Source of the DNA: Pyropia yezoensis
Taxonomy: Eukaryota > Rhodophyta > Bangiophyceae > Bangiales > Bangiaceae
NCBI GenBank assembly: GCA_009829735.1
Contig: CM020619.1
Location: 27,368,063 to 27,432,062, forward strand
Direction: 5' to 3'
DNA length: 64,000 nt
Shown: positions 1-64,000 of the stretch, piece after piece
Numbering within the stretch: position 1 is the first letter of the stretch
How the letters are laid out: every line of letters begins with the position of its first letter
The notes under the pieces: model-generated
Seen by the model: the letters and a program-made list of their open reading frames with translations, nothing else
The model's database searches: none
Told to the model about the DNA's origin: nothing
Position numbers and translations under genes: made by a program

Positions 1-335
1 CGCCGAACTGAGCAGAAAATCACAGCCAGGTGAAAGACTCAAGAGCCACACCTCCCAAGACGAACGAAGAGAAATGGAATAGCAGCAAGGTATGATGATT
101 GTAGCGACGGCAGCAGCCTCGGCAACAGGAGACTGGTAAATAACGAAGGTGTGTGCGGGGGCGGTAGGGCGCTCGGTGGACGCCGACGTCGCCCTCGCGC
201 GCCTTGGCGCTGGCGGTCGATGTGCTGCTGAAGTAGCCTCCCACTTTTCGCACTATGCAAATGAGACTATATCGGTGCTCGATCAAATAGACAAGATAGT
301 GAGGTAGTATAATTCCAAGTAACGCCTCCTGCAGC
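1..335. other. Upstream region of the helicase gene, no gene seen
   Basis: No supportable coding region. Short open frames on the minus strand are low-complexity Arg/Pro/Ser stretches typical of GC-rich antisense frames. The promoter of the downstream helicase presumably lies here, but I see no clear TATA element. Confidence 0.5.
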
Positions 336-2780
336 ATGGATCGAAAGGCGTGCACCGCCGTCGTCTTCGTTGTCGAGTTGACACGAGGGCGGTCTTGGCG
401 GCCACCTCTCCGTCCTCCTCGTCGACCCATCACGGCTGCCTCCCATGCCCCTTTCCTCAAGATGCTGATCGCGCGGGTGCACTCGGTGGCCGGTGCGGCC
501 ACCCGGTGGGTGCACCCTGGCCGCCCGGTCGCCCCCTTCCCTGCGACGCTCTTCCCGTGGCCTGCTGCGTGGGCGCTTTATCCTCCCTCCCATCCTGCCG
601 GGCGGCCGCTCCTGGCAGCCGCCCACTCTTTTGCGAGGCCCCCGCCGGTGCGGCCGTCGCATCACCCCCCCCCCCAACCCCCCCCCACGGCTCCCGCTTC
701 GACGGGCTTCCCCGCCCTCGGCATCACCCACCCCGGCACCCTCGACGCGCTGCCCAACCTTACCCCCCCCGGCACGCCGCCCATCACCGCCCCCACCGCC
801 ATCCAGACCGTCGCCATTCCGCCCATCCTTGCAGGCTCTCCTACGCTCGTTGCGTCTGAGACGGGCGCCGGCAAGACGCTCGCGTACGCCCTCCCGCTGG
901 CGGTGGCGGCCAAGGCGCGTGAGGCGGCTGGCGGCCGGCCGACGCTTCCGGGCCGCCCGTCGGTGGTGGTACTGGCGCCGACGCGGGAGTTGGCCGCCCA
1001 GGTGCTGGGGGTGTGGAAGCGCCTCGGCCGGAGCGCCAAGCTCCGTGTCGCCAGCGCCGTGGGGGGGGAGGTCCGTGCGGGGCGGCAGCTCAAGGACCTG
1101 GTCGGTGGCCGCCGGGAGGGGGGCTCGACCGCCTCGGCGGGTTCGGCGGGTGCCGGCGTGTCGGCAGTGGACGTGGTGGTGGGGACCCCCTCCCGGGTGT
1201 CAGAGGTGGCCGCCGCGGGGGGGCTCAGCTGGTCGGCCCTGCGGACGGTGGTGGTGGACGAGGCGGACGTTCTGCTCGGGGCGACGCGCGGCTTTGGGGA
1301 CGTTCTGGAGCCGCTTCTGGCGGCATGGGCGGCCAAGGGGCGGTCGCCGCCGGCGGCCGCTCCCACAGCTGCCATTGGCGCTGCCGCTGAAGCGCTGGGC
1401 GCCGGCGCCGGCATTAGCGATGACGGCGCCGCCGCTGCGCCGCCTGCAACGCCCGCCACTCCTGGCGTGCAGATGGTTTATGTCGCCGCCACCGTCCCGC
1501 GGGGGCTGCAAGCGGCGCTTGTCGCCGCCCATCCGGACCTCGTCCTGGCCACGACCCCCGGCCTCCACCGCGCCGCCGACGTGCGGTCCCTGCGCGTGAC
1601 GTTTGTGCGGGTGCCGGGCCCGCCCGCCGCCCGCACCGTCCGGCTGGTCGACACGGTGGCGGGGCTGGTTGAGTCGCTCGCCCCGTCGGGCGGCAAGGTT
1701 ATGGTCTTTTGCAACACGGTTGCGTCGGCGCGCGACGCGCTCGACGCGCTCACCGACGGCGGCCACCCCCGCCCCGCCCTCGGGCCCGGCAGGGTCGTTG
1801 GGTGCTACGGCACCCAGTCGGCGGCCGCCCGCGGGGCGGCGTGGGCGGCCTTTGCCCGCGGCGACGCGCCCGTCATTGTGTGCACCGACGTGGTGAGCCG
1901 CGGCGTGGACGACCCCGCGGTGCGGGCGGTGGTAATGGCCGACGTCCCCCGCGGGGGGGCAGACTACCTCCACCGCGTCGGCCGCCTGCGGGGCGTCGGC
2001 CGCGGCGCTGCCGCCGGCGCCGGTGCGGGCGGCCGGGTGGTCGTGCTCGTCGCCCCGCGCTCGACCGCCGTTGCCCGCACGCTGTACGAGCTCCACGCGG
2101 GGGGCGGGGCGCTCGATGGCGTCGACGCGCAGATGGCGTGGCGTCGATGGACGGCGGGCCTGCAGCACTCGCCTGCGCGCGGAGGGGGCGGCGGGGCGCG
2201 CACCCGCGGGGGGGCCGAGTGGGTAGACGCCCGGGACGGGGCGGCAGCGCGGGGGGGCGGTGACGCCCTGGGGGGAAGCGCCCGTGGGGGGCGGCCCCCG
2301 GCGGGCCGCCGGGGGGGGGGGTGGCCGCCACTACCACGCCGCGGCGCAGCCGCCGCCCGCGTCGGCGGCGGCGGCGGCAGCGGCGACGGCGACGGCCGAC
2401 CCGCATGGCACGACCGGCGCGGTGAAGGCGGCGGCAGCGGGCGCGGCGGGCGGGACGGCGACGGCGGCGACGGCTGGGCGGGCGGCGGGGACCCGCCGCC
2501 CGGCACGCGGCCGCAGCCGGCGCGCGCGACGCGCGCCCGCGCGGCGGTCGCCGCGCGGGTGACCGAGCGGGGGCGGTACCTCGGCCACGTGGAGCGGGAG
2601 GCACGGCGGGCGGCTCCGCCACGCCGGGCAGGCCGCGGCGGCTTGGCGGGTGGCCGTGGCAGCGGCGGCGGCAGGGGCGATGGGTGGGGAGGCGGCGACC
2701 GCAAGGGCGGGCGCCCGCCGCTGGTGCGGAAGGGCAAGCGGCCGCCACGAGCAATGATGCACAAGCAGCGCCGTGGCTGA
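336..2780 (+). CDS. DEAD-box RNA helicase, probably organelle-targeted
   Basis: ATP-dependent RNA helicase of superfamily 2, 814 residues. In order: Q motif near 151-160 (TAPTAIQTVA), Walker A SETGAGKT 174-181, PTRELA 215-220, GTPSR 283-287, DEAD 308-311, motif III as AAT 384-386 rather than SAT, motif IV VMVFCN about 455-460, motif V CTDVVSRGVD about 516-524, and motif VI HRVGR at 546-550 followed by LRGVGR. Two long Ala/Gly insertions lie between motifs. The last 200 residues are Gly/Arg-rich like RGG-type RNA-binding tails. The first 150 residues are Pro/Arg/Ala-rich and could hold a transit peptide. A second in-frame ATG at 462 is an alternative start. No intron is needed. The family is clear; the RNA target (perhaps organellar RNA or ribosome assembly) is inferred. 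Confidence 0.9.
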   Translation: MDRKACTAVVFVVELTRGRSWRPPLRPPRRPITAASHAPFLKMLIARVHSVAGAATRWVHPGRPVAPFPATLFPWPAAWALYPPSHPAGRPLLAAAHSFARPPPVRPSHHPPPQPPPTAPASTGFPALGITHPGTLDALPNLTPPGTPPITAPTAIQTVAIPPILAGSPTLVASETGAGKTLAYALPLAVAAKAREAAGGRPTLPGRPSVVVLAPTRELAAQVLGVWKRLGRSAKLRVASAVGGEVRAGRQLKDLVGGRREGGSTASAGSAGAGVSAVDVVVGTPSRVSEVAAAGGLSWSALRTVVVDEADVLLGATRGFGDVLEPLLAAWAAKGRSPPAAAPTAAIGAAAEALGAGAGISDDGAAAAPPATPATPGVQMVYVAATVPRGLQAALVAAHPDLVLATTPGLHRAADVRSLRVTFVRVPGPPAARTVRLVDTVAGLVESLAPSGGKVMVFCNTVASARDALDALTDGGHPRPALGPGRVVGCYGTQSAAARGAAWAAFARGDAPVIVCTDVVSRGVDDPAVRAVVMADVPRGGADYLHRVGRLRGVGRGAAAGAGAGGRVVVLVAPRSTAVARTLYELHAGGGALDGVDAQMAWRRWTAGLQHSPARGGGGGARTRGGAEWVDARDGAAARGGGDALGGSARGGRPPAGRRGGGWPPLPRRGAAAARVGGGGGSGDGDGRPAWHDRRGEGGGSGRGGRDGDGGDGWAGGGDPPPGTRPQPARATRARAAVAARVTERGRYLGHVEREARRAAPPRRAGRGGLAGGRGSGGGRGDGWGGGDRKGGRPPLVRKGKRPPRAMMHKQRRG

Positions 2781-3746
2781 CGTGGGGGGTTGGGTCTCTG
2801 TGGGTGAAGGAGGGGGGGGGGAAGCGGTGATACGCGGCCGCCACCCACAGCAGTGGGCAGCAGGGGCCCGAGAAAAAAAACAAAGAAAAAGACTAAGCCT
2901 GCACCGTTCCCCTTCCTTCCCGTCCCCAAACTGCGCGCCCACCGCCACGGCGGCTCATCCCCCCCCATCCCCAATGCGAGGAAACCAACCCACTAGCCAC
3001 TGCAGTCGCTTCCGCCGCAGCCGCCGTCGCTGTCCCCGCGGCCGCCGCTGTCGCCACCACCGTCGCTGCCGCCGCTACCTGATCCGCTCGTCAGTGTGCG
3101 CTCACGGTGCAGGCGTGGCGGGGACAGTCACCGCTCTTCCCCCTCCCCCCCACCCCTCCCTGGCCGCGTCGCTCGGAAGCATCGAACCCTACCCGTTGTG
3201 GCGGGGCGACGACGGTGACGCCGGCGGAGACGATCGCCGTATGGGAAGGGCGGGCGCTGGAAAAGGATGTGGGGAGGGACGATGACGACGGGACAGAAGG
3301 AGGTCCAGGCTGCCGGGGCGGCGCCGCACCGGCCGTCTCCCAAGGCTCCCTCCGTTTCAGGCAGAGGGCACTGACACGCGACGCCGCGCCGACACCACGT
3401 GGGCGGCCGTGGCCACGTACGCCCCACGAGGACCCCGCAGGATGGCGAGGTGGGGGCGGTACACGGCCCCACGGTCCACGGAAGTCCACGGGCCGGGGTA
3501 GGCACTCGCCGGACAGACAGGGCATTGTCGGGTCGCACATGCATACACCCCACAAGCAGGCATATGATAACGAAAAAAAGAACACAACACCCCGCAGGAC
3601 TACACGTCCTTGCACCTACTCACACGCTGTCGGCGCTTGTGACGGACCGTAACAACACAGGGGACGAAAAAAAAAAGAAAACACCACACTGTGCGGCACG
3701 CCACGCCCGCAGGGCCGGCGCCCCTCTTCCCCCCTTGCAGCCCCCC
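2781..3746. other. Intergenic region between convergent 3' ends
   Basis: About 970 bases between the helicase stop and the carrier stop. It contains an A-run near 2872-2890 and several C-runs. Open frames on both strands are low-complexity. It presumably holds the 3' UTRs and poly(A) sites of both genes. Confidence 0.5.
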
Positions 3747-5887
3747 TTACCTCGCGCTCGTCAACCCCATCATCGCCTTGGCGCGCTCGTACACCAGGTA
3801 ACTGACGCCTGCCGACGGGAGGACGCTCCAATAACACGGGCGGAGGCCCTTGTACAGCCCGCCAATGCCCTCTCCCCTCACAATGCCCATACTGGCGCCG
3901 ACCATACTCCTGTACACCACCGGCCGGCCGCCAATGCCCTGCAGCTGGAGGCGCTTGCGCACCACGTCCAGCGGGTGGCATACCGTCTGGGCAATCGTGC
4001 CCGCGACGGCGCCCATCACCAGCATAGCCGCCACACTCACCACGGCCTGCTGCCGCGCGCCGGCGGCCTCGTCTGGGTTTTTCGAGTCGATGAAGCGAGC
4101 GGTGTAGGCCAGCTTCAGCTGCTCATACACCATAAACTCGAGGCCGACGTAAGGGAACATGGCAACCAGCGTCGGCGAGAGACCCCGAAACAGCGCCCGC
4201 GGGCCCTGCGTCCGCACCACGGACGCGATCGTGCCACCCACAGACGAATAAGACTCGGGGTGGGCAGTGAGAAGCGTCTTGGCCACCTCGAGGGGGTAGC
4301 ACAGCGACGCGGCGGCCATGCCGGCCGTGCCGCCCGCAAACAGCCGCTCGAGCGCCGTGATGGGTGCGGGCGGCGGCGGCGGGGGGGGCGCAACGCCGCC
4401 GGCGCCGCCGTCGCCAGCGGCAGCAACACTAGCGGGGGCGGTGCGGGCGGCGAGAATGCGGCGCTTGAGGAACTCAAATACCAGGAACTGGATGCCCTTG
4501 GTCGGCGCCACCTTGAGGCAGTTGGCGCCGTTGCCTTTGAAAAAACCGCGCAGGCCCTCCTTCGCAAACAGCGTCCGCAGCTGCGCCAGCGTAGACGGCG
4601 ACGACGACGCCGACGCCGCCGCGCGCGCCGGGGTAGCGGCGGCCGTGGCGGCCGCGGCGGCACGGGCGCCTAACTGTTTGGTCACCGTGGACGACACCAG
4701 GGGGGGGGAGGCGGAGCACATGTTAAGAGTGGCAATGACCTCCAAGGGGGACACGAGCGTGCGGCTGACCATGCCGGCAAGCGCCTGTGGGGGATGGGGA
4801 GAGGGTGGACGGACAAAAAGAGTAGAGGACGCAGCCGGCATCCCCCAAGTCAGCAGCCAGAGCGAGAGTGGGTAAGACCCGCACGGACGGTCATCGGTCC
4901 GCAAATCCAGTGTGGGCGGTCAGTCGGCTGAGCCAAAGCGCGCCACCGTGGTGTGCGTAGCAACGACATAGACACACACACACGCGGGTAGCCCCTGGGT
5001 GGGTGCCGCGCGCACACCCTGTCTAACGAGAGCCCACCACAAAAAGTCCACGTCGCATGTCAAGGACCAGGGGGGCTAGCGCACACCAGCTACCACCAGC
5101 CACCACGGGATGGCAGCGCACGCAGCAACGGCCCACGGGTTTCACCGCTGCTCCCAGGCAACAATTCCCACAAGCACGCCAGGAAGGGCCGCTCCGCCCC
5201 CCTCTCTCCCGCTCTCCTTCCCTCCCCACAAGAGAAGAACTACACGCTAGGAAAAAATTCCAAAGAAACAAGGGAGGACACCCAACGTACGCCCGCCACG
5301 AGGTACTTGAGGATGTCACTTTGGAAGACGCTCTGCATGCGAGCGGCCACCACCCCGCCCCCCCCCCCCCGCTGGACGCCATACGCGGCGGGCACCATGC
5401 CCTTGGCGGTGGGCACAAAGCCCTTGGCCGCGGGCCGGGCGCCGCCACCGCGACGGCCAGGGGCCGCCGTCGCCCCGTCGCCGCCCCTCCCCACCGACGC
5501 CGCCGCCCCCCCCCCCCCGACCGCAGCCTCTACTGCCGCCGATGGGTGGCGCCGCCAACCCCGGCCGGCGGCATTTGTGCCAGCCGCAGAGCGGGCGGCG
5601 AGGGTGGGGTGGTGGGGGCGGCGGACAAAGAAGCGCCCGCGAAGGGCCCAAGAAAGGGGGCCCGAGGCAGTGGCGGCGGCGGAGGCGGTGGCGGTGGTGG
5701 TGGTGGGGGCAGGGGCGGCAGCGGCAGAGGCAGTGGCGACGGTGACGGGGGAGGACGTGCCGCCGCCGGCACGCCCCGCCGCCGGGGAGGCCACCGCCGA
5801 CCGCGCCATGGCCACCACCGCCCGCCGTCGCCGCGGGGGGGCGGCGGCGCCCAACGCCATGGCCACAACCATGGGCGCGGGTGGCAC
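3747..5887 (-). CDS. Mitochondrial carrier family (SLC25) protein, two exons
   Basis: Membrane solute carrier of the SLC25 family. I join exon 1 (5887-5291) to exon 2 (4784-3747) across a phase-0 GT-AG intron; exon 1 ends in KYLVAG and exon 2 starts ALAGMVSRT, rebuilding the usual first helix. The joined protein is about 544 residues. Three carrier repeats are visible, with signatures PLEV at 212, PLEVAK at 363 and PLDVVRKR at 470; the basic residue of the first signature is missing. Repeat ends such as GLRGFFKGN and GIGGLYKGLRP are typical. The pattern resembles nucleotide or coenzyme-type carriers (Brittle1/APC/CoA branch), but the substrate is not determinable. The first 180 residues are Ala/Gly/Arg-rich and may be overcalled; Met164 or Met184 are plausible starts. 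The final AGG TAA GG also resembles a splice donor. Confidence 0.85.
4785..5290 (-). other. Intron of the SLC25 carrier gene
   Basis: 506-base phase-0 intron. On the minus strand the donor is GTACGT and the acceptor is a pyrimidine tract ending CCCCCACAG. Removing it restores a continuous carrier helix; reading through it gives non-carrier sequence on both sides. Confidence 0.85.
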
Positions 5888-8595
5888 TCACCACAAAGGA
5901 GCGACGGGTCGTGGAGTGGAGGAACGGGATGGGTGGCACGCGGTCAGGCGGGGGGGACGAGGGGAGAGGGATGGGGGGGTGGAGGGCAGAGGGGTCGGTA
6001 GCCGGGTCACAGCCCGGCAGGCGCTACGGGGAGAGTCAAACCACGGGCGGGAGACAGAGAAAGGAGCCGCGGGTGCGCGCCCCACGGCCGCGTCGCACCA
6101 GCAGCGGCGGGGCCGTAGCGACGCGGGACGGACCACCACCCGCCGGGAACACGACGCGACGTCGGTGGCGGGGGTCTGTGATGGCAGGCAGTGGTGTCCG
6201 TTCGATGCGCGTCCCCTCCGCGACGACGCAGGCGTCGTCGCCCATGGGCCCAGAAGCCACGTGGTTGTGGGAGGGTGAGTCGCGCGGTCAGAGCTTGGCC
6301 GCCCGCGAATCAATTGGGCGGACAGTTTACAGTGTCCAGCTGCGGAGTGTGGGGCTGCCAGCAGTGCCCAGCACAGCGCCACGACGAGGATGGAGAGCCC
6401 AGCAGAGTGGAAGATCCACTGTTTAAATCACAAGTCCGTTGCCGAATACCTACTCGATAGAATACACACTTATCATGCCGCCTGAGATAGATTTCTGTAA
6501 CTGTGGGTTATCGGGGGTCGGGAAACCCAAGGGCCTTAGAACGTGTTTCCTGGGGGGGGGGCGTCACCGGCCCCAGGAAGGCCGATTTCCAGGCCGGGCT
6601 TGCACCCCCAGCGTCGGATTAGACCACGACTAGCCTCACTAGGCTGACTTGATCTCTTAATCATTTGCGCTATTGCCTGCATGCATGTTCCCTCGCAATC
6701 AAGCCCATGTGACTCCCCAACAGGACAAAGAAATGCAGCTCGACAGGGCAGGCCCGAGAGTCATTGCGAATGCCTCATTGAGCCCTCTGAAGGGAGTTCT
6801 TTCGTCGTGCGCTACGTCTGTCTGCGTCCTTCTCTTGTCAGACCGCTGCCATGTCATCGGCTTCTGCGGTGGTCTGCCTTGACGTGTGTCAAGAGCACCG
6901 ACTCCAAGTCCTGCGGTCTGTGCCCGCCGTCTGCCAGGCACCTCCTTTCTGTTCGATATCGTCCACACCGCACTAATCACCAACTCACCCCCTCACTGCG
7001 ACATCTGCGCTTGTCACCCGTGTCCATTGTCTCTGTGCCTGCCAGCAGTTCGTGTCATGTCCGGAAGTCATGCAGTCGGTATACCCTCCCCTCGAGCACA
7101 TCTTCTTCCACGAGCGCCTTCTCCCCTCGCCTCATCCTCGCCCCCTGGCGCACACGACCGCCCCCTCTCGCCTGCCTGCCTCCTTTGCGCCCCGCCTCTA
7201 CCCCACCCAAGCCGTCGCCACCGCTACATGGTGCTAAACGGCGATACGCTGCCCTGGCTCTTCTCGCGACCTACCATGTCGTCATGGCCGTTGCATGACT
7301 GCGCTCCACACCTCCTGCGCTGCACCACCACTTTTACAACCCCGGGCATCAGGACGACGCCCGCGCCTACCGCCGCTCCCAGCCCCCCCATTCTCTTCCC
7401 TTGGCCGCACCTCGCGCGTTGGGCCGAAGTGTACCCTCCAGCTCCGCGCCTACGTCTGGACACAGCGTAAGCAACAGCTTTCGTGAGCGTCTTGTTGTTG
7501 GCGGGCGACACCAATAATGCGGCTGCAGCTCCTCAAGGGTGCACTTCGACGATCACAGTGCCCGTCGAAGAGCAAGAGGGCGCGTCTATTAGGAGCCGCA
7601 GTATCGCCAAAAACGCCAGCACGTGGCAACCACCACGCCTGCCGTTGCTGCATCGGCCGCCAAAGGCGCAACTGTCGGGAGGTGGGCCAAGGAAGCCTTC
7701 CGGGCTCTCTCGTGTCCCTCTTGATGCTGCTGGGTGACTCGGCGGCGGCATGCGGTCCGACCCCCTGTCCCACTGCATCTGATACAGCCGCATCTCATAC
7801 AGCTGCCGCGAATGACCACGAGGACGTTGCAGGCGCGCCACCCACGGGGTCCGAACACGCTCAGGTTGTAGGGGTTGTCAGACCCCTATGCTCGGAGCTC
7901 CAGGTGTGGGATGTCATAATGATTGAGGTTAAATCCCCTAATCTGGCCTTAGATGTCAAGATTCAACCTGTAGCATAGTAGTGTACGGCGCCTGGCTTAC
8001 ACATGTGTGTCATGGCGCAGTTTCGAATAGGGATCGGACATTCACATTTTCCGGGAGCGGTTCGGTCTTGCACTACAAAGGCGGCCTACCGAGCTACCGT
8101 GGCGGCGGCGCAGCGGAGGCGCCGGTCGAGAAGGCCGTGGTGTCTGCAGCGAAAGTCGGCTTCCTGTTGATGTCCGTCCGAAATCGTTCCCGAGTACCAT
8201 TCAGGATGCATGACTACGTGTATGCCAAAGCTTCAATATGACAATCGGTCACAGATGCACTACATCATCATACAGTCTTTCAATAGAGTGATAAAGTGAC
8301 TGTACAATAGTACTCAGTTACCGCATGCGTTGCTACATCACATAGCACATCTTGAAAAGCGCATTGTATGCAAGTGATACAAGAAGCCGCGCAACCGCTT
8401 GTAGATCATGCAACTGTCATGTCAGCCTGATTTCGCGCCATCGGTTTTTACAACTGCCGGGGCTGCAGTGAAAGCGAAGGGGAAAACAAATCGTACCGCA
8501 TCGACGACACAACACGCCAACACCGGCGGCCGGATGCGCCGCTGCGTCGAACTGTTGCGGCCCAGCGTCCACCTACGACTTGCTCAATTCCAGTC
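5888..8595. other. Long region without a recognisable gene; GC drop near 6430
   Basis: 5888-6430 is GC-rich DNA upstream of the carrier and may hold its promoter. From about 6430 the sequence becomes visibly less GC-rich, like the mobile-element region to the right. A weak open frame of about 150 codons (7517-7978, +) ends in two stops and matches nothing I know; its overlapping frames are equally open, so I do not call it a gene. Confidence 0.45.
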
Positions 8596-9180
8596 ATGAA
8601 CGGGCGGCCTGCTCCTGGTCGGCCCACCTACACCCGAGTGTTTCTTCCTGTGGCTGATGCGCTGAGCGCCCTGCCTGAGCTCGCAGCAGCCGACGGCATG
8701 CGGCGCAAGTCGATTCATCGCCCTGTATACGAGTGGCCTTTTCGAGCTGCTGCTGCACTCGCAGACCGTGTTGACCATGTTGCGCTTGCCGCTGTGGACG
8801 CAGCTGGAAGTGGCACGTATATTAAGAGGTCCTCTATTAAAGGTGCCGGTCGAGGAGTAGCGCGAGCGCTCACACCTGGCGAGTACATCCTGCCGTTCTT
8901 TGGTCAGATGGCTTACCAACACCTCGATGACGCTGTCTATCAAGCCGACCCTCTCCTCGACGTGCGCCTCTACTCGGATGCTGTTCTGCCCGCTCGCCTT
9001 TGAACTACAGCCTATTGTGGGTAAAAGCGCTCCTTGCAGGTGCGGACGGGGCCCGCCTTCTGGGAAGCGCTTCCTGGCGCACCGGGAGCGGATGGCCACA
9101 CTCTCTCCGTCGTACCGCCTAAGTTCTGTGCGGCTGGACGGGCGAACGCGCCGAAGCGAGGGCAGGAGCACAATGCTGAG
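8596..9180 (+). pseudogene. SET-domain protein gene, 5' part, interrupted by element 1
   Basis: N-terminal two thirds of a small SET-domain (protein lysine methyltransferase fold) gene. The start at 8596 opens a 122-codon exon containing IKRSSIKGAGRGVARAL and GEYILPFFGQ, which match the beginning of SET domains (glycine-rich SAM-binding part). A 78-base intron (8962-9039) removes two in-frame stops, after which the frame continues to EHNAE at 9180, where the retrotransposon begins. The frame resumes exactly after the second target duplication at 18841. Joined length would be about 215 residues. Whether it was functional before insertion, and whether it is a host gene or mobile-element cargo, is unknown. 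Confidence 0.6.
8962..9039 (+). other. Probable 78-base intron in the SET gene
   Basis: Donor GTGCGC, acceptor TCCTTGCAG, phase 0. It contains the only in-frame stops (9001 and 9022) between the two SET-like segments. A branch-like TGAAC/CTAC lies about 35 bases from the acceptor. Confidence 0.55.
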
Positions 9181-9754
9181 TGTAGCATCCCTGGCCCCGA
9201 CTTGGCGCCGACCCGGGACTGCAACCAGAGGGCACCAGGTGCCAGAACACGCCCGCCGTGTGGCGATGGTTGGCGGCCGTGGCCCGTGCCCGGCACTGGG
9301 ATGCGGTGGACTACGCTATCCACACGCGAGAGAGGGATTTCTGATGTGTTTTTGCATATTTGTGAGGGACTTGATTTGAGAGAATTTGAGTGTGAGATTA
9401 GTGAGTGGGAATAGAATCAGTAGTGATAGTGGCCCCCGACCTGACGAGGTTAGACTCGGGTCGGGGCCACTCGGGGTTATGGGGGGGGGCTACCGGGCCA
9501 ACGTGCCGGGGTTCCCCCAGATGCACGTTAAGAGGGACAGCGAGGCGCCCTCGGCCCGCGCCCTCAGGGAGAAAGACAACTGCGCGTTTGCTTTCCTCTT
9601 CCCCGTGTGCACTACCGTGCGTATCTGTTTGCTCTGCGAGCAGGCACGTGAGGCAACAGGCATACCATTCTCGTAGTTCCCCTTTCTGCGTTACCTGTCC
9701 CTTTCCCCCGAGGGATATTGACACGTGTCTGAGAGGATCGAGTTTTATACCACA
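9181..9754 (+). repeat. 5' LTR of element 1
   Basis: 574 bases, TG...CA termini, matching 18262-18835 with no difference that I can see. It contains a large imperfect hairpin (9429-9473) with arms near AGTGGCCCCCGACC. The LTR end carries TTTTATAC, which reads GTATAAAAC on the other strand. Confidence 0.97.
9429..9473 (+). promoter_or_regulatory. Large hairpin in the element 1 LTR
   Basis: Arms of about 13-14 bases (AGTGGCCCCCGACC against GGGTCGGGGCCACT, one bulged base) flank a short loop. It is repeated in the 3' LTR at 18510-18554. It could be an R-region RNA structure; this is inferred from shape only. Confidence 0.45.
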
Positions 9755-9758
9755 TATT

Positions 9759-9775
9759 TGGTGGAGCAGCAGGGG
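9759..9775 (+). other. Primer binding site of element 1
   Basis: TGGTGGAGCAGCAGGGG, four bases after the LTR. It is complementary to a tRNA 3' end (CCA plus discriminator A plus acceptor strand). The same 17 bases occur beside the 5' LTRs of elements 2 and 3. I cannot assign the tRNA isoacceptor. Confidence 0.8.
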
Positions 9776-9963
9776 ATTGGAGTGTTTGAGAAGAGACATT
9801 TGGGAGCAGCGGTTGCGTTGTTCCTATTCTGTCTTTTTCTGTGGTTTGGGAATTATTTGCACCCGTTCACGGGAACCCCATTCCTGGCTCTCCAACCCCT
9901 CTCTTGTGGTCTTGCGATCTTTGGACACGCAGGTAACTGGACTGTGGCCGTCAAGAGACCAAC

Positions 9964-11724
9964 ATGGCTACCCTCCCTGGCACGACGGTGCCCGAAGGGG
10001 TAGACCCCGCGTCCCTTGACGCATCCCTGGTCACCGCGGGGGACGGTGCCCAACCCGGCGTTCTCCCTACGGGTGAAGCAGACCTGGGCGTGACATCCGG
10101 TAGTGGACTGGAGTCTACAGGCGGCCAAGTACCGCCTGCTCCCGTTCCTCCGGCTGTTCCTCCTGTGGGAGCCACCCCGGGGTCAACGGCGTTTGAGTCC
10201 GCTCGCAGCAGACATCTCCCTCCTGTCGGTTCTACTCTTCAACCTCCAGGGATAGCCCCTGGTGTGTTTACTCCTGGACCCACACATGGCAGCTGGGTGT
10301 ATACACCTCTTCCTGTGGGCACTAGCAGTGCCAGAGGCACCGCTATGACTGGTTCTACGGGTCCTCCTGAGACTTCGACTCCTGGGACCGGCCAAGCTTT
10401 TCCTCCCCTTGCGTCCTATGGGGCGGGGAGCTCCAAGACCGGTGACCGGAGCAGCCGTAGGCGTCGGCGTCGTCGCCGCCGCTCTAGCACCAGCGAGACC
10501 AGTTCCTCCAGCTCTGAGGAGGGATATGACTGGGATGCATCTCCCGGTCCTACCCGGCGCAGGCTAGTCGAGTTCGACTTCCCTGCCCACCAAGTGGGAG
10601 ATGCCACCCTGAACAAGGTCACGTATTGGGGTAACTACCGGCTGGAGAACCAAGACCAAGGTTACACCCGGAAGATGGCCAAGAAGATGGCATCCCTGAA
10701 CCGGCGAATGCAGCCGAGCTTTGGGGGACATCCTAAGTTTTCCGGGAAGAGACCGGCGCTTATCTTTGCCTTCCTGCGCCGGTTTGTCAAGGCATGCAAT
10801 GACAACGATGTGTCCGAGGGCAAGGCTCTCTATCTCCTGGTTAACTTCATGACCGGAGAAGCGGAACAGCGGTTTGCACAGGTTCTACCAGACTCTGCCG
10901 GGCACATTGTTGGACGTACCGTCGCGAGTTATCCGGAGGCGGTCAACTGGCTCCTGTCCAACTACGCAGACGCGGACTCCCTGCGTAAGGCAGTCGGTAG
11001 GCTGAACCGGGCAACCATGGAGAGACAAGAGACTCCAGAGGCGTTCGCCCGTCGTGTCCGGGAGATGAGCGATGCTTGTGGCAACGTTTACCCTGAGGAC
11101 AGGCTCAAGATGATCTTCTCGGAGGGGCTTCCTGAATATCTTCAAGTGGATGCGGAGAACTACAACCAGGAACATCAAGAACATACCTTCCAGCAGTTGA
11201 TGGCTTATACCCAGGGCAAGCACCGGCAAGCCAAGGCCCTCCAGGCTCCTATGGTATCAACCCCCAAGCCGTTGTCGCGAGTTCGTCCCGGACCCGACAA
11301 GTATAAGGGAGGTGATAACCCTGTACCGGTACTCGCAGTTGGCGAGGCCTCACCCATGGAGTCAGGGGACAAGTGGGGCGGCTTCGTTTCTAAGGAGCAA
11401 CCTTCCCTGGTCGCCCCCAAGCAGATCAGGAACCAGCGGTTCCGGTCTTGCTGGCTGTGCCAGAAGGAGGATCATATGTCCTACCAGTGCCCGACCATTC
11501 CCGAGGATCTCCAGGAGAAACTCAAGCGTCAAGGACTGGTGTTTGCAAAGGCGGTCAACTGGGCTGACCGGCGGGCACCCTCCAAGATGGACAAGGCACA
11601 GGTACATGCCATCCGAGTGGCAACCTTACAGAGCATCACGGAGGCTCTGGCAAGGGAAGCTCCTACGGACTTTGACCTGGAGACCGAAACCTCTAAGGAC
11701 TCCTCGGAGCCGGGAAACGAGTAG
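9964..11724 (+). CDS. gag: Element 1 Gag (capsid/nucleocapsid)
   Basis: 586-residue Gag of a Ty3/gypsy element, forming the particle in which reverse transcription occurs. The N-terminal 160 residues are Pro/Gly/Ser/Thr-rich and end in a run of ten Arg followed by a Ser/Glu tract. The retrotransposon capsid region follows (FAFLRRFVKACND... through PEAFARRVREM). A single CCHC zinc knuckle (C-x2-C-x4-H-x4-C, CWLCQKEDHMSYQC) is encoded at 11449-11490. The ORF ends GNE-stop, with GGGAAAC in frame directly before the last sense codon, so a fraction of ribosomes should shift -1 into pol. Confidence 0.92.
   Translation: MATLPGTTVPEGVDPASLDASLVTAGDGAQPGVLPTGEADLGVTSGSGLESTGGQVPPAPVPPAVPPVGATPGSTAFESARSRHLPPVGSTLQPPGIAPGVFTPGPTHGSWVYTPLPVGTSSARGTAMTGSTGPPETSTPGTGQAFPPLASYGAGSSKTGDRSSRRRRRRRRRSSTSETSSSSSEEGYDWDASPGPTRRRLVEFDFPAHQVGDATLNKVTYWGNYRLENQDQGYTRKMAKKMASLNRRMQPSFGGHPKFSGKRPALIFAFLRRFVKACNDNDVSEGKALYLLVNFMTGEAEQRFAQVLPDSAGHIVGRTVASYPEAVNWLLSNYADADSLRKAVGRLNRATMERQETPEAFARRVREMSDACGNVYPEDRLKMIFSEGLPEYLQVDAENYNQEHQEHTFQQLMAYTQGKHRQAKALQAPMVSTPKPLSRVRPGPDKYKGGDNPVPVLAVGEASPMESGDKWGGFVSKEQPSLVAPKQIRNQRFRSCWLCQKEDHMSYQCPTIPEDLQEKLKRQGLVFAKAVNWADRRAPSKMDKAQVHAIRVATLQSITEALAREAPTDFDLETETSKDSSEPGNE
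11712..11718 (+). promoter_or_regulatory. -1 ribosomal frameshift heptamer GGGAAAC (element 1)
   Basis: In gag frame the bases read CCG GGA AAC GAG TAG, a canonical X XXY YYZ site with the stop one codon downstream. The -1 frame is open from here into pol with no stop. The same site and spacing occur in elements 2 and 3. Confidence 0.85.
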
Positions 11725-14700
11725 GGCAGGCGCTCTCCCCAAGTGTCTTCCCGAATCTCCAACGGCAGGGTACTTCTACCTGTTCTCCCCTTGCGTGCCG
11801 GGAGAAAGGACGGCAGTTACCTGCTCAACCGGTAGCCGCCTGGACACCCTGTTTGTTCAAGGGGACCTTGCTCGTCCTGCGTAAGGAAAACCTCAAGATT
11901 AATGCTCGTATGCGTGTGGGGGATAGCCTCCCCCAAGCTGTTACGCCGGTGGTCGACACGGGAGCCGGACCAAGCGTCATCACTGAGAACCTGTTACCTC
12001 CGGGCTGGCGTCGACATGCCTGGAGAGCGCCTACCAAGACCCGGATTGTAGACGCATCAGGTCAAACCCTACGACCGCTTGGCCGTCTTCCCGTCGCCAT
12101 CTATGTCAACAATGAACCAATGCTTTTTCCCTTTCTAGTAGTCAAGACCTTATCAGTCCCCCTCATCCTAGGCTGGGACTTCCAGAAGCAGCATGTCAAG
12201 AGCATCCTACCCGGAGAAGGAAAGGTGCAGTTCAACCATGGGTTTGTGTCACCAGTGCTGGAGCACCTGGACACCAAGGTTCGTGTGGCCAAGAACCAGA
12301 AGGAACGCATCCCACCCTCTACCTTGACCCTCATCAAACCGGTGCTCCTACCTCCTCGCTCGGAGACCAAGGTTCAAGTCACGACCCGGACTGCAGGTCA
12401 ATGCCTGATCTACGGACGCAAGGAATTTCTGGCGAAACACCGATTATACCTAGCCCACGGACACCACAAGAAGGTGGAGAGGCACACCCCGTTCTCGGTG
12501 CTGATCGTCAACGTGAGCCGGAAGCCAATAACCCTCGCCAAGGGCACTCGAGTTGGTACAGCAGAGCCTTACCGGGGGTCCGCCCGCGCCATGAGCAAGG
12601 AAGACCTCTTCAACCTGCAACAAGAGCTGGCATCCAACTTGACGGCCTTAGACGTATCTCCGGAACAAGAGCAGGCTGGCCGTACTACTCCGAAGCCCGA
12701 ACAAGCACCGCCCGGGATGCCGAAGGTCAACCAAGAAAACGTCCCTCCCGACTTGAAGGAGGCACTGGAGAAGCTTCTCCAGGAATATCGGCACCTGTGG
12801 TCTGGAGAGCTGGGCAAGATGGACGCCACCCTACACCGGATTCAACTCAAGCCGGATGCCAAACCAGTGCACATGCACCCATACCGGGCTGGACCTCATC
12901 GCCGGGATGAGATTGAGAAGCAGGTTAACAAGATGCTCAAGATGGATGTTATCGAGCCGTCTGATGGCGAGTGGGCTTTCCCGGTGGTAGTCGTCCCGAA
13001 ACCTGGCGGTCACTTCCGTTTCTGCGTTGACTACAGACGCCTGAACGAGATGACAGTCAAGGATGTATACCCGATACCCCGGATGGATGATTGCCTCGAC
13101 TTTCTTGGTGATGCCACCCTCTTCTCGACGCTGGATTGTAATGCCGGTTACTGGCAGATCCCTCTGGCTGACGAGGACAAGGACAAGACTACCTTCACGT
13201 GCCACATGGGACTGTTCCGGTGCAAGCGTCTCCCTTTTGGTCTCACTAATGCTCCGGCAACCTTCCAGAGAGCCATCGACATCATCCTGTCGGGGCTAAG
13301 GTGGAGAACATGTTTGGTCTACCTGGACGACATCATTGTTTTCTCCAAGACCCCAGCGGAACACCTGGAGCACCTTCGAGAGGTCCTGGCCCTCCTGTCC
13401 AAGGCTGGAGTTACCCTCAAGGCCGAGAAGTGCCACCTGTTTGAGACTGAGGTGGAGTACCTGGGGCACGTGCTGAGTCCGGGGGAGCTCCGAGTCAACG
13501 AGAAGAACATCAAGGCCCTCCGGCATGCACGGCAACCTAAAACCCAGACGGAACTCAAGAGCTTCCTGGGTATGTGCAACGTCTACCGCCGGTTCGTACG
13601 AGACTACGCTCTGATTGCCCGGCCCTTGACCAAGCTTACTAGCAAGAAGCTTCCAGCACAACTCCCGGTGTTCGACGAGAAGCAGACAGCAGCCTTCGAA
13701 GAGCTCAAGAAGCGCCTGACCACCACTCCAGTACTGGCGTTACCCAAGCGAGAGGGTCAGTTTGTTCTGGAGACTGACGCCTGTGGCGTCCAGGTGGGGT
13801 GCTCACTACTCCAGCAACAACCTGATGGGCACTTCCTCCCGATAGGCTACTACAGTCGCGTCTTGACTCCAGCCGAGAAGAACTATTCCACGACCGAGCG
13901 CGAGTGCTTGGCGGTCGTCTGGGCTTGCTTCCTGTTACGTCCATATCTTGAAGGACAAGAGTTCCTCATCCGGACGGACCACGCCAGTCTAAGGTGGCTG
14001 CTATGCATGGACAGCAGTCAAGGAAGGGTCGCCCGGTGGCGCCTACGCCTTTCGGAGTTCAAGTACAAGGTGTGCACCAGAGCAGGGAGGGAGCACCACT
14101 GCGCCGACACCATGTCCAGGCTGGAGACTCCTGCAGCCGATACCGGTCCTATCCCGGAGGAAATACCTTGCTTCATCCTCCCGAATGTCGGACGCGGCTG
14201 GCACGCTCCCCTGTACGAGACACCTGACGCTCATCAACCGGTAACCATTCACCGGATGCTGGAGGCACAATTGACGGACCCTCAATGCTTGGAGCTTCGC
14301 CACCAAATGGACCTGAACCGGAACAGTCGCTTCTCCGAGTCTACAGACGGACTCCTGGTACGGGTGTCACCCTTCGATGGGGCAACTCAAGTCTACGTAC
14401 CCCGAAGTCTACGAGCTGACATCCTACGCCTGGAGCACTTGTCTCCCCAGGCCGGGCATCCTGGTATCAATCGGATGTATGCTTCCATGAGACGACATTA
14501 TTACTGGGAAACCATGGCCAGTGACGTCCATAAGTGCCTGGAGGCTTGTATTTCTTGTGCAAGGAACCGGTTGTCCCAGAGGAAGAAGACTTCTAAGCTA
14601 CGCCTATTCCCTGCGGCGGAGCCCTTTGCAAGCTTAAGCATGGACATCCTGGGGCCCCTACCTGAGACCTCCAGTGGCAACATATACCTGCTCATCATTT

Positions 14701-15812
14701 GTGACCGGTTCTCCAAGTTCACTCGAGCAATCCCGTTGAGAACCATCACGGCTCTGGATGTCACGTCGGCCTTCTGCGAGTACTGGATAGCTGCCTACGG
14801 CCCTCCAGACTCCGTCTTAACCGACAACGGTCCCCAGTTTGCATCCCTGTTCTTCCAAGGAGTCTGTGACCTGATGGGCATCAAGAACTTGTACACCACG
14901 ACGTACCACCCTCAAACGAACGGCCAGGTGGAACGATTCAACCGGACCCTAGTGGACATGCTACGGCACTACGTGGAGGAGCACCAAGAAGACTGGGACG
15001 AGCTCCTGGCTGTCCTCACTCTAGCCTACAACTCCCGAGTTCACCGGACAACGGGAGTCGCTCCACTCGACTTTGTCACCCCGAGGCGGCTGACCAACTT
15101 CTCCCTGGAAAGAATACCGGATGGTCTCCAGCCTGCACTGAAGTCAGGTCCCAAGGCAAAGGATGAGTTCCTGGAACAACTAAAGCTCCTGCTCCCAAGA
15201 GTCAAGGAGTCAATTTCAAAGACCCAGGAGCGATACAAGCGGGACTATGACAAGGGTGTCCGGGAAAAGAACAAGGAACTGGGTGGTGGCGACTGGGTTT
15301 TTGTGGACAACCATAGCAAGACCCGGGGGAAGCTGGACTCTAAGACGGATGGACCTTATGAGATTCTCAATACGGATGGCTGGACCTTCCTTCTAGACGT
15401 GGATGGCTCTCCGTACCGGGTGAGCAGCGACCATGTCACCCGAGCTCCACCGCCAAGCCAACGGGACTTGACCCGGCGTAAGCGGACTGCGATACCCTGG
15501 CTATCCCAAGAAGAAGGTCGGGAATTTGTCTACGTCAAGTTTGTCGACCATGCCTGGAGAGATGGACGCCTGTACCTGCGAGTACGCTGGTTCGGTTTCA
15601 ACCCGGCAGATGATACATGGGAACCCTCAAACCGGCTACCCATCGCGGACGTCTGTGCCTACACGCGACGGAACGGGATTGAGGGCACTCCCGTGGCCAG
15701 AGCCGGCAAGATTCTGGAGTCGGACACGGAGGAGGACCAAGAGGACGGGGTCACCCAAGACCCTCGGGACGAGACGAGCCCGCCCGCAACGGATGCGGAA
15801 CAAGAGGATTGA
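11712..15812 (+). CDS. pol: Element 1 Pol: PR-RT-RNase H-IN-chromodomain-like
   Basis: Polyprotein of about 1360 codons reached by the -1 shift; no ATG is needed. Protease active site VDTGAG lies at about 11950. Reverse transcriptase has YLDD at about 13320. RNase H begins with LETDACGVQVG at about 13765. Integrase shows an H..H..C..C zinc region at about 14430-14570 (ending CISCARN), then the catalytic core with SMDILGP, TDNGPQF and NGQVERFNR. The C-terminus (about 15520-15690) has YVKFVDHAW...LRVRWFGF...DTWEP, resembling a chromodomain as in chromoviruses, which suggests targeting to modified histones. All catalytic residues I looked for are present, so it appears functional. Confidence 0.93.
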   Translation, partial: GKRVGQALSPSVFPNLQRQGTSTCSPLACREKGRQLPAQPVAAWTPCLFKGTLLVLRKENLKINARMRVGDSLPQAVTPVVDTGAGPSVITENLLPPGWRRHAWRAPTKTRIVDASGQTLRPLGRLPVAIYVNNEPMLFPFLVVKTLSVPLILGWDFQKQHVKSILPGEGKVQFNHGFVSPVLEHLDTKVRVAKNQKERIPPSTLTLIKPVLLPPRSETKVQVTTRTAGQCLIYGRKEFLAKHRLYLAHGHHKKVERHTPFSVLIVNVSRKPITLAKGTRVGTAEPYRGSARAMSKEDLFNLQQELASNLTALDVSPEQEQAGRTTPKPEQAPPGMPKVNQENVPPDLKEALEKLLQEYRHLWSGELGKMDATLHRIQLKPDAKPVHMHPYRAGPHRRDEIEKQVNKMLKMDVIEPSDGEWAFPVVVVPKPGGHFRFCVDYRRLNEMTVKDVYPIPRMDDCLDFLGDATLFSTLDCNAGYWQIPLADEDKDKTTFTCHMGLFRCKRLPFGLTNAPATFQRAIDIILSGLRWRTCLVYLDDIIVFSKTPAEHLEHLREVLALLSKAGVTLKAEKCHLFETEVEYLGHVLSPGELRVNEKNIKALRHARQPKTQTELKSFLGMCNVYRRFVRDYALIARPLTKLTSKKLPAQLPVFDEKQTAAFEELKKRLTTTPVLALPKREGQFVLETDACGVQVGCSLLQQQPDGHFLPIGYYSRVLTPAEKNYSTTERECLAVVWACFLLRPYLEGQEFLIRTDHASLRWLLCMDSSQGRVARWRLRLSEFKYKVCTRAGREHHCADTMSRLETPAADTGPIPEEIPCFILPNVGRGWHAPLYETPDAHQPVTIHRMLEAQLTDPQCLELRHQMDLNRNSRFSESTDGLLVRVSPFDGATQVYVPRSLRADILRLEHLSPQAGHPGINRMYASMRRHYYWETMASDVHKCLEACISCARNRLSQRKKTSKLRLFPAAEPFASLSMDILGPLPETSSGNIYLLIICDRFSKFTRAIPLRTITALDVTSAFCEYWIAAYGPPDSVLTDNGPQFASLFFQGVCDLMGIKNLYTTTYHPQTNGQVERFNRTLVDMLRHYVEEHQEDWDELLAVLTLAYNSRVHRTTGVAPLDFVTPRRLTNFSLERIPDGLQPALKSGPKAKDEFLEQLKLLLPRVKESISKTQERYKRDYDKGVREKNKELGGGDWVFVDNHSKTRGKLDSKTDGPYEILNTDGWTFLLDVDGSPYRVSSDHVTRAPPPSQRDLTRRKRTAIPWLSQEEGREFVYVKFVDHAWRDGRLYLRVRWFGFNPADDTWEPSNRLPIADVCAYTRRNGIEGTPVARAGKILESDTEEDQEDGVTQDPRDETSPPATDAEQED

Positions 15813-15957
15813 GAAGAAGGGAACGGGTATATCAAGGATAACACGCAACGCAAGCATGGAACAATCAAGGAAAACAAGCACCCGCTCGAGCAACCCTTCT
15901 CTCCGCCTCTTCCCTCCTCGCTTCTCCCAAGACCCTCACCTTCCTTGCATCCAACTA

Positions 15958-18075
15958 CTACTCCCGGCGCGGACGCTGAGCCGCGGGAGTGTCCTCCGGC
16001 GTTGCCTCCGCGGTACGACGGGAACCGGAGGAAGACGGGATGACGTAGTGCGGTGGACGCGGCGCATCCCGGTATGACGCCATCGGAGTAGTACCAGTAG
16101 TTGCCGGTGGCTCCCGCTCATCCAGATATGTCCGTCGGCGCCGCTGGAAGCCCGTGAAGGTCTCTGACCACTGCTGGGCCAGGCCATGCCGCGTCAAAGT
16201 CGCCAGAAGTTCGCCAACCACCGGGTTGTTCGACATCTGGCCGCTGTCCGCGCAAGCAAAAACCCGGTCGACCACGTCGTTCAAGACGCTGGCGTAAGTA
16301 CCCAGCACCAGAGAGGACCCGACGCCTTCAACCTGCACCGGAAGACGACCCAGCTGGTCTTCAATCATGCCGACGTCGTACTGGTCGCATGTTGGACCAC
16401 CTTGGTTCAGGTACCAGTCAGGCACCCGGAAGCGGGTGAGGCGCAGAGTCGGCGCCGGAATCTCGAACCGGCCCGAGGATGACACTACCGGACGGTCCAC
16501 AACGGCCCCCGAGACCGGAGTACCCAACTCCAGCGGAGGCACAGCGCCGCCGGCGTTGGAAGAAGGCGTCCGGGGTAGAGCGGCCGGAGTAATCGGCGAC
16601 CGCACGGCCACTCCCAGACTCGCCGCAGACAAGCGCGGTGCCGGAGGAGCTTGAAGTACTGGCACAGCCGGAACAGGGCGAGGACGTGCCGGTGACGGTT
16701 CAGGCGAGGCGACCGGGGCGACAGGGGCAACCGGAGGAAGTGGAGCCGCCGCAGACGCCCGACCGACCGCCGCGGCCCATCCCGACTCCTGCACCGGCGG
16801 TCCAACTGGCAGAAGATCAAGGGCGGCCGGAGCAGGAAAGCTACCTAGCTGCGGCCACGCCGGAAGCGGCGTCGCCAGCTGCACCTTGGCCGGAGAAGAC
16901 TGGTAGACCACCTGCGCCCAACCGAAGCCATCCCGACGCGGGCGGTTCTGGTCGGCAATCGCGTTCAAGAAGTTCCGGTCATGCACCGGCACCAGACGCC
17001 GGAAGTCGATCATCGCCTGGAAGAGCTCCTTGTACTCCTCGTCCTGGCTGCACAGGAAGTCGACGGTTAACTTGTCAACAATCCAGACCATCAGGAGGTC
17101 AGGGAGAAACCAAAGCCGGTTGGACACCAAGACCTCATGAAGCCAGTGGTTGGCCGCCAAGACTGTCATCTCGGACGTGTACATCATGTACGGGATTGAG
17201 TGGAAGAAGCCCTTGATCGACGCCTGAGTCAAGGCGTCCAAGAAGTACCAGGTGCAAGGGATGCTGGAAGGAGCAAACCCGACCGGGATCTCGACTTCCT
17301 GCTGCTGCGGGATGACCTTGGGGTAGTATGCCGCCCGGTTAGCCTTGTCCAGCTTCCAGAACTCCTGGTGGTTGCAGCTTACAAGGAAGTCACGCTGACG
17401 CCCGCGTCGCTCACCCTGCTCCCGTGCCGGCGACAACTTGGAGTATTTCCGGGTCAAGAAAGGCGGCTCCAGAGCGACCATGCTCGGACGGGGGTCGCAG
17501 TTCAAGCTTCCCGACCCCTTGAGCGCCTCGTCCCAGACCTTGAGCGCCCGGTGGACGTACCCTTCCTCCTCCGGCCACCGGAGAACGGACGCGGACACGC
17601 GACGCTCGGTCAAGGGTAGATCCAGTACCAGCGCGAAGGGGAGATCCTCCAGACGAGCAGCCCAAGAGGAACCCGAGAAGCTCTGGGAGCGGTCTTGTGC
17701 CAGGCGCATCTGGTCCGCCGTATGAAGACGTGCCTTGTCCATCTCGGTCAAGACCCCGCGCTGGAGTTCCTTGCGCCAGAGGTCCATGCAATCCTGCTGG
17801 CACTGGGCCGCCCCGGCGTTACCGACCACCGTGGAGTAACGCCGGGCCGCCAGAGGGTCCTGCCCAAGAAGCATCTCCGGGAGACCCTCCGGGGGGGCCT
17901 CGACCGGGTGCATCGCGGAAGCCGGGGGAACTCGATCCGTCCCCGCCGTGGCGACCGGCGCCGGCACCGACATCCGAGGAACCGGAGGCAGGAGAGGGGC
18001 ACGACGACCCGAGTTCTCCTCCGCAACACTCGCCGCCGGAACCACGGGCCCAGCTTGGATCTCGGAACTGGACAT
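15958..18075 (-). CDS. Element 1 antisense ORF (unknown protein, 705 aa)
   Basis: Encoded opposite to gag-pol, between the pol stop and the 3' LTR, and convergent with pol (145 bases between stops). The ATG is at 18075, 187 bases from the LTR. No family is recognised. Residues 1-75 are Pro/Ala-rich. A globular region of about 300 residues includes AAYYPKVIPQQQEVEIPVGF, NHWLHEVLVSNRLWFLPDLL and FGWAQVVYQ. A Pro/Ala linker follows, then a second folded-looking part with RFRVPDWYLNQGG. The middle region aligns in order with the antisense proteins of elements 2 and 3. There is no competing sense ORF in this interval. It is not an envelope protein by appearance: no signal peptide or membrane helix is obvious. 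Function unknown. Confidence 0.75.
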   Translation of the reverse strand: MSSSEIQAGPVVPAASVAEENSGRRAPLLPPVPRMSVPAPVATAGTDRVPPASAMHPVEAPPEGLPEMLLGQDPLAARRYSTVVGNAGAAQCQQDCMDLWRKELQRGVLTEMDKARLHTADQMRLAQDRSQSFSGSSWAARLEDLPFALVLDLPLTERRVSASVLRWPEEEGYVHRALKVWDEALKGSGSLNCDPRPSMVALEPPFLTRKYSKLSPAREQGERRGRQRDFLVSCNHQEFWKLDKANRAAYYPKVIPQQQEVEIPVGFAPSSIPCTWYFLDALTQASIKGFFHSIPYMMYTSEMTVLAANHWLHEVLVSNRLWFLPDLLMVWIVDKLTVDFLCSQDEEYKELFQAMIDFRRLVPVHDRNFLNAIADQNRPRRDGFGWAQVVYQSSPAKVQLATPLPAWPQLGSFPAPAALDLLPVGPPVQESGWAAAVGRASAAAPLPPVAPVAPVASPEPSPARPRPVPAVPVLQAPPAPRLSAASLGVAVRSPITPAALPRTPSSNAGGAVPPLELGTPVSGAVVDRPVVSSSGRFEIPAPTLRLTRFRVPDWYLNQGGPTCDQYDVGMIEDQLGRLPVQVEGVGSSLVLGTYASVLNDVVDRVFACADSGQMSNNPVVGELLATLTRHGLAQQWSETFTGFQRRRRTYLDEREPPATTGTTPMASYRDAPRPPHYVIPSSSGSRRTAEATPEDTPAAQRPRRE

Positions 18076-18248
18076 ACCGTCCAGACTCCGGGGAACGAGA
18101 GGGCCAAGGTGAAGGAGCGGAGGGGGGGGGGGCAGAATCGGGGCAGGTGATCGTGACCGGGGTGAAGACGCTCGACCTCGGCACCGGTGTGGACGTGCTC
18201 GAGGCTGTGCACGGTGGCACCTGGTTCGGCCCGAGGACGTGCCGGACT

Positions 18249-18261
18249 AGGGAGGGAGCTA
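18249..18261 (+). other. Polypurine tract of element 1
   Basis: AGGGAGGGAG followed by CTA, directly before the 3' LTR; expected primer site for plus-strand DNA synthesis. Confidence 0.6.
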
Positions 18262-18835
18262 TGTAGCATCCCTGGCCCCGACTTGGCGCCGACCCGGGAC
18301 TGCAACCAGAGGGCACCAGGTGCCAGAACACGCCCGCCGTGTGGCGATGGTTGGCGGCCGTGGCCCGTGCCCGGCACTGGGATGCGGTGGACTACGCTAT
18401 CCACACGCGAGAGAGGGATTTCTGATGTGTTTTTGCATATTTGTGAGGGACTTGATTTGAGAGAATTTGAGTGTGAGATTAGTGAGTGGGAATAGAATCA
18501 GTAGTGATAGTGGCCCCCGACCTGACGAGGTTAGACTCGGGTCGGGGCCACTCGGGGTTATGGGGGGGGGCTACCGGGCCAACGTGCCGGGGTTCCCCCA
18601 GATGCACGTTAAGAGGGACAGCGAGGCGCCCTCGGCCCGCGCCCTCAGGGAGAAAGACAACTGCGCGTTTGCTTTCCTCTTCCCCGTGTGCACTACCGTG
18701 CGTATCTGTTTGCTCTGCGAGCAGGCACGTGAGGCAACAGGCATACCATTCTCGTAGTTCCCCTTTCTGCGTTACCTGTCCCTTTCCCCCGAGGGATATT
18801 GACACGTGTCTGAGAGGATCGAGTTTTATACCACA
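18262..18835 (+). repeat. 3' LTR of element 1
   Basis: 574 bases, matching the 5' LTR. On the minus strand GTATAAAAC (18831-18823) is a TATA-like box about 755 bases upstream of the antisense ORF start, a candidate antisense promoter. Confidence 0.97.
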
Positions 18836-18840
18836 CTGAG

Positions 18841-18981
18841 CTTCTCCAGCGATGGGATCCTGTTCAGTCCCAGGAGCAGCTTGAGTATCCTCACTGTCTC
18901 GGTATCCTGGTGACCGCGGCCATTGCCGAAAAAGAAGAGATTCGGATGATGTACGGCGAGCAGCACGAGCACTGGGGGTGA
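18841..18981 (+). pseudogene. SET-domain protein gene, 3' part after element 1
   Basis: Continues the frame interrupted at 9180. The 46 codons include TAAIAEKEEIRMMYGEQHEHW before a TGA, matching the end of SET domains, where a hydrophobic/acidic segment and a YG motif close the fold. The target duplication CTGAG is in frame across the junction. Confidence 0.6.
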
Positions 18982-19650
18982 AGGGAGATGCTCGCCACCC
19001 GTGTGGCGACCACTGTGTGTGAAAGGGGACGGTCGCATGTTGTGTGAGACAAGCAACCCATAAGTTTGTGCTACTCGCCCTGACCAGACTGCCAAGCAGG
19101 CACGGGTGGTTATTTTGTGGACAAAGCGTGGCTTGACGCAGGAACGTGAGAAGAGAGGTTGTCCACAGGTATGAAGCGAATAGCGAACGTGTGAACATTG
19201 CGTTGACATTGAACAACGCATGATGTATTGCTATGCATACACTATCTGTCCATACATGCACGATCGGTTCAGTAAACCAATTATACTTGATGGGGACATC
19301 GTGTGTGGTATATACCTGAACACCGTACGCAGTGTAGGTAATCGTCGTACATCTGAGCATTTGAAATTGCATGTGCAATGTGGTTCGTCACAGAGGTGGC
19401 ATCGCGTTCGCTAAGCGAGTGTCATCAACAAAGTGAAAATCAAGCGCGCATCCTTTACTATATCATTCACAGAACTGACTGAGATGGAGTTCCTGCCCGC
19501 ATCGTTCCCGATGCTGGTCGGCGATGCTCCGTGCGATCGAGTCAAGCTCGAGACCTCAGGCTCGAAAAACCCGTTTGAGGCTCACTAAGCGCGGTTGCCA
19601 ACGACTCCGAACATGGGCACGCGCTGCAGCCGCACCGATCCTCGAGCTGC
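18982..19650. other. Non-coding stretch between SET and helicase remnants
   Basis: About 670 bases of moderate GC with no supportable ORF or RNA gene. It lies between the 3' ends of the SET gene (+) and the RecQ-like remnant (-). Confidence 0.5.
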
Positions 19651-21651
19651 TCAATGCCTTGGTCGAAGGCGCCGAAGGTGTTGCAAAGACGTTGCTGAAC
19701 GCAAGCTTCGTTCAGAAAATGCGATGGCTTCGTCCAATGAGTCCAAATGGGCTTGCATGTATCGGTCAGACCGCGTCTTGAGCAGTCCCCCGACCGTGCC
19801 CGCCCTTGAAAGAAGCGCACCGGACAGTATATCAAGAGATAAGAGACGACCAGTCAACTCAATGCTGTCTGCGCTCACGAGCCGCTCAACAGCCAGCTCT
19901 GACAGCGCCTCAAATACCTTGGATGGGCCGACGACCCCGAGTTCCAGGAACGGGACTCGCATGCAGACGTCTCTTGCGAACGCGCGGGCCCGCGGAAGAC
20001 CACCATCAGTCGCTCTTTGAAACTGTGGAAGAATAACGGCTCGCCAAAGGTGGAGTGACGAGGTACTCGGTGCCGTCCAGTTCTCGTGATTGCTGGCCGA
20101 TCCAAGCGCCACACTGAACCGGGAAGGAGTCCCAGGACCACGACTTCCTTGCAGCACCCGTAGCACAGTAAGGTCAGCAATGACGCCTCTCACCTGCGGC
20201 AGCAGAACACCGCTCTTCTCGAAGTCTTCCAGGTGAAGAAACGCGTAGGAGCTGGCTGAAGTGCTCGTTCTCTTGATGGAGCGAACGATCGCTCTTGCGC
20301 CCGCCGCCGACACATTTGCTTTTTGGATTCTAGCAAGAGCTCTCTCGGCGTCCGCGGCGGCAGCGAAGCAGACACAAAGCGAAAGTCGGTCGTCCCAGCC
20401 TCCACGGCCGACTGGCTGGAAGTACTCGGGCAGGTCCCTGGCAGCTGCCTGTAGCGTTGCAGCCGTTCTCAAGGACTCACAAAGAACGTTCAGTCACATA
20501 TCTCAAGCCAAGAATCGTATACCTATCTAGCCAATTACACCATCACTCACGCATACACCCTGCGAGCAGTTTGGAGGGCTACCCCAAGCATTGGAAATAG
20601 GCAGGGGTGAACGTACGATGCGCACAACCAGTCGCACCCATGGACAGTCAATGCCGAGCCCGAAAGCAACCGTGGAAACGACCACTACGCCCGTTCATGC
20701 CAAAACTGTCCGCTCCACAGCCGCTCGGTCGTCAAGCTTTCCTTGGTAAAGAAAAGGACAATGTCTCGGCAGACTCTAGGTGAACCCGCCCTTGCCAAGT
20801 CCTTCAACGCCTCGCACACTCGCTCGACAGCCTTCCTGCTGCTCACGTAAATAATGGCATTACCTTGCATTGAAGTTGCCCAAGCGCAGCTTCGAAGGCA
20901 CTCTCTCAGGCCGAAGACGAGCTTGTGTTGCGTCTTATTAACTGGATAGAGTGGAGGTCGTTGAACAACGCGCAGAAAAAGGTTCTGTCGAATGACAGGA
21001 TACCGCAGCACTGTCCACGAATGCATGCAGAATGCACGAACCAGGTCATGTTCAGATCCGATCAGCAAGGATGCAATTAGAGCAAGGCTGCGTGGTGAAG
21101 AAATAGCAGCGGCCGCCAACCGTAAAGAAGAGCGCTATGAGCTCCAATCCAGCCAAACGTGAGCCTTGTCGACGGCAAGAAGCTCGACATTCGCGCGGCG
21201 AAGCACGCACAGCAGTGCCTTGATAGTCAATGATATCTCATGTGCAAGTATGAGCGTGCAAAGGCGCTGCTCCCGAATGAGCTGCGTGCAATGTGCGCGC
21301 TAAGACGTAGACTCCGCCGCGAGGTAAACTGCAGAGATACGACCCAACCTTTAGGTGTTCTCATGCTGCCGACCAAGACCTGCAAGTGGGACGAGTAGTA
21401 CAGACAAGCACGCAGCGGACTCCCACAGCATGCTGGCCATGATGCCAGACACACACGTCTGTTACACCTCGTGAGAACCGACCAATCCGGCCACATATGA
21501 AAGGAGTAGACGTAGGAGAGCATAAGTCGCATTGCTGTATTGCGGAGAAGACGAGAGCAGCGTAACACGCGTCCCGCAAGCGTGTGACGGTGCGAAGAGC
21601 CGAAAAATGAAAGATACGCACCTCTCCCGATCCCGTTGCCATGACAGTGAC
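19651..21651 (-). pseudogene. Decayed RecQ-like DNA helicase, main part
   Basis: Minus-strand remnant of a superfamily 2 helicase in several frames. From right to left: ATGSGEVRIFHFSAL just left of element 2 (Walker A, with the essential Lys replaced by Glu); ELLAVDKAHVWLDW at about 21150-21190 (motif II, DKAH for DEAH); IRQNLFLRVVQRP at about 20980-21020; NAIIYVSSRKAVERVCEALK at about 20810-20870 (motif IV); then PEYFQPVGRGGWDDRLSLCV at about 20370-20430 (motif VI-like), followed by about 220 open codons to 19651. Stops and frame changes separate the pieces; some may be introns (a GTACGT donor lies near 20620) but the altered catalytic residues argue for decay. The upstream part continues beyond element 2 at 31034-31250. 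Confidence 0.6.
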
Positions 21652-22120
21652 TGTGGCAAAAACGACTTACACACGCGGCACCCAAGCTGGGGCGGTGTAC
21701 AAGGGCTGCCTCCCGTGTCGGGGGAACCGGAAGAAGTGCAAGTCGCACACACTCTATCCCTGTTGTGGGGCAATCCCCCCACTGACAAACAAGAGGATGG
21801 TGTGTGGTCCAACAGTTTCTTGGTCGGGACGGGGACGCAGGGCCAAGCCCCGCTGTCCCTCCCCTTATCCCCCCAGGGTCCCCTCAGAATCTCGCCACTC
21901 AGAATCTCCCACCCCAGCACCTGCCCACCGGGCCACACGAAAATTCAAGACGATAAATGCAGAAAACCCTCAAATCCAAGTTGGATTTACTACTAAGCTA
22001 ACTATCCCAAACTTAGAGAATATGGACCCAAATGCAGGGGGAGGAACGGATCAGGCTAGTGGCCTGCCGCCCCTTGCATGGCACGTGTTGCCCCCCTACC
22101 TGGGGGTCAATACTGCCACA
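21652..22120 (-). repeat. 3' LTR of element 2 (left end)
   Basis: 469 bases; pairs with 30560-31028. The six differences (about 1.3 percent) indicate an older insertion than element 1. Confidence 0.96.
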
Positions 22121-22133
22121 CTCCCCTCTCCTC
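22121..22133 (-). other. Polypurine tract of element 2
   Basis: Reads GAGGAGAGGGGAG on the minus strand, directly adjacent to the 3' LTR. Confidence 0.7.
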
Positions 22134-22458
22134 AGTTCCGACCGACCCGGTCGGCCCTGTGAGGGGGTGCGTAAACGCACGTCTCGGCGTTGGGGGCGCA
22201 ACTTGCTGTCCCCCCTTGAGTACGTAACGCGGATGTGGAGGCGGTCACGTTGACCGCCCCTCTCCTCAAGCTTGCCCACTTGGCAGCTTGCTATCCCCGG
22301 TTCTCACTTCACCACCACCACCACCTCCCCTTCACCTTCCACGGGGCCGCCCCACGCTGGGGAGGCCACCCGTCTACCCACGATCCGAGTCTTCCTCAAC
22401 TTGAGGCGGGTCTCGTGCCGCCGTAGCCAGGGCGTCTCTCCCCAGCTTGGGGAGAGCC

Positions 22459-24402
22459 ATGGCGACCCCGGGGGTGGAGACGGACTCCCTCGATGAACGT
22501 ATGGAGGACACCTCCTACGGTGCAGCGCCCGCCGGGACTTCCGGCGGGGGCTCCGCGATCGCTCCGGGGGATGGGACTCCCTCGTCACCCGGCATTGGGT
22601 TGACGGCGGGATCTCCCCCGGAGGCGGGACAAGTTGTCCCGCGTGAGGCCTTGGGGCGGTGGTTTTACCCCGCTTGGCCTCTGTATGAGGAGGGGTTGAC
22701 TGTTCTTCGCTGTGGCCGACTTGGCGCAGCGATGGGTCAGGTATGGGACCGCCTACGGGAGAAGTATCCCCGCAGGGTCGGGTTCCCTGCCGGCTTCAGG
22801 ACGGACCAGTTTGCCTTCCTGGACGACGAGGAGGTCGAAGACATACAGCGGGCCAAGGCCATGGTGGACCGCGGGGGAACTATCCCGGGTCCCGGCGACT
22901 TGCCGACCTTTACTTGGGACGCGGTGGCAACTTGCCCCCCGTACCTTCACGAGGCCGATCCGCACACTCATCACTTTGATGTGCGGATGGAGAAGGACTT
23001 CCGGCGAGGTCCCTACTTGGTGACCTCGGCTCAACTTGAGTTCCCTCAGCAGTCTGCTGCCAATAAGTAGCAGTACTATCCGAAGAAGCCCGAGTGGTGG
23101 CCTCAAGTTGAGGTCCCCTACGGGTTCCCGGCGTTGTTGCCACGGTTGCTTGACCACTTCGGCACCGTCATGTTGACGGCTGGCCCTGATCACCTGGTGT
23201 GGGCTATGTTGGCCACCCAGTGGCTCATCGAGGTCATGTCGACCTGGGTGTCTTGTGTTCAGCGGCGGGGGATGCTCTGGCATCTCCCCCTCCGGCTTAT
23301 CCAAGGATCGGAACAGCTCACCCCTCAGCTAGTTGCTGAGGGGTGCTTATCAGGACAACCCACTCTACTTGAGGAGATGCTCCGCCTCCACAAGTTTATC
23401 GAGTGGGAGAGCATTGAGCACAAGTTGCGCCGCCCCACTCGTGGGCCCAAGGACGATGGCGCACTTCGCCAGTTCGTATGGGTCGCTCGTGAACTTCGCG
23501 ACGGCCGGGTGGTACTACGAGAGGGGTTGGGCATCGGGGACTACCCGTATGCCCCGGGGGTGGATCGCCACACTGTGCCACCCCCGGACAAGGCCATAGT
23601 TCTGGCCGAGCCCTCATATGATGACCTTACGACTCAACCCACTGCGGGGGCCCCAAGTCGGGGTCGCAGTTACACCCGGGTCCCGCCACCTCGGCGTGCC
23701 CCTCCGCTTCCTCCTGTCCCCTACCAGCCTCACGGGGACATCCCGATTAGCGTGGCCGTTGAGTCGTCAACCCCGGTGTCCCCCAACTTGGGGGCCACCC
23801 TCCTGACGGTATACCCCAAGTTGGTGTTACCGCCCACGCCTCTAACCTCAGAGATGGTGATCACCACGTTGGTGCGCACCATTTCCTGGTTGGCCGCGTC
23901 GACCGCAACCCTTCAAAGTTCCGACACTCCTCAACTTGAGGAGCGCTTTCGTACTGCAGTGGCGACCGCGAGTTGCGAGTCGGTGGCGGAGTTCATGACG
24001 GCCGAGTTGGCTCGCATCGGGGCTATTATGCCCCAGCCAGCCCCACTTGGGCGTGGCAAACGTCGCGCGAGCCGGGAATACTCGCCTCATCGCCGTCGTC
24101 GCCGACACTCGCGGCGCTCTCCCTCCGTGTCGGAAGACGAGTTGTCTTGCTCCGAGTCGGAGTCATCCACCCCGTCCGAGACCGAGTCGGTCCGGCGTCT
24201 GCGTCGCCAACTTGCGCGCAAGACTAAACAGAAGGGCAGCCGCGATCGTCGCCACTTGCGCGACCGTGAGGGGCGCGGCGGTTCCGACTTGGAGCCGCCG
24301 GCCCCGCCGACTGGTGGGGAGCGTTATCGCCGTGGGTCTCGCCGCTCGCCTCTAAGTGAGGGCGAGGGCCGTGGGGTTGGAGAGTCTAGCATGCATGCCT
24401 AG
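22459..24402 (+). pseudogene. Element 2 antisense ORF, one in-frame TAG
   Basis: Reading frame of 648 codons opposite to gag-pol, starting with GCCATGG at 22459, about 340 bases from the LTR, and stopping 111 bases from the pol stop. One TAG (23068-23070) interrupts it just before QYYPK, after which the frame continues unbroken. The conserved domain lies at about 23070-23480: a QVEVPYGF segment, HFGTVML, QRRGMLWHLP, LVAEGCLSGQ and MLRLHKFIEW. The C-terminus is Arg/Ser/Glu-rich (RRRRRHSRRSPS) like nuclear or RNA-binding proteins. It aligns with the element 3 and element 1 antisense proteins and closely with the fragment at 33866-35085. Function unknown. Confidence 0.75.
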
Positions 24403-24513
24403 TTGGCAGCTGCCTTTGTTGTGAGAGTGTGAGGGCTAGGGCTGTAGTTAAAAGCCACTCTGCGTACCACTTCGACTTGAAGCACTCTCTTGGCACTGTT
24501 ACTCAGCCTTCCC

Positions 24514-27500
24514 TCACGTTGAGGGAGGGCTGTTAGGGTCTATCTCATTCCGGGCACAGTAAGCCCGGACCTTCTCAGCGGGACGGTCCTCCACATACTC
24601 CCACGTATCATCCTTGGCTTTGTAGCTGAACCAACGGACCCTCAACATGAGGCGGTCAGTGTCCTCATCCCACCCGTGGTCGATGAACTTATCGAACACG
24701 TACTCCTGCGGGCCCTGTTTGACCGCAGGCAGCGAGGGGAGGCGCCACGCTTCCAACGCACGCGCCCAAGCTGGGTCGCCTGCAGGCGGTGGTGCAACTT
24801 TGACCACGTCCTGTCCGTTCACTGTGCGGACCCCATCGTCACTTTCGATGGTGAAGCGCCGCCCATCAGTACGAAGGACCTGGTACGGCCCCTTCGTCTG
24901 GAATACCAACTTACCCCCAGTTGGGGTGTGTGAGTGTACCAGCACCCAGTCACCCTTCTCGGGGACATGCTTAGCATTGCGCACCTTTTTGTCAAAGGTA
25001 CGCTTGTAGCGCTTTTGTGCTTTGTCCATCTCAGCCCTGACTTTAGGGATGAGGTTTTAAAGCCTAGCAGCGAACTCCGCCTTACTCTCAGCAGGAGTAG
25101 GCGTACTGCCACCATCCTCCCTATTTGGGAGCGGCCGCCGCACGGCAATAGACCGCACGCGACGGGGGGTCACAAAAGCGAGGGGTACTTCCCCGGTAGA
25201 TGAATGAACCTGCGAATTGTAGGCAGTGGTAAGAATAGAAATGTATTGGTCCCACGTTTTCACGTGCTCACTCACGTAGTGGCGCAGCTGCCGAACAATA
25301 GTTTTGTTGAAGCGCTCCTCCTGCCCATTAGTTTGTGGGTGGTAGGGGGTGGCATAGTTTGCCGTAAACCCCAACATATCCAGCACCCCCTGAAACAGTA
25401 CGGACGCAAATTGCGGTCCATTGTCCGATAGTGTACTATCTGGGATGCCATACGCGGCAACCCAGTGATCTAGGAAGGCTGACACGACCGACATGGCCGT
25501 GATCTCTGCCAGTGAGATCGCTCGCGTAAGTTTCGTGAAGCGGTCACAGATGACCAGGAGGTACTGGTTGCCCTCCTCGGTCACTGGCAGTGGCCCAAGG
25601 ATGTCCATCGCCAACGCGGCAAAGGGCTCCTTGGCCGGGAACAATAGCATAGCCGTAGTAGGCCGCCGTTCCATCAGACGGTTCTGTGCACAACTTGTGC
25701 AGGCAGCCACCCAACTGTAGATGTCCAACACCATGGACGGCCAGTAGTACCTGGTCCTCAGGGTCTGGTACAGTTTACTAGACCCCAGGTGTCCACCCGT
25801 GGGAGCCTTATGCTCCCTCTCAAGGATACTGTTCTTGAGGGATACGGGGACGACAAGTTGTTCGGTCCCCTGGAATACCCCCCTCCTCATGAGGAGGCCA
25901 TCGTCTCCCAGAAAGAACCGCGTCTCCGCCACTGTATCCAGTGTATCCCTCTGCGACTTGCAGAAGGGATCCTCGGCCTGGGCCTTCACCCCCTCGTCCA
26001 GGGACAGGGGCAAGTACTTCTTGTTTCCTTGCGCCTCAGGGTTCAACACCTGACCCGAGCGCGTGACTACCCCCACGATGGGGATGTCCTCATCGACTGG
26101 GTTAGTGTCCAGCCCCTCGGTAGATACCCGAGAGAGGCCGTCGGCAAGGGCATGTTGCCTGCCCGGTCGGTACTCAATATCAAAGTTGAAAGGTGCCAGT
26201 CGCACCCTCCACCAGTTGAGACGAGCGTTCGTACAGTCCGTCTTAAAGATGAACTGCAACGCGCGGTGGTCACAGCGGATGAGGAACTGCTCACCCTCTA
26301 GGTAGTGACGAAGTGACGTCACCGCCCACACCACTGCGAGTCCTTCCAACTCGGTGACTCCGTAGTTCTTCTCGGCCGAGTTCAGCCCCTTGCTGAAGTA
26401 TCCCACCGGCAAGTACTCCTTGTCCGGCTGCTGCTGAAGCAACACACAACCAAGTTGGTCGTAGCTAGCGTCCACATCCAGGATGTAGTGGCCTCCCAAC
26501 CTGGGAATAGCCAAGATGGGGGGCTTCAGCAGAAGTTCCCGAAGAGTCTCAAAGGATTCCTGCTCCACCCGACTTGGGGGAGGCAGGTTCTTCGGTAGCG
26601 CTGAGCTAACTAGCTCATTCAACGGCTTCGCCACCTTGGCGAAACCCTTGGTGAAACGTCGGTACACGTTACACATCCCGAGGAAGCTCCTCATCTGGGT
26701 CTGGGTCCGGGGGTACTGGGCCTTGCGGATGGCCCTCAAGTTCTTCTCGTTGACACTGAGACGCCCCGGACGGACAACATGTCCCAAGTATTCCACCTCT
26801 TGAGTGAAGAGGTGGCACTTACTCGCCTTCAGTGACACACCGGCGTCAGCAAGTAGCTTGAACACCTGGCCAAGATGGCCAATGTGTTCCTCCGGACTTC
26901 GGAAGAACACAATGATATCGTCTAGGTACACGAGACAGATCTGCCACCGTACTCCGGCCAGAATCATGTCCATAGCGCGCTGGAAAGTTGCCGGCGCGTT
27001 ACACAGTCCAAACGGTAGTCGCTTGCATTGGTAGGTACCACAGTGACAGGTACAGGTAGTTTTATGCCTGTCCTCCGGGGCAATGGGAATTTGCCAGTAC
27101 CCCGCGTTACAGTCCAGGGTAGAGAACACGTTCGCCTCCCCCAGAGAGTCCAGACAGTCGTCCATCCTAGGTAGGGGATAACTGTCCTTCACCGTGCTCT
27201 CGTTGAGCTTACGGTAGTCGATACAGAACCGGGGGGTCCCATCAACTTTGGGGACGATAACCACCGGACTCGCCCACTCGGCGTTACTGGCCTCGATCAC
27301 ATCGAGGGCCTCCATGCGAGCAACTTGCTCCTTAACGAGGGCCCTTGAACGGGGTCCTTCCCTATACGGTTGTTGGCGTATAGGGGGTGCACCGGGCTTC
27401 AACTCGATCCGGTGTTGGGTAGCTCTCATGAGTCCCAATCGACCATCCCACTACTTGTGATATTGGTCCAAGAGGCGTTCAAATTGAACCCTCAACCTGG

Positions 27501-28506
27501 GTGGAACACCCTCCATGTTCACATGGGGCCGAGGAGAGGCGGCCGACTTGGCTTGGTGCTTCTCCTTTCCGGAATTCGGGTCGCTACTCGCGCCCGCATT
27601 GAGGGTGACCGCTAATACCGGTCCCTCATGTTGGTCGATATAGCCGAACTTGGCTCCCGACTTGAAGTACTTGGGCGACGAGCTCAGGTTCATAACCTGG
27701 ATCCTCCACGGGACTCCGGCTTTGGAGTCCATCGTGCCAAGGGCAACATGCACTTGGTGCTTGCGAGCAAGGCGGGGGTGAGGGTGCAACAACCCGTTCC
27801 CCGAATAATCAGTTACAACGTCAACGTGCGCCACCGAGTTGGGGGGCAACGTGACTATACGGGCTAAACGCAGGGTAGCAGTAAACCCTTCTCTCACAGA
27901 GAAAACAGGCTTCGACTGTGAGACTGTCACAGGAGCCACAGACTTTCCCTTACCAAGGATGAGGATGGTTTCCCCATTCATCAACTTGACCCAGTACTCA
28001 GGGCCACAAATCAAAGGCACTTAAGTTACAACATAAGGGGTACTCGGAAGCAGGGGTACCGATATATTCTCAACTACTCCATAGGTCACGTCGACCTCGT
28101 TGGTCGCCAACCTAGTTGGTAGGGTCACGGCACCAACGATGGGAAGTACCCCACCATTGATATCGATCAGATGGTCAGCTTTAGACCTCCAGCGCTGGAG
28201 CTTCGTCTCCTTTGGTAATAGCGACTTGCGTATCAAGGAGGCTCCTGACCCGGTATCAAGTACGATACGGGCACAACAGGCGCGGCCGGGGGCAAGTTGC
28301 ACCCGTCCAGCCACCTGGAAGTTCTCACCCGTCAGCACCGCGATGACCCGACGTGGGTTTACGTTCTTGGGGAGTCCTACCCGAGGTGGGCGGACTCCCT
28401 TAGGTCGCCGCAGCATCCAGCACGGTTGGTTCGTCCTCTTGACCCACTTGGCCGAGGCTGCCGTTGTGAGCTTCGGACGACCAGCTCCAACGGTCATTCG
28501 TTTCCC
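24514..28506 (-). pseudogene. pol: Element 2 Pol with three in-frame stops
   Basis: One reading frame from the frameshift site to 24514, broken by TAA (28023-28021), TAG (27453-27451) and TAA (25059-25057). Protease active site VLDTGSGASLI lies in the first part; reverse transcriptase has YLDDIIVF; RNase H has LDVDASYDQLGC; integrase has MDILGPLPV, SDNGPQF and NGQEERFNK; a chromodomain-like end reads FDKFIDHGWD...LRVRWFSYKAKDDTWE. Without the three stops it would match elements 1 and 3 in length and order. The pattern fits point nonsense mutations after insertion; suppressor read-through is possible but unsupported. Confidence 0.9.
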
Positions 28507-30440
28507 GCCGACTTGGCGTCCGAATCTGAGGACGAAGGGGAAGACGACGAGTCCGAGGACGACGTGTCCGCCCCCTCCGCCGAGGGTGTGGCGACCGCCA
28601 CCACCGGTCGAAACCCACCCTCGCGGCGTGAACGTACTTCGTTCGTAGCCGACTTCTTACTCGCATTCCTAACAAGTTGTTGGATGCGTTTACTCAACTT
28701 GGGGCACTCATATGCCCAGTGTCCATCGGAGCTGCAGTTCCAACACCGATTGTCTGTTCCCGGAGGAGTCTTCCCGACTGGGGAAGACGAAGAGATACCC
28801 TGGGAAGTTCCTACGGCAACTATCACCCTTTCCTTGCGGATTCGGCGTGCCTCTCTCAACTCTCTGGCCTGGCGCGCCTCCTCCCGTTCCTTCGCCAACT
28901 CGGCCTGACGCTCCTGGCGTTGTTCCTCCCGCAACTTGCGGTAGGCCTCGCCTCTGCGGTAGGCGAACCTAGCTAACTCGGCCAGGGTCGCCCGGGCAGT
29001 GTTATGCTCCCGGGTCTCCATCCGGACTGACCAATGGAGTCCCTCCACAAACCGACTCTTCACCACAGCATGTGGATGAAGAAACCCACAAAGATTGTTG
29101 AGCTTACGGACTCGCTCCGCAAAGGACAACTCGTCCTCCGCCTCTTCCTGATGGGCTTGCGTAAACTCCTCGACTTGAGAAGCCAACGCCGCTTCATCAA
29201 CCATGGCTCTCAACAACCAGTTGACGAGCTCCAAATAGGACGTCACCTCACCAGCGCCTCCACTTGAGGAGCTGGGCATGACGGACATAAGTTCTGTCCG
29301 CAGGTCGCCCTTCGTGAACTCCTGTAGCATATAGAAAGCCATGCCTTCACTTATGGCATTGTCGTCACAGGCTTTTGTGAAACGACGTAGAAACTCAAAG
29401 ACACGGAGGGGGAGAGTTCCATCCCACTTCGCTTTGTGCCCAAAAGAGTGAAGTGCATTCTTCTTAGCACGGCCCATGGCTCGGGCCTGGTCAGGACCGT
29501 ACGCCACCGACCTATTGTGGAGGGCGTAGGTCTCACAATCAAAGATCCTCTGGTAGACCGGGTTGGCTACCTGGATCTTGGGCAGCACCTCACGTTGAGG
29601 GAACAGCCGCTGTGGCACTGGGGCAAGTTCACCCTCAGTGCCGATAGTCTGGCGCGGCGCGCTTGGTGTAGCCGCCGGCCTTTCCGGGGGGAACTCCCCC
29701 ATGAAGGGCGTACGCCCCACCGAGTATGGTGTGGCTCCCTCGCTGGGAGTCACAAGTGTCGCCCCCTGCTCGGGGCGACCAGAGGTAGGCGTGAGGAGGG
29801 ATTCCCCCTGCGCCTGCGGGCTCGAAAGCCCCGATCCGGTCTGGACATTAAGGCCATCTGGCAAACTCGCCACAATCTGATTCAGAATTGTATTCGTCAT
29901 CGTGACCACCAGGTCCGGCAAAGTCTGCCGCAACACATTGGTCGCCTCCCGACGGACAGTTTCCGCGAGGAGTGGATTGTCGACTCCAGTTGAGGCTCGG
30001 TCCGCCTCCGGGAGTCCATCTGAGGGGTAACCACGTTCCTTAGGGGTCTCAACCGGGGGCATGGGCGCGAGCCCATCGCCGACCAACGGAGGTCCGCCGT
30101 CCTCCGAAAGCCTAGTTGGCGACGGCTCCAAGCCAAAGTTGGCTCCAACCCGAGTGGAACCCGCGGGGACAGTCATCACCCCTTGGGACGTTCCCGTTGA
30201 GTATACCACACGGTGGCCAGACTTCGGCCCACCCACATCAGAAGTGTCACCCGAGCGAACTCCCGACTGAGTCGGGGTGGCCTGTTGCCCGCCCGCACTT
30301 CCAGTCCTGCTGGCTTGAGGGACCTCCAGTCCCTCTGCGACCCCAGGTAAACCCACCTGTGTCTCACCAGTATTCAAAGGCACTGAAGTACGTGCGTCAC
30401 CCGTGTACTCCCCGGACGACGGGGGGTCCGAACTAGCCAT
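28494..30440 (-). CDS. gag: Element 2 Gag
   Basis: 648 residues from the ATG at 30440. A long Gly/Pro/Thr-rich N-terminus precedes the capsid-like region (FLRRFTKACDDN..., SFAERVRKLNN). A Glu/Arg-rich helical stretch rich in REEARQ repeats follows, probably a coiled coil. A CCHC knuckle (CWNCSSDGHWAYEC) comes next, then a Ser/Asp-rich tail ending GNE-stop. GGGAAAC (28506-28500) precedes the last codon and the TGA stop overlaps the ATG of the -1 frame. The frame is intact, unlike pol. Confidence 0.9.
   Translation of the reverse strand: MASSDPPSSGEYTGDARTSVPLNTGETQVGLPGVAEGLEVPQASRTGSAGGQQATPTQSGVRSGDTSDVGGPKSGHRVVYSTGTSQGVMTVPAGSTRVGANFGLEPSPTRLSEDGGPPLVGDGLAPMPPVETPKERGYPSDGLPEADRASTGVDNPLLAETVRREATNVLRQTLPDLVVTMTNTILNQIVASLPDGLNVQTGSGLSSPQAQGESLLTPTSGRPEQGATLVTPSEGATPYSVGRTPFMGEFPPERPAATPSAPRQTIGTEGELAPVPQRLFPQREVLPKIQVANPVYQRIFDCETYALHNRSVAYGPDQARAMGRAKKNALHSFGHKAKWDGTLPLRVFEFLRRFTKACDDNAISEGMAFYMLQEFTKGDLRTELMSVMPSSSSGGAGEVTSYLELVNWLLRAMVDEAALASQVEEFTQAHQEEAEDELSFAERVRKLNNLCGFLHPHAVVKSRFVEGLHWSVRMETREHNTARATLAELARFAYRRGEAYRKLREEQRQERQAELAKEREEARQARELREARRIRKERVIVAVGTSQGISSSSPVGKTPPGTDNRCWNCSSDGHWAYECPKLSKRIQQLVRNASKKSATNEVRSRREGGFRPVVAVATPSAEGADTSSSDSSSSPSSSDSDAKSAGNE
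28500..28506 (-). promoter_or_regulatory. -1 ribosomal frameshift heptamer GGGAAAC (element 2)
   Basis: Gag frame GCG GGA AAC GAA TGA; the -1 frame continues GGG AAA CGA ATG ACC into the protease. Same geometry as element 1. Confidence 0.85.
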
Positions 30441-30540
30441 GTTGGCTGACGATCCGTATGACACGGTCCAAGTCCACCGTTCCTCTGAGACAGAGGGCCC
30501 CCTACACCCGGGTGCACCCGGAGGTAAAGTTTACCTCTGT

Positions 30541-30557
30541 CCCCTGCTGCTCCACCA
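30541..30557 (-). other. Primer binding site of element 2
   Basis: Minus strand TGGTGGAGCAGCAGGGG, two bases from the 5' LTR, identical to that of element 1. Confidence 0.8.
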
Positions 30558-30559
30558 AA

Positions 30560-31028
30560 TGTGGCAAAAACCACTTACACACGCGGCACCCAAGTTGGGG
30601 CGGTGTACAAGGGCTGCCTCCCGTGTCGGGGGAACCGGAAGAAGTGCAAGTCGCACACACTCTGTCCCTGTTGTGGGGCAATCCCCCCACTGACAAACAA
30701 GAGGATGGTGTGTGGTCCAACAGTTTCTTGGTCGGGACGGGGACGCAGGGCCAAGCCCCGCTTTCCCTCCCCTTATCCCCCCAGGGTCCCCTCAGAATCT
30801 CGCCACTCAGAATCTCCCACCCCAGCACCTGCCCACCGGGCCACACGAAAATTCAAGACGATAAATGCAGAAAACCCTCAAATCCAAGTTGGATTTACTA
30901 CTAAGCTAACTATCCCAAACTTAGAGAATATGGACCCAAATGCAGGGGGAGGAACGGATCAGGCTAGTGGCCTGCCGCCCCTTGCATGGCACGTGTTGCC
31001 CCCCTACCTGGGGGCCAAAACTGCCACA
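30560..31028 (-). repeat. 5' LTR of element 2 (right end)
   Basis: 469 bases, TGTGGC at its left and GCCACA at its right in plus orientation. Confidence 0.96.
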
Positions 31029-31033
31029 GTGAC

Positions 31034-31250
31034 GACGCCCGTCTCGCCGGTCAGCATAGCATTAATCGCCTCCATTTGACCGGGCCGCGTGCTGACGCCA
31101 TTAAACGTCTCCCGAAGGATCCATTGTGCCGCTTGACAGACGTAGGCAGCCTGCATACTCGGACCACGCAATTGCGTACGGAGAGGCGTCCAAGAAGGTG
31201 ATTGGATCCGGAAAAGTGAGCATCAGCCTGAAGCTGCGGGAACTTCACAT
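31034..31250 (-). pseudogene. Decayed RecQ-like helicase, upstream part
   Basis: Minus strand reads STRPGQMEAINAMLTGETGV up to the element 2 target site, matching the conserved RecQ segment just before Walker A (F/RPGQ-x2-AI). Removing element 2 joins this in frame to ATGSGEV at 21646. Upstream limits are unclear. Confidence 0.6.
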
Positions 31251-31573
31251 GGCATGCGGACGTACCAGTCTGATCAATCGGACGCGGACAACGCCTCGAC
31301 CGTTACAACGTCGGTGAATATCACATCATGAACGAGGGATTGCGTTACCCGTACGAAACAAACGACGAGCGTATAATTCATACTCTAGCCAGCACGTTGT
31401 AGATGCGTGAAGGCAAGTATGCCGTAATCCATGACGATCCAAGCTGCGTTCGATATTTACTTGCTGCATGCATCAGTCCATCCTGTCTCGCCCATCTGAC
31501 TTATTAAACACTCAACACATATTGTATCTGTTATTGCTTATTAAATACATGGCCTGTTCCATCCACTTCGTGC
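31251..31573. other. Spacer between helicase and recombinase remnants
   Basis: About 320 bases of AT-richer DNA, probably intergenic; no gene seen. Confidence 0.45.
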
Positions 31574-32905
31574 TTAAATCCATGCATTATCGGATGAAAC
31601 ATGTGCAACTACCGACGAGGAGCGCCGAGACATCCTGAACAAACGACAGAAGCTCTCCTTGTCAACGTACAGAGCGAGAAGGCGCATGGCCTTCTCACTC
31701 ACGAAGCCCCCAGACGCAATCACATCCGCAAGTGACGCATGCGGGAAAGAGTCCATAAAACGACGCTCAAAGCGGTTGCAAGACTGGAGGTAAGAGTAAC
31801 ACGCTGAGTTGGTGACCCAGTGTCCCCTCTTCATGATCTCGACGTCCGGAACGCCAAGCTGCTTGACAGGTGGACTCCTCCACGCTTGAATGAGTGAGTT
31901 TCGAGGAAGTGGTAGGCCTCAACGCCAGCCACGTCCAAGCTCGACCAAAGACCCTCGAGGAAGTCCTTGTCGTTCAAATGCACGTCCGCACGGATCTCAA
32001 TAGCACCGGAAGAGGTCGGCGCGAAACGGCAGAACAAGTAGCCGTCTTCTTCGCCGCGCACCAGCAAGTACAAGGAAACAGCAAGCACCGGGTCCGCGCG
32101 TGGATCACCTGCTACCCAAGGGACGCCCTCTAGGAAGTGACGACCGCCTTCTCGCGACGTCTTTGTGAGGTCTTTCAAGTCGACATTGAAGCCCGTGTTG
32201 CCAAACAGGTCCGTTGTCCGCACAATGTCCTCGCGACTGCTCCAGAAGAACGTTGTCGTGCCCCGGCAAGCAGTGTTCAAGCACGACTCATGCAATGCAG
32301 GTCACGAGGAAAGAAAATAGTTCGGATGGGGTGCAGGGGTACACGTCTGATGGAAGCTCTTGTGGACGGTCCGCAATGCTCTGGCAAGAAGATCTCAGGA
32401 AACATACCGGATCTGGGACACCTCGTCGAAGCGGAGCAAGAGAAATGTCGCCATCAACATGGCAGCATGCTGACGCAGACGGTCAGGATGGACATTGTCA
32501 GCCCCCGTAAGGAAGTGGTCGAAGAACGCGCACATGTGACCGAACTCTGGAGGAGCACCTGGCAGCAGGACCTTGCCATCTTTCGCCAGCTGAGATTTGT
32601 GGGCACGCTTCGCCTTCTCAACATCATCGCTGTCATTTTGATTGCCCGAAAAGGCGGCCTAACCAGAAGCGGACGTGCCAGTGGTCCATCGCCCCTTACA
32701 GTTCAGCTCGTGGAAAAAGATGGTCATCTGCGCAGAAATGTGATTCGCAGTAGACAAGGCCAGCTTCCATTGCCTCATGCGTGCGTAGAAGAAGTTGGCA
32801 ACGTGGGCCGCAGTGGGCGAGTCAATCTTGTAGGGATCGACGCCGACTTTCTGGCAGAAAGCTAAGTATTCCCGCCTCATGTCTTTGTGCATCGACTTGC
32901 TGTAC
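31574..32905 (-). pseudogene. Decayed tyrosine recombinase (Crypton-like)
   Basis: Minus-strand remnant of a phage-integrase-fold recombinase in shifted frames. The N-terminal helical DNA-binding domain (EYLAFCQKVGVDP..., ANHISAQMTIFFHEL) lies at about 32900-32680. The segment with the first catalytic Arg, LLLRFDEVSQI, is at about 32420-32450. THSFKRGG at about 31880-31905 is the HxxR box, with Lys where Arg is expected. MKRGHWVTNSACYSYLQ at about 31780-31834 holds the late H/W and the Tyr nucleophile. At least two frame breaks and one stop separate these. Crypton-type elements carry such genes. It lies on the same strand as, and next to, the RecQ-like remnant. Its 5' end abuts an inserted retroelement fragment. 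Confidence 0.65.
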
Positions 32906-33120
32906 AGCGGCCGCTCCCAAGTAGGGAGGCCGGTGGCGGGACACTTACTTGTACTGAAAGTAAAATGGAGCTCGCTGCCAGGCTCGAGAAGCTCATCCCT
33001 AAAGTCAGGGCTGGGATGGATGAAGCGCTGAAGCGCTATAAACGTACTTTTGACAAGAAGGTACGTAACGTCAAGTAAGTCCCCAAGCAGGGAGACTGGG
33101 TGCTGGCACATTCACATACC

Positions 33121-33532
33121 CTGACTGGGGGGTAAGCTGGTGTCTTATACGAAGGGACCATACCATGTCTTTCGTACTGATGGGTGGCGGTTCACCATCG
33201 AAAGTGACGACGGGATCCGTACAGTAAGCGGAGAGGACGTGGTGAAAATTGCACCACCTCCTCCAGGCGACCCAGCTTGGGCGCGTGCGCTGAAAGTGTG
33301 GCGCTTGCCATCGCTGCCTGCGAGCCCTGACTGGGGCGTAAGCTGGTGTCTTATACGAAGGGACCATACCATGTCTTTCGTACTGATGGGTGGCGGCTCA
33401 CCATCGAAAGTGACGATGGGATCCGTACAGTAAGCGGAAAGAACGTGGTGAAAGTGGCACCACCTCCTCCAGGCGACCCAGCTTGGGCGCGTGCGCTGAA
33501 AGTGTGGCGCTTGCCATCGCTGCCTGCGAGCA
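33121..33532 (+). repeat. 206-base tandem duplication within the pol fragment
   Basis: Units 33121-33326 and 33327-33532 are nearly identical and both begin CTGACTGGGG. They duplicate the segment encoding the region between integrase and chromodomain. Confidence 0.85.
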
Positions 33533-33865
33533 ACAATGGCCCGCAGGAGTTCGCGGTTGATAAGTTCATCGACCACGGCTGGGATGAGGATAGTGACGCC
33601 TCATGTTGAGGGTGCGTTGGTTTGGCTATCGTGCCAAGGACTATACTTGGGAGTATATAGAGGAACTCCCGGTTGAGAAGTTCCGGGCTTACTGCGCCCG
33701 GAACGATATCGGCCCTGACCATCCTCCCTCAACGTGAGGGAAGGTCCAGTGGCTGTGCCAAGAGAGTGCTTCAATTCGAAGTGGTACGCAGGGTGGCTTT
33801 TACTACAGCCGTAAACCTCTCACTCTCTCAACAAAAGCACCTGCCAACAAGGCACGCATGCTAGA

Positions 33866-35085
33866 CTACCCACCCTCACGTGGAGGGGAACGGCGAGACC
33901 CACGTCGAAACCGATCCCCGCTAGTCAGCGGAGCCGGCGGTTCCAAGTCGGAACCGTCATGACCAACACAGTCGCGAATACGACGACAGCTGCGGTTAGT
34001 AGTCTGCTTGGTATTGCGCGCAAGTTGGCGACGCAGACGCCGGACCGACTCGGTCTCGGACGGGGTGGATGACTCCGACTCGGAGCAAGACAACTCGTCT
34101 TCCGACACGGAGGGAGAACGCCGCGAGTGGCGGCGACGAAGACGACGAGGCGAGTACGCTCGGCTCGCCCGACGCTTGCCGCGCCCAAATGGGGCCGACA
34201 ACGACATGATGGAGCCGATACGAGCCAATTCGGCCGTCATATACTCTGCAACCGACTCGCAACTAGCAGTCGAGACGACAGTGCGATCGCGCTCCTCAAG
34301 TTGGATAGCCTCCGACGTTTGGAGGGTGGCAGCCGACGCGGCCATCCACGACAGGGTGCGCACGAACGTGGTGATTACCATCTCAGAAGTTAAGGGCGCG
34401 GTCGGTAACACCAACGTGGGGTAGACCGTGAGTAGAGTAGCTTCCAAGTTGGGAGACACAGGGGTGGACGACTCCACCGCGACGCCGACCGGGATGTCCC
34501 CGTGCGGCTGGAACGGGAGAGGAGGAAGAAGAGGGGCTCGCTGACTAGGCGGAGCCCGAGGGTAGCCGTGACCCCGAGTTGGGGCCGCCAAAGCGCCTTG
34601 CGCCAGGTACTCTTGGTGCGTAGCTACTCCCACCACCGACATCTTGTCTGGAGGCGGCGCAGTGTGGCGCTTCACCCCCGGGGCATACGGGTAGTCCCCG
34701 ATGCCCAACCCCTCCTTGAGTACCACCCGGCCGTCGTGAAGTTTACGACCGACCCAGACAAAGTGGCGTACTGAGCCTTCCTCCTTGGACCCGTGGGAGG
34801 ATCGGCGCAACTTAGGCTCGATGCTCCCCCACTCGATGAGTTCGTGGAGTCTCAGCATCTTCTCAAGTAGAGAGAGCTGGCCCGCCGAGCACCCCTCAGC
34901 AACTAGCCGAAGGGTAAGCTGCTCCAAACCTTGGATCAGGCTGGGTGACAAGTGCCACAACATCTCGCGTCGCTGTACGCTCGCTACCCAGGTCGACATA
35001 ACCTTGAGGAGCCACAGTGTTGCCAGCATGGCGAACACTAAGTGGTCCGGGCTAGCCGTCAACAAGATGGAGCCAAAGTGCACCC
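33866..35085 (-). pseudogene. Antisense ORF fragment of the truncated element
   Basis: About 400 open codons on the minus strand, aligned along their length with the element 2 antisense protein (HFGSILL for HFGTVML, QRREMLWHLS for QRRGMLWHLP, and the same Arg/Ser tail). The N-terminal half is missing. The frame has stayed open while pol in the same fragment is wrecked. Confidence 0.7.
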
Positions 35086-35100
35086 ACCCCCCGCGACGCG

Positions 35101-36300
35101 TTGAAGGCGTGGGAGGCTGCCTCGTACAAGGCGGCTGTGGGGTGTTTGACGCGCGGCATTGAGGACCTGACCGGCGGGGGGTGTGCCGCCTTGCGCCTCC
35201 TGACTCTGTCGGTCCGCACCGCGGCGTGCACGGGAATCGCTGCCGCGAGGATGGCAACGCAACACCAAGAGAGCCACCTGTTCCCCCTCCCGTCTGTCGA
35301 TAAGGGGGCCCAGAGCTGGTTGCGGTACCTGCCGTTTCTGATCGCCGTCTTCCGGCGGGGTGTCGACAAGCCGTACGCGCCGGTGCCCGCCACATCAGCG
35401 ACAATGCACCGGTACGGAACGGTAACGCTGGCAATGCGGGCGCGTATTGTGAAACGGCTGCTGCCCACAGACGCCACTCTGGTCGGTGACGTGGACGAGT
35501 ACGGCGCGGTGGCCATTGCGGCGCGCGTGCGCGTTGGCCCAATTGGGTCCCGCTCGTCAAAGGTCGGGTCCGACATGCACACCCACAACGCCGGCTGTGC
35601 CTTTACCGTCACCCGCCAGGCGACGGCGGCAGAGGCAGACGCGGCTGACGTGGAGGCCGTCACCCGCCGGCCAAGCGGCTACCGCGTGCGGGCTCGTGTG
35701 TCGGTCTCACCCGCAGCGCAGCTGGAGAAGCAGGGCTTTCCCAAGCAGTCTGTGCGGACCATGAACCCCGTTCCTTTGGACCCGGGCGACAAGGAAATCC
35801 TGGTTTCGACAAGCACAGGCCACCACCCTGACGATTGGGTCGACCAGCCGTACGTCCGTCGTCGCAGGTGGGCGCCGGCGAATATGGTGGCCCTCGACGC
35901 GCTGAAGCGCGCGGCAATAGCAGTGGTCGGCGTGGCGGTCGCCCCCATTGGCAGTCCTCACGAGGCGGTGCGTGGCTACGTGGCCATGGCGGCTGCTGCC
36001 GTGGAGCTGCCCCCCCAGCCCCGAGGCCCGAAGCGCAAGTCGTCGAGACCGGCGGGAGGGCGTGCCCGCAGGTCCACCGACGGGGGGGGTGCGGGTGGTG
36101 GCAGACTCCATCGGGATGCCCGGCAGGCGCTGCAGGCGGATCTGCGAGACATGCTGGGCACCACCCCCCGCAGATGGTGGTCGGTGCCCCGGAACAAGGC
36201 GGTGGACGTTGCCTTTCGGTGCTTCTACCGGGCCGCCCGGCGCCACGTGCGTCTGCCACGCAATGTAGACCCTGGTGTGGCCGCGTACGCGGCGAGCAAG
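35101..36300 (+). pseudogene. Unrecognised ORF, 5' part, interrupted by element 3
   Basis: 400 codons with no family that I recognise, probably lacking their original start because the truncated retroelement ends just upstream. Features: a helical Ala-rich beginning, a segment with TMHRYGTVTLAMRARIVKRL, and a basic Gly/Arg region before DMLGTTPRRWWSVPRNKAVD. Codon use and GC match the host-like region. The frame runs to AAYAASK at 36300 and resumes at 56185. Because it lies just upstream of a PIF/Harbinger transposase on the same strand, it could be the accessory protein such transposons carry, but no Myb/SANT domain is evident. Confidence 0.45.
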
Positions 36301-36663
36301 TGTAGCACAATAGGGATCCGTCGCGCGTCCACTCTCAGGGAACACTCACCAAGGGGGATCGGCACCAACGTCACCGGGAGGCCACGGTTGCTGTCCTTGG
36401 AGCGCAAGCCACGGGACCAAGATGGGAGCCCAAATGGGAGGGGTTTGTTGTTCTACCTTGGCCGGCGGTGGATTCGCCACCGGCCCCCTCGTTATAAACC
36501 CTCGGAGACACTACTAACTACCCTCCACCCCAAGATGCAAGTCCCTCTGGTCATACGTAACTTATAGATACCGTGACCAGCTCGGACTCTCAAATTGGAA
36601 GTTAAGGATTAGAAGTAGCCCCCCTAATATTAGGGTCACAATACGGACAACCATATTGCTACA
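36301..36663 (-). repeat. Element 3 LTR A (left end)
   Basis: 363 bases, TGTAGC...GCTACA in plus orientation. One visible difference from LTR C (CCACGG against CCAAGG). TTATAAAC on the plus strand at 36492-36499 is nearly symmetric and could serve either direction. Confidence 0.95.
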
Positions 36664-36676
36664 TATCCCCCCCTTA
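36664..36676 (-). other. Polypurine tract of element 3
   Basis: Minus strand AAGGGGGGGATA immediately before the 3' LTR. Confidence 0.65.
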
Positions 36677-37249
36677 GATTCGGCCCGTCCTCGGGTCGAG
36701 TTGCATTCGGGTTACCGAATGTAAGTGGGTCGCGTGACTGTTTACCCGTCGGGTGGGGCTTTGCGCCCCGTCGCGACAGACACCCCTTTTCGAGGTTGCC
36801 GAGGGGGGTGCCTCCCTTTGCGTGGTACACACACACGATCCGTTTTCCGGACCGTTAAATTCCCGATGCGGGTTGCTGTTCGCGCCCCCCCTTTCCGAGG
36901 GGTGGTGCAAGCGGATCCGCCACCAGGTGCCTGGGGGTAGGGGGGCCCCTCTCGTGTGGACGATTGAGTGGGGGGCGGGGGCTGCCCGCGTTGTGTGGGG
37001 GCGGTTGGGGGTGACCCCCCGTACTTACCCCGTGTGTGGGTGTGGCCCCGTCCCGCCCAGGTGCCTGGGTGGAGCGCGGTCGTAGCCCCGTGGGGCGCGG
37101 GTCGACCCGCGTGCCTGCGGCGCTTCTCGTGGCCGTTTGTGGTCATAAGCGCGGGTGTCCGCGCTTCCCTGGCTCGTCCCGGTTATCCCACCGTACCGGG
37201 TTGTAGCCGTCGACGGCTTGTGGGCGCGGGGGATTCCGCACCCGTTATC

Positions 37250-39697
37250 ATGTCCTATCCCCAGGTGCTTGAAGAGGAGGAAGACCTCCTGATCGGGGAG
37301 GAGATGGAGGACGACGCGCCTGTCGGTCCCGACGCCGCGCGTTACGGGGTGAGCTCGTCTGACGACGACGGGCCTGCGGTGTCCGTCCGTCTGTCGGCCG
37401 GAGGACTGTCGTCCGTGTGCAGCGGCACGACGGTGCCGTCGGCCGGAGGTCAACCCGGCGGTCAACCGCGCGTGGCGGCTTCTACCCCCTCTCTGCCGGC
37501 TGCCCGGATGGGGCCTGGTGCCGGTGCCGGCTCACCGCAGGTACCTCAAGATGGTCCGCCCTGCGGCGGAGGTCGCGACCCGCAGCCGACTCCGGCTGGT
37601 CAAGGTGGTCCGGGTGTCCGGGCGGTGACTCCTCGAGGCGGTCCCGACGTTGACGCGGGTGGTGGTGGCGGTGCGACACCCGGTGCGGCGGGTCAAGACG
37701 GTGCGGGTGTCCGCATGGCCGGGGCTCCGGCTCCGGAGGCTGTCCAAGTGCCTTCCCCTTCCGAGGCGGGGGCTACGCCGACGGGTGGTGCCGGCGCCGG
37801 TGCCGTACCTGCGGTGCCGCGGGCGTCGAGCGGTCAAGACGCTCCTTCTCCCATGGCGGTTGACACCGGGAGTTACTCCGGGCGGGCGCCCGCCCTTCTT
37901 CTTCCTCCTCGGCCTCGTCCATCTCCGACGTCGGCCCCTCTGCCGGTGGTGCGTCCCCCGGCGCCCCCGATTCTTCCTCGTCCTGCCCGGGTTGCCCCGT
38001 TGGGTGGCGGCGTCGCCGTGGCGGCGGGTCAACCCGCCATGTCGGTGTCCGACTTGGTGGCTCGGGTTCGAGGCCTCACGGTGCAAGAGTCGATGGAGTC
38101 CGATGGGCGTATGCGGGTGGACTTCCACCTGGTGCATCCCCGTGGAGAATCCTCCCGGCGCGTCAAGGTGGACCCGTGCTGGGAGCGGGAGTTGGTGCGG
38201 CTGGTCAACCAGCCGAACGCGGTCCGGGTGGAACACCATTGGATCCTGAGTCAGCCGGACGACCGGCATGCGCAGCTCTGGCGCACCCGGGTGATACGGG
38301 GTGAGGTCTACCTCGACCCCAACTTCGGGGTCTGCGACTTGATTGCCCCCGCGTTGCCGCGGGAGATTGACTACCCGGCTAGTGCTCGGGGGATTGCGGC
38401 GGCGGCGGAGCCGGTTGCGTTTGGGGAGACGGTGAGCCGTACCGGTCGGTATCCCGACTTTGACTACTACCCGGGGGTACCCCCGTATCTGTCGTTGACG
38501 GCTCCCTACCCGCCCATGGCGGGGTTGAAGTCGGCGTCGAGTTGGCGACGTAACCATGGTGTCATGGCGGATGCGTTCCGCACGGATATAACGTGTGCGT
38601 TGCAGACCGGCAACGGTCGTGCTCCGGTATACACTCCCGTGCGCCCGCCGCTATGGCAGGAGGGGTGGGAACCCGCCCCTGCTTTCCGGTTTGACACCGG
38701 CTCCTGTCTTCGCTACTTCGGGAGTGTGTTGGCCTCGCGACCGGTCCACCCGTTGCAGGGTACCTTCACCCTTGAGGTTACCCTCGGGCAGGCTTCATCC
38801 TTCTTGCTGTCCGTCCGCCGGCAGGGTCGTCTGATTCATCTTCCGACGGGTGTCCGTCGGCACATCGCGCAGTTGGGCGTGGATCTGATAGCTGCCAAGA
38901 CCGGGTTGGCCCAGGAGTTCGAAGCCCTGCTGGCTGTTCACGATGCCGTGAACTGGGCTGGGGTGTTGGCCCTTCCCCCGTACCGGGACCCGCAGGCTGG
39001 GGCTTCCCCCTTGCCTCGTCACTCGTTGCGTGTCCGGCGTACTCAGCCGGGTGAGCCTAGTTGCCATGGGTGGGCGTCCACCGAGGCCGTTCCTGACCTG
39101 GGTATTCCCATGGTTATCCATGACCCTCTTCAGGTCCTTGCTCCGTGGTTCGGTAACCCGATGCCGGCGGCGGTTGGCCGTCGTCCCCGAGAGTGGGGCT
39201 CTGTGGGTGGGGAGCGTGAGGTGTCCCGTCGTCGGGCGGAGTACCGCCGTGGTTACGGTGGAGCCCCTTCGGTAGGGTCCTACCGGGCCTCGTATCAGGT
39301 GCCACCGGCTCCGGTGGTAGCCGTGTCGGCTCCTGTGGCTCCTCTGGCTGCGCCAGTGTCACCTCCCGCCCCTGTCCTACATGACGGGGGTCCCTGTCTC
39401 TGGTATGAAGGCGTTGACGCCCTTGTTACCCGCGCAATGCGTGGGGGTCTCTCTGTTAGCTGGGGGGATATCCCCCCAGGTGCTGCGCTGGTTGGGTCAG
39501 CGCGTTGCTTTGGTGGCGTGCTGGACCGCCTCCAGAAAGATCTGGAGGACGTGGAGGCTGGCCGCAGCACCCTCGTCCAGCTATGCACCGAGGTAACTCG
39601 GGTGGTCGACCGTCGTGACGTTGCCGACCGGTGGAGCACGGAGGTCTACGCGCTTACGCGTGAGTGGCCTCCCTCGGGCAGTGGGTCTACCCACTGA
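37250..39697 (+). CDS. Element 3 antisense ORF (unknown protein, about 815 aa)
   Basis: Intact reading frame opposite to gag-pol. I choose the ATG at 37250 (MSYPQVLEEEEDLL); the frame is open from 36968 without an ATG. It starts about 590 bases from the LTR and ends 479 bases from the pol stop. An acidic N-terminus is followed by about 250 Pro/Gly/Ala residues. A folded-looking part includes VDFHLVHPRGESSRRVKV, FDYYPGVPPYL and the domain shared with the other families: RYFGSVLAS, VRRQGRLIHLPTG, GLAQEFEALL and HDAVNWAGVLALP (about 38712-38980). The end contains a helical segment (LQKDLEDVEAGRSTLVQLC). No catalytic motif or membrane helix is seen. Function unknown. Confidence 0.78.
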   Translation: MSYPQVLEEEEDLLIGEEMEDDAPVGPDAARYGVSSSDDDGPAVSVRLSAGGLSSVCSGTTVPSAGGQPGGQPRVAASTPSLPAARMGPGAGAGSPQVPQDGPPCGGGRDPQPTPAGQGGPGVRAVTPRGGPDVDAGGGGGATPGAAGQDGAGVRMAGAPAPEAVQVPSPSEAGATPTGGAGAGAVPAVPRASSGQDAPSPMAVDTGSYSGRAPALLLPPRPRPSPTSAPLPVVRPPAPPILPRPARVAPLGGGVAVAAGQPAMSVSDLVARVRGLTVQESMESDGRMRVDFHLVHPRGESSRRVKVDPCWERELVRLVNQPNAVRVEHHWILSQPDDRHAQLWRTRVIRGEVYLDPNFGVCDLIAPALPREIDYPASARGIAAAAEPVAFGETVSRTGRYPDFDYYPGVPPYLSLTAPYPPMAGLKSASSWRRNHGVMADAFRTDITCALQTGNGRAPVYTPVRPPLWQEGWEPAPAFRFDTGSCLRYFGSVLASRPVHPLQGTFTLEVTLGQASSFLLSVRRQGRLIHLPTGVRRHIAQLGVDLIAAKTGLAQEFEALLAVHDAVNWAGVLALPPYRDPQAGASPLPRHSLRVRRTQPGEPSCHGWASTEAVPDLGIPMVIHDPLQVLAPWFGNPMPAAVGRRPREWGSVGGEREVSRRRAEYRRGYGGAPSVGSYRASYQVPPAPVVAVSAPVAPLAAPVSPPAPVLHDGGPCLWYEGVDALVTRAMRGGLSVSWGDIPPGAALVGSARCFGGVLDRLQKDLEDVEAGRSTLVQLCTEVTRVVDRRDVADRWSTEVYALTREWPPSGSGSTH

Positions 39698-40176
39698 GGA
39701 GTGCTATTGTTTGTGCGGGAGAGGGCCCCGGCAACCCTTATGGTAGCCGGGTAGTAGTGAGTATAAACTCATCCCCCGCTGGGGGCATTGCTTGCCTCTG
39801 TTTGCTGCCCTGGGGAGTACCCCTTCTGGCTCAGTAGTGCCTTGCCTCCCGTCCAACTTCTTCCGGTTGGTTCATGCTTGGGGAGGTTATCCTCCCTCAC
39901 TTTGTGTCTTGGCTTTGGGAGGTCATCCTCCCGTGTAAGCCCCCTAGTTACTTCGATATTATCGAGGTTAGCCTTTACCTTTAAGTTAAGTTATTAAGGT
40001 TCAGGTTTTACTTAGTTACCTAAGCTTAGCTCTACTTAGTTACCTAAGCTTGGTTCGACTTAGAAACCTAAGTCTGATTTGACTTAGAAACCTAAGTCTG
40101 CCATAACCATGTCACACCCTACTTAGTAGGTATAAGCCTCACCCCCCAACAGCCGAAGTCGGTGTCGGTTGGGTTG
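39698..40176. other. Convergent spacer of element 3 with hairpin array
   Basis: Non-coding spacer between the 3' ends of the antisense ORF and pol. It is filled with short inverted repeats: TCCCCCGCTGGGGGC, GGGGAGTACCCC, GGAGGTTATCCTCC, GGGAGGTCATCCTCCC, TCGATATTATCGA, and four successive CTTAG...CTAAG hairpins at 40011-40098. A duplicate lies at 48754-49232. Confidence 0.8.
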
Positions 40177-43100
40177 TTACAGTAGGCGTCGTCGCCTCAT
40201 GTAAGGCATGAGTAGTTGGCGGGGTATATTCGCCGCCTGTTCCCAGGTGGGTGAGTCGTATCCGACCCACATAACCTTGACGTACCAGGGTCCTGGTATG
40301 TCCGGGTCGGTGTGTCCGACCACGCTCTCTACTTGGTATGGAATCCCATCCGGTCCCACCGGGTCATCCGACCGGTGGGTTGTAAGAGCTTCATGTAGCA
40401 ACCCAGCCGGTACCGGCTGAGGCTGTTCCGGCTTCGGAGCAGGTGTGACATCATTCATACTGATGCGTTGGATCTCCGTATCGGAGTGTAAGATAACAGA
40501 GTGGTCATCTCTGTCGAGGATCTGGTACGGTCCCTTGACCGGTTGCATAAGCTTGTTCCCTCGGAACTTCTGGTGTCTGATATAGACCCAGTCACCTGTT
40601 ACCAGGGTTGCGTTGCGCACCCGTAGTCGGGCGTCGAAGTTCTTCTTATACCGAAGTTGTGTTCTGTCAAGGGCACCCTTGAGCTTAGGAATCATCCACG
40701 ATAGCTTGGCCAACCAAGCTAGGTGGATGCGTTCGGCGGGTCGGCCCTTCGGTGTATCATACCGAGTGCACCTGCCGGGTGGCAGCGTCAGGTTACCGAC
40801 GCCTAGTGGCATGACCCACTCCAGCGGAGCAATGTTTGTGCTCCGATGTGGCCTGGCATTGTATGCCAGGGTGAGTACGGACAGAAGCCTGTCCCAAGTG
40901 TTCGTGTGCTCGGCCACGTAGCACTGTAGCATCTTTACGATGGTGCGGTTGAACCGCTCCACCTGCCCGTTGGACTGCGGGTGGTAGTCGGATGCCCGAC
41001 GTGGTTCGATACCGAACATGCCCAGGACCTTCGTGCAGAATGCCGACGTAAGGTTTGCTCCGTTATCGGAGAGGAGTTGCTTCATGACTCCGTATGCACT
41101 GATCCAGTGGTCAACCACTGCGTTCATGATCGTGTATGCCGTATCATTCGGGATGGCTGCCGCTCTTGACAGCTTAGTGAAGCGGTCAGACATGACCAGG
41201 ATGTACCTGTTCCCTTCTTCCGTTATCGGAAGTGGCCCGAGTATGTCGATAGCGACTTGCTCGTTGGGCCCATCAGGTGGGAATAGCTTCATGGCAGACG
41301 GCTGCCTATGTAGACTCATGCGGTTACGTGCACAGGGGTGGCATCCCCTTACGTGGTCGACCACGTCGACGGCCATTGCTGGCCAGTAGAAGAACCTTCG
41401 CATTGCTGCGAACATACGTGAACCCCCCGGGTGTCCGGCTGTAGGGTTCTCATGTTCTCGTTCCATGACGGCTTGCCGTAAGGACACGGGAACCACGACT
41501 TGATGTCGTCCATCGGCGGGTGCCCGCCGGTATATGAGTCCGTCTTCGTTCTCGGAGAAGATGCCGGCCGTACCGGCCAGGAGGTTAGCACGATGACGTC
41601 TACAGTCATCGTCGTTGGCCTGTGCCTCGCGGAAGTCCGCGAGGGTCAATGGGCACGCAAGGTGTGCCATGGTATGGTCAACCATACCCTGGGTAGCATT
41701 ACCCACCATGCACACCGGTACTACCGGGATGTCCTCGTCCACCGGGCGGGTATCCCCGCTCGGGGTGTCGAGTCGAGACAACGCGTCTCCGAGGTGGTGG
41801 GTTGACCCAGCCTTATACACCGTGCGGTAGTCGTGCTCGGCCATCTTCAGCCTCCATCGGGCTAGCCTCCCATGGCTATCGGAATCCTTGTCACCAAGGT
41901 TGAGGAGCCATCGTAGGGGTTCGTGGTCGGACCTCACGATGAACCTGGAGCCCTCCAGGTATGGACGGAGCAGTTGCACTGCCCATATAACTCCGAGGCA
42001 TTCACGCTCGGTGGCACTATAGTTCCGCTCAGCCGGGTTGAGTGTCCGGCTGAAGTACCCTACCGGACGTAGGTCCGGGATAACGTTATCGGTACCGATC
42101 AACGTCTCTCCCTGTAACAGGGTGCATCCCACTTGTGTATCACACGCATCGACATCGATGACGAAGGTACCCCGTCTATGCGGTAACGCAAGGACGGGTG
42201 GGGCTAGTAGGGTTCGCTTCAGCGACTCGAATGCCTCCTCTTCGCTAGGCGAAGGGGGTTGGAGTACCTTGGGTAAGGTACTGCTCGTAAGAACCGTTAA
42301 CGGTTTAGCTATCCGAGCGAAGTCCTTGACGAACCGTCGGTATACATTGCACATTCCCAGGAAGCTCTTGAGCTGCGTCTGGGTGTTAGGGAACCGGGCA
42401 TCCCGGAGTGCCCGGGTATTGGCTTCGAGTACCCCTAGCTTACCAGGGGTTATCTGGTGGCCCAGATATTCGACCGTCTGTTGGAAGAAGGCGCACTTCT
42501 TCAGACGCAGGGTTACCCCGGCGTTCCTCAAGAGGGTGAGTACCTCGTCAACATGTTGTACATGGTCATCCATGTTACGCGAGAAGACGATGACGTCATC
42601 GAAGTACACTAGGCAGTTACGCCACTTCACTCCAGACAGTATGATGTCGATAGCCCGCTGGAATGTAGCGGGGGCGTTGGACAATCCGAAGGGCATCCTT
42701 AGGAACTCGTACACTCCACTGTGACAGACGAATGCCGTCTTGGGGATATCCTCGTCCGCCACCGGGATCTGCCAGTATCCGGCATTGCAGTCGATGGTGG
42801 TAAACACCGTAGCCTCCCCCAGGGAGTCGATGCATTCATCCATCCTTGGTAAAGGGTATGAGTCCTTCTTGGTAACCAAGTTGAGGCGTCGATAATCGAT
42901 GCAAAACCGAGGGGTTTGATCCTTCTTCGGCACAATAACGACTGGGGCACCCCATTCCGACATCGAAGGTCGGATCACCTTAGCTTCACTCATCCTCTTC
43001 ACTTCTCCATCAACGATCTCTCGTTGCATAGGTCCGCTCGGTGCGGTTGTGAGCGGGCGGGTCGTGCGCCTGGTGCCAGGTCTATACGATGTTGGGTTGC

Positions 43101-44361
43101 CCCAATGGTCCCCAAGGACCCGTCTGTCCACATAACGTCATGCTTTCTTAGCATCCGTCGTACCCCTTCGGCTACCGAAGGGGAAGGTGGTCGAGGTCAG
43201 CCTCGGCCAGTGCCTTCAAGGCCTCTTGGTCCTTTGGCGGCAGGTCCGCCGGAGCCGCCGATGGGTTAGGCTTCCCGTCATCGGTTGCTGTCGCTCGGTG
43301 GTCTCGGCGACCGCCAGTACTTCAAGTGGTTCCACTTGACCTTCCTTATCAGGGGTAAGGATATCTCCTTCGTAGAGTTCGGCAATCCCGAGGATAGTTC
43401 CCTTCGGGAGGGTGACTGCCTTACGGCGATAGTTCGCCATCACTAGGAGGGACGACCCTCCTGCTGGGAGGTCTATGAGACCGTTGGCCATGGTCAACCC
43501 ATGGCGCTTGTACGTCCGTAGGTTGGACTGGACTCTGCAGATGCCTGCGAGGTCGCAGTTAACCGGGAGGACTGTCTCTGACAACGGCTCAAAGCGAGTT
43601 CGCTTGGCCAACCGAAGTGTCTTCGGCTCGACGCTTGCGTACACCTCAGCCACGTTAACGTGGCTTCCTTGTAGCGTCAGGTCCCTGACGATAGCCGTGT
43701 GTCCTCGCTTCGTCCCGTCGGCTTCTTGAAGCTCGACGGTCCTCCGGCCTGGCCGGATTGCATCAACGTGAACGTTGATGAAGGTGCACCCCAGTATGCA
43801 GGGCACCGATAGCGTTTCCACATACCAGGAATCAACTTCCGTGGTGAGATCCCCGATGGTAACCTGCAGCGACATCGCTGCGGTCGTACGAATGAGTCGA
43901 CCATTCGCGTCCTTGATGGTGGGTCCCCGAGTCACTCTGACTCGTGGAAGCCACTTGTCCGGGAGGGTATCCTTCCGGATAAGGTTGGGTCCAGCCCCTG
44001 TGTCCAGTACAGGGTAGTACGATCGTGTCGACTGGGGGTCAACCCCCAGTGTGGCTGATACCTTGAAGTTCTCCAAGGTAAACAACACATGTCCTACACC
44101 GATATCCGGTGTAGCTCGGGCATCCTGAACAGGGCCCTTGTCTGGTTCAACGTGACGGGGCTTCCCGTCCTCTCCTCCCAACCTTGGAGGTTGGTCATCA
44201 ATCCCCTGACGCCGTGTCGTCGGGGCCGGAAGGTGTACCCGGGGGTTGATGCGGCGTCGGCTCAACCGCGCTCTCCGTGGGGCTTTCCCCGCGGTACTCC
44301 GGGGTGGCTTGCTTGGGTGACCCCAGCGCCCCCCGGTCATCCTTCCTCTTACTCGTTTCCC
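40177..44361 (-). pseudogene. pol: Element 3 left copy Pol, frameshifted
   Basis: Nearly identical to the intact pol at 49233-53420, but with three single-base losses in homopolymers close together (CATCGGTT near 43282, the GGGG run near 43183, and GGTCCGC near 43034) that split it into an N-terminal piece ending near 43216 and an RT-to-end piece of about 950 codons. RT (YFDDVIVFSR), RNase H, integrase and the chromodomain-like end are intact. The losses may be sequence errors rather than real mutations. Confidence 0.85.
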
Positions 44362-46528
44362 GCCCTTGGTAGGGTGCTGTCCGCCGGGACATCCGGCTGA
44401 GGAGGTGCCCCCTCGACGGCCAGTACTCCACCTGGAGCTGGCTGCCTACCCGGTGCGGGTCCGGGTGCTCGGGCGGGATACCCCCCGGTGGATGCCTTGC
44501 GTTGCGCCGCTGCCCGCCGAGACTCTCGGGGATGAGTGGGCAGGAAGACACCCAGTGCTGGGGATCCCCACACAACATACACCCGGACGTGCCGGTCCCC
44601 CCTTGAGGTCGCATCGGGGTAGCCCCGTAGCTACGGTTGCCTCCCTCGGGCGCCCGAGTGCCTGCTCCCTGGTAGGCCTTGGGTCCTTGGGTCAACCGGA
44701 ACATGGACTCCCCAACCGGTTGGGTCGGCCCGCAATCTGCGGGGTGCCTCCGTGCGCACCGCCCATGTTGGCAAGGGTTGGTGAGGGTTACCCGTCACCG
44801 GGGAGTACCCCGTAGTCCGCACATACGGGACGCGCCGTCCCGTTCCTTCGTTGACCTGGAACTGGGTTCCAGCCGGGGCGATGTACGCTACCGTACCATG
44901 TTCATCAATCACCGGCGTCGCCGGTAGCAACAGGTGGCCCTGTTGGTCGACTAGAGGGTCACCCTCACCAATAGGGGTATGTTCGGTCGCCACCAGTACT
45001 GGTGCGGCCTTACGTTCCACCTTCTCTTGCCTCGGTACCGGGGTAAGACTGGGCTTGCCTCCCTCACCCTTGGGCTTCGGGGCCAAGGCACACTCCGGGT
45101 GTAGAACCCGGTAGGCGTCCCCTAGGGACTTGCACATATGCATCAGTCGACTGAAGTTCGTCCGTGCCGTGTTGGCGCCCCGTGCGGATATCCGCACGTA
45201 GTTGGGTACTCCTGCGAACAGGATGGCCCGTAGCTCCCCTTCTCCGAGGAGCTTCCCCAGCTCGTAGTCGAGCTCTTGGATCCGGCGTCCAAACATCTCC
45301 TCATCCTCCCAGGACTGGGCGGTGGCAGTGCGAAGGGCCCGATAGTGGTCCTCGCACTTGTCCTCACTGAGGTAGCTGCTCAGCAGCTCCTTCAATATCC
45401 CACGGTAATCCATGGGGGTGGCCGCGACCCTCATTCCCGGCATCGGGGATGCCTGGCGAAGAATGCCTCGCACCCCGTTCATCAACAAAGAACGGGAGGA
45501 TCTCCAGGGCCAGCCCCTCGTTAACGAGCGCCTTGTCTGCGGCTGCCTTGAAGCTAGTCAAGAAGCCGATGACTGCCAACGGGCGTCCGTTCGGCCCCCC
45601 GAACATAGGGACTCCCTTCATAAGGGTCTGCATAGAGCGGATCGCCCGATGCGACGTATTACGCATCGATTCCGATACGGTGGTAGAGCGGTCCTCCAAA
45701 CGATAACGTTCCGGAGTAAGAACCGACCGGAAGACCTCGTTGACGATCTCCGTGTCAGCGTCCTGGATATCCAGTCGCTTAGCCAGTTGATGAGCGAACT
45801 CATCGGACTCCATCCGCTTCAGTAGGCTCGCAGTTACCTGCGCGGTCATAGCTTCCACCACTGAAGATGGTACTTCAGGCGTCGGCACCTCGGGAACCCG
45901 AGTTGCCTGGCCTCCTTCGTCGTGGGGGTACTGCGAGAGGGTACCTCCTCCCCAATAACCGACTCTCCCCCCGGCGTACGTATCCGCGGGTCGTGTCCGC
46001 GGAGTCCGCTTCGGGTGCTCCGAGCGTATCGCTCCGTGTGACTCCGTTCCAACTCTGCCGACGAGTCGGACCCATACCCCATTGTGTCCGGGGGTTGTCC
46101 AGGAGTAGCAACCCCGGGATTGACCCTGGTGGACTCCGAAAGTAGTCCGGCCGGTTCGAACCGTACCGGTGTGGAGGAAACACGACGGGGTCCCGTCGTG
46201 TGCCGTGTTGACATCAACACTGCCATTGCGTCCTCCGTCCGATCTTGACGGGCGTCGAGCCCGGAAAACCGGGCCTCGATGCGGGCCAATGATGCCATCA
46301 GGGAATCCCCTGGTGAAGGAGGCGGCGGAGTGAGGTCGGTCGACGACAGTTGAGGCGGGCCCCCGCCTCCTGCCGTCCGAGCCGTGCCAAACGTCGATCC
46401 GGCACCGGAAAGCATTGGCGTCTCAATGTTATCGATCGGGTTCCCGATCCCGGTTCCCGTAGTCACCTCCGGAGTCGGCGTCGACGCCGATCCGTCCCTT
46501 GAACGTTCCCCGTCTCTTGGGTAGACAT
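44349..46528 (-). pseudogene. gag: Element 3 left copy Gag, frameshifted
   Basis: Matches the intact gag at 53408-55591 with several one-base gains or losses (for example CACCCCGTT near 45472 and CCGTCCC near 46496). The CCHC knuckle (CMLCGDPQHWVSSC), the GNE-stop end and GGGAAAC (44361-44355) are present. The errors cluster towards the N gap. Confidence 0.82.
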
Positions 46529-46733
46529 AGTCACAATCAGTCAACCGACGCAACGACACCACGAATAAGAGAGCGAGGGGGTAGATTGGGGAGAGTAACA
46601 GTAGGTCACAGTCACAGGTAAAACTCAACACAATCGATCAGGTCGCAACACCACGAGTACAAGAAAAGGACCGGATCCCTATCCGTGTGCCAGGGCCGAA
46701 GACGGCGTCACCACAAGGGTGACGGAAACCCGT

Positions 46734-46750
46734 CCCCTGCTGCTCCACCA
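46734..46750 (-). other. Primer binding site, element 3 left copy
   Basis: Minus strand TGGTGGAGCAGCAGGGG, one base from LTR B; identical to elements 1 and 2. Confidence 0.8.
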
Positions 46751-46751
46751 A

Positions 46752-46918
46752 TGTAGCACAATAGGGATCCGTCGCGCGTCCACTCTCAGGGAACACTCAC
46801 CAAGGGGGATCGGCACCAACGTCACCGGGAGGCCAAGGTTGCTGTCCTTGGAGCGCAAGCCACGGGACCAAGATGGGAGCCCAAATGGGAGGGGTTTGTT
46901 GTTCTACCTTGGCCGGCG
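46752..46918 (-). repeat. Element 3 LTR B, partial
   Basis: First 167 bases of an LTR, running into the gap. It shares the CCAAGG variant with LTR C and not CCACGG of LTR A. Confidence 0.9.
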
Positions 46919-47418
46919 NNNNNNNNNNNNNNNNNNNNNNNNNNNNNNNNNNNNNNNNNNNNNNNNNNNNNNNNNNNNNNNNNNNNNNNNNNNNNNNNNN
47001 NNNNNNNNNNNNNNNNNNNNNNNNNNNNNNNNNNNNNNNNNNNNNNNNNNNNNNNNNNNNNNNNNNNNNNNNNNNNNNNNNNNNNNNNNNNNNNNNNNNN
47101 NNNNNNNNNNNNNNNNNNNNNNNNNNNNNNNNNNNNNNNNNNNNNNNNNNNNNNNNNNNNNNNNNNNNNNNNNNNNNNNNNNNNNNNNNNNNNNNNNNNN
47201 NNNNNNNNNNNNNNNNNNNNNNNNNNNNNNNNNNNNNNNNNNNNNNNNNNNNNNNNNNNNNNNNNNNNNNNNNNNNNNNNNNNNNNNNNNNNNNNNNNNN
47301 NNNNNNNNNNNNNNNNNNNNNNNNNNNNNNNNNNNNNNNNNNNNNNNNNNNNNNNNNNNNNNNNNNNNNNNNNNNNNNNNNNNNNNNNNNNNNNNNNNNN
47401 NNNNNNNNNNNNNNNNNN
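46919..47418. other. Assembly gap of 500 N
   Basis: Exactly 500 undetermined bases, a conventional placeholder size. By alignment to the left copy the missing sequence would be about 1.9 kb if the tandem were real. Confidence 0.99.
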
Positions 47419-48753
47419 CGGGAGATTGACTACCCGGCTAGTGCTCGGGATTGCGGCGGCGGCGGAGCCGGTTGCGTTTGGGGAGACGGTGAGCCGTACC
47501 GGTCGTATCCCGACTTTGACTACTACCCGGGGGTACCCCCGTATCTGTCGTTGACGGCTCCCTACCGCCCATGGCGGGGTTGAAGTCGGCGTCGAGTTGG
47601 CGACGTAACCATGGTGTCATGGCGGATGCGTTCCGCACGGATATAACGTGTGCGTTGCAGACCGGCAACGGTCGTGCTCCGGTATACACTCCCGTGCGCC
47701 CGCCGCTATGGCAGGAGGGGTGGGAACCCGCCCCTGCTTTCCGGTTTGACACCGGCTCCTGTCTTCGCTACTTCGGGAGTGTGTTGGCCTCGCGACCGGG
47801 TCCACCCGTTTGCAGGTACCTTCACCCTTGAGGTTACCCCTCGGCAGGCTTCATCCTTCTTGCTGTCCGTCCGCCCGGCAGGGTCGTCTGATTCATCTTC
47901 CGACGGGTGTCCGTCGGCACATCGCGCAGTTGGGCGTGGATCTGATAGCTGCCAAGACCGGGTGGCCCAGGAGTTCGAAGCCCTGCTGGCTGTTCACGAT
48001 GCCGTGAACTGGGCTGGGGTGTTGGCCCTTCCCCCGTACCGGGACCCGCAGGCTGGGGCTTCCCCCTTGCCTCGTCACTCGTTGCGTGTCCGGCGTACTC
48101 AGCCGGGTGAGCCTAGTTGCCAATGGGTGGGCGTCCACCGAGGCCGTTCCTGACCTGGGTATTCCCATGGTTATCCATGACCCTCTTCAGGTCCTTGCTC
48201 CGTGGTTCGGTAACCCGATGCCGGCGGCGGTTGGCCGTCGTCCCCGAGAGTGGGGCTCTGTGGGTGGGGAGCGTGAGGTGTCCCGTCGTCGGGCGGGAGT
48301 ACCGCCGTGGTTACGGTGGAGCCCCTTCGGTAGGGTCCTACCGGGCCTCGTATCAGGTGCCACCGGCTCCGGTGGTAGCCGTGTCGGCTCCTGTGGCTCC
48401 TCTGGCTGCGCCAGTGTCACCTCCCGCCCCTGTCCTACATGACGGGGGTCCCTGTCTCTGGTATGAAGGCGTTGACGCCCTTGTTACCCGCGCAATGCGT
48501 GGGGTCTCTCTGTTAGCTGGGGGATATCCCCCCAGGTGCTGCGCTGGTTGGGTCAGCGCGTTGCTTTGGTGGCGTGCTGGACCGCCTCCAGAAAGATCTG
48601 GAGGACGTGGAGGCTGGCCGCAGCACCCTCGTCCAGCTATGCACCGAGGTAACTCGGGTGGTCGACCGTCGTGACGTTGCCGACCGGTGGAGCACGGAGG
48701 TCTACGCGCTTACGCGTGAGTGGCCTCCCTCGGGCAGTGGGTCTACCCACTGA
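47419..48753 (+). pseudogene. Element 3 right copy antisense ORF, partial and frameshifted
   Basis: Corresponds to 38360-39697 of the left copy, with many one-base indels in homopolymers within the first kilobase (for example at the Gly run near 47448 and near 47806), becoming clean further from the gap. Probably low-quality contig-end sequence. Confidence 0.8.
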
Positions 48754-49232
48754 GGAGTGCTATTGTTTGTGCGGGAGAGGGCCCCGGCAACCCTTATGGT
48801 AGCCGGGTAGTAGTGAGTATAAACTCATCCCCCGCTGGGGGCATTGCTTGCCTCTGTTTGCTGCCCTGGGGAGTACCCCTTCTGGCTCAGTAGTGCCTTG
48901 CCTCCCGTCCAACTTCTTCCGGTTGGTTCATGCTTGGGGAGGTTATCCTCCCTCACTTTGTGTCTTGGCTTTGGGAGGTCATCCTCCCGTGTAAGCCCCC
49001 TAGTTACTTCGATATTATCGAGGTTAGCCTTTACCTTTAAGTTAAGTTATTAAGGTTCAGGTTTTACTTAGTTACCTAAGCTTAGCTCTACTTAGTTACC
49101 TAAGCTTGGTTCGACTTAGAAACCTAAGTCTGATTTGACTTAGAAACCTAAGTCTGCCATAACCATGTCACACCCTACTTAGTAGGTATAAGCCTCACCC
49201 CCCAACAGCCGAAGTCGGTGTCGGTTGGGTTG
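48754..49232. other. Convergent spacer of element 3, right copy
   Basis: Duplicate of 39698-40176, with the same hairpin array. Confidence 0.85.
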
Positions 49233-52200
49233 TTACAGTAGGCGTCGTCGCCTCATGTAAGGCATGAGTAGTTGGCGGGGTATATTCGCCGCCTGTTCCC
49301 AGGTGGGTGAGTCGTATCCGACCCACATAACCTTGACGTACCAGGGTCCTGGTATGTCCGGGTCGGTGTGTCCGACCACGCTCTCTACTTGGTATGGAAT
49401 CCCATCCGGTCCCACCGGGTCATCCGACCGGTGGGTTGTAAGAGCTTCATGTAGCAACCCAGCCGGTACCGGCTGAGGCTGTTCCGGCTTCGGAGCAGGT
49501 GTGACATCATTCATACTGATGCGTTGGATCTCCGTATCGGAGTGTAAGATAACAGAGTGGTCATCTCTGTCGAGGATCTGGTACGGTCCCTTGACCGGTT
49601 GCATAAGCTTGTTCCCTCGGAACTTCTGGTGTCTGATATAGACCCAGTCACCTGTTACCAGGGTTGCGTTGCGCACCCGTAGTCGGGCGTCGAAGTTCTT
49701 CTTATACCGAAGTTGTGTTCTGTCAAGGGCACCCTTGAGCTTAGGAATCATCCACGATAGCTTGGCCAACCAAGCTAGGTGGATGCGTTCGGCGGGTCGG
49801 CCCTTCGGTGTATCATACCGAGTGCACCTGCCGGGTGGCAGCGTCAGGTTACCGACGCCTAGTGGCATGACCCACTCCAGCGGAGCAATGTTTGTGCTCC
49901 GATGTGGCCTGGCATTGTATGCCAGGGTGAGTACGGACAGAAGCCTGTCCCAAGTGTTCGTGTGCTCGGCCACGTAGCACTGTAGCATCTTTACGATGGT
50001 GCGGTTGAACCGCTCCACCTGCCCGTTGGACTGCGGGTGGTAGTCGGATGCCCGACGTGGTTCGATACCGAACATGCCCAGGACCTTCGTGCAGAATGCC
50101 GACGTAAGGTTTGCTCCGTTATCGGAGAGGAGTTGCTTCATGACTCCGTATGCACTGATCCAGTGGTCAACCACTGCGTTCATGATCGTGTATGCCGTAT
50201 CATTCGGGATGGCTGCCGCTCTTGACAGCTTAGTGAAGCGGTCAGACATGACCAGGATGTACCTGTTCCCTTCTTCCGTTATCGGAAGTGGCCCGAGTAT
50301 GTCGATAGCGACTTGCTCGTTGGGCCCATCAGGTGGGAATAGCTTCATGGCAGACGGCTGCCTATGTAGACTCATGCGGTTACGTGCACAGGGGTGGCAT
50401 CCCCTTACGTGGTCGACCACGTCGACGGCCATTGCTGGCCAGTAGAAGAACCTTCGCATTGCTGCGAACATACGTGAACCCCCCGGGTGTCCGGCTGTAG
50501 GGTTCTCATGTTCTCGTTCCATGACGGCTTGCCGTAAGGACACGGGAACCACGACTTGATGTCGTCCATCGGCGGGTGCCCGCCGGTATATGAGTCCGTC
50601 TTCGTTCTCGGAGAAGATGCCGGCCGTACCGGCCAGGAGGTTAGCACGATGACGTCTACAGTCATCGTCGTTGGCCTGTGCCTCGCGGAAGTCCGCGAGG
50701 GTCAATGGGCACGCAAGGTGTGCCATGGTATGGTCAACCATACCCTGGGTAGCATTACCCACCATGCACACCGGTACTACCGGGATGTCCTCGTCCACCG
50801 GGCGGGTATCCCCGCTCGGGGTGTCGAGTCGAGACAACGCGTCTCCGAGGTGGTGGGTTGACCCAGCCTTATACACCGTGCGGTAGTCGTGCTCGGCCAT
50901 CTTCAGCCTCCATCGGGCTAGCCTCCCATGGCTATCGGAATCCTTGTCACCAAGGTTGAGGAGCCATCGTAGGGGTTCGTGGTCGGACCTCACGATGAAC
51001 CTGGAGCCCTCCAGGTATGGACGGAGCAGTTGCACTGCCCATATAACTCCGAGGCATTCACGCTCGGTGGCACTATAGTTCCGCTCAGCCGGGTTGAGTG
51101 TCCGGCTGAAGTACCCTACCGGACGTAGGTCCGGGATAACGTTATCGGTACCGATCAACGTCTCTCCCTGTAACAGGGTGCATCCCACTTGTGTATCACA
51201 CGCATCGACATCGATGACGAAGGTACCCCGTCTATGCGGTAACGCAAGGACGGGTGGGGCTAGTAGGGTTCGCTTCAGCGACTCGAATGCCTCCTCTTCG
51301 CTAGGCGAAGGGGGTTGGAGTACCTTGGGTAAGGTACTGCTCGTAAGAACCGTTAACGGTTTAGCTATCCGAGCGAAGTCCTTGACGAACCGTCGGTATA
51401 CATTGCACATTCCCAGGAAGCTCTTGAGCTGCGTCTGGGTGTTAGGGAACCGGGCATCCCGGAGTGCCCGGGTATTGGCTTCGAGTACCCCTAGCTTACC
51501 AGGGGTTATCTGGTGGCCCAGATATTCGACCGTCTGTTGGAAGAAGGCGCACTTCTTCAGACGCAGGGTTACCCCGGCGTTCCTCAAGAGGGTGAGTACC
51601 TCGTCAACATGTTGTACATGGTCATCCATGTTACGCGAGAAGACGATGACGTCATCGAAGTACACTAGGCAGTTACGCCACTTCACTCCAGACAGTATGA
51701 TGTCGATAGCCCGCTGGAATGTAGCGGGGGCGTTGGACAATCCGAAGGGCATCCTTAGGAACTCGTACACTCCACTGTGACAGACGAATGCCGTCTTGGG
51801 GATATCCTCGTCCGCCACCGGGATCTGCCAGTATCCGGCATTGCAGTCGATGGTGGTAAACACCGTAGCCTCCCCCAGGGAGTCGATGCATTCATCCATC
51901 CTTGGTAAAGGGTATGAGTCCTTCTTGGTAACCAAGTTGAGGCGTCGATAATCGATGCAAAACCGAGGGGTTTGATCCTTCTTCGGCACAATAACGACTG
52001 GGGCACCCCATTCCGACATCGAAGGTCGGATCACCTTAGCTTCACTCATCCTCTTCACTTCTCCATCAACGATCTCTCGTTGCATAGGTCCCGCTCGGTG
52101 CGGTTGTGAGCGGGCGGGTCGTGCGCCTGGTGCCAGGTCTATACGATGTTGGGTTGCCCCAATGGTCCCCAAGGACCCGTCTGTCCACATAACGTCATGC

Positions 52201-53420
52201 TTTCTTAGCATCCGTCGTACCCCTTCGGCTACCGAAGGGGGAAGGTGGTCGAGGTCAGCCTCGGCCAGTGCCTTCAAGGCCTCTTGGTCCTTTGGCGGCA
52301 GGTCCGCCGGAGCCGCCGATGGGTTAGGCTTCCCGTCATCGGGTTGCTGTCGCTCGGTGGTCTCGGCGACCGCCAGTACTTCAAGTGGTTCCACTTGACC
52401 TTCCTTATCAGGGGTAAGGATATCTCCTTCGTAGAGTTCGGCAATCCCGAGGATAGTTCCCTTCGGGAGGGTGACTGCCTTACGGCGATAGTTCGCCATC
52501 ACTAGGAGGGACGACCCTCCTGCTGGGAGGTCTATGAGACCGTTGGCCATGGTCAACCCATGGCGCTTGTACGTCCGTAGGTTGGACTGGACTCTGCAGA
52601 TGCCTGCGAGGTCGCAGTTAACCGGGAGGACTGTCTCTGACAACGGCTCAAAGCGAGTTCGCTTGGCCAACCGAAGTGTCTTCGGCTCGACGCTTGCGTA
52701 CACCTCAGCCACGTTAACGTGGCTTCCTTGTAGCGTCAGGTCCCTGACGATAGCCGTGTGTCCTCGCTTCGTCCCGTCGGCTTCTTGAAGCTCGACGGTC
52801 CTCCGGCCTGGCCGGATTGCATCAACGTGAACGTTGATGAAGGTGCACCCCAGTATGCAGGGCACCGATAGCGTTTCACATACCAGGAAGTCAACTTCCG
52901 TGGTGAGATCCCCGATGGTAACCTGCAGCGACATCGCTGCGGTCGTACGAATGAGTCGACCATTCGCGTCCTTGATGGTGGGTCCCCGAGTCACTCTGAC
53001 TCGTGGAAGCCACTTGTCCGGGAGGGTATCCTTCCGGATAAGGTTGGGTCCAGCCCCTGTGTCCAGTACAGGGTAGTACGATCGTGTCGACTGGGGGTCA
53101 ACCCCCAGTGTGGCTGATACCTTGAAGTTCTCCAAGGTAAACAACACATGTCCTACACCGATATCCGGTGTAGCTCGAGCATCCTGAACAGGGCCCTTGT
53201 CTGGTTCAACGTGACGGGGCTTCCCGTCCTCTCCTCCCAACCTTGGAGGTTGGTCATCAATCCCCTGACGCCGTGTCGTCGGGGCCGGAAGGTGTACCCG
53301 GGGGTTGATGCGGCGTCGGCTCAACCGCGCTCTCCGTGGGGCTTTCCCCGCGGTACTCCGGGGTGGCTTGCTTGGGTGACCCCAGCGCCCCCCGGTCATC
53401 CTTCCTCTTACTCGTTTCCC
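49233..53420 (-). CDS. pol: Element 3 Pol, intact
   Basis: 1388 codons from an ATG at 53399, open in the -1 frame from the slippery site. Protease VLDTGAGPNLI at about 53040; reverse transcriptase with YFDDVIVFSR at about 51660; RNase H beginning FVIDVDACDTQVGC at about 51210; integrase with an HHCC zinc region ending CHPCARN, then AIDILGPLPI, SDNGANLTS and NGQVERFNRT. The C-terminus (YQVESVVGHTD...WYVKVMWVGYDSPTWE) is chromodomain-like. Catalytic Asp/Glu residues are present. The gag stop is eight bases before the ATG, so re-initiation is an alternative to frameshifting. Confidence 0.93.
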   Translation of the reverse strand, partial: GKRVRGRMTGGRWGHPSKPPRSTAGKAPRRARLSRRRINPRVHLPAPTTRRQGIDDQPPRLGGEDGKPRHVEPDKGPVQDARATPDIGVGHVLFTLENFKVSATLGVDPQSTRSYYPVLDTGAGPNLIRKDTLPDKWLPRVRVTRGPTIKDANGRLIRTTAAMSLQVTIGDLTTEVDFLVCETLSVPCILGCTFINVHVDAIRPGRRTVELQEADGTKRGHTAIVRDLTLQGSHVNVAEVYASVEPKTLRLAKRTRFEPLSETVLPVNCDLAGICRVQSNLRTYKRHGLTMANGLIDLPAGGSSLLVMANYRRKAVTLPKGTILGIAELYEGDILTPDKEGQVEPLEVLAVAETTERQQPDDGKPNPSAAPADLPPKDQEALKALAEADLDHLPPSVAEGVRRMLRKHDVMWTDGSLGTIGATQHRIDLAPGARPARSQPHRAGPMQREIVDGEVKRMSEAKVIRPSMSEWGAPVVIVPKKDQTPRFCIDYRRLNLVTKKDSYPLPRMDECIDSLGEATVFTTIDCNAGYWQIPVADEDIPKTAFVCHSGVYEFLRMPFGLSNAPATFQRAIDIILSGVKWRNCLVYFDDVIVFSRNMDDHVQHVDEVLTLLRNAGVTLRLKKCAFFQQTVEYLGHQITPGKLGVLEANTRALRDARFPNTQTQLKSFLGMCNVYRRFVKDFARIAKPLTVLTSSTLPKVLQPPSPSEEEAFESLKRTLLAPPVLALPHRRGTFVIDVDACDTQVGCTLLQGETLIGTDNVIPDLRPVGYFSRTLNPAERNYSATERECLGVIWAVQLLRPYLEGSRFIVRSDHEPLRWLLNLGDKDSDSHGRLARWRLKMAEHDYRTVYKAGSTHHLGDALSRLDTPSGDTRPVDEDIPVVPVCMVGNATQGMVDHTMAHLACPLTLADFREAQANDDDCRRHRANLLAGTAGIFSENEDGLIYRRAPADGRHQVVVPVSLRQAVMEREHENPTAGHPGGSRMFAAMRRFFYWPAMAVDVVDHVRGCHPCARNRMSLHRQPSAMKLFPPDGPNEQVAIDILGPLPITEEGNRYILVMSDRFTKLSRAAAIPNDTAYTIMNAVVDHWISAYGVMKQLLSDNGANLTSAFCTKVLGMFGIEPRRASDYHPQSNGQVERFNRTIVKMLQCYVAEHTNTWDRLLSVLTLAYNARPHRSTNIAPLEWVMPLGVGNLTLPPGRCTRYDTPKGRPAERIHLAWLAKLSWMIPKLKGALDRTQLRYKKNFDARLRVRNATLVTGDWVYIRHQKFRGNKLMQPVKGPYQILDRDDHSVILHSDTEIQRISMNDVTPAPKPEQPQPVPAGLLHEALTTHRSDDPVGPDGIPYQVESVVGHTDPDIPGPWYVKVMWVGYDSPTWEQAANIPRQLLMPYMRRRRLL

Positions 53421-55591
53421 GCCCTTGGTAGGGTGCTGTCCGCCGGGACATCCGGCTGAGGAGATGCCCCCTCGACGGCCAGTACTCCACCTGGAGCTGG
53501 CTGCCTACCCGGTGCGGGTCCGGGTGCTCGGGCGGGATACCCCCCGGTGGATGCCTTGCGTTGCGCCGCTGCCCGCCGAGACTCCTCGGGGATGAGTGGG
53601 CAGGAAGACACCCAGTGCTGGGGATCCCCACACAACATACACCCGGACGTGCCGGTCCCCCCTTGAGGTCGCATCGGGGTAGCCCCGTAGCTGCGGTTGC
53701 CTCCCTCGGGCGCCCGAGTGCCTGCTCCCTGGTAGGCCTTGGGTCCTTGGGTCAACCGGAACATTGACTCCCCCAACCGGTTGGGTCGGCCCGCAATCTG
53801 CGGGGGTGCCTCCGTGCGCACCGCCCATGTTGGCAAGGGTTGGTGAGGGTTACCCGTCACCGGGGAGTACCCCGTAGTCCGCACATACGGGACGCGCCGT
53901 CCCGTTCCTTCGTTGACCTGGAACTGGGTTCCAGCCGGGGCGATGTACGCTACCGTACCATGTTCATCAATCACCGGCGTCGCCGGTAGCAACAGGTGGC
54001 CCTGTTGGTCGACTAGAGGGTCACCCTCACCAATAGGGGTATGTTCGGTCGCCACCAGTACTGGTGCGGCCTTACGTTCCACCTTCTCTTGCCTCGGTAC
54101 CGGGGTAAGACTGGGCTTGCCTCCCTCACCCTTGGGCTTCGGGGCCAAGGCACACTCCGGGTGTAGAACCCGGTAGGCGTCCCCTAGGGACTTGCACATA
54201 TGCATCAGTCGACTGAAGTTCGTCCGTGCCGTGTTGGCGCCCCGTGCGGATATCCGCACGTAGTTGGGTACTCCTGCGAACAGGATGGCCCGTAGCTCCC
54301 CTTCTCCGAGGAACTTCCCCAGCTCGTAGTCGAGCTCTTGGATCCGGCGTCCAAACATCTCCTCATCCTCCCAGGACTGGGCGGTGGCAGTGCGAAGGGC
54401 CCGATAGTGGTCCTCGCACTTGTCCTCACTGAGGTAGCTGCTCAGCAGCTCCTTCAATATCCCACGGTAATCCATGGGGGTGGCCGCGACCCTCATTCCC
54501 GGCATCGGGGATGCCTGGCGAAGAATGCCTCGCACCCGTTCATCAACAAAGAACGGGAGGATCTCCAGGGCCAGCCCCTCGTTAACGAGCGCCTTGTCTG
54601 CGGCTGCCTTGAAGCTAGTCAAGAAGCCGATGACTGCCAACGGGCGTCCGTTCGGCCCCCCGAACATAGGGACTCCCTTCATAAGGGTCTGCATAGAGCG
54701 GATCGCCCGATGCGACGTATTACGCATCGATTCCGATACGGTGGTAGAGCGGTCCTCCAAACGATAACGTTCCGGAGTAAGAACCGACCGGAAGACCTCG
54801 TTGACGATCTCCGTGTCAGCGTCCTGGATATCCAGTCGCTTAGCCAGTTGATGAGCGAACTCATCGGACTCCATCCGCTTCAGTAGGCTCGCAGTTACCT
54901 GCGCGGTCATAGCTTCCACCACTGAAGATGGTACTTCAGGCGTCGGCACCTCGGGAACCCGAGTTGCCTGGCCTCCTTCGTCGTGGGGGTACTGCGAGAG
55001 GGTACCTCCTCCCCCAATAACCGACTCTCCCCCGGCGTACGTATCCGCCGGGTCGTGTCCGCGGAGTCCGCTTCGGGTGCTCCGAGCGTATCGCTCCGTG
55101 TGACTCCGTTCCAACTCTGCCGACGAGTCGGACCCATACCCCATTGTGTCCGGGGGTTGTCCAGGAGTAGCAACCCCGGGATTGACCCTGGTGGACTCCG
55201 AAAGTAGTCCGGCCGGTTCGAACCGTACCGGTGTGGGAGGAACACGACGGGGTCCCGTCGTGTGCCGTGTTGACATCAACACTGCCATTGCGTCCTCCGT
55301 CCGATCTTGACGGGCGTCGAGCCCGGAAAACCGGGCCTCGATGCGGGCCAATGATGCCATCAGGGAATCCCCTGGTGAAGGAGGCGGCGGAGTGAGGTCG
55401 GTCGACGACAGTTGAGGCGGGCCCCCGCCTCCTGCCGTCCGAGCCGTGCCAAACGTCGATCCGGCACCGGAAAGCATTGGCGTCTCAATGTTATCGATCG
55501 GGTTCCCGATCCCGGTTCCCGTAGTCACCTCCGGAGTCGGCGTCGACGCCGATCCGTCACCTTGAACGTTCCCCGTCTCTTGGGTAGACAT
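53408..55591 (-). CDS. gag: Element 3 Gag, intact
   Basis: 727 residues from the ATG at 55591. Low-complexity N-terminus with LARIEARFSGLDARQDRTED (possible coiled coil), a Ser/Arg-rich linker, a capsid-like region (AVIGFLTSFKAAADKALVNE..., EMFGRRIQELDYELG), then Pro/Gly sequence and one CCHC knuckle (CMLCGDPQHWVSSC). Ends GNE-stop with GGGAAAC just before. Confidence 0.9.
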   Translation of the reverse strand: MSTQETGNVQGDGSASTPTPEVTTGTGIGNPIDNIETPMLSGAGSTFGTARTAGGGGPPQLSSTDLTPPPPSPGDSLMASLARIEARFSGLDARQDRTEDAMAVLMSTRHTTGPRRVPPTPVRFEPAGLLSESTRVNPGVATPGQPPDTMGYGSDSSAELERSHTERYARSTRSGLRGHDPADTYAGGESVIGGGGTLSQYPHDEGGQATRVPEVPTPEVPSSVVEAMTAQVTASLLKRMESDEFAHQLAKRLDIQDADTEIVNEVFRSVLTPERYRLEDRSTTVSESMRNTSHRAIRSMQTLMKGVPMFGGPNGRPLAVIGFLTSFKAAADKALVNEGLALEILPFFVDERVRGILRQASPMPGMRVAATPMDYRGILKELLSSYLSEDKCEDHYRALRTATAQSWEDEEMFGRRIQELDYELGKFLGEGELRAILFAGVPNYVRISARGANTARTNFSRLMHMCKSLGDAYRVLHPECALAPKPKGEGGKPSLTPVPRQEKVERKAAPVLVATEHTPIGEGDPLVDQQGHLLLPATPVIDEHGTVAYIAPAGTQFQVNEGTGRRVPYVRTTGYSPVTGNPHQPLPTWAVRTEAPPQIAGRPNRLGESMFRLTQGPKAYQGAGTRAPEGGNRSYGATPMRPQGGTGTSGCMLCGDPQHWVSSCPLIPEESRRAAAQRKASTGGYPARAPGPAPGRQPAPGGVLAVEGASPQPDVPADSTLPRAGNE
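53414..53420 (-). promoter_or_regulatory. -1 ribosomal frameshift heptamer GGGAAAC (element 3)
   Basis: Gag frame GCG GGA AAC GAG TAA; the -1 frame is open into pol. Immediately downstream, CCGGGG and CCCCGG could pair as a stimulatory stem about 20 bases after the site. Confidence 0.85.
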
Positions 55592-55798
55592 AGTCACAAT
55601 CAGTCAACCGACGCAACGACCACCACGAATAAGAGAGCGAGGGGGTAGATTGGGGAGAGTAACAGTAGGTCACAGTCACAGGTAAAAGCTCAACACAATC
55701 GATCAGGTCGCAACACCACGAGTACAAGAAAAGGACCGGATCCCTATCCGTGTGCCAGGGCCGAAGACGGCGTCACCACAAGGGTGACGGAAACCCGT

Positions 55799-55815
55799 CC
55801 CCTGCTGCTCCACCA
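55799..55815 (-). other. Primer binding site, element 3 right copy
   Basis: Same 17 bases as the other elements, one base from LTR C. Confidence 0.8.
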
Positions 55816-55816
55816 A

Positions 55817-56179
55817 TGTAGCACAATAGGGATCCGTCGCGCGTCCACTCTCAGGGAACACTCACCAAGGGGGATCGGCACCAACGTCACCGGGAGGCCA
55901 AGGTTGCTGTCCTTGGAGCGCAAGCCACGGGACCAAGATGGGAGCCCAAATGGGAGGGGTTTGTTGTTCTACCTTGGCCGGCGGTGGATTCGCCACCGGC
56001 CCCCTCGTTATAAACCCTCGGAGACACTACTAACTACCCTCCACCCCAAGATGCAAGTCCCTCTGGTCATACGTAACTTATAGATACCGTGACCAGCTCG
56101 GACTCTCAAATTGGAAGTTAAGGATTAGAAGTAGCCCCCCTAATATTAGGGTCACAATACGGACAACCATATTGCTACA
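55817..56179 (-). repeat. Element 3 LTR C (right end)
   Basis: 363 bases, one visible difference from LTR A. Confidence 0.95.
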
Positions 56180-56184
56180 GCAAG

Positions 56185-56946
56185 GCCGATGCAGAGGCCG
56201 CCGACCTCGACGCCGCGGTCGCGTACGCGGCAGCTGTTGACCGGCTGCGTGCCGAGGTGGTTTTCTATGCCACCGCCACGCGGGGCCGCCGGTCCCCCCA
56301 GCCTGCCGGTACTGCCTACTCGCTCTCGAGTGTCCGGTACCACGAAATGAGCGGCGGTGGCATGGTACGGCGGGCGGCCATGGCACACCGGGCTGCGGCG
56401 GTACAGCAAATTCGACTGGCCGTGCAGAGCGGATGGGTGGCGTCTACAGGTCCCGCGGCCATCACCCCCGAGGCAGTGGCCGCGCACGACTCGGTTCGGT
56501 CGGAAGACACGGCGGTGGTTATGGCGGCCACCCGCCAGTGGATGCGCTCCCGGCGGCAGTCGCTGCCACCACGCCCGCGCGTTTGGATCGCCCTGCCCCC
56601 CACCCGTCCCCCGCCGCCCCCCCCACCTCCAGCGGCGCGCTCGGCCGCCCCCCCCCCCCCCCCCCGGGCGCACTTGGTCCGGCAGCTTCGCCCCCCCCCC
56701 TCTGGCGTGTCACCGGCGCCATTGGATCCTGCCCCCCCCCCGTTACCCCCCCGGGGCGCTTGCTGCCCCCCTCCACCCCCCCCCCCCCCCGCACCTGGGC
56801 TTCTCGCCGGCTTCTGTGATGTCGCTCTCCACGGACGAGTAGAAGGGCGTCTACCCGGTGGTCTCGAGCGACGACGCCTCCACCTCCGCTGCGGAGGACG
56901 CCTCGTCGTGGCTGCTGGACGTCACCGTGGCCCTGGTGGGAGATGA
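56185..56946 (+). pseudogene. Unrecognised ORF, 3' part after element 3
   Basis: Continues the frame broken at 36300 (AAG then GCC GAT GCA). It encodes an Ala-rich helical segment (ADAEAADLDAAVAYAAAV), then about 90 residues of mixed sequence, then a long Pro-rich tail. The end overlaps the transposase ORF in another frame, so the tail past about 56600 may not be coding. Function unknown. Confidence 0.45.
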
Positions 56947-58021
56947 GGACGGGGGCAAGCGGAGGGGCTTCCAGCGCGACAACGGCCGCATGTGGGAGCG
57001 GCGGCTGCGGCGCTCAAGCACGGCGTGCAAGCGCAGGATGCGCATGCACAAGGTCACCTTTGCGGCCCACTACGACAAGGTCCGGCCGCACCTGCGGCGC
57101 CCTGGCGACTGTGTTGTGGGGCGGTACCCCACCGTCCGCCCCCGCATCGGCCTCCTCCTGGTGCTCTACTTGCTTGCGCACGGGGGGGAGCAGCTGGTGG
57201 TGTGTGGCCTCGCTGACGTGGCGGAGGCGACTTTCTCGGGAATCCTCCGCGAGGTGTTAGCAGCTTTGAATAAAGGTTTGCCAAGGTTGCACTTTCCGTC
57301 TACGGAAACCGAGCAGGCGGCTTCTGCGTCGGATTTTGTCGCCCACCTCGGGGCGCGAAATGCGGGGGTTGTAGGGGTCATTGATGGCACGCTCATCCGC
57401 ATCAACACCCCGCCGGCCGCCTACAAGCTTGGCTTCAACACACGAAAGTGCTTTTACGGGGTCATGCTGCTGGCGATGGTGGACGCGCAGAAACGGTTCA
57501 GCTGGACGCGCTCAGGCCTACGGGGCTCCCTCGCGGACTCGCGTGCCTTTCAGGAGAGCAGCTGGTACGACCAGCATCTGTCCTCAGCCTCGCGCGTCCT
57601 CTTCTCTTGCGCTGTCATCCTCGCCGATGGCGGCTTCGCGTTGGAAGAGTGGCTCCTGAAGCCTATTCCACAAAACCAGCTGAACGAAAAAAGGCGGTTT
57701 GTTAACCATTGCCTCTCATCCACGCGCGCGGTGGTCGAGTGTGCTTTTGGGCTGCTGAAGGGCCGCTGGCGCATCCTGCACGGCACTGTGTCGGCTGAGA
57801 CGGAGCTGGTCCCCGAGATTGTGGATGCCTGCGTGCTGTTCCACAATTTTATGCTGGCGGAGGAGGACAACTGGGGACACACTGTAGACGCCTCGGCGGA
57901 GGGAGTCCATGATGTGCACCCTGACGTAGGCGTGACCGAGTCGTACCGCCGCGCTATCCGCCTGCGCGACAATCTTGTTGATGCGCTGTGGGACGCCCAT
58001 CATGGAAGCTGCGCAATTTAA
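56858..58021 (+). CDS. PIF/Harbinger (HARBI1-like) DDE transposase
   Basis: 387 codons open from a GTG; the first ATG in good context is near 56990, or an upstream exon may supply the start. The DDE superfamily endonuclease fold of PIF/Harbinger is clear: GVIDGTLIRI (Asp176), GSLADSRAFQESSW (Asp227), VILADGGFALEEWLL (Asp257), and SSTRAVVECAFGLLKGRWRIL (Glu294), counted from the GTG. The N-terminal helical region (MHKVTFAAHYDKVRPHLRR) matches the usual HTH-bearing part. No inserted stop is seen, so it may be active or a recent copy. I could not find terminal inverted repeats by eye. A domesticated HARBI1-type host gene is the alternative. Confidence 0.88.
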   Translation: MVSSDDASTSAAEDASSWLLDVTVALVGDEDGGKRRGFQRDNGRMWERRLRRSSTACKRRMRMHKVTFAAHYDKVRPHLRRPGDCVVGRYPTVRPRIGLLLVLYLLAHGGEQLVVCGLADVAEATFSGILREVLAALNKGLPRLHFPSTETEQAASASDFVAHLGARNAGVVGVIDGTLIRINTPPAAYKLGFNTRKCFYGVMLLAMVDAQKRFSWTRSGLRGSLADSRAFQESSWYDQHLSSASRVLFSCAVILADGGFALEEWLLKPIPQNQLNEKRRFVNHCLSSTRAVVECAFGLLKGRWRILHGTVSAETELVPEIVDACVLFHNFMLAEEDNWGHTVDASAEGVHDVHPDVGVTESYRRAIRLRDNLVDALWDAHHGSCAI

Positions 58022-59693
58022 AATGCAAAAATAAATTGCAGATGGGTATTGTTCTTTTCTATGCGCGTATCCAACCGGCGCTCATATTCTTTGTTTGTTC
58101 GCACCTCCCGGCTGCATCGGCTATTTATCTCTCTGAGCAACAGCCAGCTGTCACGGAGCACAGCACGCGATTTCCACGTGTCTTACATGGCGGCCCGATT
58201 TTCTCTCCCGCCTGCCACATTGCCAATCCAGCTTGCCCCCTTGCAGCCTAGCCCCCAGCTCGTGCACCGCGCCGCTCGTTGGGGTCAGCGGGCACGGTGC
58301 CCTCCGTCTTTCCCGCACAAGACACAAGGCTGCCCGCGGCTGCCTGCGGCGTCGCGCGGGTGTCGGCGGGGCTCCCCCCGCGCATGCGGGATGTGGGCGC
58401 CCTTCCAGACGCGCAGGCAAGCCTCGCTCACGTCTTCCGCGCCGCCGCCGCCGCCCCGATTGCGGCCGCGGGTGATTCCAAGGCCGCGCTGCGGGCGGCA
58501 CGGGCGGCGGAAGCCGCGGCCGCCGCCGCCGCCGGTGCTGCGGCGGCGTAAGCGACGGCGGGGTCGGCGGGGCCGCTCGCCGACGCGCCGTAAGCGGGGC
58601 CGTGGGCGGCGGAGGGCGGCGACGCGGCGGCGGCGGCGGCTGCAGACGGGGTGAGGCGGCTGCTCCCGCGGCGCGCGTCGGCGGCGGCGGTGAGGACAGA
58701 GCTCCGCCGGATTTCCACTGTGATTGGCGTCGACGCGCCGGCGGGAGGGGGAGGGGGAAGGGAGCAGGCGGCGGTGGGTCGGCGGCGGGGTCTGTTGCCG
58801 CCGCCGCCGAGGCGGCGGACGGCATGGCGATGGAGCCCCCGTCGTCGCCGGCAATGGCCGGCGTGTTCGTCACCCGCCCATTGCGCGCGCGCGGGCGGCG
58901 TGGCGCGCGCGTGCGTGGCGACCCCCAGCCCGCCGCTGTGTCGTGCAATCCCGTTTTGGCGTGTACCTGCCTTGTGTGGCCCGCCTGGCCCGCCTAAGCG
59001 GTAGTTGGGAGAGTGGGGGAGGGATGGTGCGGCTGGTGTTTTACGTGCTCTTGGCTGCGTCTGCGGCCGTCTGCCAGGCGGCATTTACACGGTGTGGGGC
59101 TGGCAGCGCCCCTTTTTCGTCGCCTGCGGGTGCGCGGTGGCGCCCGGCCCGCAGCGTTTTGTTGTTTCCCCTTTTTTACGTGAAGCAGCCTCGTGCGGCC
59201 CGTCTTGCCCGCCCAAGCGGCGGCCACGGGGAGGGGGGGGGGAAAGTGTAGCGGGTGCAGTACGTGCTCTTGGTCGCGTCTGTGAAGGTCTGCGTGGTGG
59301 CGTGCTGGCGGTGCGGGGTCGGCGGCGCCTTCATTCTTTTGTCGCGTTTGCGTTAGCGTTGGCGCGTCGACGGCATCTGTTTTGTGTCTCCCCTATTTGC
59401 GAGTTCATGCCAGATGCGCCCTAAGTGGCGTGCGTATGCGGAGGGCAGCGGGGAGGGGGGAGCGTAAGGTGCGGTGGGTGGGGCACGTGATGTCACGTGT
59501 GAAGATTGGGGTCAATGTGGTGGAACTGACAGAGATTTGTTCATGACGTTTCTTTGAATTACAACAACACGGACCGGTGGGACATGCTCGCACACCGAAC
59601 CACAAACTGCTGTAACCGTGTCCATCGAAGGCGACCCTCTGCACGCAGGTCTCCGCGAGAGAAACGCCACAACACAACGTCGTCTCACCAGCT
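58022..59693. other. Non-coding or unrecognised region between transposases
   Basis: Starts with AT-richer DNA just after the Harbinger stop, then very GC-rich sequence whose frames on both strands are Ala/Arg/Pro-only. No gene is supportable. It contains the degenerate tandem repeat listed separately and a CACGTGATGTCACGTG palindrome near 59484. Confidence 0.5.
58966..59430 (+). repeat. Degenerate tandem repeat, period about 220 bases
   Basis: Two diverged units and the start of a third. Matching landmarks are GGCCCGCCTGGCCCGCCTAAGCGG (split here as positions 58978-59001), its counterpart at 59197-59220, and TACGTGCTCTTGG at 59042 and 59263. Confidence 0.6.
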
Positions 59694-61307
59694 CTATTCA
59701 TCATCTTTCCCCGCAAGCACCATATCAACTGTTTGGTCGACCGCGTCGTGGTCATCCTCCGCAGCCAACCAACCCTCCACGGCGTCATCACGCTCACATG
59801 GGGTCAGCCACTCAAAGTCCTCCCTCAAGCTGCTGTTTGCCAGAAGGGCGACGATCTGCGACACGTCCGAATGAATGCCCTCCGATACGGGCGAAACACC
59901 ATGCAGCTGTCGACGCACTTCCGCAGCGGCTTCAGCAGGTAGCACCTCCGCCGACAGCCAGCAATTGGCGATTTGAACCGCCGTTACTTTGCCCAACTCG
60001 TCTTGTAGGATCCGGGCAGCGTCCAGCAGGTGTGCCTGCCCGCCCTGGTCGAGACCGCCGCCTCGTGGTACACGCGGAGCCGCCTGAGCGGAGTCGATGA
60101 GCCGGTCCAGATTGGCCGCAGTCCGTTCCAGAAGTCTTGTCTTGTAACGACGCTTCACTGCCGCAATGATTCCCTTGTCCAGCGGCTGAAATCTTGCCGT
60201 CGTGTTGGGAGGCAGCTCGATGATGGTTACTTGTGGGTGATGAATCTCGCTATGGCAGCTCAGGTTGTCAAGGACTAGGAAGACGTGGCTAGCCGTCTGG
60301 GCCCTCAGGCCCGGCACAAAGACCTCGACGAACCACCGTTTGAAGACGTGTGAGTCCGTCCAGGCCGACCGTTGCGACAGGTAGGATAACGGGCACTCGT
60401 TGTCAACGCCACAGAAGCACAACGGGTTGGCCGCTTTCCCAATCATCGTAATAGGCAGCTTGTGTGACCCAGTGGCATTGCAACAGAGCGTGAGGGTGAC
60501 ACGATCTTTACTCCGCATGGCCTTGCTGCCCCTCGCGTGACTACGATCTGCTCGGGGCACGTACGACCGCGAGGGAAGACACCGGTAGAGCAGCCCAGTC
60601 TCGTCCACATTGTAGATGAGATCGGGGTCCACACCCGCCAGCTGCTGCCGAATCTGCTCCATGCGCTTCGCCGCCTCCTCCACGTTCGCCGACGCGCCAG
60701 CACCGTGCAAGGCAACGTTGACAAAGCCGTGCCGACGGGCCCAGTTTTGCAGGAACCCGTTCGAAGCTGTAAAGGTCGTGATGCCCAGCTCCCCAGCAAT
60801 CTGAAGCGCCTTGGTCCGCAGCACCGCCAGTGACAGGGGCATGCGCTTCCGCGTCCGAGCGCGGACGGTCAACACCCACTCCTTCAGTCGCGCATCAATC
60901 TCAGGATAGGCACTGGCGCGGGCCGTCACGGAAGACTCGGAGGCACCGGCTGCCAGTCGGGCCCGAAGCACTTCCCGGTTCCGGTACGCAGACTTGAGGG
61001 TGCTAGGGGAGTACTCATTCTGCATCTGGGCCCCGATCCACGCCCAGGATTTGCCCGCCTTCTTCCACGAGACGACTTGCAGCTTGGTCGCGAGACTCAT
61101 GCTGGTCCTCTTGCGCCGGCCGTTGATCCGCCGAGCAGGTGCCTGCGCACGCGCGGGCGACGACAGGATGGCATGAGCTGTCACACTGGCGACTCGGGCC
61201 ACTGCTTGTACGTCCTCCGCCAGGTGCGGGATGGCACCAGGGTTGCGACGGGCCAGAGCTGCCTCGGCTGCCGCGGCCGCGGCGTCCACCACAGATGACA
61301 CGAGCAT
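59694..61307 (-). CDS. Pogo/Tigger-type DDE transposase
   Basis: 537 residues from the ATG at 61307. An N-terminal helix-turn-helix of the CENP-B/Psq type (SLATKLQVVSWKKAGKSWAW) is followed by a second DNA-binding region (LGITTFTASNGFLQNWARRH), then the DDE_1 catalytic core: YNVDETGL (Asp235), HVFLVLDNLSCHSE (Asp347) and FQPLDKGIIAAVKRRY (Asp377). This is the DDD-type triad of pogo/Tigger transposons of the Tc1/mariner superfamily. The frame has no stop. TIRs and TA duplications were not identified by eye. CENP-B-like domestication is possible. Confidence 0.9.
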   Translation of the reverse strand: MLVSSVVDAAAAAAEAALARRNPGAIPHLAEDVQAVARVASVTAHAILSSPARAQAPARRINGRRKRTSMSLATKLQVVSWKKAGKSWAWIGAQMQNEYSPSTLKSAYRNREVLRARLAAGASESSVTARASAYPEIDARLKEWVLTVRARTRKRMPLSLAVLRTKALQIAGELGITTFTASNGFLQNWARRHGFVNVALHGAGASANVEEAAKRMEQIRQQLAGVDPDLIYNVDETGLLYRCLPSRSYVPRADRSHARGSKAMRSKDRVTLTLCCNATGSHKLPITMIGKAANPLCFCGVDNECPLSYLSQRSAWTDSHVFKRWFVEVFVPGLRAQTASHVFLVLDNLSCHSEIHHPQVTIIELPPNTTARFQPLDKGIIAAVKRRYKTRLLERTAANLDRLIDSAQAAPRVPRGGGLDQGGQAHLLDAARILQDELGKVTAVQIANCWLSAEVLPAEAAAEVRRQLHGVSPVSEGIHSDVSQIVALLANSSLREDFEWLTPCERDDAVEGWLAAEDDHDAVDQTVDMVLAGKDDE

Positions 61308-62028
61308 GTTGATCACACCGGTCTCGCGAGCGATCTTGCGCCAGAGAAGGCGGACGGCCTCCCTTCAACAGAGGGTGTCGTGGCACGCGTCGGGGAATAT
61401 GGGTGCAACGACCGGGGGGGGGGGGGTGGGGGGGGGGGGTGTTTGAGGAACGAGCGGGTAGCAGTGCGCAGAGCCGACGGCGGTGACCGCCGGCGTCGGC
61501 GGGGGTCGCGGTCAGACGCCTCGGCCTGTGTCGTCTCTCATCACACGCTACCTTCTAATGACTCGGAGAATTCCCAGCTGGAAAGCGCTTCGCGGTATTT
61601 GCGTCAACGAGATCGGCTCGATTATGTGACCCCGGTCATATAAACGAGCGAGATATGATCGAGTACACCCTGTACCGAATTGGGCCCAAGTCCATCCTCG
61701 CGCCAGTCGACGGCGTCCGCGCAGCTTCGTCGGCCGACGACTTCCGCGGAGCTTCTTCGGCCGACGGTGTTCGAGCACCTTCATCAGCGGCGCTGTCTGG
61801 CAGCTGTGCGGCCGGCAGCCGCTTGAAGTGGTCACTGTGCGGAACGTTGTGTTCCTTCATGCTGCCGGCCGCCTCTTCCTCATGCTCAGGTTATCCCTTG
61901 CTCACGCAGTGCGTGTCGCTGACCCTAACGCCCCCCCCGCGCCTCGTGGGGGCCGCCAAGAGGCGCGCACTCGCCGCAGCAAACACCCCCTCCCCACCCC
62001 CTTACGTTCGTCCCACCCCCCGACCGGT
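61308..62028. other. Intergenic region upstream of the transposase and TrmH gene
   Basis: Contains a G-rich tract (about 61408-61440) and, near 61690-61790, imperfect 21-base repeats around GTCGGCCGACG. A minus-strand frame of 74 codons (61860-61636) repeats SADEAARTPS-like words and is too short and simple to call. Confidence 0.5.
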
Positions 62029-64000
62029 ATGGTGCCGCCATTGCCACCGCCGCCGGGCGCGCAGCGGCGACCGGGTGCGCCCCCCCCCCCCCCCCCCCGC
62101 CCTACCGCCTTCCTTCTTCCCCCCCCACAGGGCGCACCCGTACCCCACTGCTCGTCCTCGCGGCTGCCGCGCAGCCGCCGCCCGCCACCGTCGCGCCACG
62201 GCCCTGCTGATCGTCACTCCCCGCTCCCCACCGCCTGCTCGCCGCCGCCGCCGCCACTACCGACGGCGGCTGTGGCGGCGGCCGCTGGGGCGCCGTCGCC
62301 GACGCTGCGGTCAGCGTCCCATCTGGCCGACGCACCCCCTCCACCGCCTCTCCGGCGGCGGGAGCGCCCCGGCGGTCGGGGTGGGGGTCGCCCCGCCGGC
62401 GGCGCGGACCCCGCGGCGCAGCCCACCGAGGCCCCCGCCGAGACGCGGTCGCGAGTCCTCGCCGGCCGCACCCGCCACGTGGTGGCCGTCCTCGAGGCGG
62501 TCGAGTCGGACCACAACCTGGCGGCAATTTGCCGCTCCTGCGACGCCTTTGGCGTGCAGGACGTGCACCTGATCCCGGCGGCGGCAGCGGCACGGGCAGA
62601 ACAAGCCACGGCAGCGGCGCAGGCGCCTGCCAGGGGGGGGGGGAAGAAGGGGGCGCTGCGAAGCGCTGGGGGGGATGGCGCGGGGGCATCCCTATCGGCG
62701 CGGCTAGAAGTCGAGTCGGTGCGCCGCACCAGCCGGGGCACCCACCGGTGGCTGTCCTTCACTGCCCACCCGCCGGGGGACCCCGCCGCGGCGGTGCGGG
62801 CGCTCCAAGCGCGGGGCTACCGGGTATACGCGTCGTCCCTCCACGGCCACGACGGGCGGCCGTCGACGCCCCTTGGCGCCCTCCCCGTGGCCGCCCCCGT
62901 TGCGCTCGTCTTTGGCAATGAGCACGACGGCGTCAGCGACGCGCTGCTGGCCGCTGTCGACGGCACGTATGTCATCCCCATGGGGGGCTTTGTGGAGAGC
63001 CTCAACGTCTCTGTCGCCGCCGCCCTGTCGCTCTACACCACCGTGGAGCGGGCGCGGGCGGTGGTGCCGCCCGCCGTGTTTGGGCTGCCGCCCGCCGACG
63101 CGGCGGCGCTGGCCGCCGCCTGGGCTGCCCCCCGCACCGCGTCCAAGCGGGCGGCGCGTCGGCGGGGGCGGCCGCCAAAGGGGCTCAAGACCCCCGCGTG
63201 TGCCACCGACCTGGGGGCCACCGTTGAGCGGGCGGTGCTGGAGGGGGGCGCCTTCCTCCCGGCCCTCACCGACGGCGACGGCGGCAGCAGCGTTGGTGGC
63301 GAGCCGCCGGGGGGGGTGCCCGCCACATCGCCCGCTCACCCCCGCCCCGAGACGCTTGCGCTCGCCGACTACACCCGCCGCCGCCTAACGGGCGTCCTTG
63401 GCCACCACGCGCCCGCCGCTCAGGCGGCGGCGCTCCTCGCCGCCGTTTCTGGGCCGTCGGCGGTGTTGGCCGCGGCGGCAGCCGACGATCCGTGGCCCGT
63501 CGGGCTGGTGCCCACCTTTGAGGCGGCCGTTGCCGGCGTCACCGCCGCGTTTGCGGCCGCCTCCGCCGCCTCCGCCGCCGGCACCCCCGCCGTAGCCGGC
63601 ACCCCCATCACAGCCGGCTACCGCGTCCGCGCGCGGCGGATGGTGGCGTGGCGGGTGACCCGCGCGACCGCCCCCGGCGTGTGCGCACTGGCCGCCCTTC
63701 GATCCTATGCCGCCGCCCGGGACGCGGCCGACGCGACCGCCGCGGCGGCGGCGCCGGCGGGCGGGGGCGCAGGCGGCGTGGCGGCAGCGGCGCCAGCGCC
63801 GGGAGGCTGGGTGGCCGCGCTCAACGCCGCGCTGCCCGCCGCGACTGCCGCCGACGCGGCGGCGGTGGTGGCCGCCGCTGCCCGCCTGTCGCCAGCGGCA
63901 GCCGCCGCGCTCGCCGCCACCGCCACTGCCGCCGAGGCAGCCGACGCGGCCGCCGCCTTCGCCGCCGCCGGCACAACGGCGGTGGCGGCTGTACCGGCCC
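62029..64000 (+). CDS. SpoU/TrmH-family RNA 2'-O-methyltransferase, 3' end beyond window
   Basis: Frame open from the ATG at 62029 to the end of the window (657 codons, no stop), so it is partial. SAM-dependent ribose 2'-O-methyltransferase of the SPOUT fold: motif 1 VLEAVESDHNLAAICRSCDA with FGV at about 154-178 (Asn and Arg as in TrmH), motif 2 LVFGNEHDGVSD at 293-304, motif 3 MGGFVESLNVSVAAAL at about 318-333, which forms the SAM-binding knot. The first 140 residues are Pro/Arg-rich with no conserved sequence, consistent with an organelle transit peptide; a CTTCCCCCCCCACAG at 62115-62130 could also be a splice acceptor. After the catalytic domain come over 300 Ala-rich residues, unusual for this family. 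tRNA or rRNA substrate not determinable. Confidence 0.85.
   Translation, partial: MVPPLPPPPGAQRRPGAPPPPPPRPTAFLLPPPQGAPVPHCSSSRLPRSRRPPPSRHGPADRHSPLPTACSPPPPPLPTAAVAAAAGAPSPTLRSASHLADAPPPPPLRRRERPGGRGGGRPAGGADPAAQPTEAPAETRSRVLAGRTRHVVAVLEAVESDHNLAAICRSCDAFGVQDVHLIPAAAAARAEQATAAAQAPARGGGKKGALRSAGGDGAGASLSARLEVESVRRTSRGTHRWLSFTAHPPGDPAAAVRALQARGYRVYASSLHGHDGRPSTPLGALPVAAPVALVFGNEHDGVSDALLAAVDGTYVIPMGGFVESLNVSVAAALSLYTTVERARAVVPPAVFGLPPADAAALAAAWAAPRTASKRAARRRGRPPKGLKTPACATDLGATVERAVLEGGAFLPALTDGDGGSSVGGEPPGGVPATSPAHPRPETLALADYTRRRLTGVLGHHAPAAQAAALLAAVSGPSAVLAAAAADDPWPVGLVPTFEAAVAGVTAAFAAASAASAAGTPAVAGTPITAGYRVRARRMVAWRVTRATAPGVCALAALRSYAAARDAADATAAAAAPAGGGAGGVAAAAPAPGGWVAALNAALPAATAADAAAVVAAAARLSPAAAAALAATATAAEAADAAAAFAAAGTTAVAAVPA

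What the first reader, a model, noticed from the sequence alone, without database searches (positions are those of the whole stretch)
15958..39697. Three Ty3/gypsy families each carry a homologous antisense ORF between pol and the 3' LTR
Seen: 15958-18075 (-), 22459-24402 (+) and 37250-39697 (+) each lie on the strand opposite to gag-pol, converge on the pol stop, start 190-590 bases from the 3' LTR, and have no competing sense ORF. A fourth copy survives in the fragment at 33866-35085. They share an ordered domain: AAYYPK..VEIPVGF (element 1) with QYYPK..VEVPYGF (element 2); HFGTVML (2) with YFGSVLA (3); QRRGMLWHLP (2), RRQGRLIHLP (3), VSNRLWFLP (1); then MLRLHKFIEW (2) and LLAVHDAVNW (3). 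Known: some plant LTR elements carry extra antisense ORFs of unknown role. Inference: an old, retained protein of this chromovirus lineage, perhaps a regulator of transcription, silencing or targeting.
Basis: partly seen in the sequence, partly recalled or inferred. Interest (0 to 1): 0.9.

Follow-up and report, generated by a model that had tools for sequence, protein, structure and literature searches.

The report
Antisense third gene in algal retrotransposons
Three families of jumping genes in what is very probably the nori seaweed genome each carry, besides the usual genes, a third gene written on the opposite strand; its protein is related across the families, is kept by selection where that could be measured, and matches no protein in the libraries searched, so it is probably a little-studied helper of the element.

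Summary
Three Ty3/gypsy elements carry an antisense ORF (aORF) between pol and the 3' LTR. The proteins share a central domain of about 130-190 residues: families 1-2 and 2-3 exceed all 3000 shuffles; families 1-3 are linked only through 2. Selection is measured in families 2 and 3: element 2 against the remnant at 33866-35083 gives 403 codons without an indel and dN/dS 0.28 (0.21-0.37), while the other five frames carry 7-18 stops. For family 1 only intactness was seen. In the host genome (size fits Pyropia yezoensis), best-scoring places without stops are 63 of 63 (family 1), 78 of 95 (family 2, last 443 codons) and 53 of 55 (family 3). Family 3 proteins also occur in P. vietnamensis. Corrections: element 2's ORF has a stop; element 3's second half is probably an assembly duplicate beside a 500-base gap. 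Pfam and NCBIfam (all families) and PDB sequences (families 2, 3) give no significant relative; plant TRP28, which occupies the same slot, is not matched. Most likely an accessory protein from the element's own antisense transcript, perhaps nuclear; the function is inferred. Architecture known from plants, protein family apparently undescribed: a new variant of a known kind.

The parts
9181..9754 (+). Element 1, 5' LTR (TG..CA); target duplication CTGAG at 9176-9180 and 18836-18840
   Evidence: 574 of 574 identical to 18262-18835; flanks
9964..11724 (+). Element 1 gag
   Evidence: ORF; 28% identity to the gags of elements 2 and 3, E 2e-39 and 1e-21
11853..15812 (+). Element 1 pol (protease, RT, RNase H, integrase, weak chromodomain)
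   Evidence: Pfam
15958..18075 (-). Element 1 antisense ORF, 705 aa (P0001); part shared with element 2 is residues 200-337, about 17065-17478
   Evidence: 63 of 63 scored genome places without stop, one of them starting at residue 2
18262..18835 (+). Element 1, 3' LTR
21652..22120 (-). Element 2, 3' LTR (element on the minus strand); target duplication GTGAC on both outer sides
   Evidence: 98.7% to 30560-31028
22459..24402 (+). Element 2 antisense ORF, 647 codons with one in-frame stop at 23068-23070; part shared with element 3 is residues 136-319, about 22864-23415; basic RS-rich tail
   Evidence: 78 of 95 scored places of the last 443 codons lack stops
24514..25029 (-). Element 2 pol C-terminal piece, weak Chromo match
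25057..27438 (-). Element 2 pol, main piece (frame interrupted)
   Evidence: Pfam RT, RNase H, integrase
28494..30464 (-). Element 2 gag with zinc knuckle
30560..31028 (-). Element 2, 5' LTR
33866..35083 (-). Fragment 4: remnant of a diverged relative of the family 2 antisense ORF, 405 codons open
   Evidence: 72% aa identity to element 2, no indel in 403 codons, dN/dS 0.28; the other 102 of 103 scored genome places are 73-77% identical
36301..36663 (-). Element 3, 3' LTR; target duplication GCAAG on both outer sides
   Evidence: 362 of 363 identical to 55817-56179
37250..39697 (+). Element 3 antisense ORF, 815 aa (P0002); part shared with element 2 is residues 389-572, about 38414-38965
   Evidence: 53 of 55 scored genome places without stop; protein relatives in P. 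vietnamensis
40177..43131 (-). Element 3 pol (first representation), convergent with the antisense ORF
   Evidence: Pfam
46752..55983 (-). Partial LTR (46752-46918), 500-base gap (46919-47418) and second representation of element 3 (47419-55983, with gag 53408-55597); probable unmerged contig overlap, not a second insertion
   Evidence: 99.5% identity to 38360-46918; gap; broken aORF frame; common target duplication
55817..56179 (-). Element 3, 5' LTR

Best explanation
A third gene of a lineage of Bangiales (red algal) Ty3/gypsy retrotransposons, probably chromodomain-bearing. Steps shown: an open reading frame antisense to gag-pol, with a conserved central domain, lies convergent to pol just inside the 3' LTR in all three families; in families 2 and 3 it is under purifying selection on its protein. 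Steps inferred: an ancestor of the three families already carried it; it is transcribed from its own promoter in or near the 3' LTR, hence independently of gag-pol, and yields an accessory protein. My preferred role is a nuclear factor that binds the element's DNA or RNA and tunes or protects its expression, or assists integration. Confidence by step: selected protein-coding gene 0.95 (families 2 and 3; 0.85 for family 1); one homologous family in all three 0.9; independent antisense transcript 0.7; nuclear or nucleic-acid-binding role 0.4.
For: Open frames beyond shuffles for elements 1 and 3. dN 0.166, dS 0.593, ratio 0.28 (bootstrap 0.21-0.37) between element 2 and fragment 4; other five frames 7-18 stops and ratio 0.42-1.83. 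Within-family pN/pS: family 3, 30 copies, 0.31 overall, 0.17 in the domain, 0.23 in the C-terminus; family 2, 30 copies, last 443 codons, 0.26. Divergence of the family 3 aORF 0.65% against 2.0% and 1.6% in its flanking spacers. Start codon and stop kept in 30 of 30 family 3 loci. 3' LTR in front in 30 of 30 (family 3) and 27 of 30 (family 2) loci, pol tail convergent in 30 of 30 and 30 of 30. Starting from pol instead, 62 of 102 listed family 3 pol places have a listed convergent aORF domain and none has one in a wrong orientation within 3.5 kb; all 4 of the 102 that were fetched hold it. Homology; family 2 with the P. vietnamensis protein P0007 z 11.5-11.9, 0 of 3000. Second species. Basic RS-rich tail in family 2.
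Against: No RNA or protein evidence was available. Families 1 and 3 are not significantly similar directly: z 2.3-2.6, family 1 with P0007 z 2.1-2.2, 111 and 116 of 3000, hhalign P 0.036, and the family 3 profile does not recover P0001 at E up to 5. Selection was not measured in family 1. The N-terminal 330 residues of family 3 show none (0.91), and family 3 pol tails are more constrained (0.088, 28 of 30 loci) than its aORF; in family 2 the two are alike (0.239, 23 of 30). A clear basic cluster is present in family 2, one short one in family 1, none in family 3, so nuclear location is weakly based. Copies were ranked by protein score, which favours intact frames and low pN; fragment 4 and the 4 pol-chosen loci are free of that choice, and 2 of those 4 have frameshifts. 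Family 2 aORF is hardly less diverged than the short spacer next to pol (3.4% against 3.6%). In P. vietnamensis only proteins were seen, not their place beside pol.
Confidence: 0.5

Rival explanations
1. The antisense RNA, not the protein, matters: it pairs with gag-pol RNA, gives siRNAs and limits copy number; the open frame is incidental.
For: Convergent layout with only 111-479 bases between the two stops; the review PMC7264820 (first two of three parts read) raises this possibility for plant antisense ORFs.
Against: In families 2 and 3 selection acts on the amino acid sequence, with ratios of 0.17-0.31 and no indels over 403 codons. It could still be an additional effect.
Confidence: 0.08
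2. A very diverged member of the plant antisense family TRP28 (PF04195): the gene would be older than the split of red algae and plants, or have moved between them.
For: Same slot and strand; TRP28 is described as probably DNA-binding (PMC11963269, passages read). A loose version of its conserved spacing (N dropped, plus or minus 2) falls in the family 3 core, but also elsewhere in these proteins.
Against: No PF04195 match for the four aORF proteins or pieces scanned at E up to 10, though HMMER's filters drop most matches above 0.1; the spacing pattern with the N, strict or loose, occurs in none of the 10 proteins scanned. The genome search for PF04195 found nothing but its 14 controls were silent too, so it is uninformative. 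The Retand lineage is described as non-chromovirus.
Confidence: 0.1
3. A captured host gene or an inserted DNA transposon remnant.
For: Retroelements capture genes (PMC7264820).
Against: No significant Pfam or NCBIfam relative and none among solved-structure sequences for families 2 and 3; the three protein searches named no gene beyond three hypothetical proteins of P. vietnamensis (in one search only the 8000 candidates sharing most words were scored); same slot in three families; opposite strand to the RNA that is copied.
Confidence: 0.07
4. A structural or envelope-like protein, or a second gag.
For: Its divergence is like that of gag.
Against: No profile similarity to the gags (P 0.27-0.61, against 7e-14 for one gag pair used as control); no strong membrane segment (19-residue hydropathy at most 1.54); an antisense position is unusual for a structural gene.
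Confidence: 0.12
5. Open frames kept open only by high GC content and young copies.
For: GC 62%; LTR identities 98.7-100%; element 2's own broken frame is within its shuffles.
Against: Frames exceed shuffles for two of the three; codon-level selection over a divergence of 0.59 synonymous changes per site; cross-species conservation of family 3.
Confidence: 0.01

Closest known systems
Retand/Tat plant elements with antisense TRP28 ORF (PF04195); maize Grande gene23, rice RIRE2, Silene Retand (PMC11963269, PMC7264820)
   Same: Ty3/gypsy element; ORF antisense to gag-pol between pol and 3' LTR; kept in most copies; function unknown; Grande protein nuclear with its own antisense promoter (from the review)
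   Different: Plants, lineage described as non-chromovirus; TRP28 domain not detected here; here a red alga, probable chromodomain pol, and a different domain
Boty of Botrytis cinerea (named in PMC7264820)
   Different: Sequence not compared here
HTLV-1 HBZ (name recalled); retroviral antisense genes are mentioned in PMC7264820 and PMC11963269
   Same: Antisense gene with a 3' LTR promoter, regulator of sense transcription: a model of how it might work
   Different: No relation tested or claimed; host and virus class differ
VANC anti-silencing protein of Arabidopsis VANDAL transposons (recalled, no call)
   Same: A transposon gene product that acts on the transposon's own expression
   Different: DNA transposon, sense gene, unrelated as far as known; not tested

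Membership tests
Antisense additional ORF between pol and 3' LTR (aORF-3R architecture) | Position between pol and 3' LTR, antisense to gag-pol | tested here: met
Antisense additional ORF between pol and 3' LTR (aORF-3R architecture) | Present in most copies with conservation like gag-pol | tested here: met
   copy lists are capped and ranked by score; from pol, 62 of 102 is a lower bound
Antisense additional ORF between pol and 3' LTR (aORF-3R architecture) | Transcribed antisense | not testable with these tools
   no RNA data in reach
Retand TRP28 antisense protein | PF04195 domain | tested here: not met
   a remote relation is not excluded
Retand lineage | RT groups with Tat/Retand | not tested
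   no RT tree was built
Chromovirus | Chromodomain at the C-terminus of integrase | tested here: inconclusive
   PF00385 20.5 bits (element 1) and 17.3 bits (element 2), cut-off 25.1; none in element 3
Chromovirus | RT within the chromovirus clade | not tested
   no reference RT set in reach
Env-like protein | Sense orientation and transmembrane segments | tested here: not met
   antisense; maximum 19-residue hydropathy 1.54
One homologous protein family in the three elements | Significant similarity between all three | tested here: met
   1-2 and 2-3 significant, 1-3 not directly, only through 2
One homologous protein family in the three elements | Same fold | not testable with these tools
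   structure prediction switched off

The most novel reading that the evidence does not exclude
Red algal Ty3/gypsy elements, probably chromodomain-bearing, independently evolved a dedicated antisense regulatory gene that produces a self-acting nuclear factor (anti-silencing or targeting), so that plants, fungi and red algae converged on the same antisense slot with unrelated proteins. This would point to a general need for a gene expressed independently of gag-pol.
Probability: 0.3. Interest if true: 0.82.

Novelty: new variant of a known kind. Interest (0 to 1): 0.6.

Why it matters
LTR retrotransposons are thought to manage with gag and pol. A third gene found in three diverged families, under measured selection in two of them, and antisense at every place examined (60 of 60 loci; 62 of 62 pairs), suggests that this algal lineage uses something more. 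Together with the plant TRP28 genes it turns scattered reports into a testable question: why do apparently unrelated proteins settle in the same antisense slot? According to PMC7423979 (passages), LTR retrotransposons are the predominant repeats in P. yezoensis and intact LTR numbers track genome size in red algae, so a gene that helps them spread would bear on genome size too. The eight literature searches answered listed no description of it in red algae; the library lacks most subscription journals.

Tried and rejected
A second shared domain near the C-terminus, which I suspected by eye, did not stand: families 1-2 and 2-3 are at chance, families 1-3 z 2.7 with 40 of 2000 shuffles as high. 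Window-shuffled copies of a profile's own member score highly for composition reasons; with shuffles of the other families as control, the family 2 profile finds P0002 (E 1.2e-5) and P0001 (1.7e-4), best such shuffle 0.043, and the family 3 profile finds family 2 (2.8e-4), best such shuffle 0.16, but not P0001. The shuffle test reported is that of trimmed domains. The first dN/dS run over copies was wrong because the loci were not oriented; it is replaced. The first family 3 pol-tail value was out of register and is replaced. The first translations of fragment 4 used wrong frames; one search is right. I first took element 3's doublet and recurrent pol pairs for tandem elements; the gap, the shared target duplication and the variable pair distances (among all 102 pol places, 16 same-strand neighbours 5.1-14.6 kb apart and 1 opposite-strand) favour assembly duplicates for the window's pair, while the others were not inspected. 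Scans with the family 3 profile of viral contigs and genome contigs found no relative.
Full report
What is there. The window lies in a genome of 107,475,971 bases in 11 contigs. Its contigs C3 of 29,385,039 and C2 of 34,331,705 bases fit the 29.4 and 34.3 Mbp scaffolds reported for Pyropia yezoensis in PMC7423979 (passages read), and the only named protein relatives are hypothetical proteins of Pyropia vietnamensis.

Three Ty3/gypsy elements are complete enough to read. Element 1 (9181-18835, plus strand) has identical LTRs of 574 bases; element 2 (21652-31028, minus) has LTRs 98.7% identical; element 3 (36301-56179, minus) has LTRs differing at 1 of 363 bases. Each is flanked by a 5-base target duplication: CTGAG, GTGAC and GCAAG. 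Pol of each holds reverse transcriptase, RNase H and integrase domains. Weak chromodomain matches sit at the end of pol in elements 1 (20.5 bits) and 2 (17.3 bits), below Pfam's cut-off of 25.1; element 3 gave none.

Element 3 needs a correction. Bases 38360-46918 recur at 47419-55983 with 99.5% identity, and between them lies a run of 500 N at 46919-47418. In the second representation the antisense frame is broken several times, and one target duplication flanks the outer LTRs. The simplest reading is one insertion whose two overlapping contig ends were not merged. Among all 102 listed family 3 pol places, 16 neighbours lie on the same strand 5.1-14.6 kb apart and 1 on the opposite strand; these may have the same cause but were not inspected.

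The antisense ORFs. [quoted passage not shown] Element 2's frame is broken by a stop at 23068-23070, so its longest piece, 443 codons, is within its shuffles (maximum 451). The sense strand there has nothing longer than 239, 191 and 372 codons.

Selection. The cleanest test uses element 2 and fragment 4, which were not chosen by coding quality. They align over 403 codons without an indel, with dN 0.166, dS 0.593 and a ratio of 0.28 (bootstrap 0.21-0.37). The other five frames carry 7-18 stops in each sequence and give ratios of 0.42-1.83. Within families, for 30 loci each, pN/pS is 0.31 for the whole of family 3 (0.91 in the low-complexity N-terminal 330 residues, 0.17 in the central domain, 0.23 in the C-terminus) and 0.26 for the last 443 codons of family 2. 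The pol tails of the same loci give 0.088 (family 3, 28 of 30 usable) and 0.239 (family 2, 23 of 30 usable), so in family 3 pol is under stronger constraint than the aORF, in family 2 the two are alike. Family 3's ORF differs by 0.65% between copies, its two flanking spacers by 2.0% and 1.6%; family 2's by 3.4% against 12.4% on the LTR side (three of these loci lack a recognised LTR) and 3.6% on the pol side. Selection was not measured in family 1, whose copies could not be fetched.

These loci were the best protein matches, which biases towards intact, low-pN copies. Starting from pol instead, 62 of 102 listed family 3 pol places have a listed aORF domain on the opposite strand at 1749-2234 bases, and none has one in a wrong orientation within 3.5 kb. 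This is a lower bound, because both lists are capped. Of 4 places fetched out of the 102, all 4 hold the aORF, 2 of them among the 40 misses; 2 are open over the fetched part and 2 are frameshifted.

Abundance. Scored places without an internal stop: family 1, 63 of 63; family 2, last 443 codons, 78 of 95; family 3, 53 of 55 and, with the domain alone, 146 of 148. The lists are capped and hold the best matches. Among 30 family 2 loci cut, 16 have the full 647-codon frame without a stop, 6 have stops in it, and 8, element 2 included, have a broken N-terminal part. All 30 family 3 loci cut keep the start codon and the stop. The 3' LTR precedes the ORF in 30 of 30 family 3 and 27 of 30 family 2 loci, and the pol tail converges on it in 30 of 30 and 30 of 30; one family 3 locus also holds a second, more diverged pol piece on the aORF strand further upstream. 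Fragment 4 is a solitary, diverged copy: the other 102 of 103 scored places are 73-77% identical to it.

Homology. BLASTP gives E=2.6e-8 for families 1-2 over 138 residues and 2.4e-8 for families 2-3 over 189 residues. Local alignment of the domains exceeds all of 3000 shuffles in both cases, z 10-12 and 14-15; family 2 with the P. vietnamensis protein P0007 likewise, z 11.5-11.9. Families 1-3 reach only z 2.3 and 2.6, with 107 and 74 of 3000 shuffles as high, depending on the shuffle, and family 1 with P0007 z 2.1-2.2, with 111 and 116. Profile comparison gives P 4.7e-5 (2-3), 4.4e-5 (1-2) and 0.036 (1-3), the last in the same register. So the three form one family, with family 1 tied to family 3 through family 2. 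Pol identity among the elements is 47-55% and gag 25-28% over the alignable part, element 3's gag being read from its second representation; the aORF domain at 24-26% thus changes about as fast as gag. The simplest history is that an ancestor of all three already carried it; no tree was built. A C-terminal shared domain was looked for and not supported.

Relatives elsewhere. Whether the P. vietnamensis genes lie antisense beside pol was not seen. Pfam gives only DUF6214 at E 0.085 for P0002 and OrfB_IS605 at E 0.81 for fragment 4, both far below their cut-offs; NCBIfam gives nothing; solved-structure sequences give two chance-level hits for family 3 (E 0.062 and 0.24) and none for family 2; family 1 was not searched there. 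Scans with the family 3 profile of the viral and prokaryote contig collections found no relative.

How it may work. What is shown is a selected antisense gene (families 2 and 3) and its intact homologue in family 1. What follows is inference. A convergent gene just inside the 3' LTR can be expressed without the gag-pol promoter, as an accessory protein would need. Family 2 ends in a basic, RS-rich tail and family 1 has a short basic run; family 3 has neither. Plant relatives by architecture point to the nucleus: the review PMC7264820 (two of three parts read) reports a nuclear protein with its own antisense promoter for maize Grande, and PMC11963269 (passages) predicts DNA binding for TRP28. 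I therefore favour a nuclear accessory factor, at about 0.4. The RNA-only rival fails as sole explanation for families 2 and 3 because selection acts on amino acids.

Comparison with the known. The architecture is known from plants and from fungal Boty (PMC7264820). Membership in the TRP28 family is not supported: no PF04195 match at E up to 10, and none of the 10 proteins scanned fits its reported conserved spacing when the N is required. A loose version without the N does fall in the family 3 core, but also hits other stretches, so it is only a lead. The genome-wide search for PF04195 is uninformative because its controls were silent. [quoted passage not shown] these domains were not matched here. 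Eight literature searches listed no such gene in red algae; this does not cover most subscription journals. I rate it a new variant of a known kind.

Noticed in passing
46919-47418 and 47419-55983: A 500-base assembly gap inside element 3 with an 8.56-kb near-identical repeat around it; probably an unmerged contig overlap. Of 102 listed family 3 pol places, 16 same-strand neighbours lie 5.1-14.6 kb apart and may have the same cause.
   Followed up: partly
about 9755-9775, 30540-30559, 55797-55816: All three families share at least 17 bases of a primer-binding-site-like sequence beside the 5' LTR; it contains TGG, the complement of a tRNA CCA end (seen in the flanks). The tRNA was not identified.
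   Followed up: no
59694-61316 (-): A 540-aa ORF with Tc5 DNA-binding and DDE_1 endonuclease domains, a DNA transposon transposase.
   Followed up: no
56858-58021 (+): A 387-aa ORF with a DDE_Tnp_4 / Plant_tran domain, a second kind of DNA transposon transposase.
   Followed up: no
336-2780 (+): An uninterrupted 814-aa DEAD-box helicase ORF with very high GC at third positions (0.85), unlike the elements' ORFs (0.63-0.74).
   Followed up: no
33119-33530: Two tandem copies of a 206-base unit, 97% identical, inside the fragment-4 remnant.
   Followed up: no
37250-38239: The first 330 residues of the family 3 antisense protein are low-complexity and show no constraint (pN/pS 0.91), yet the frame stays open in all 30 top-scoring loci examined.
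   Followed up: partly
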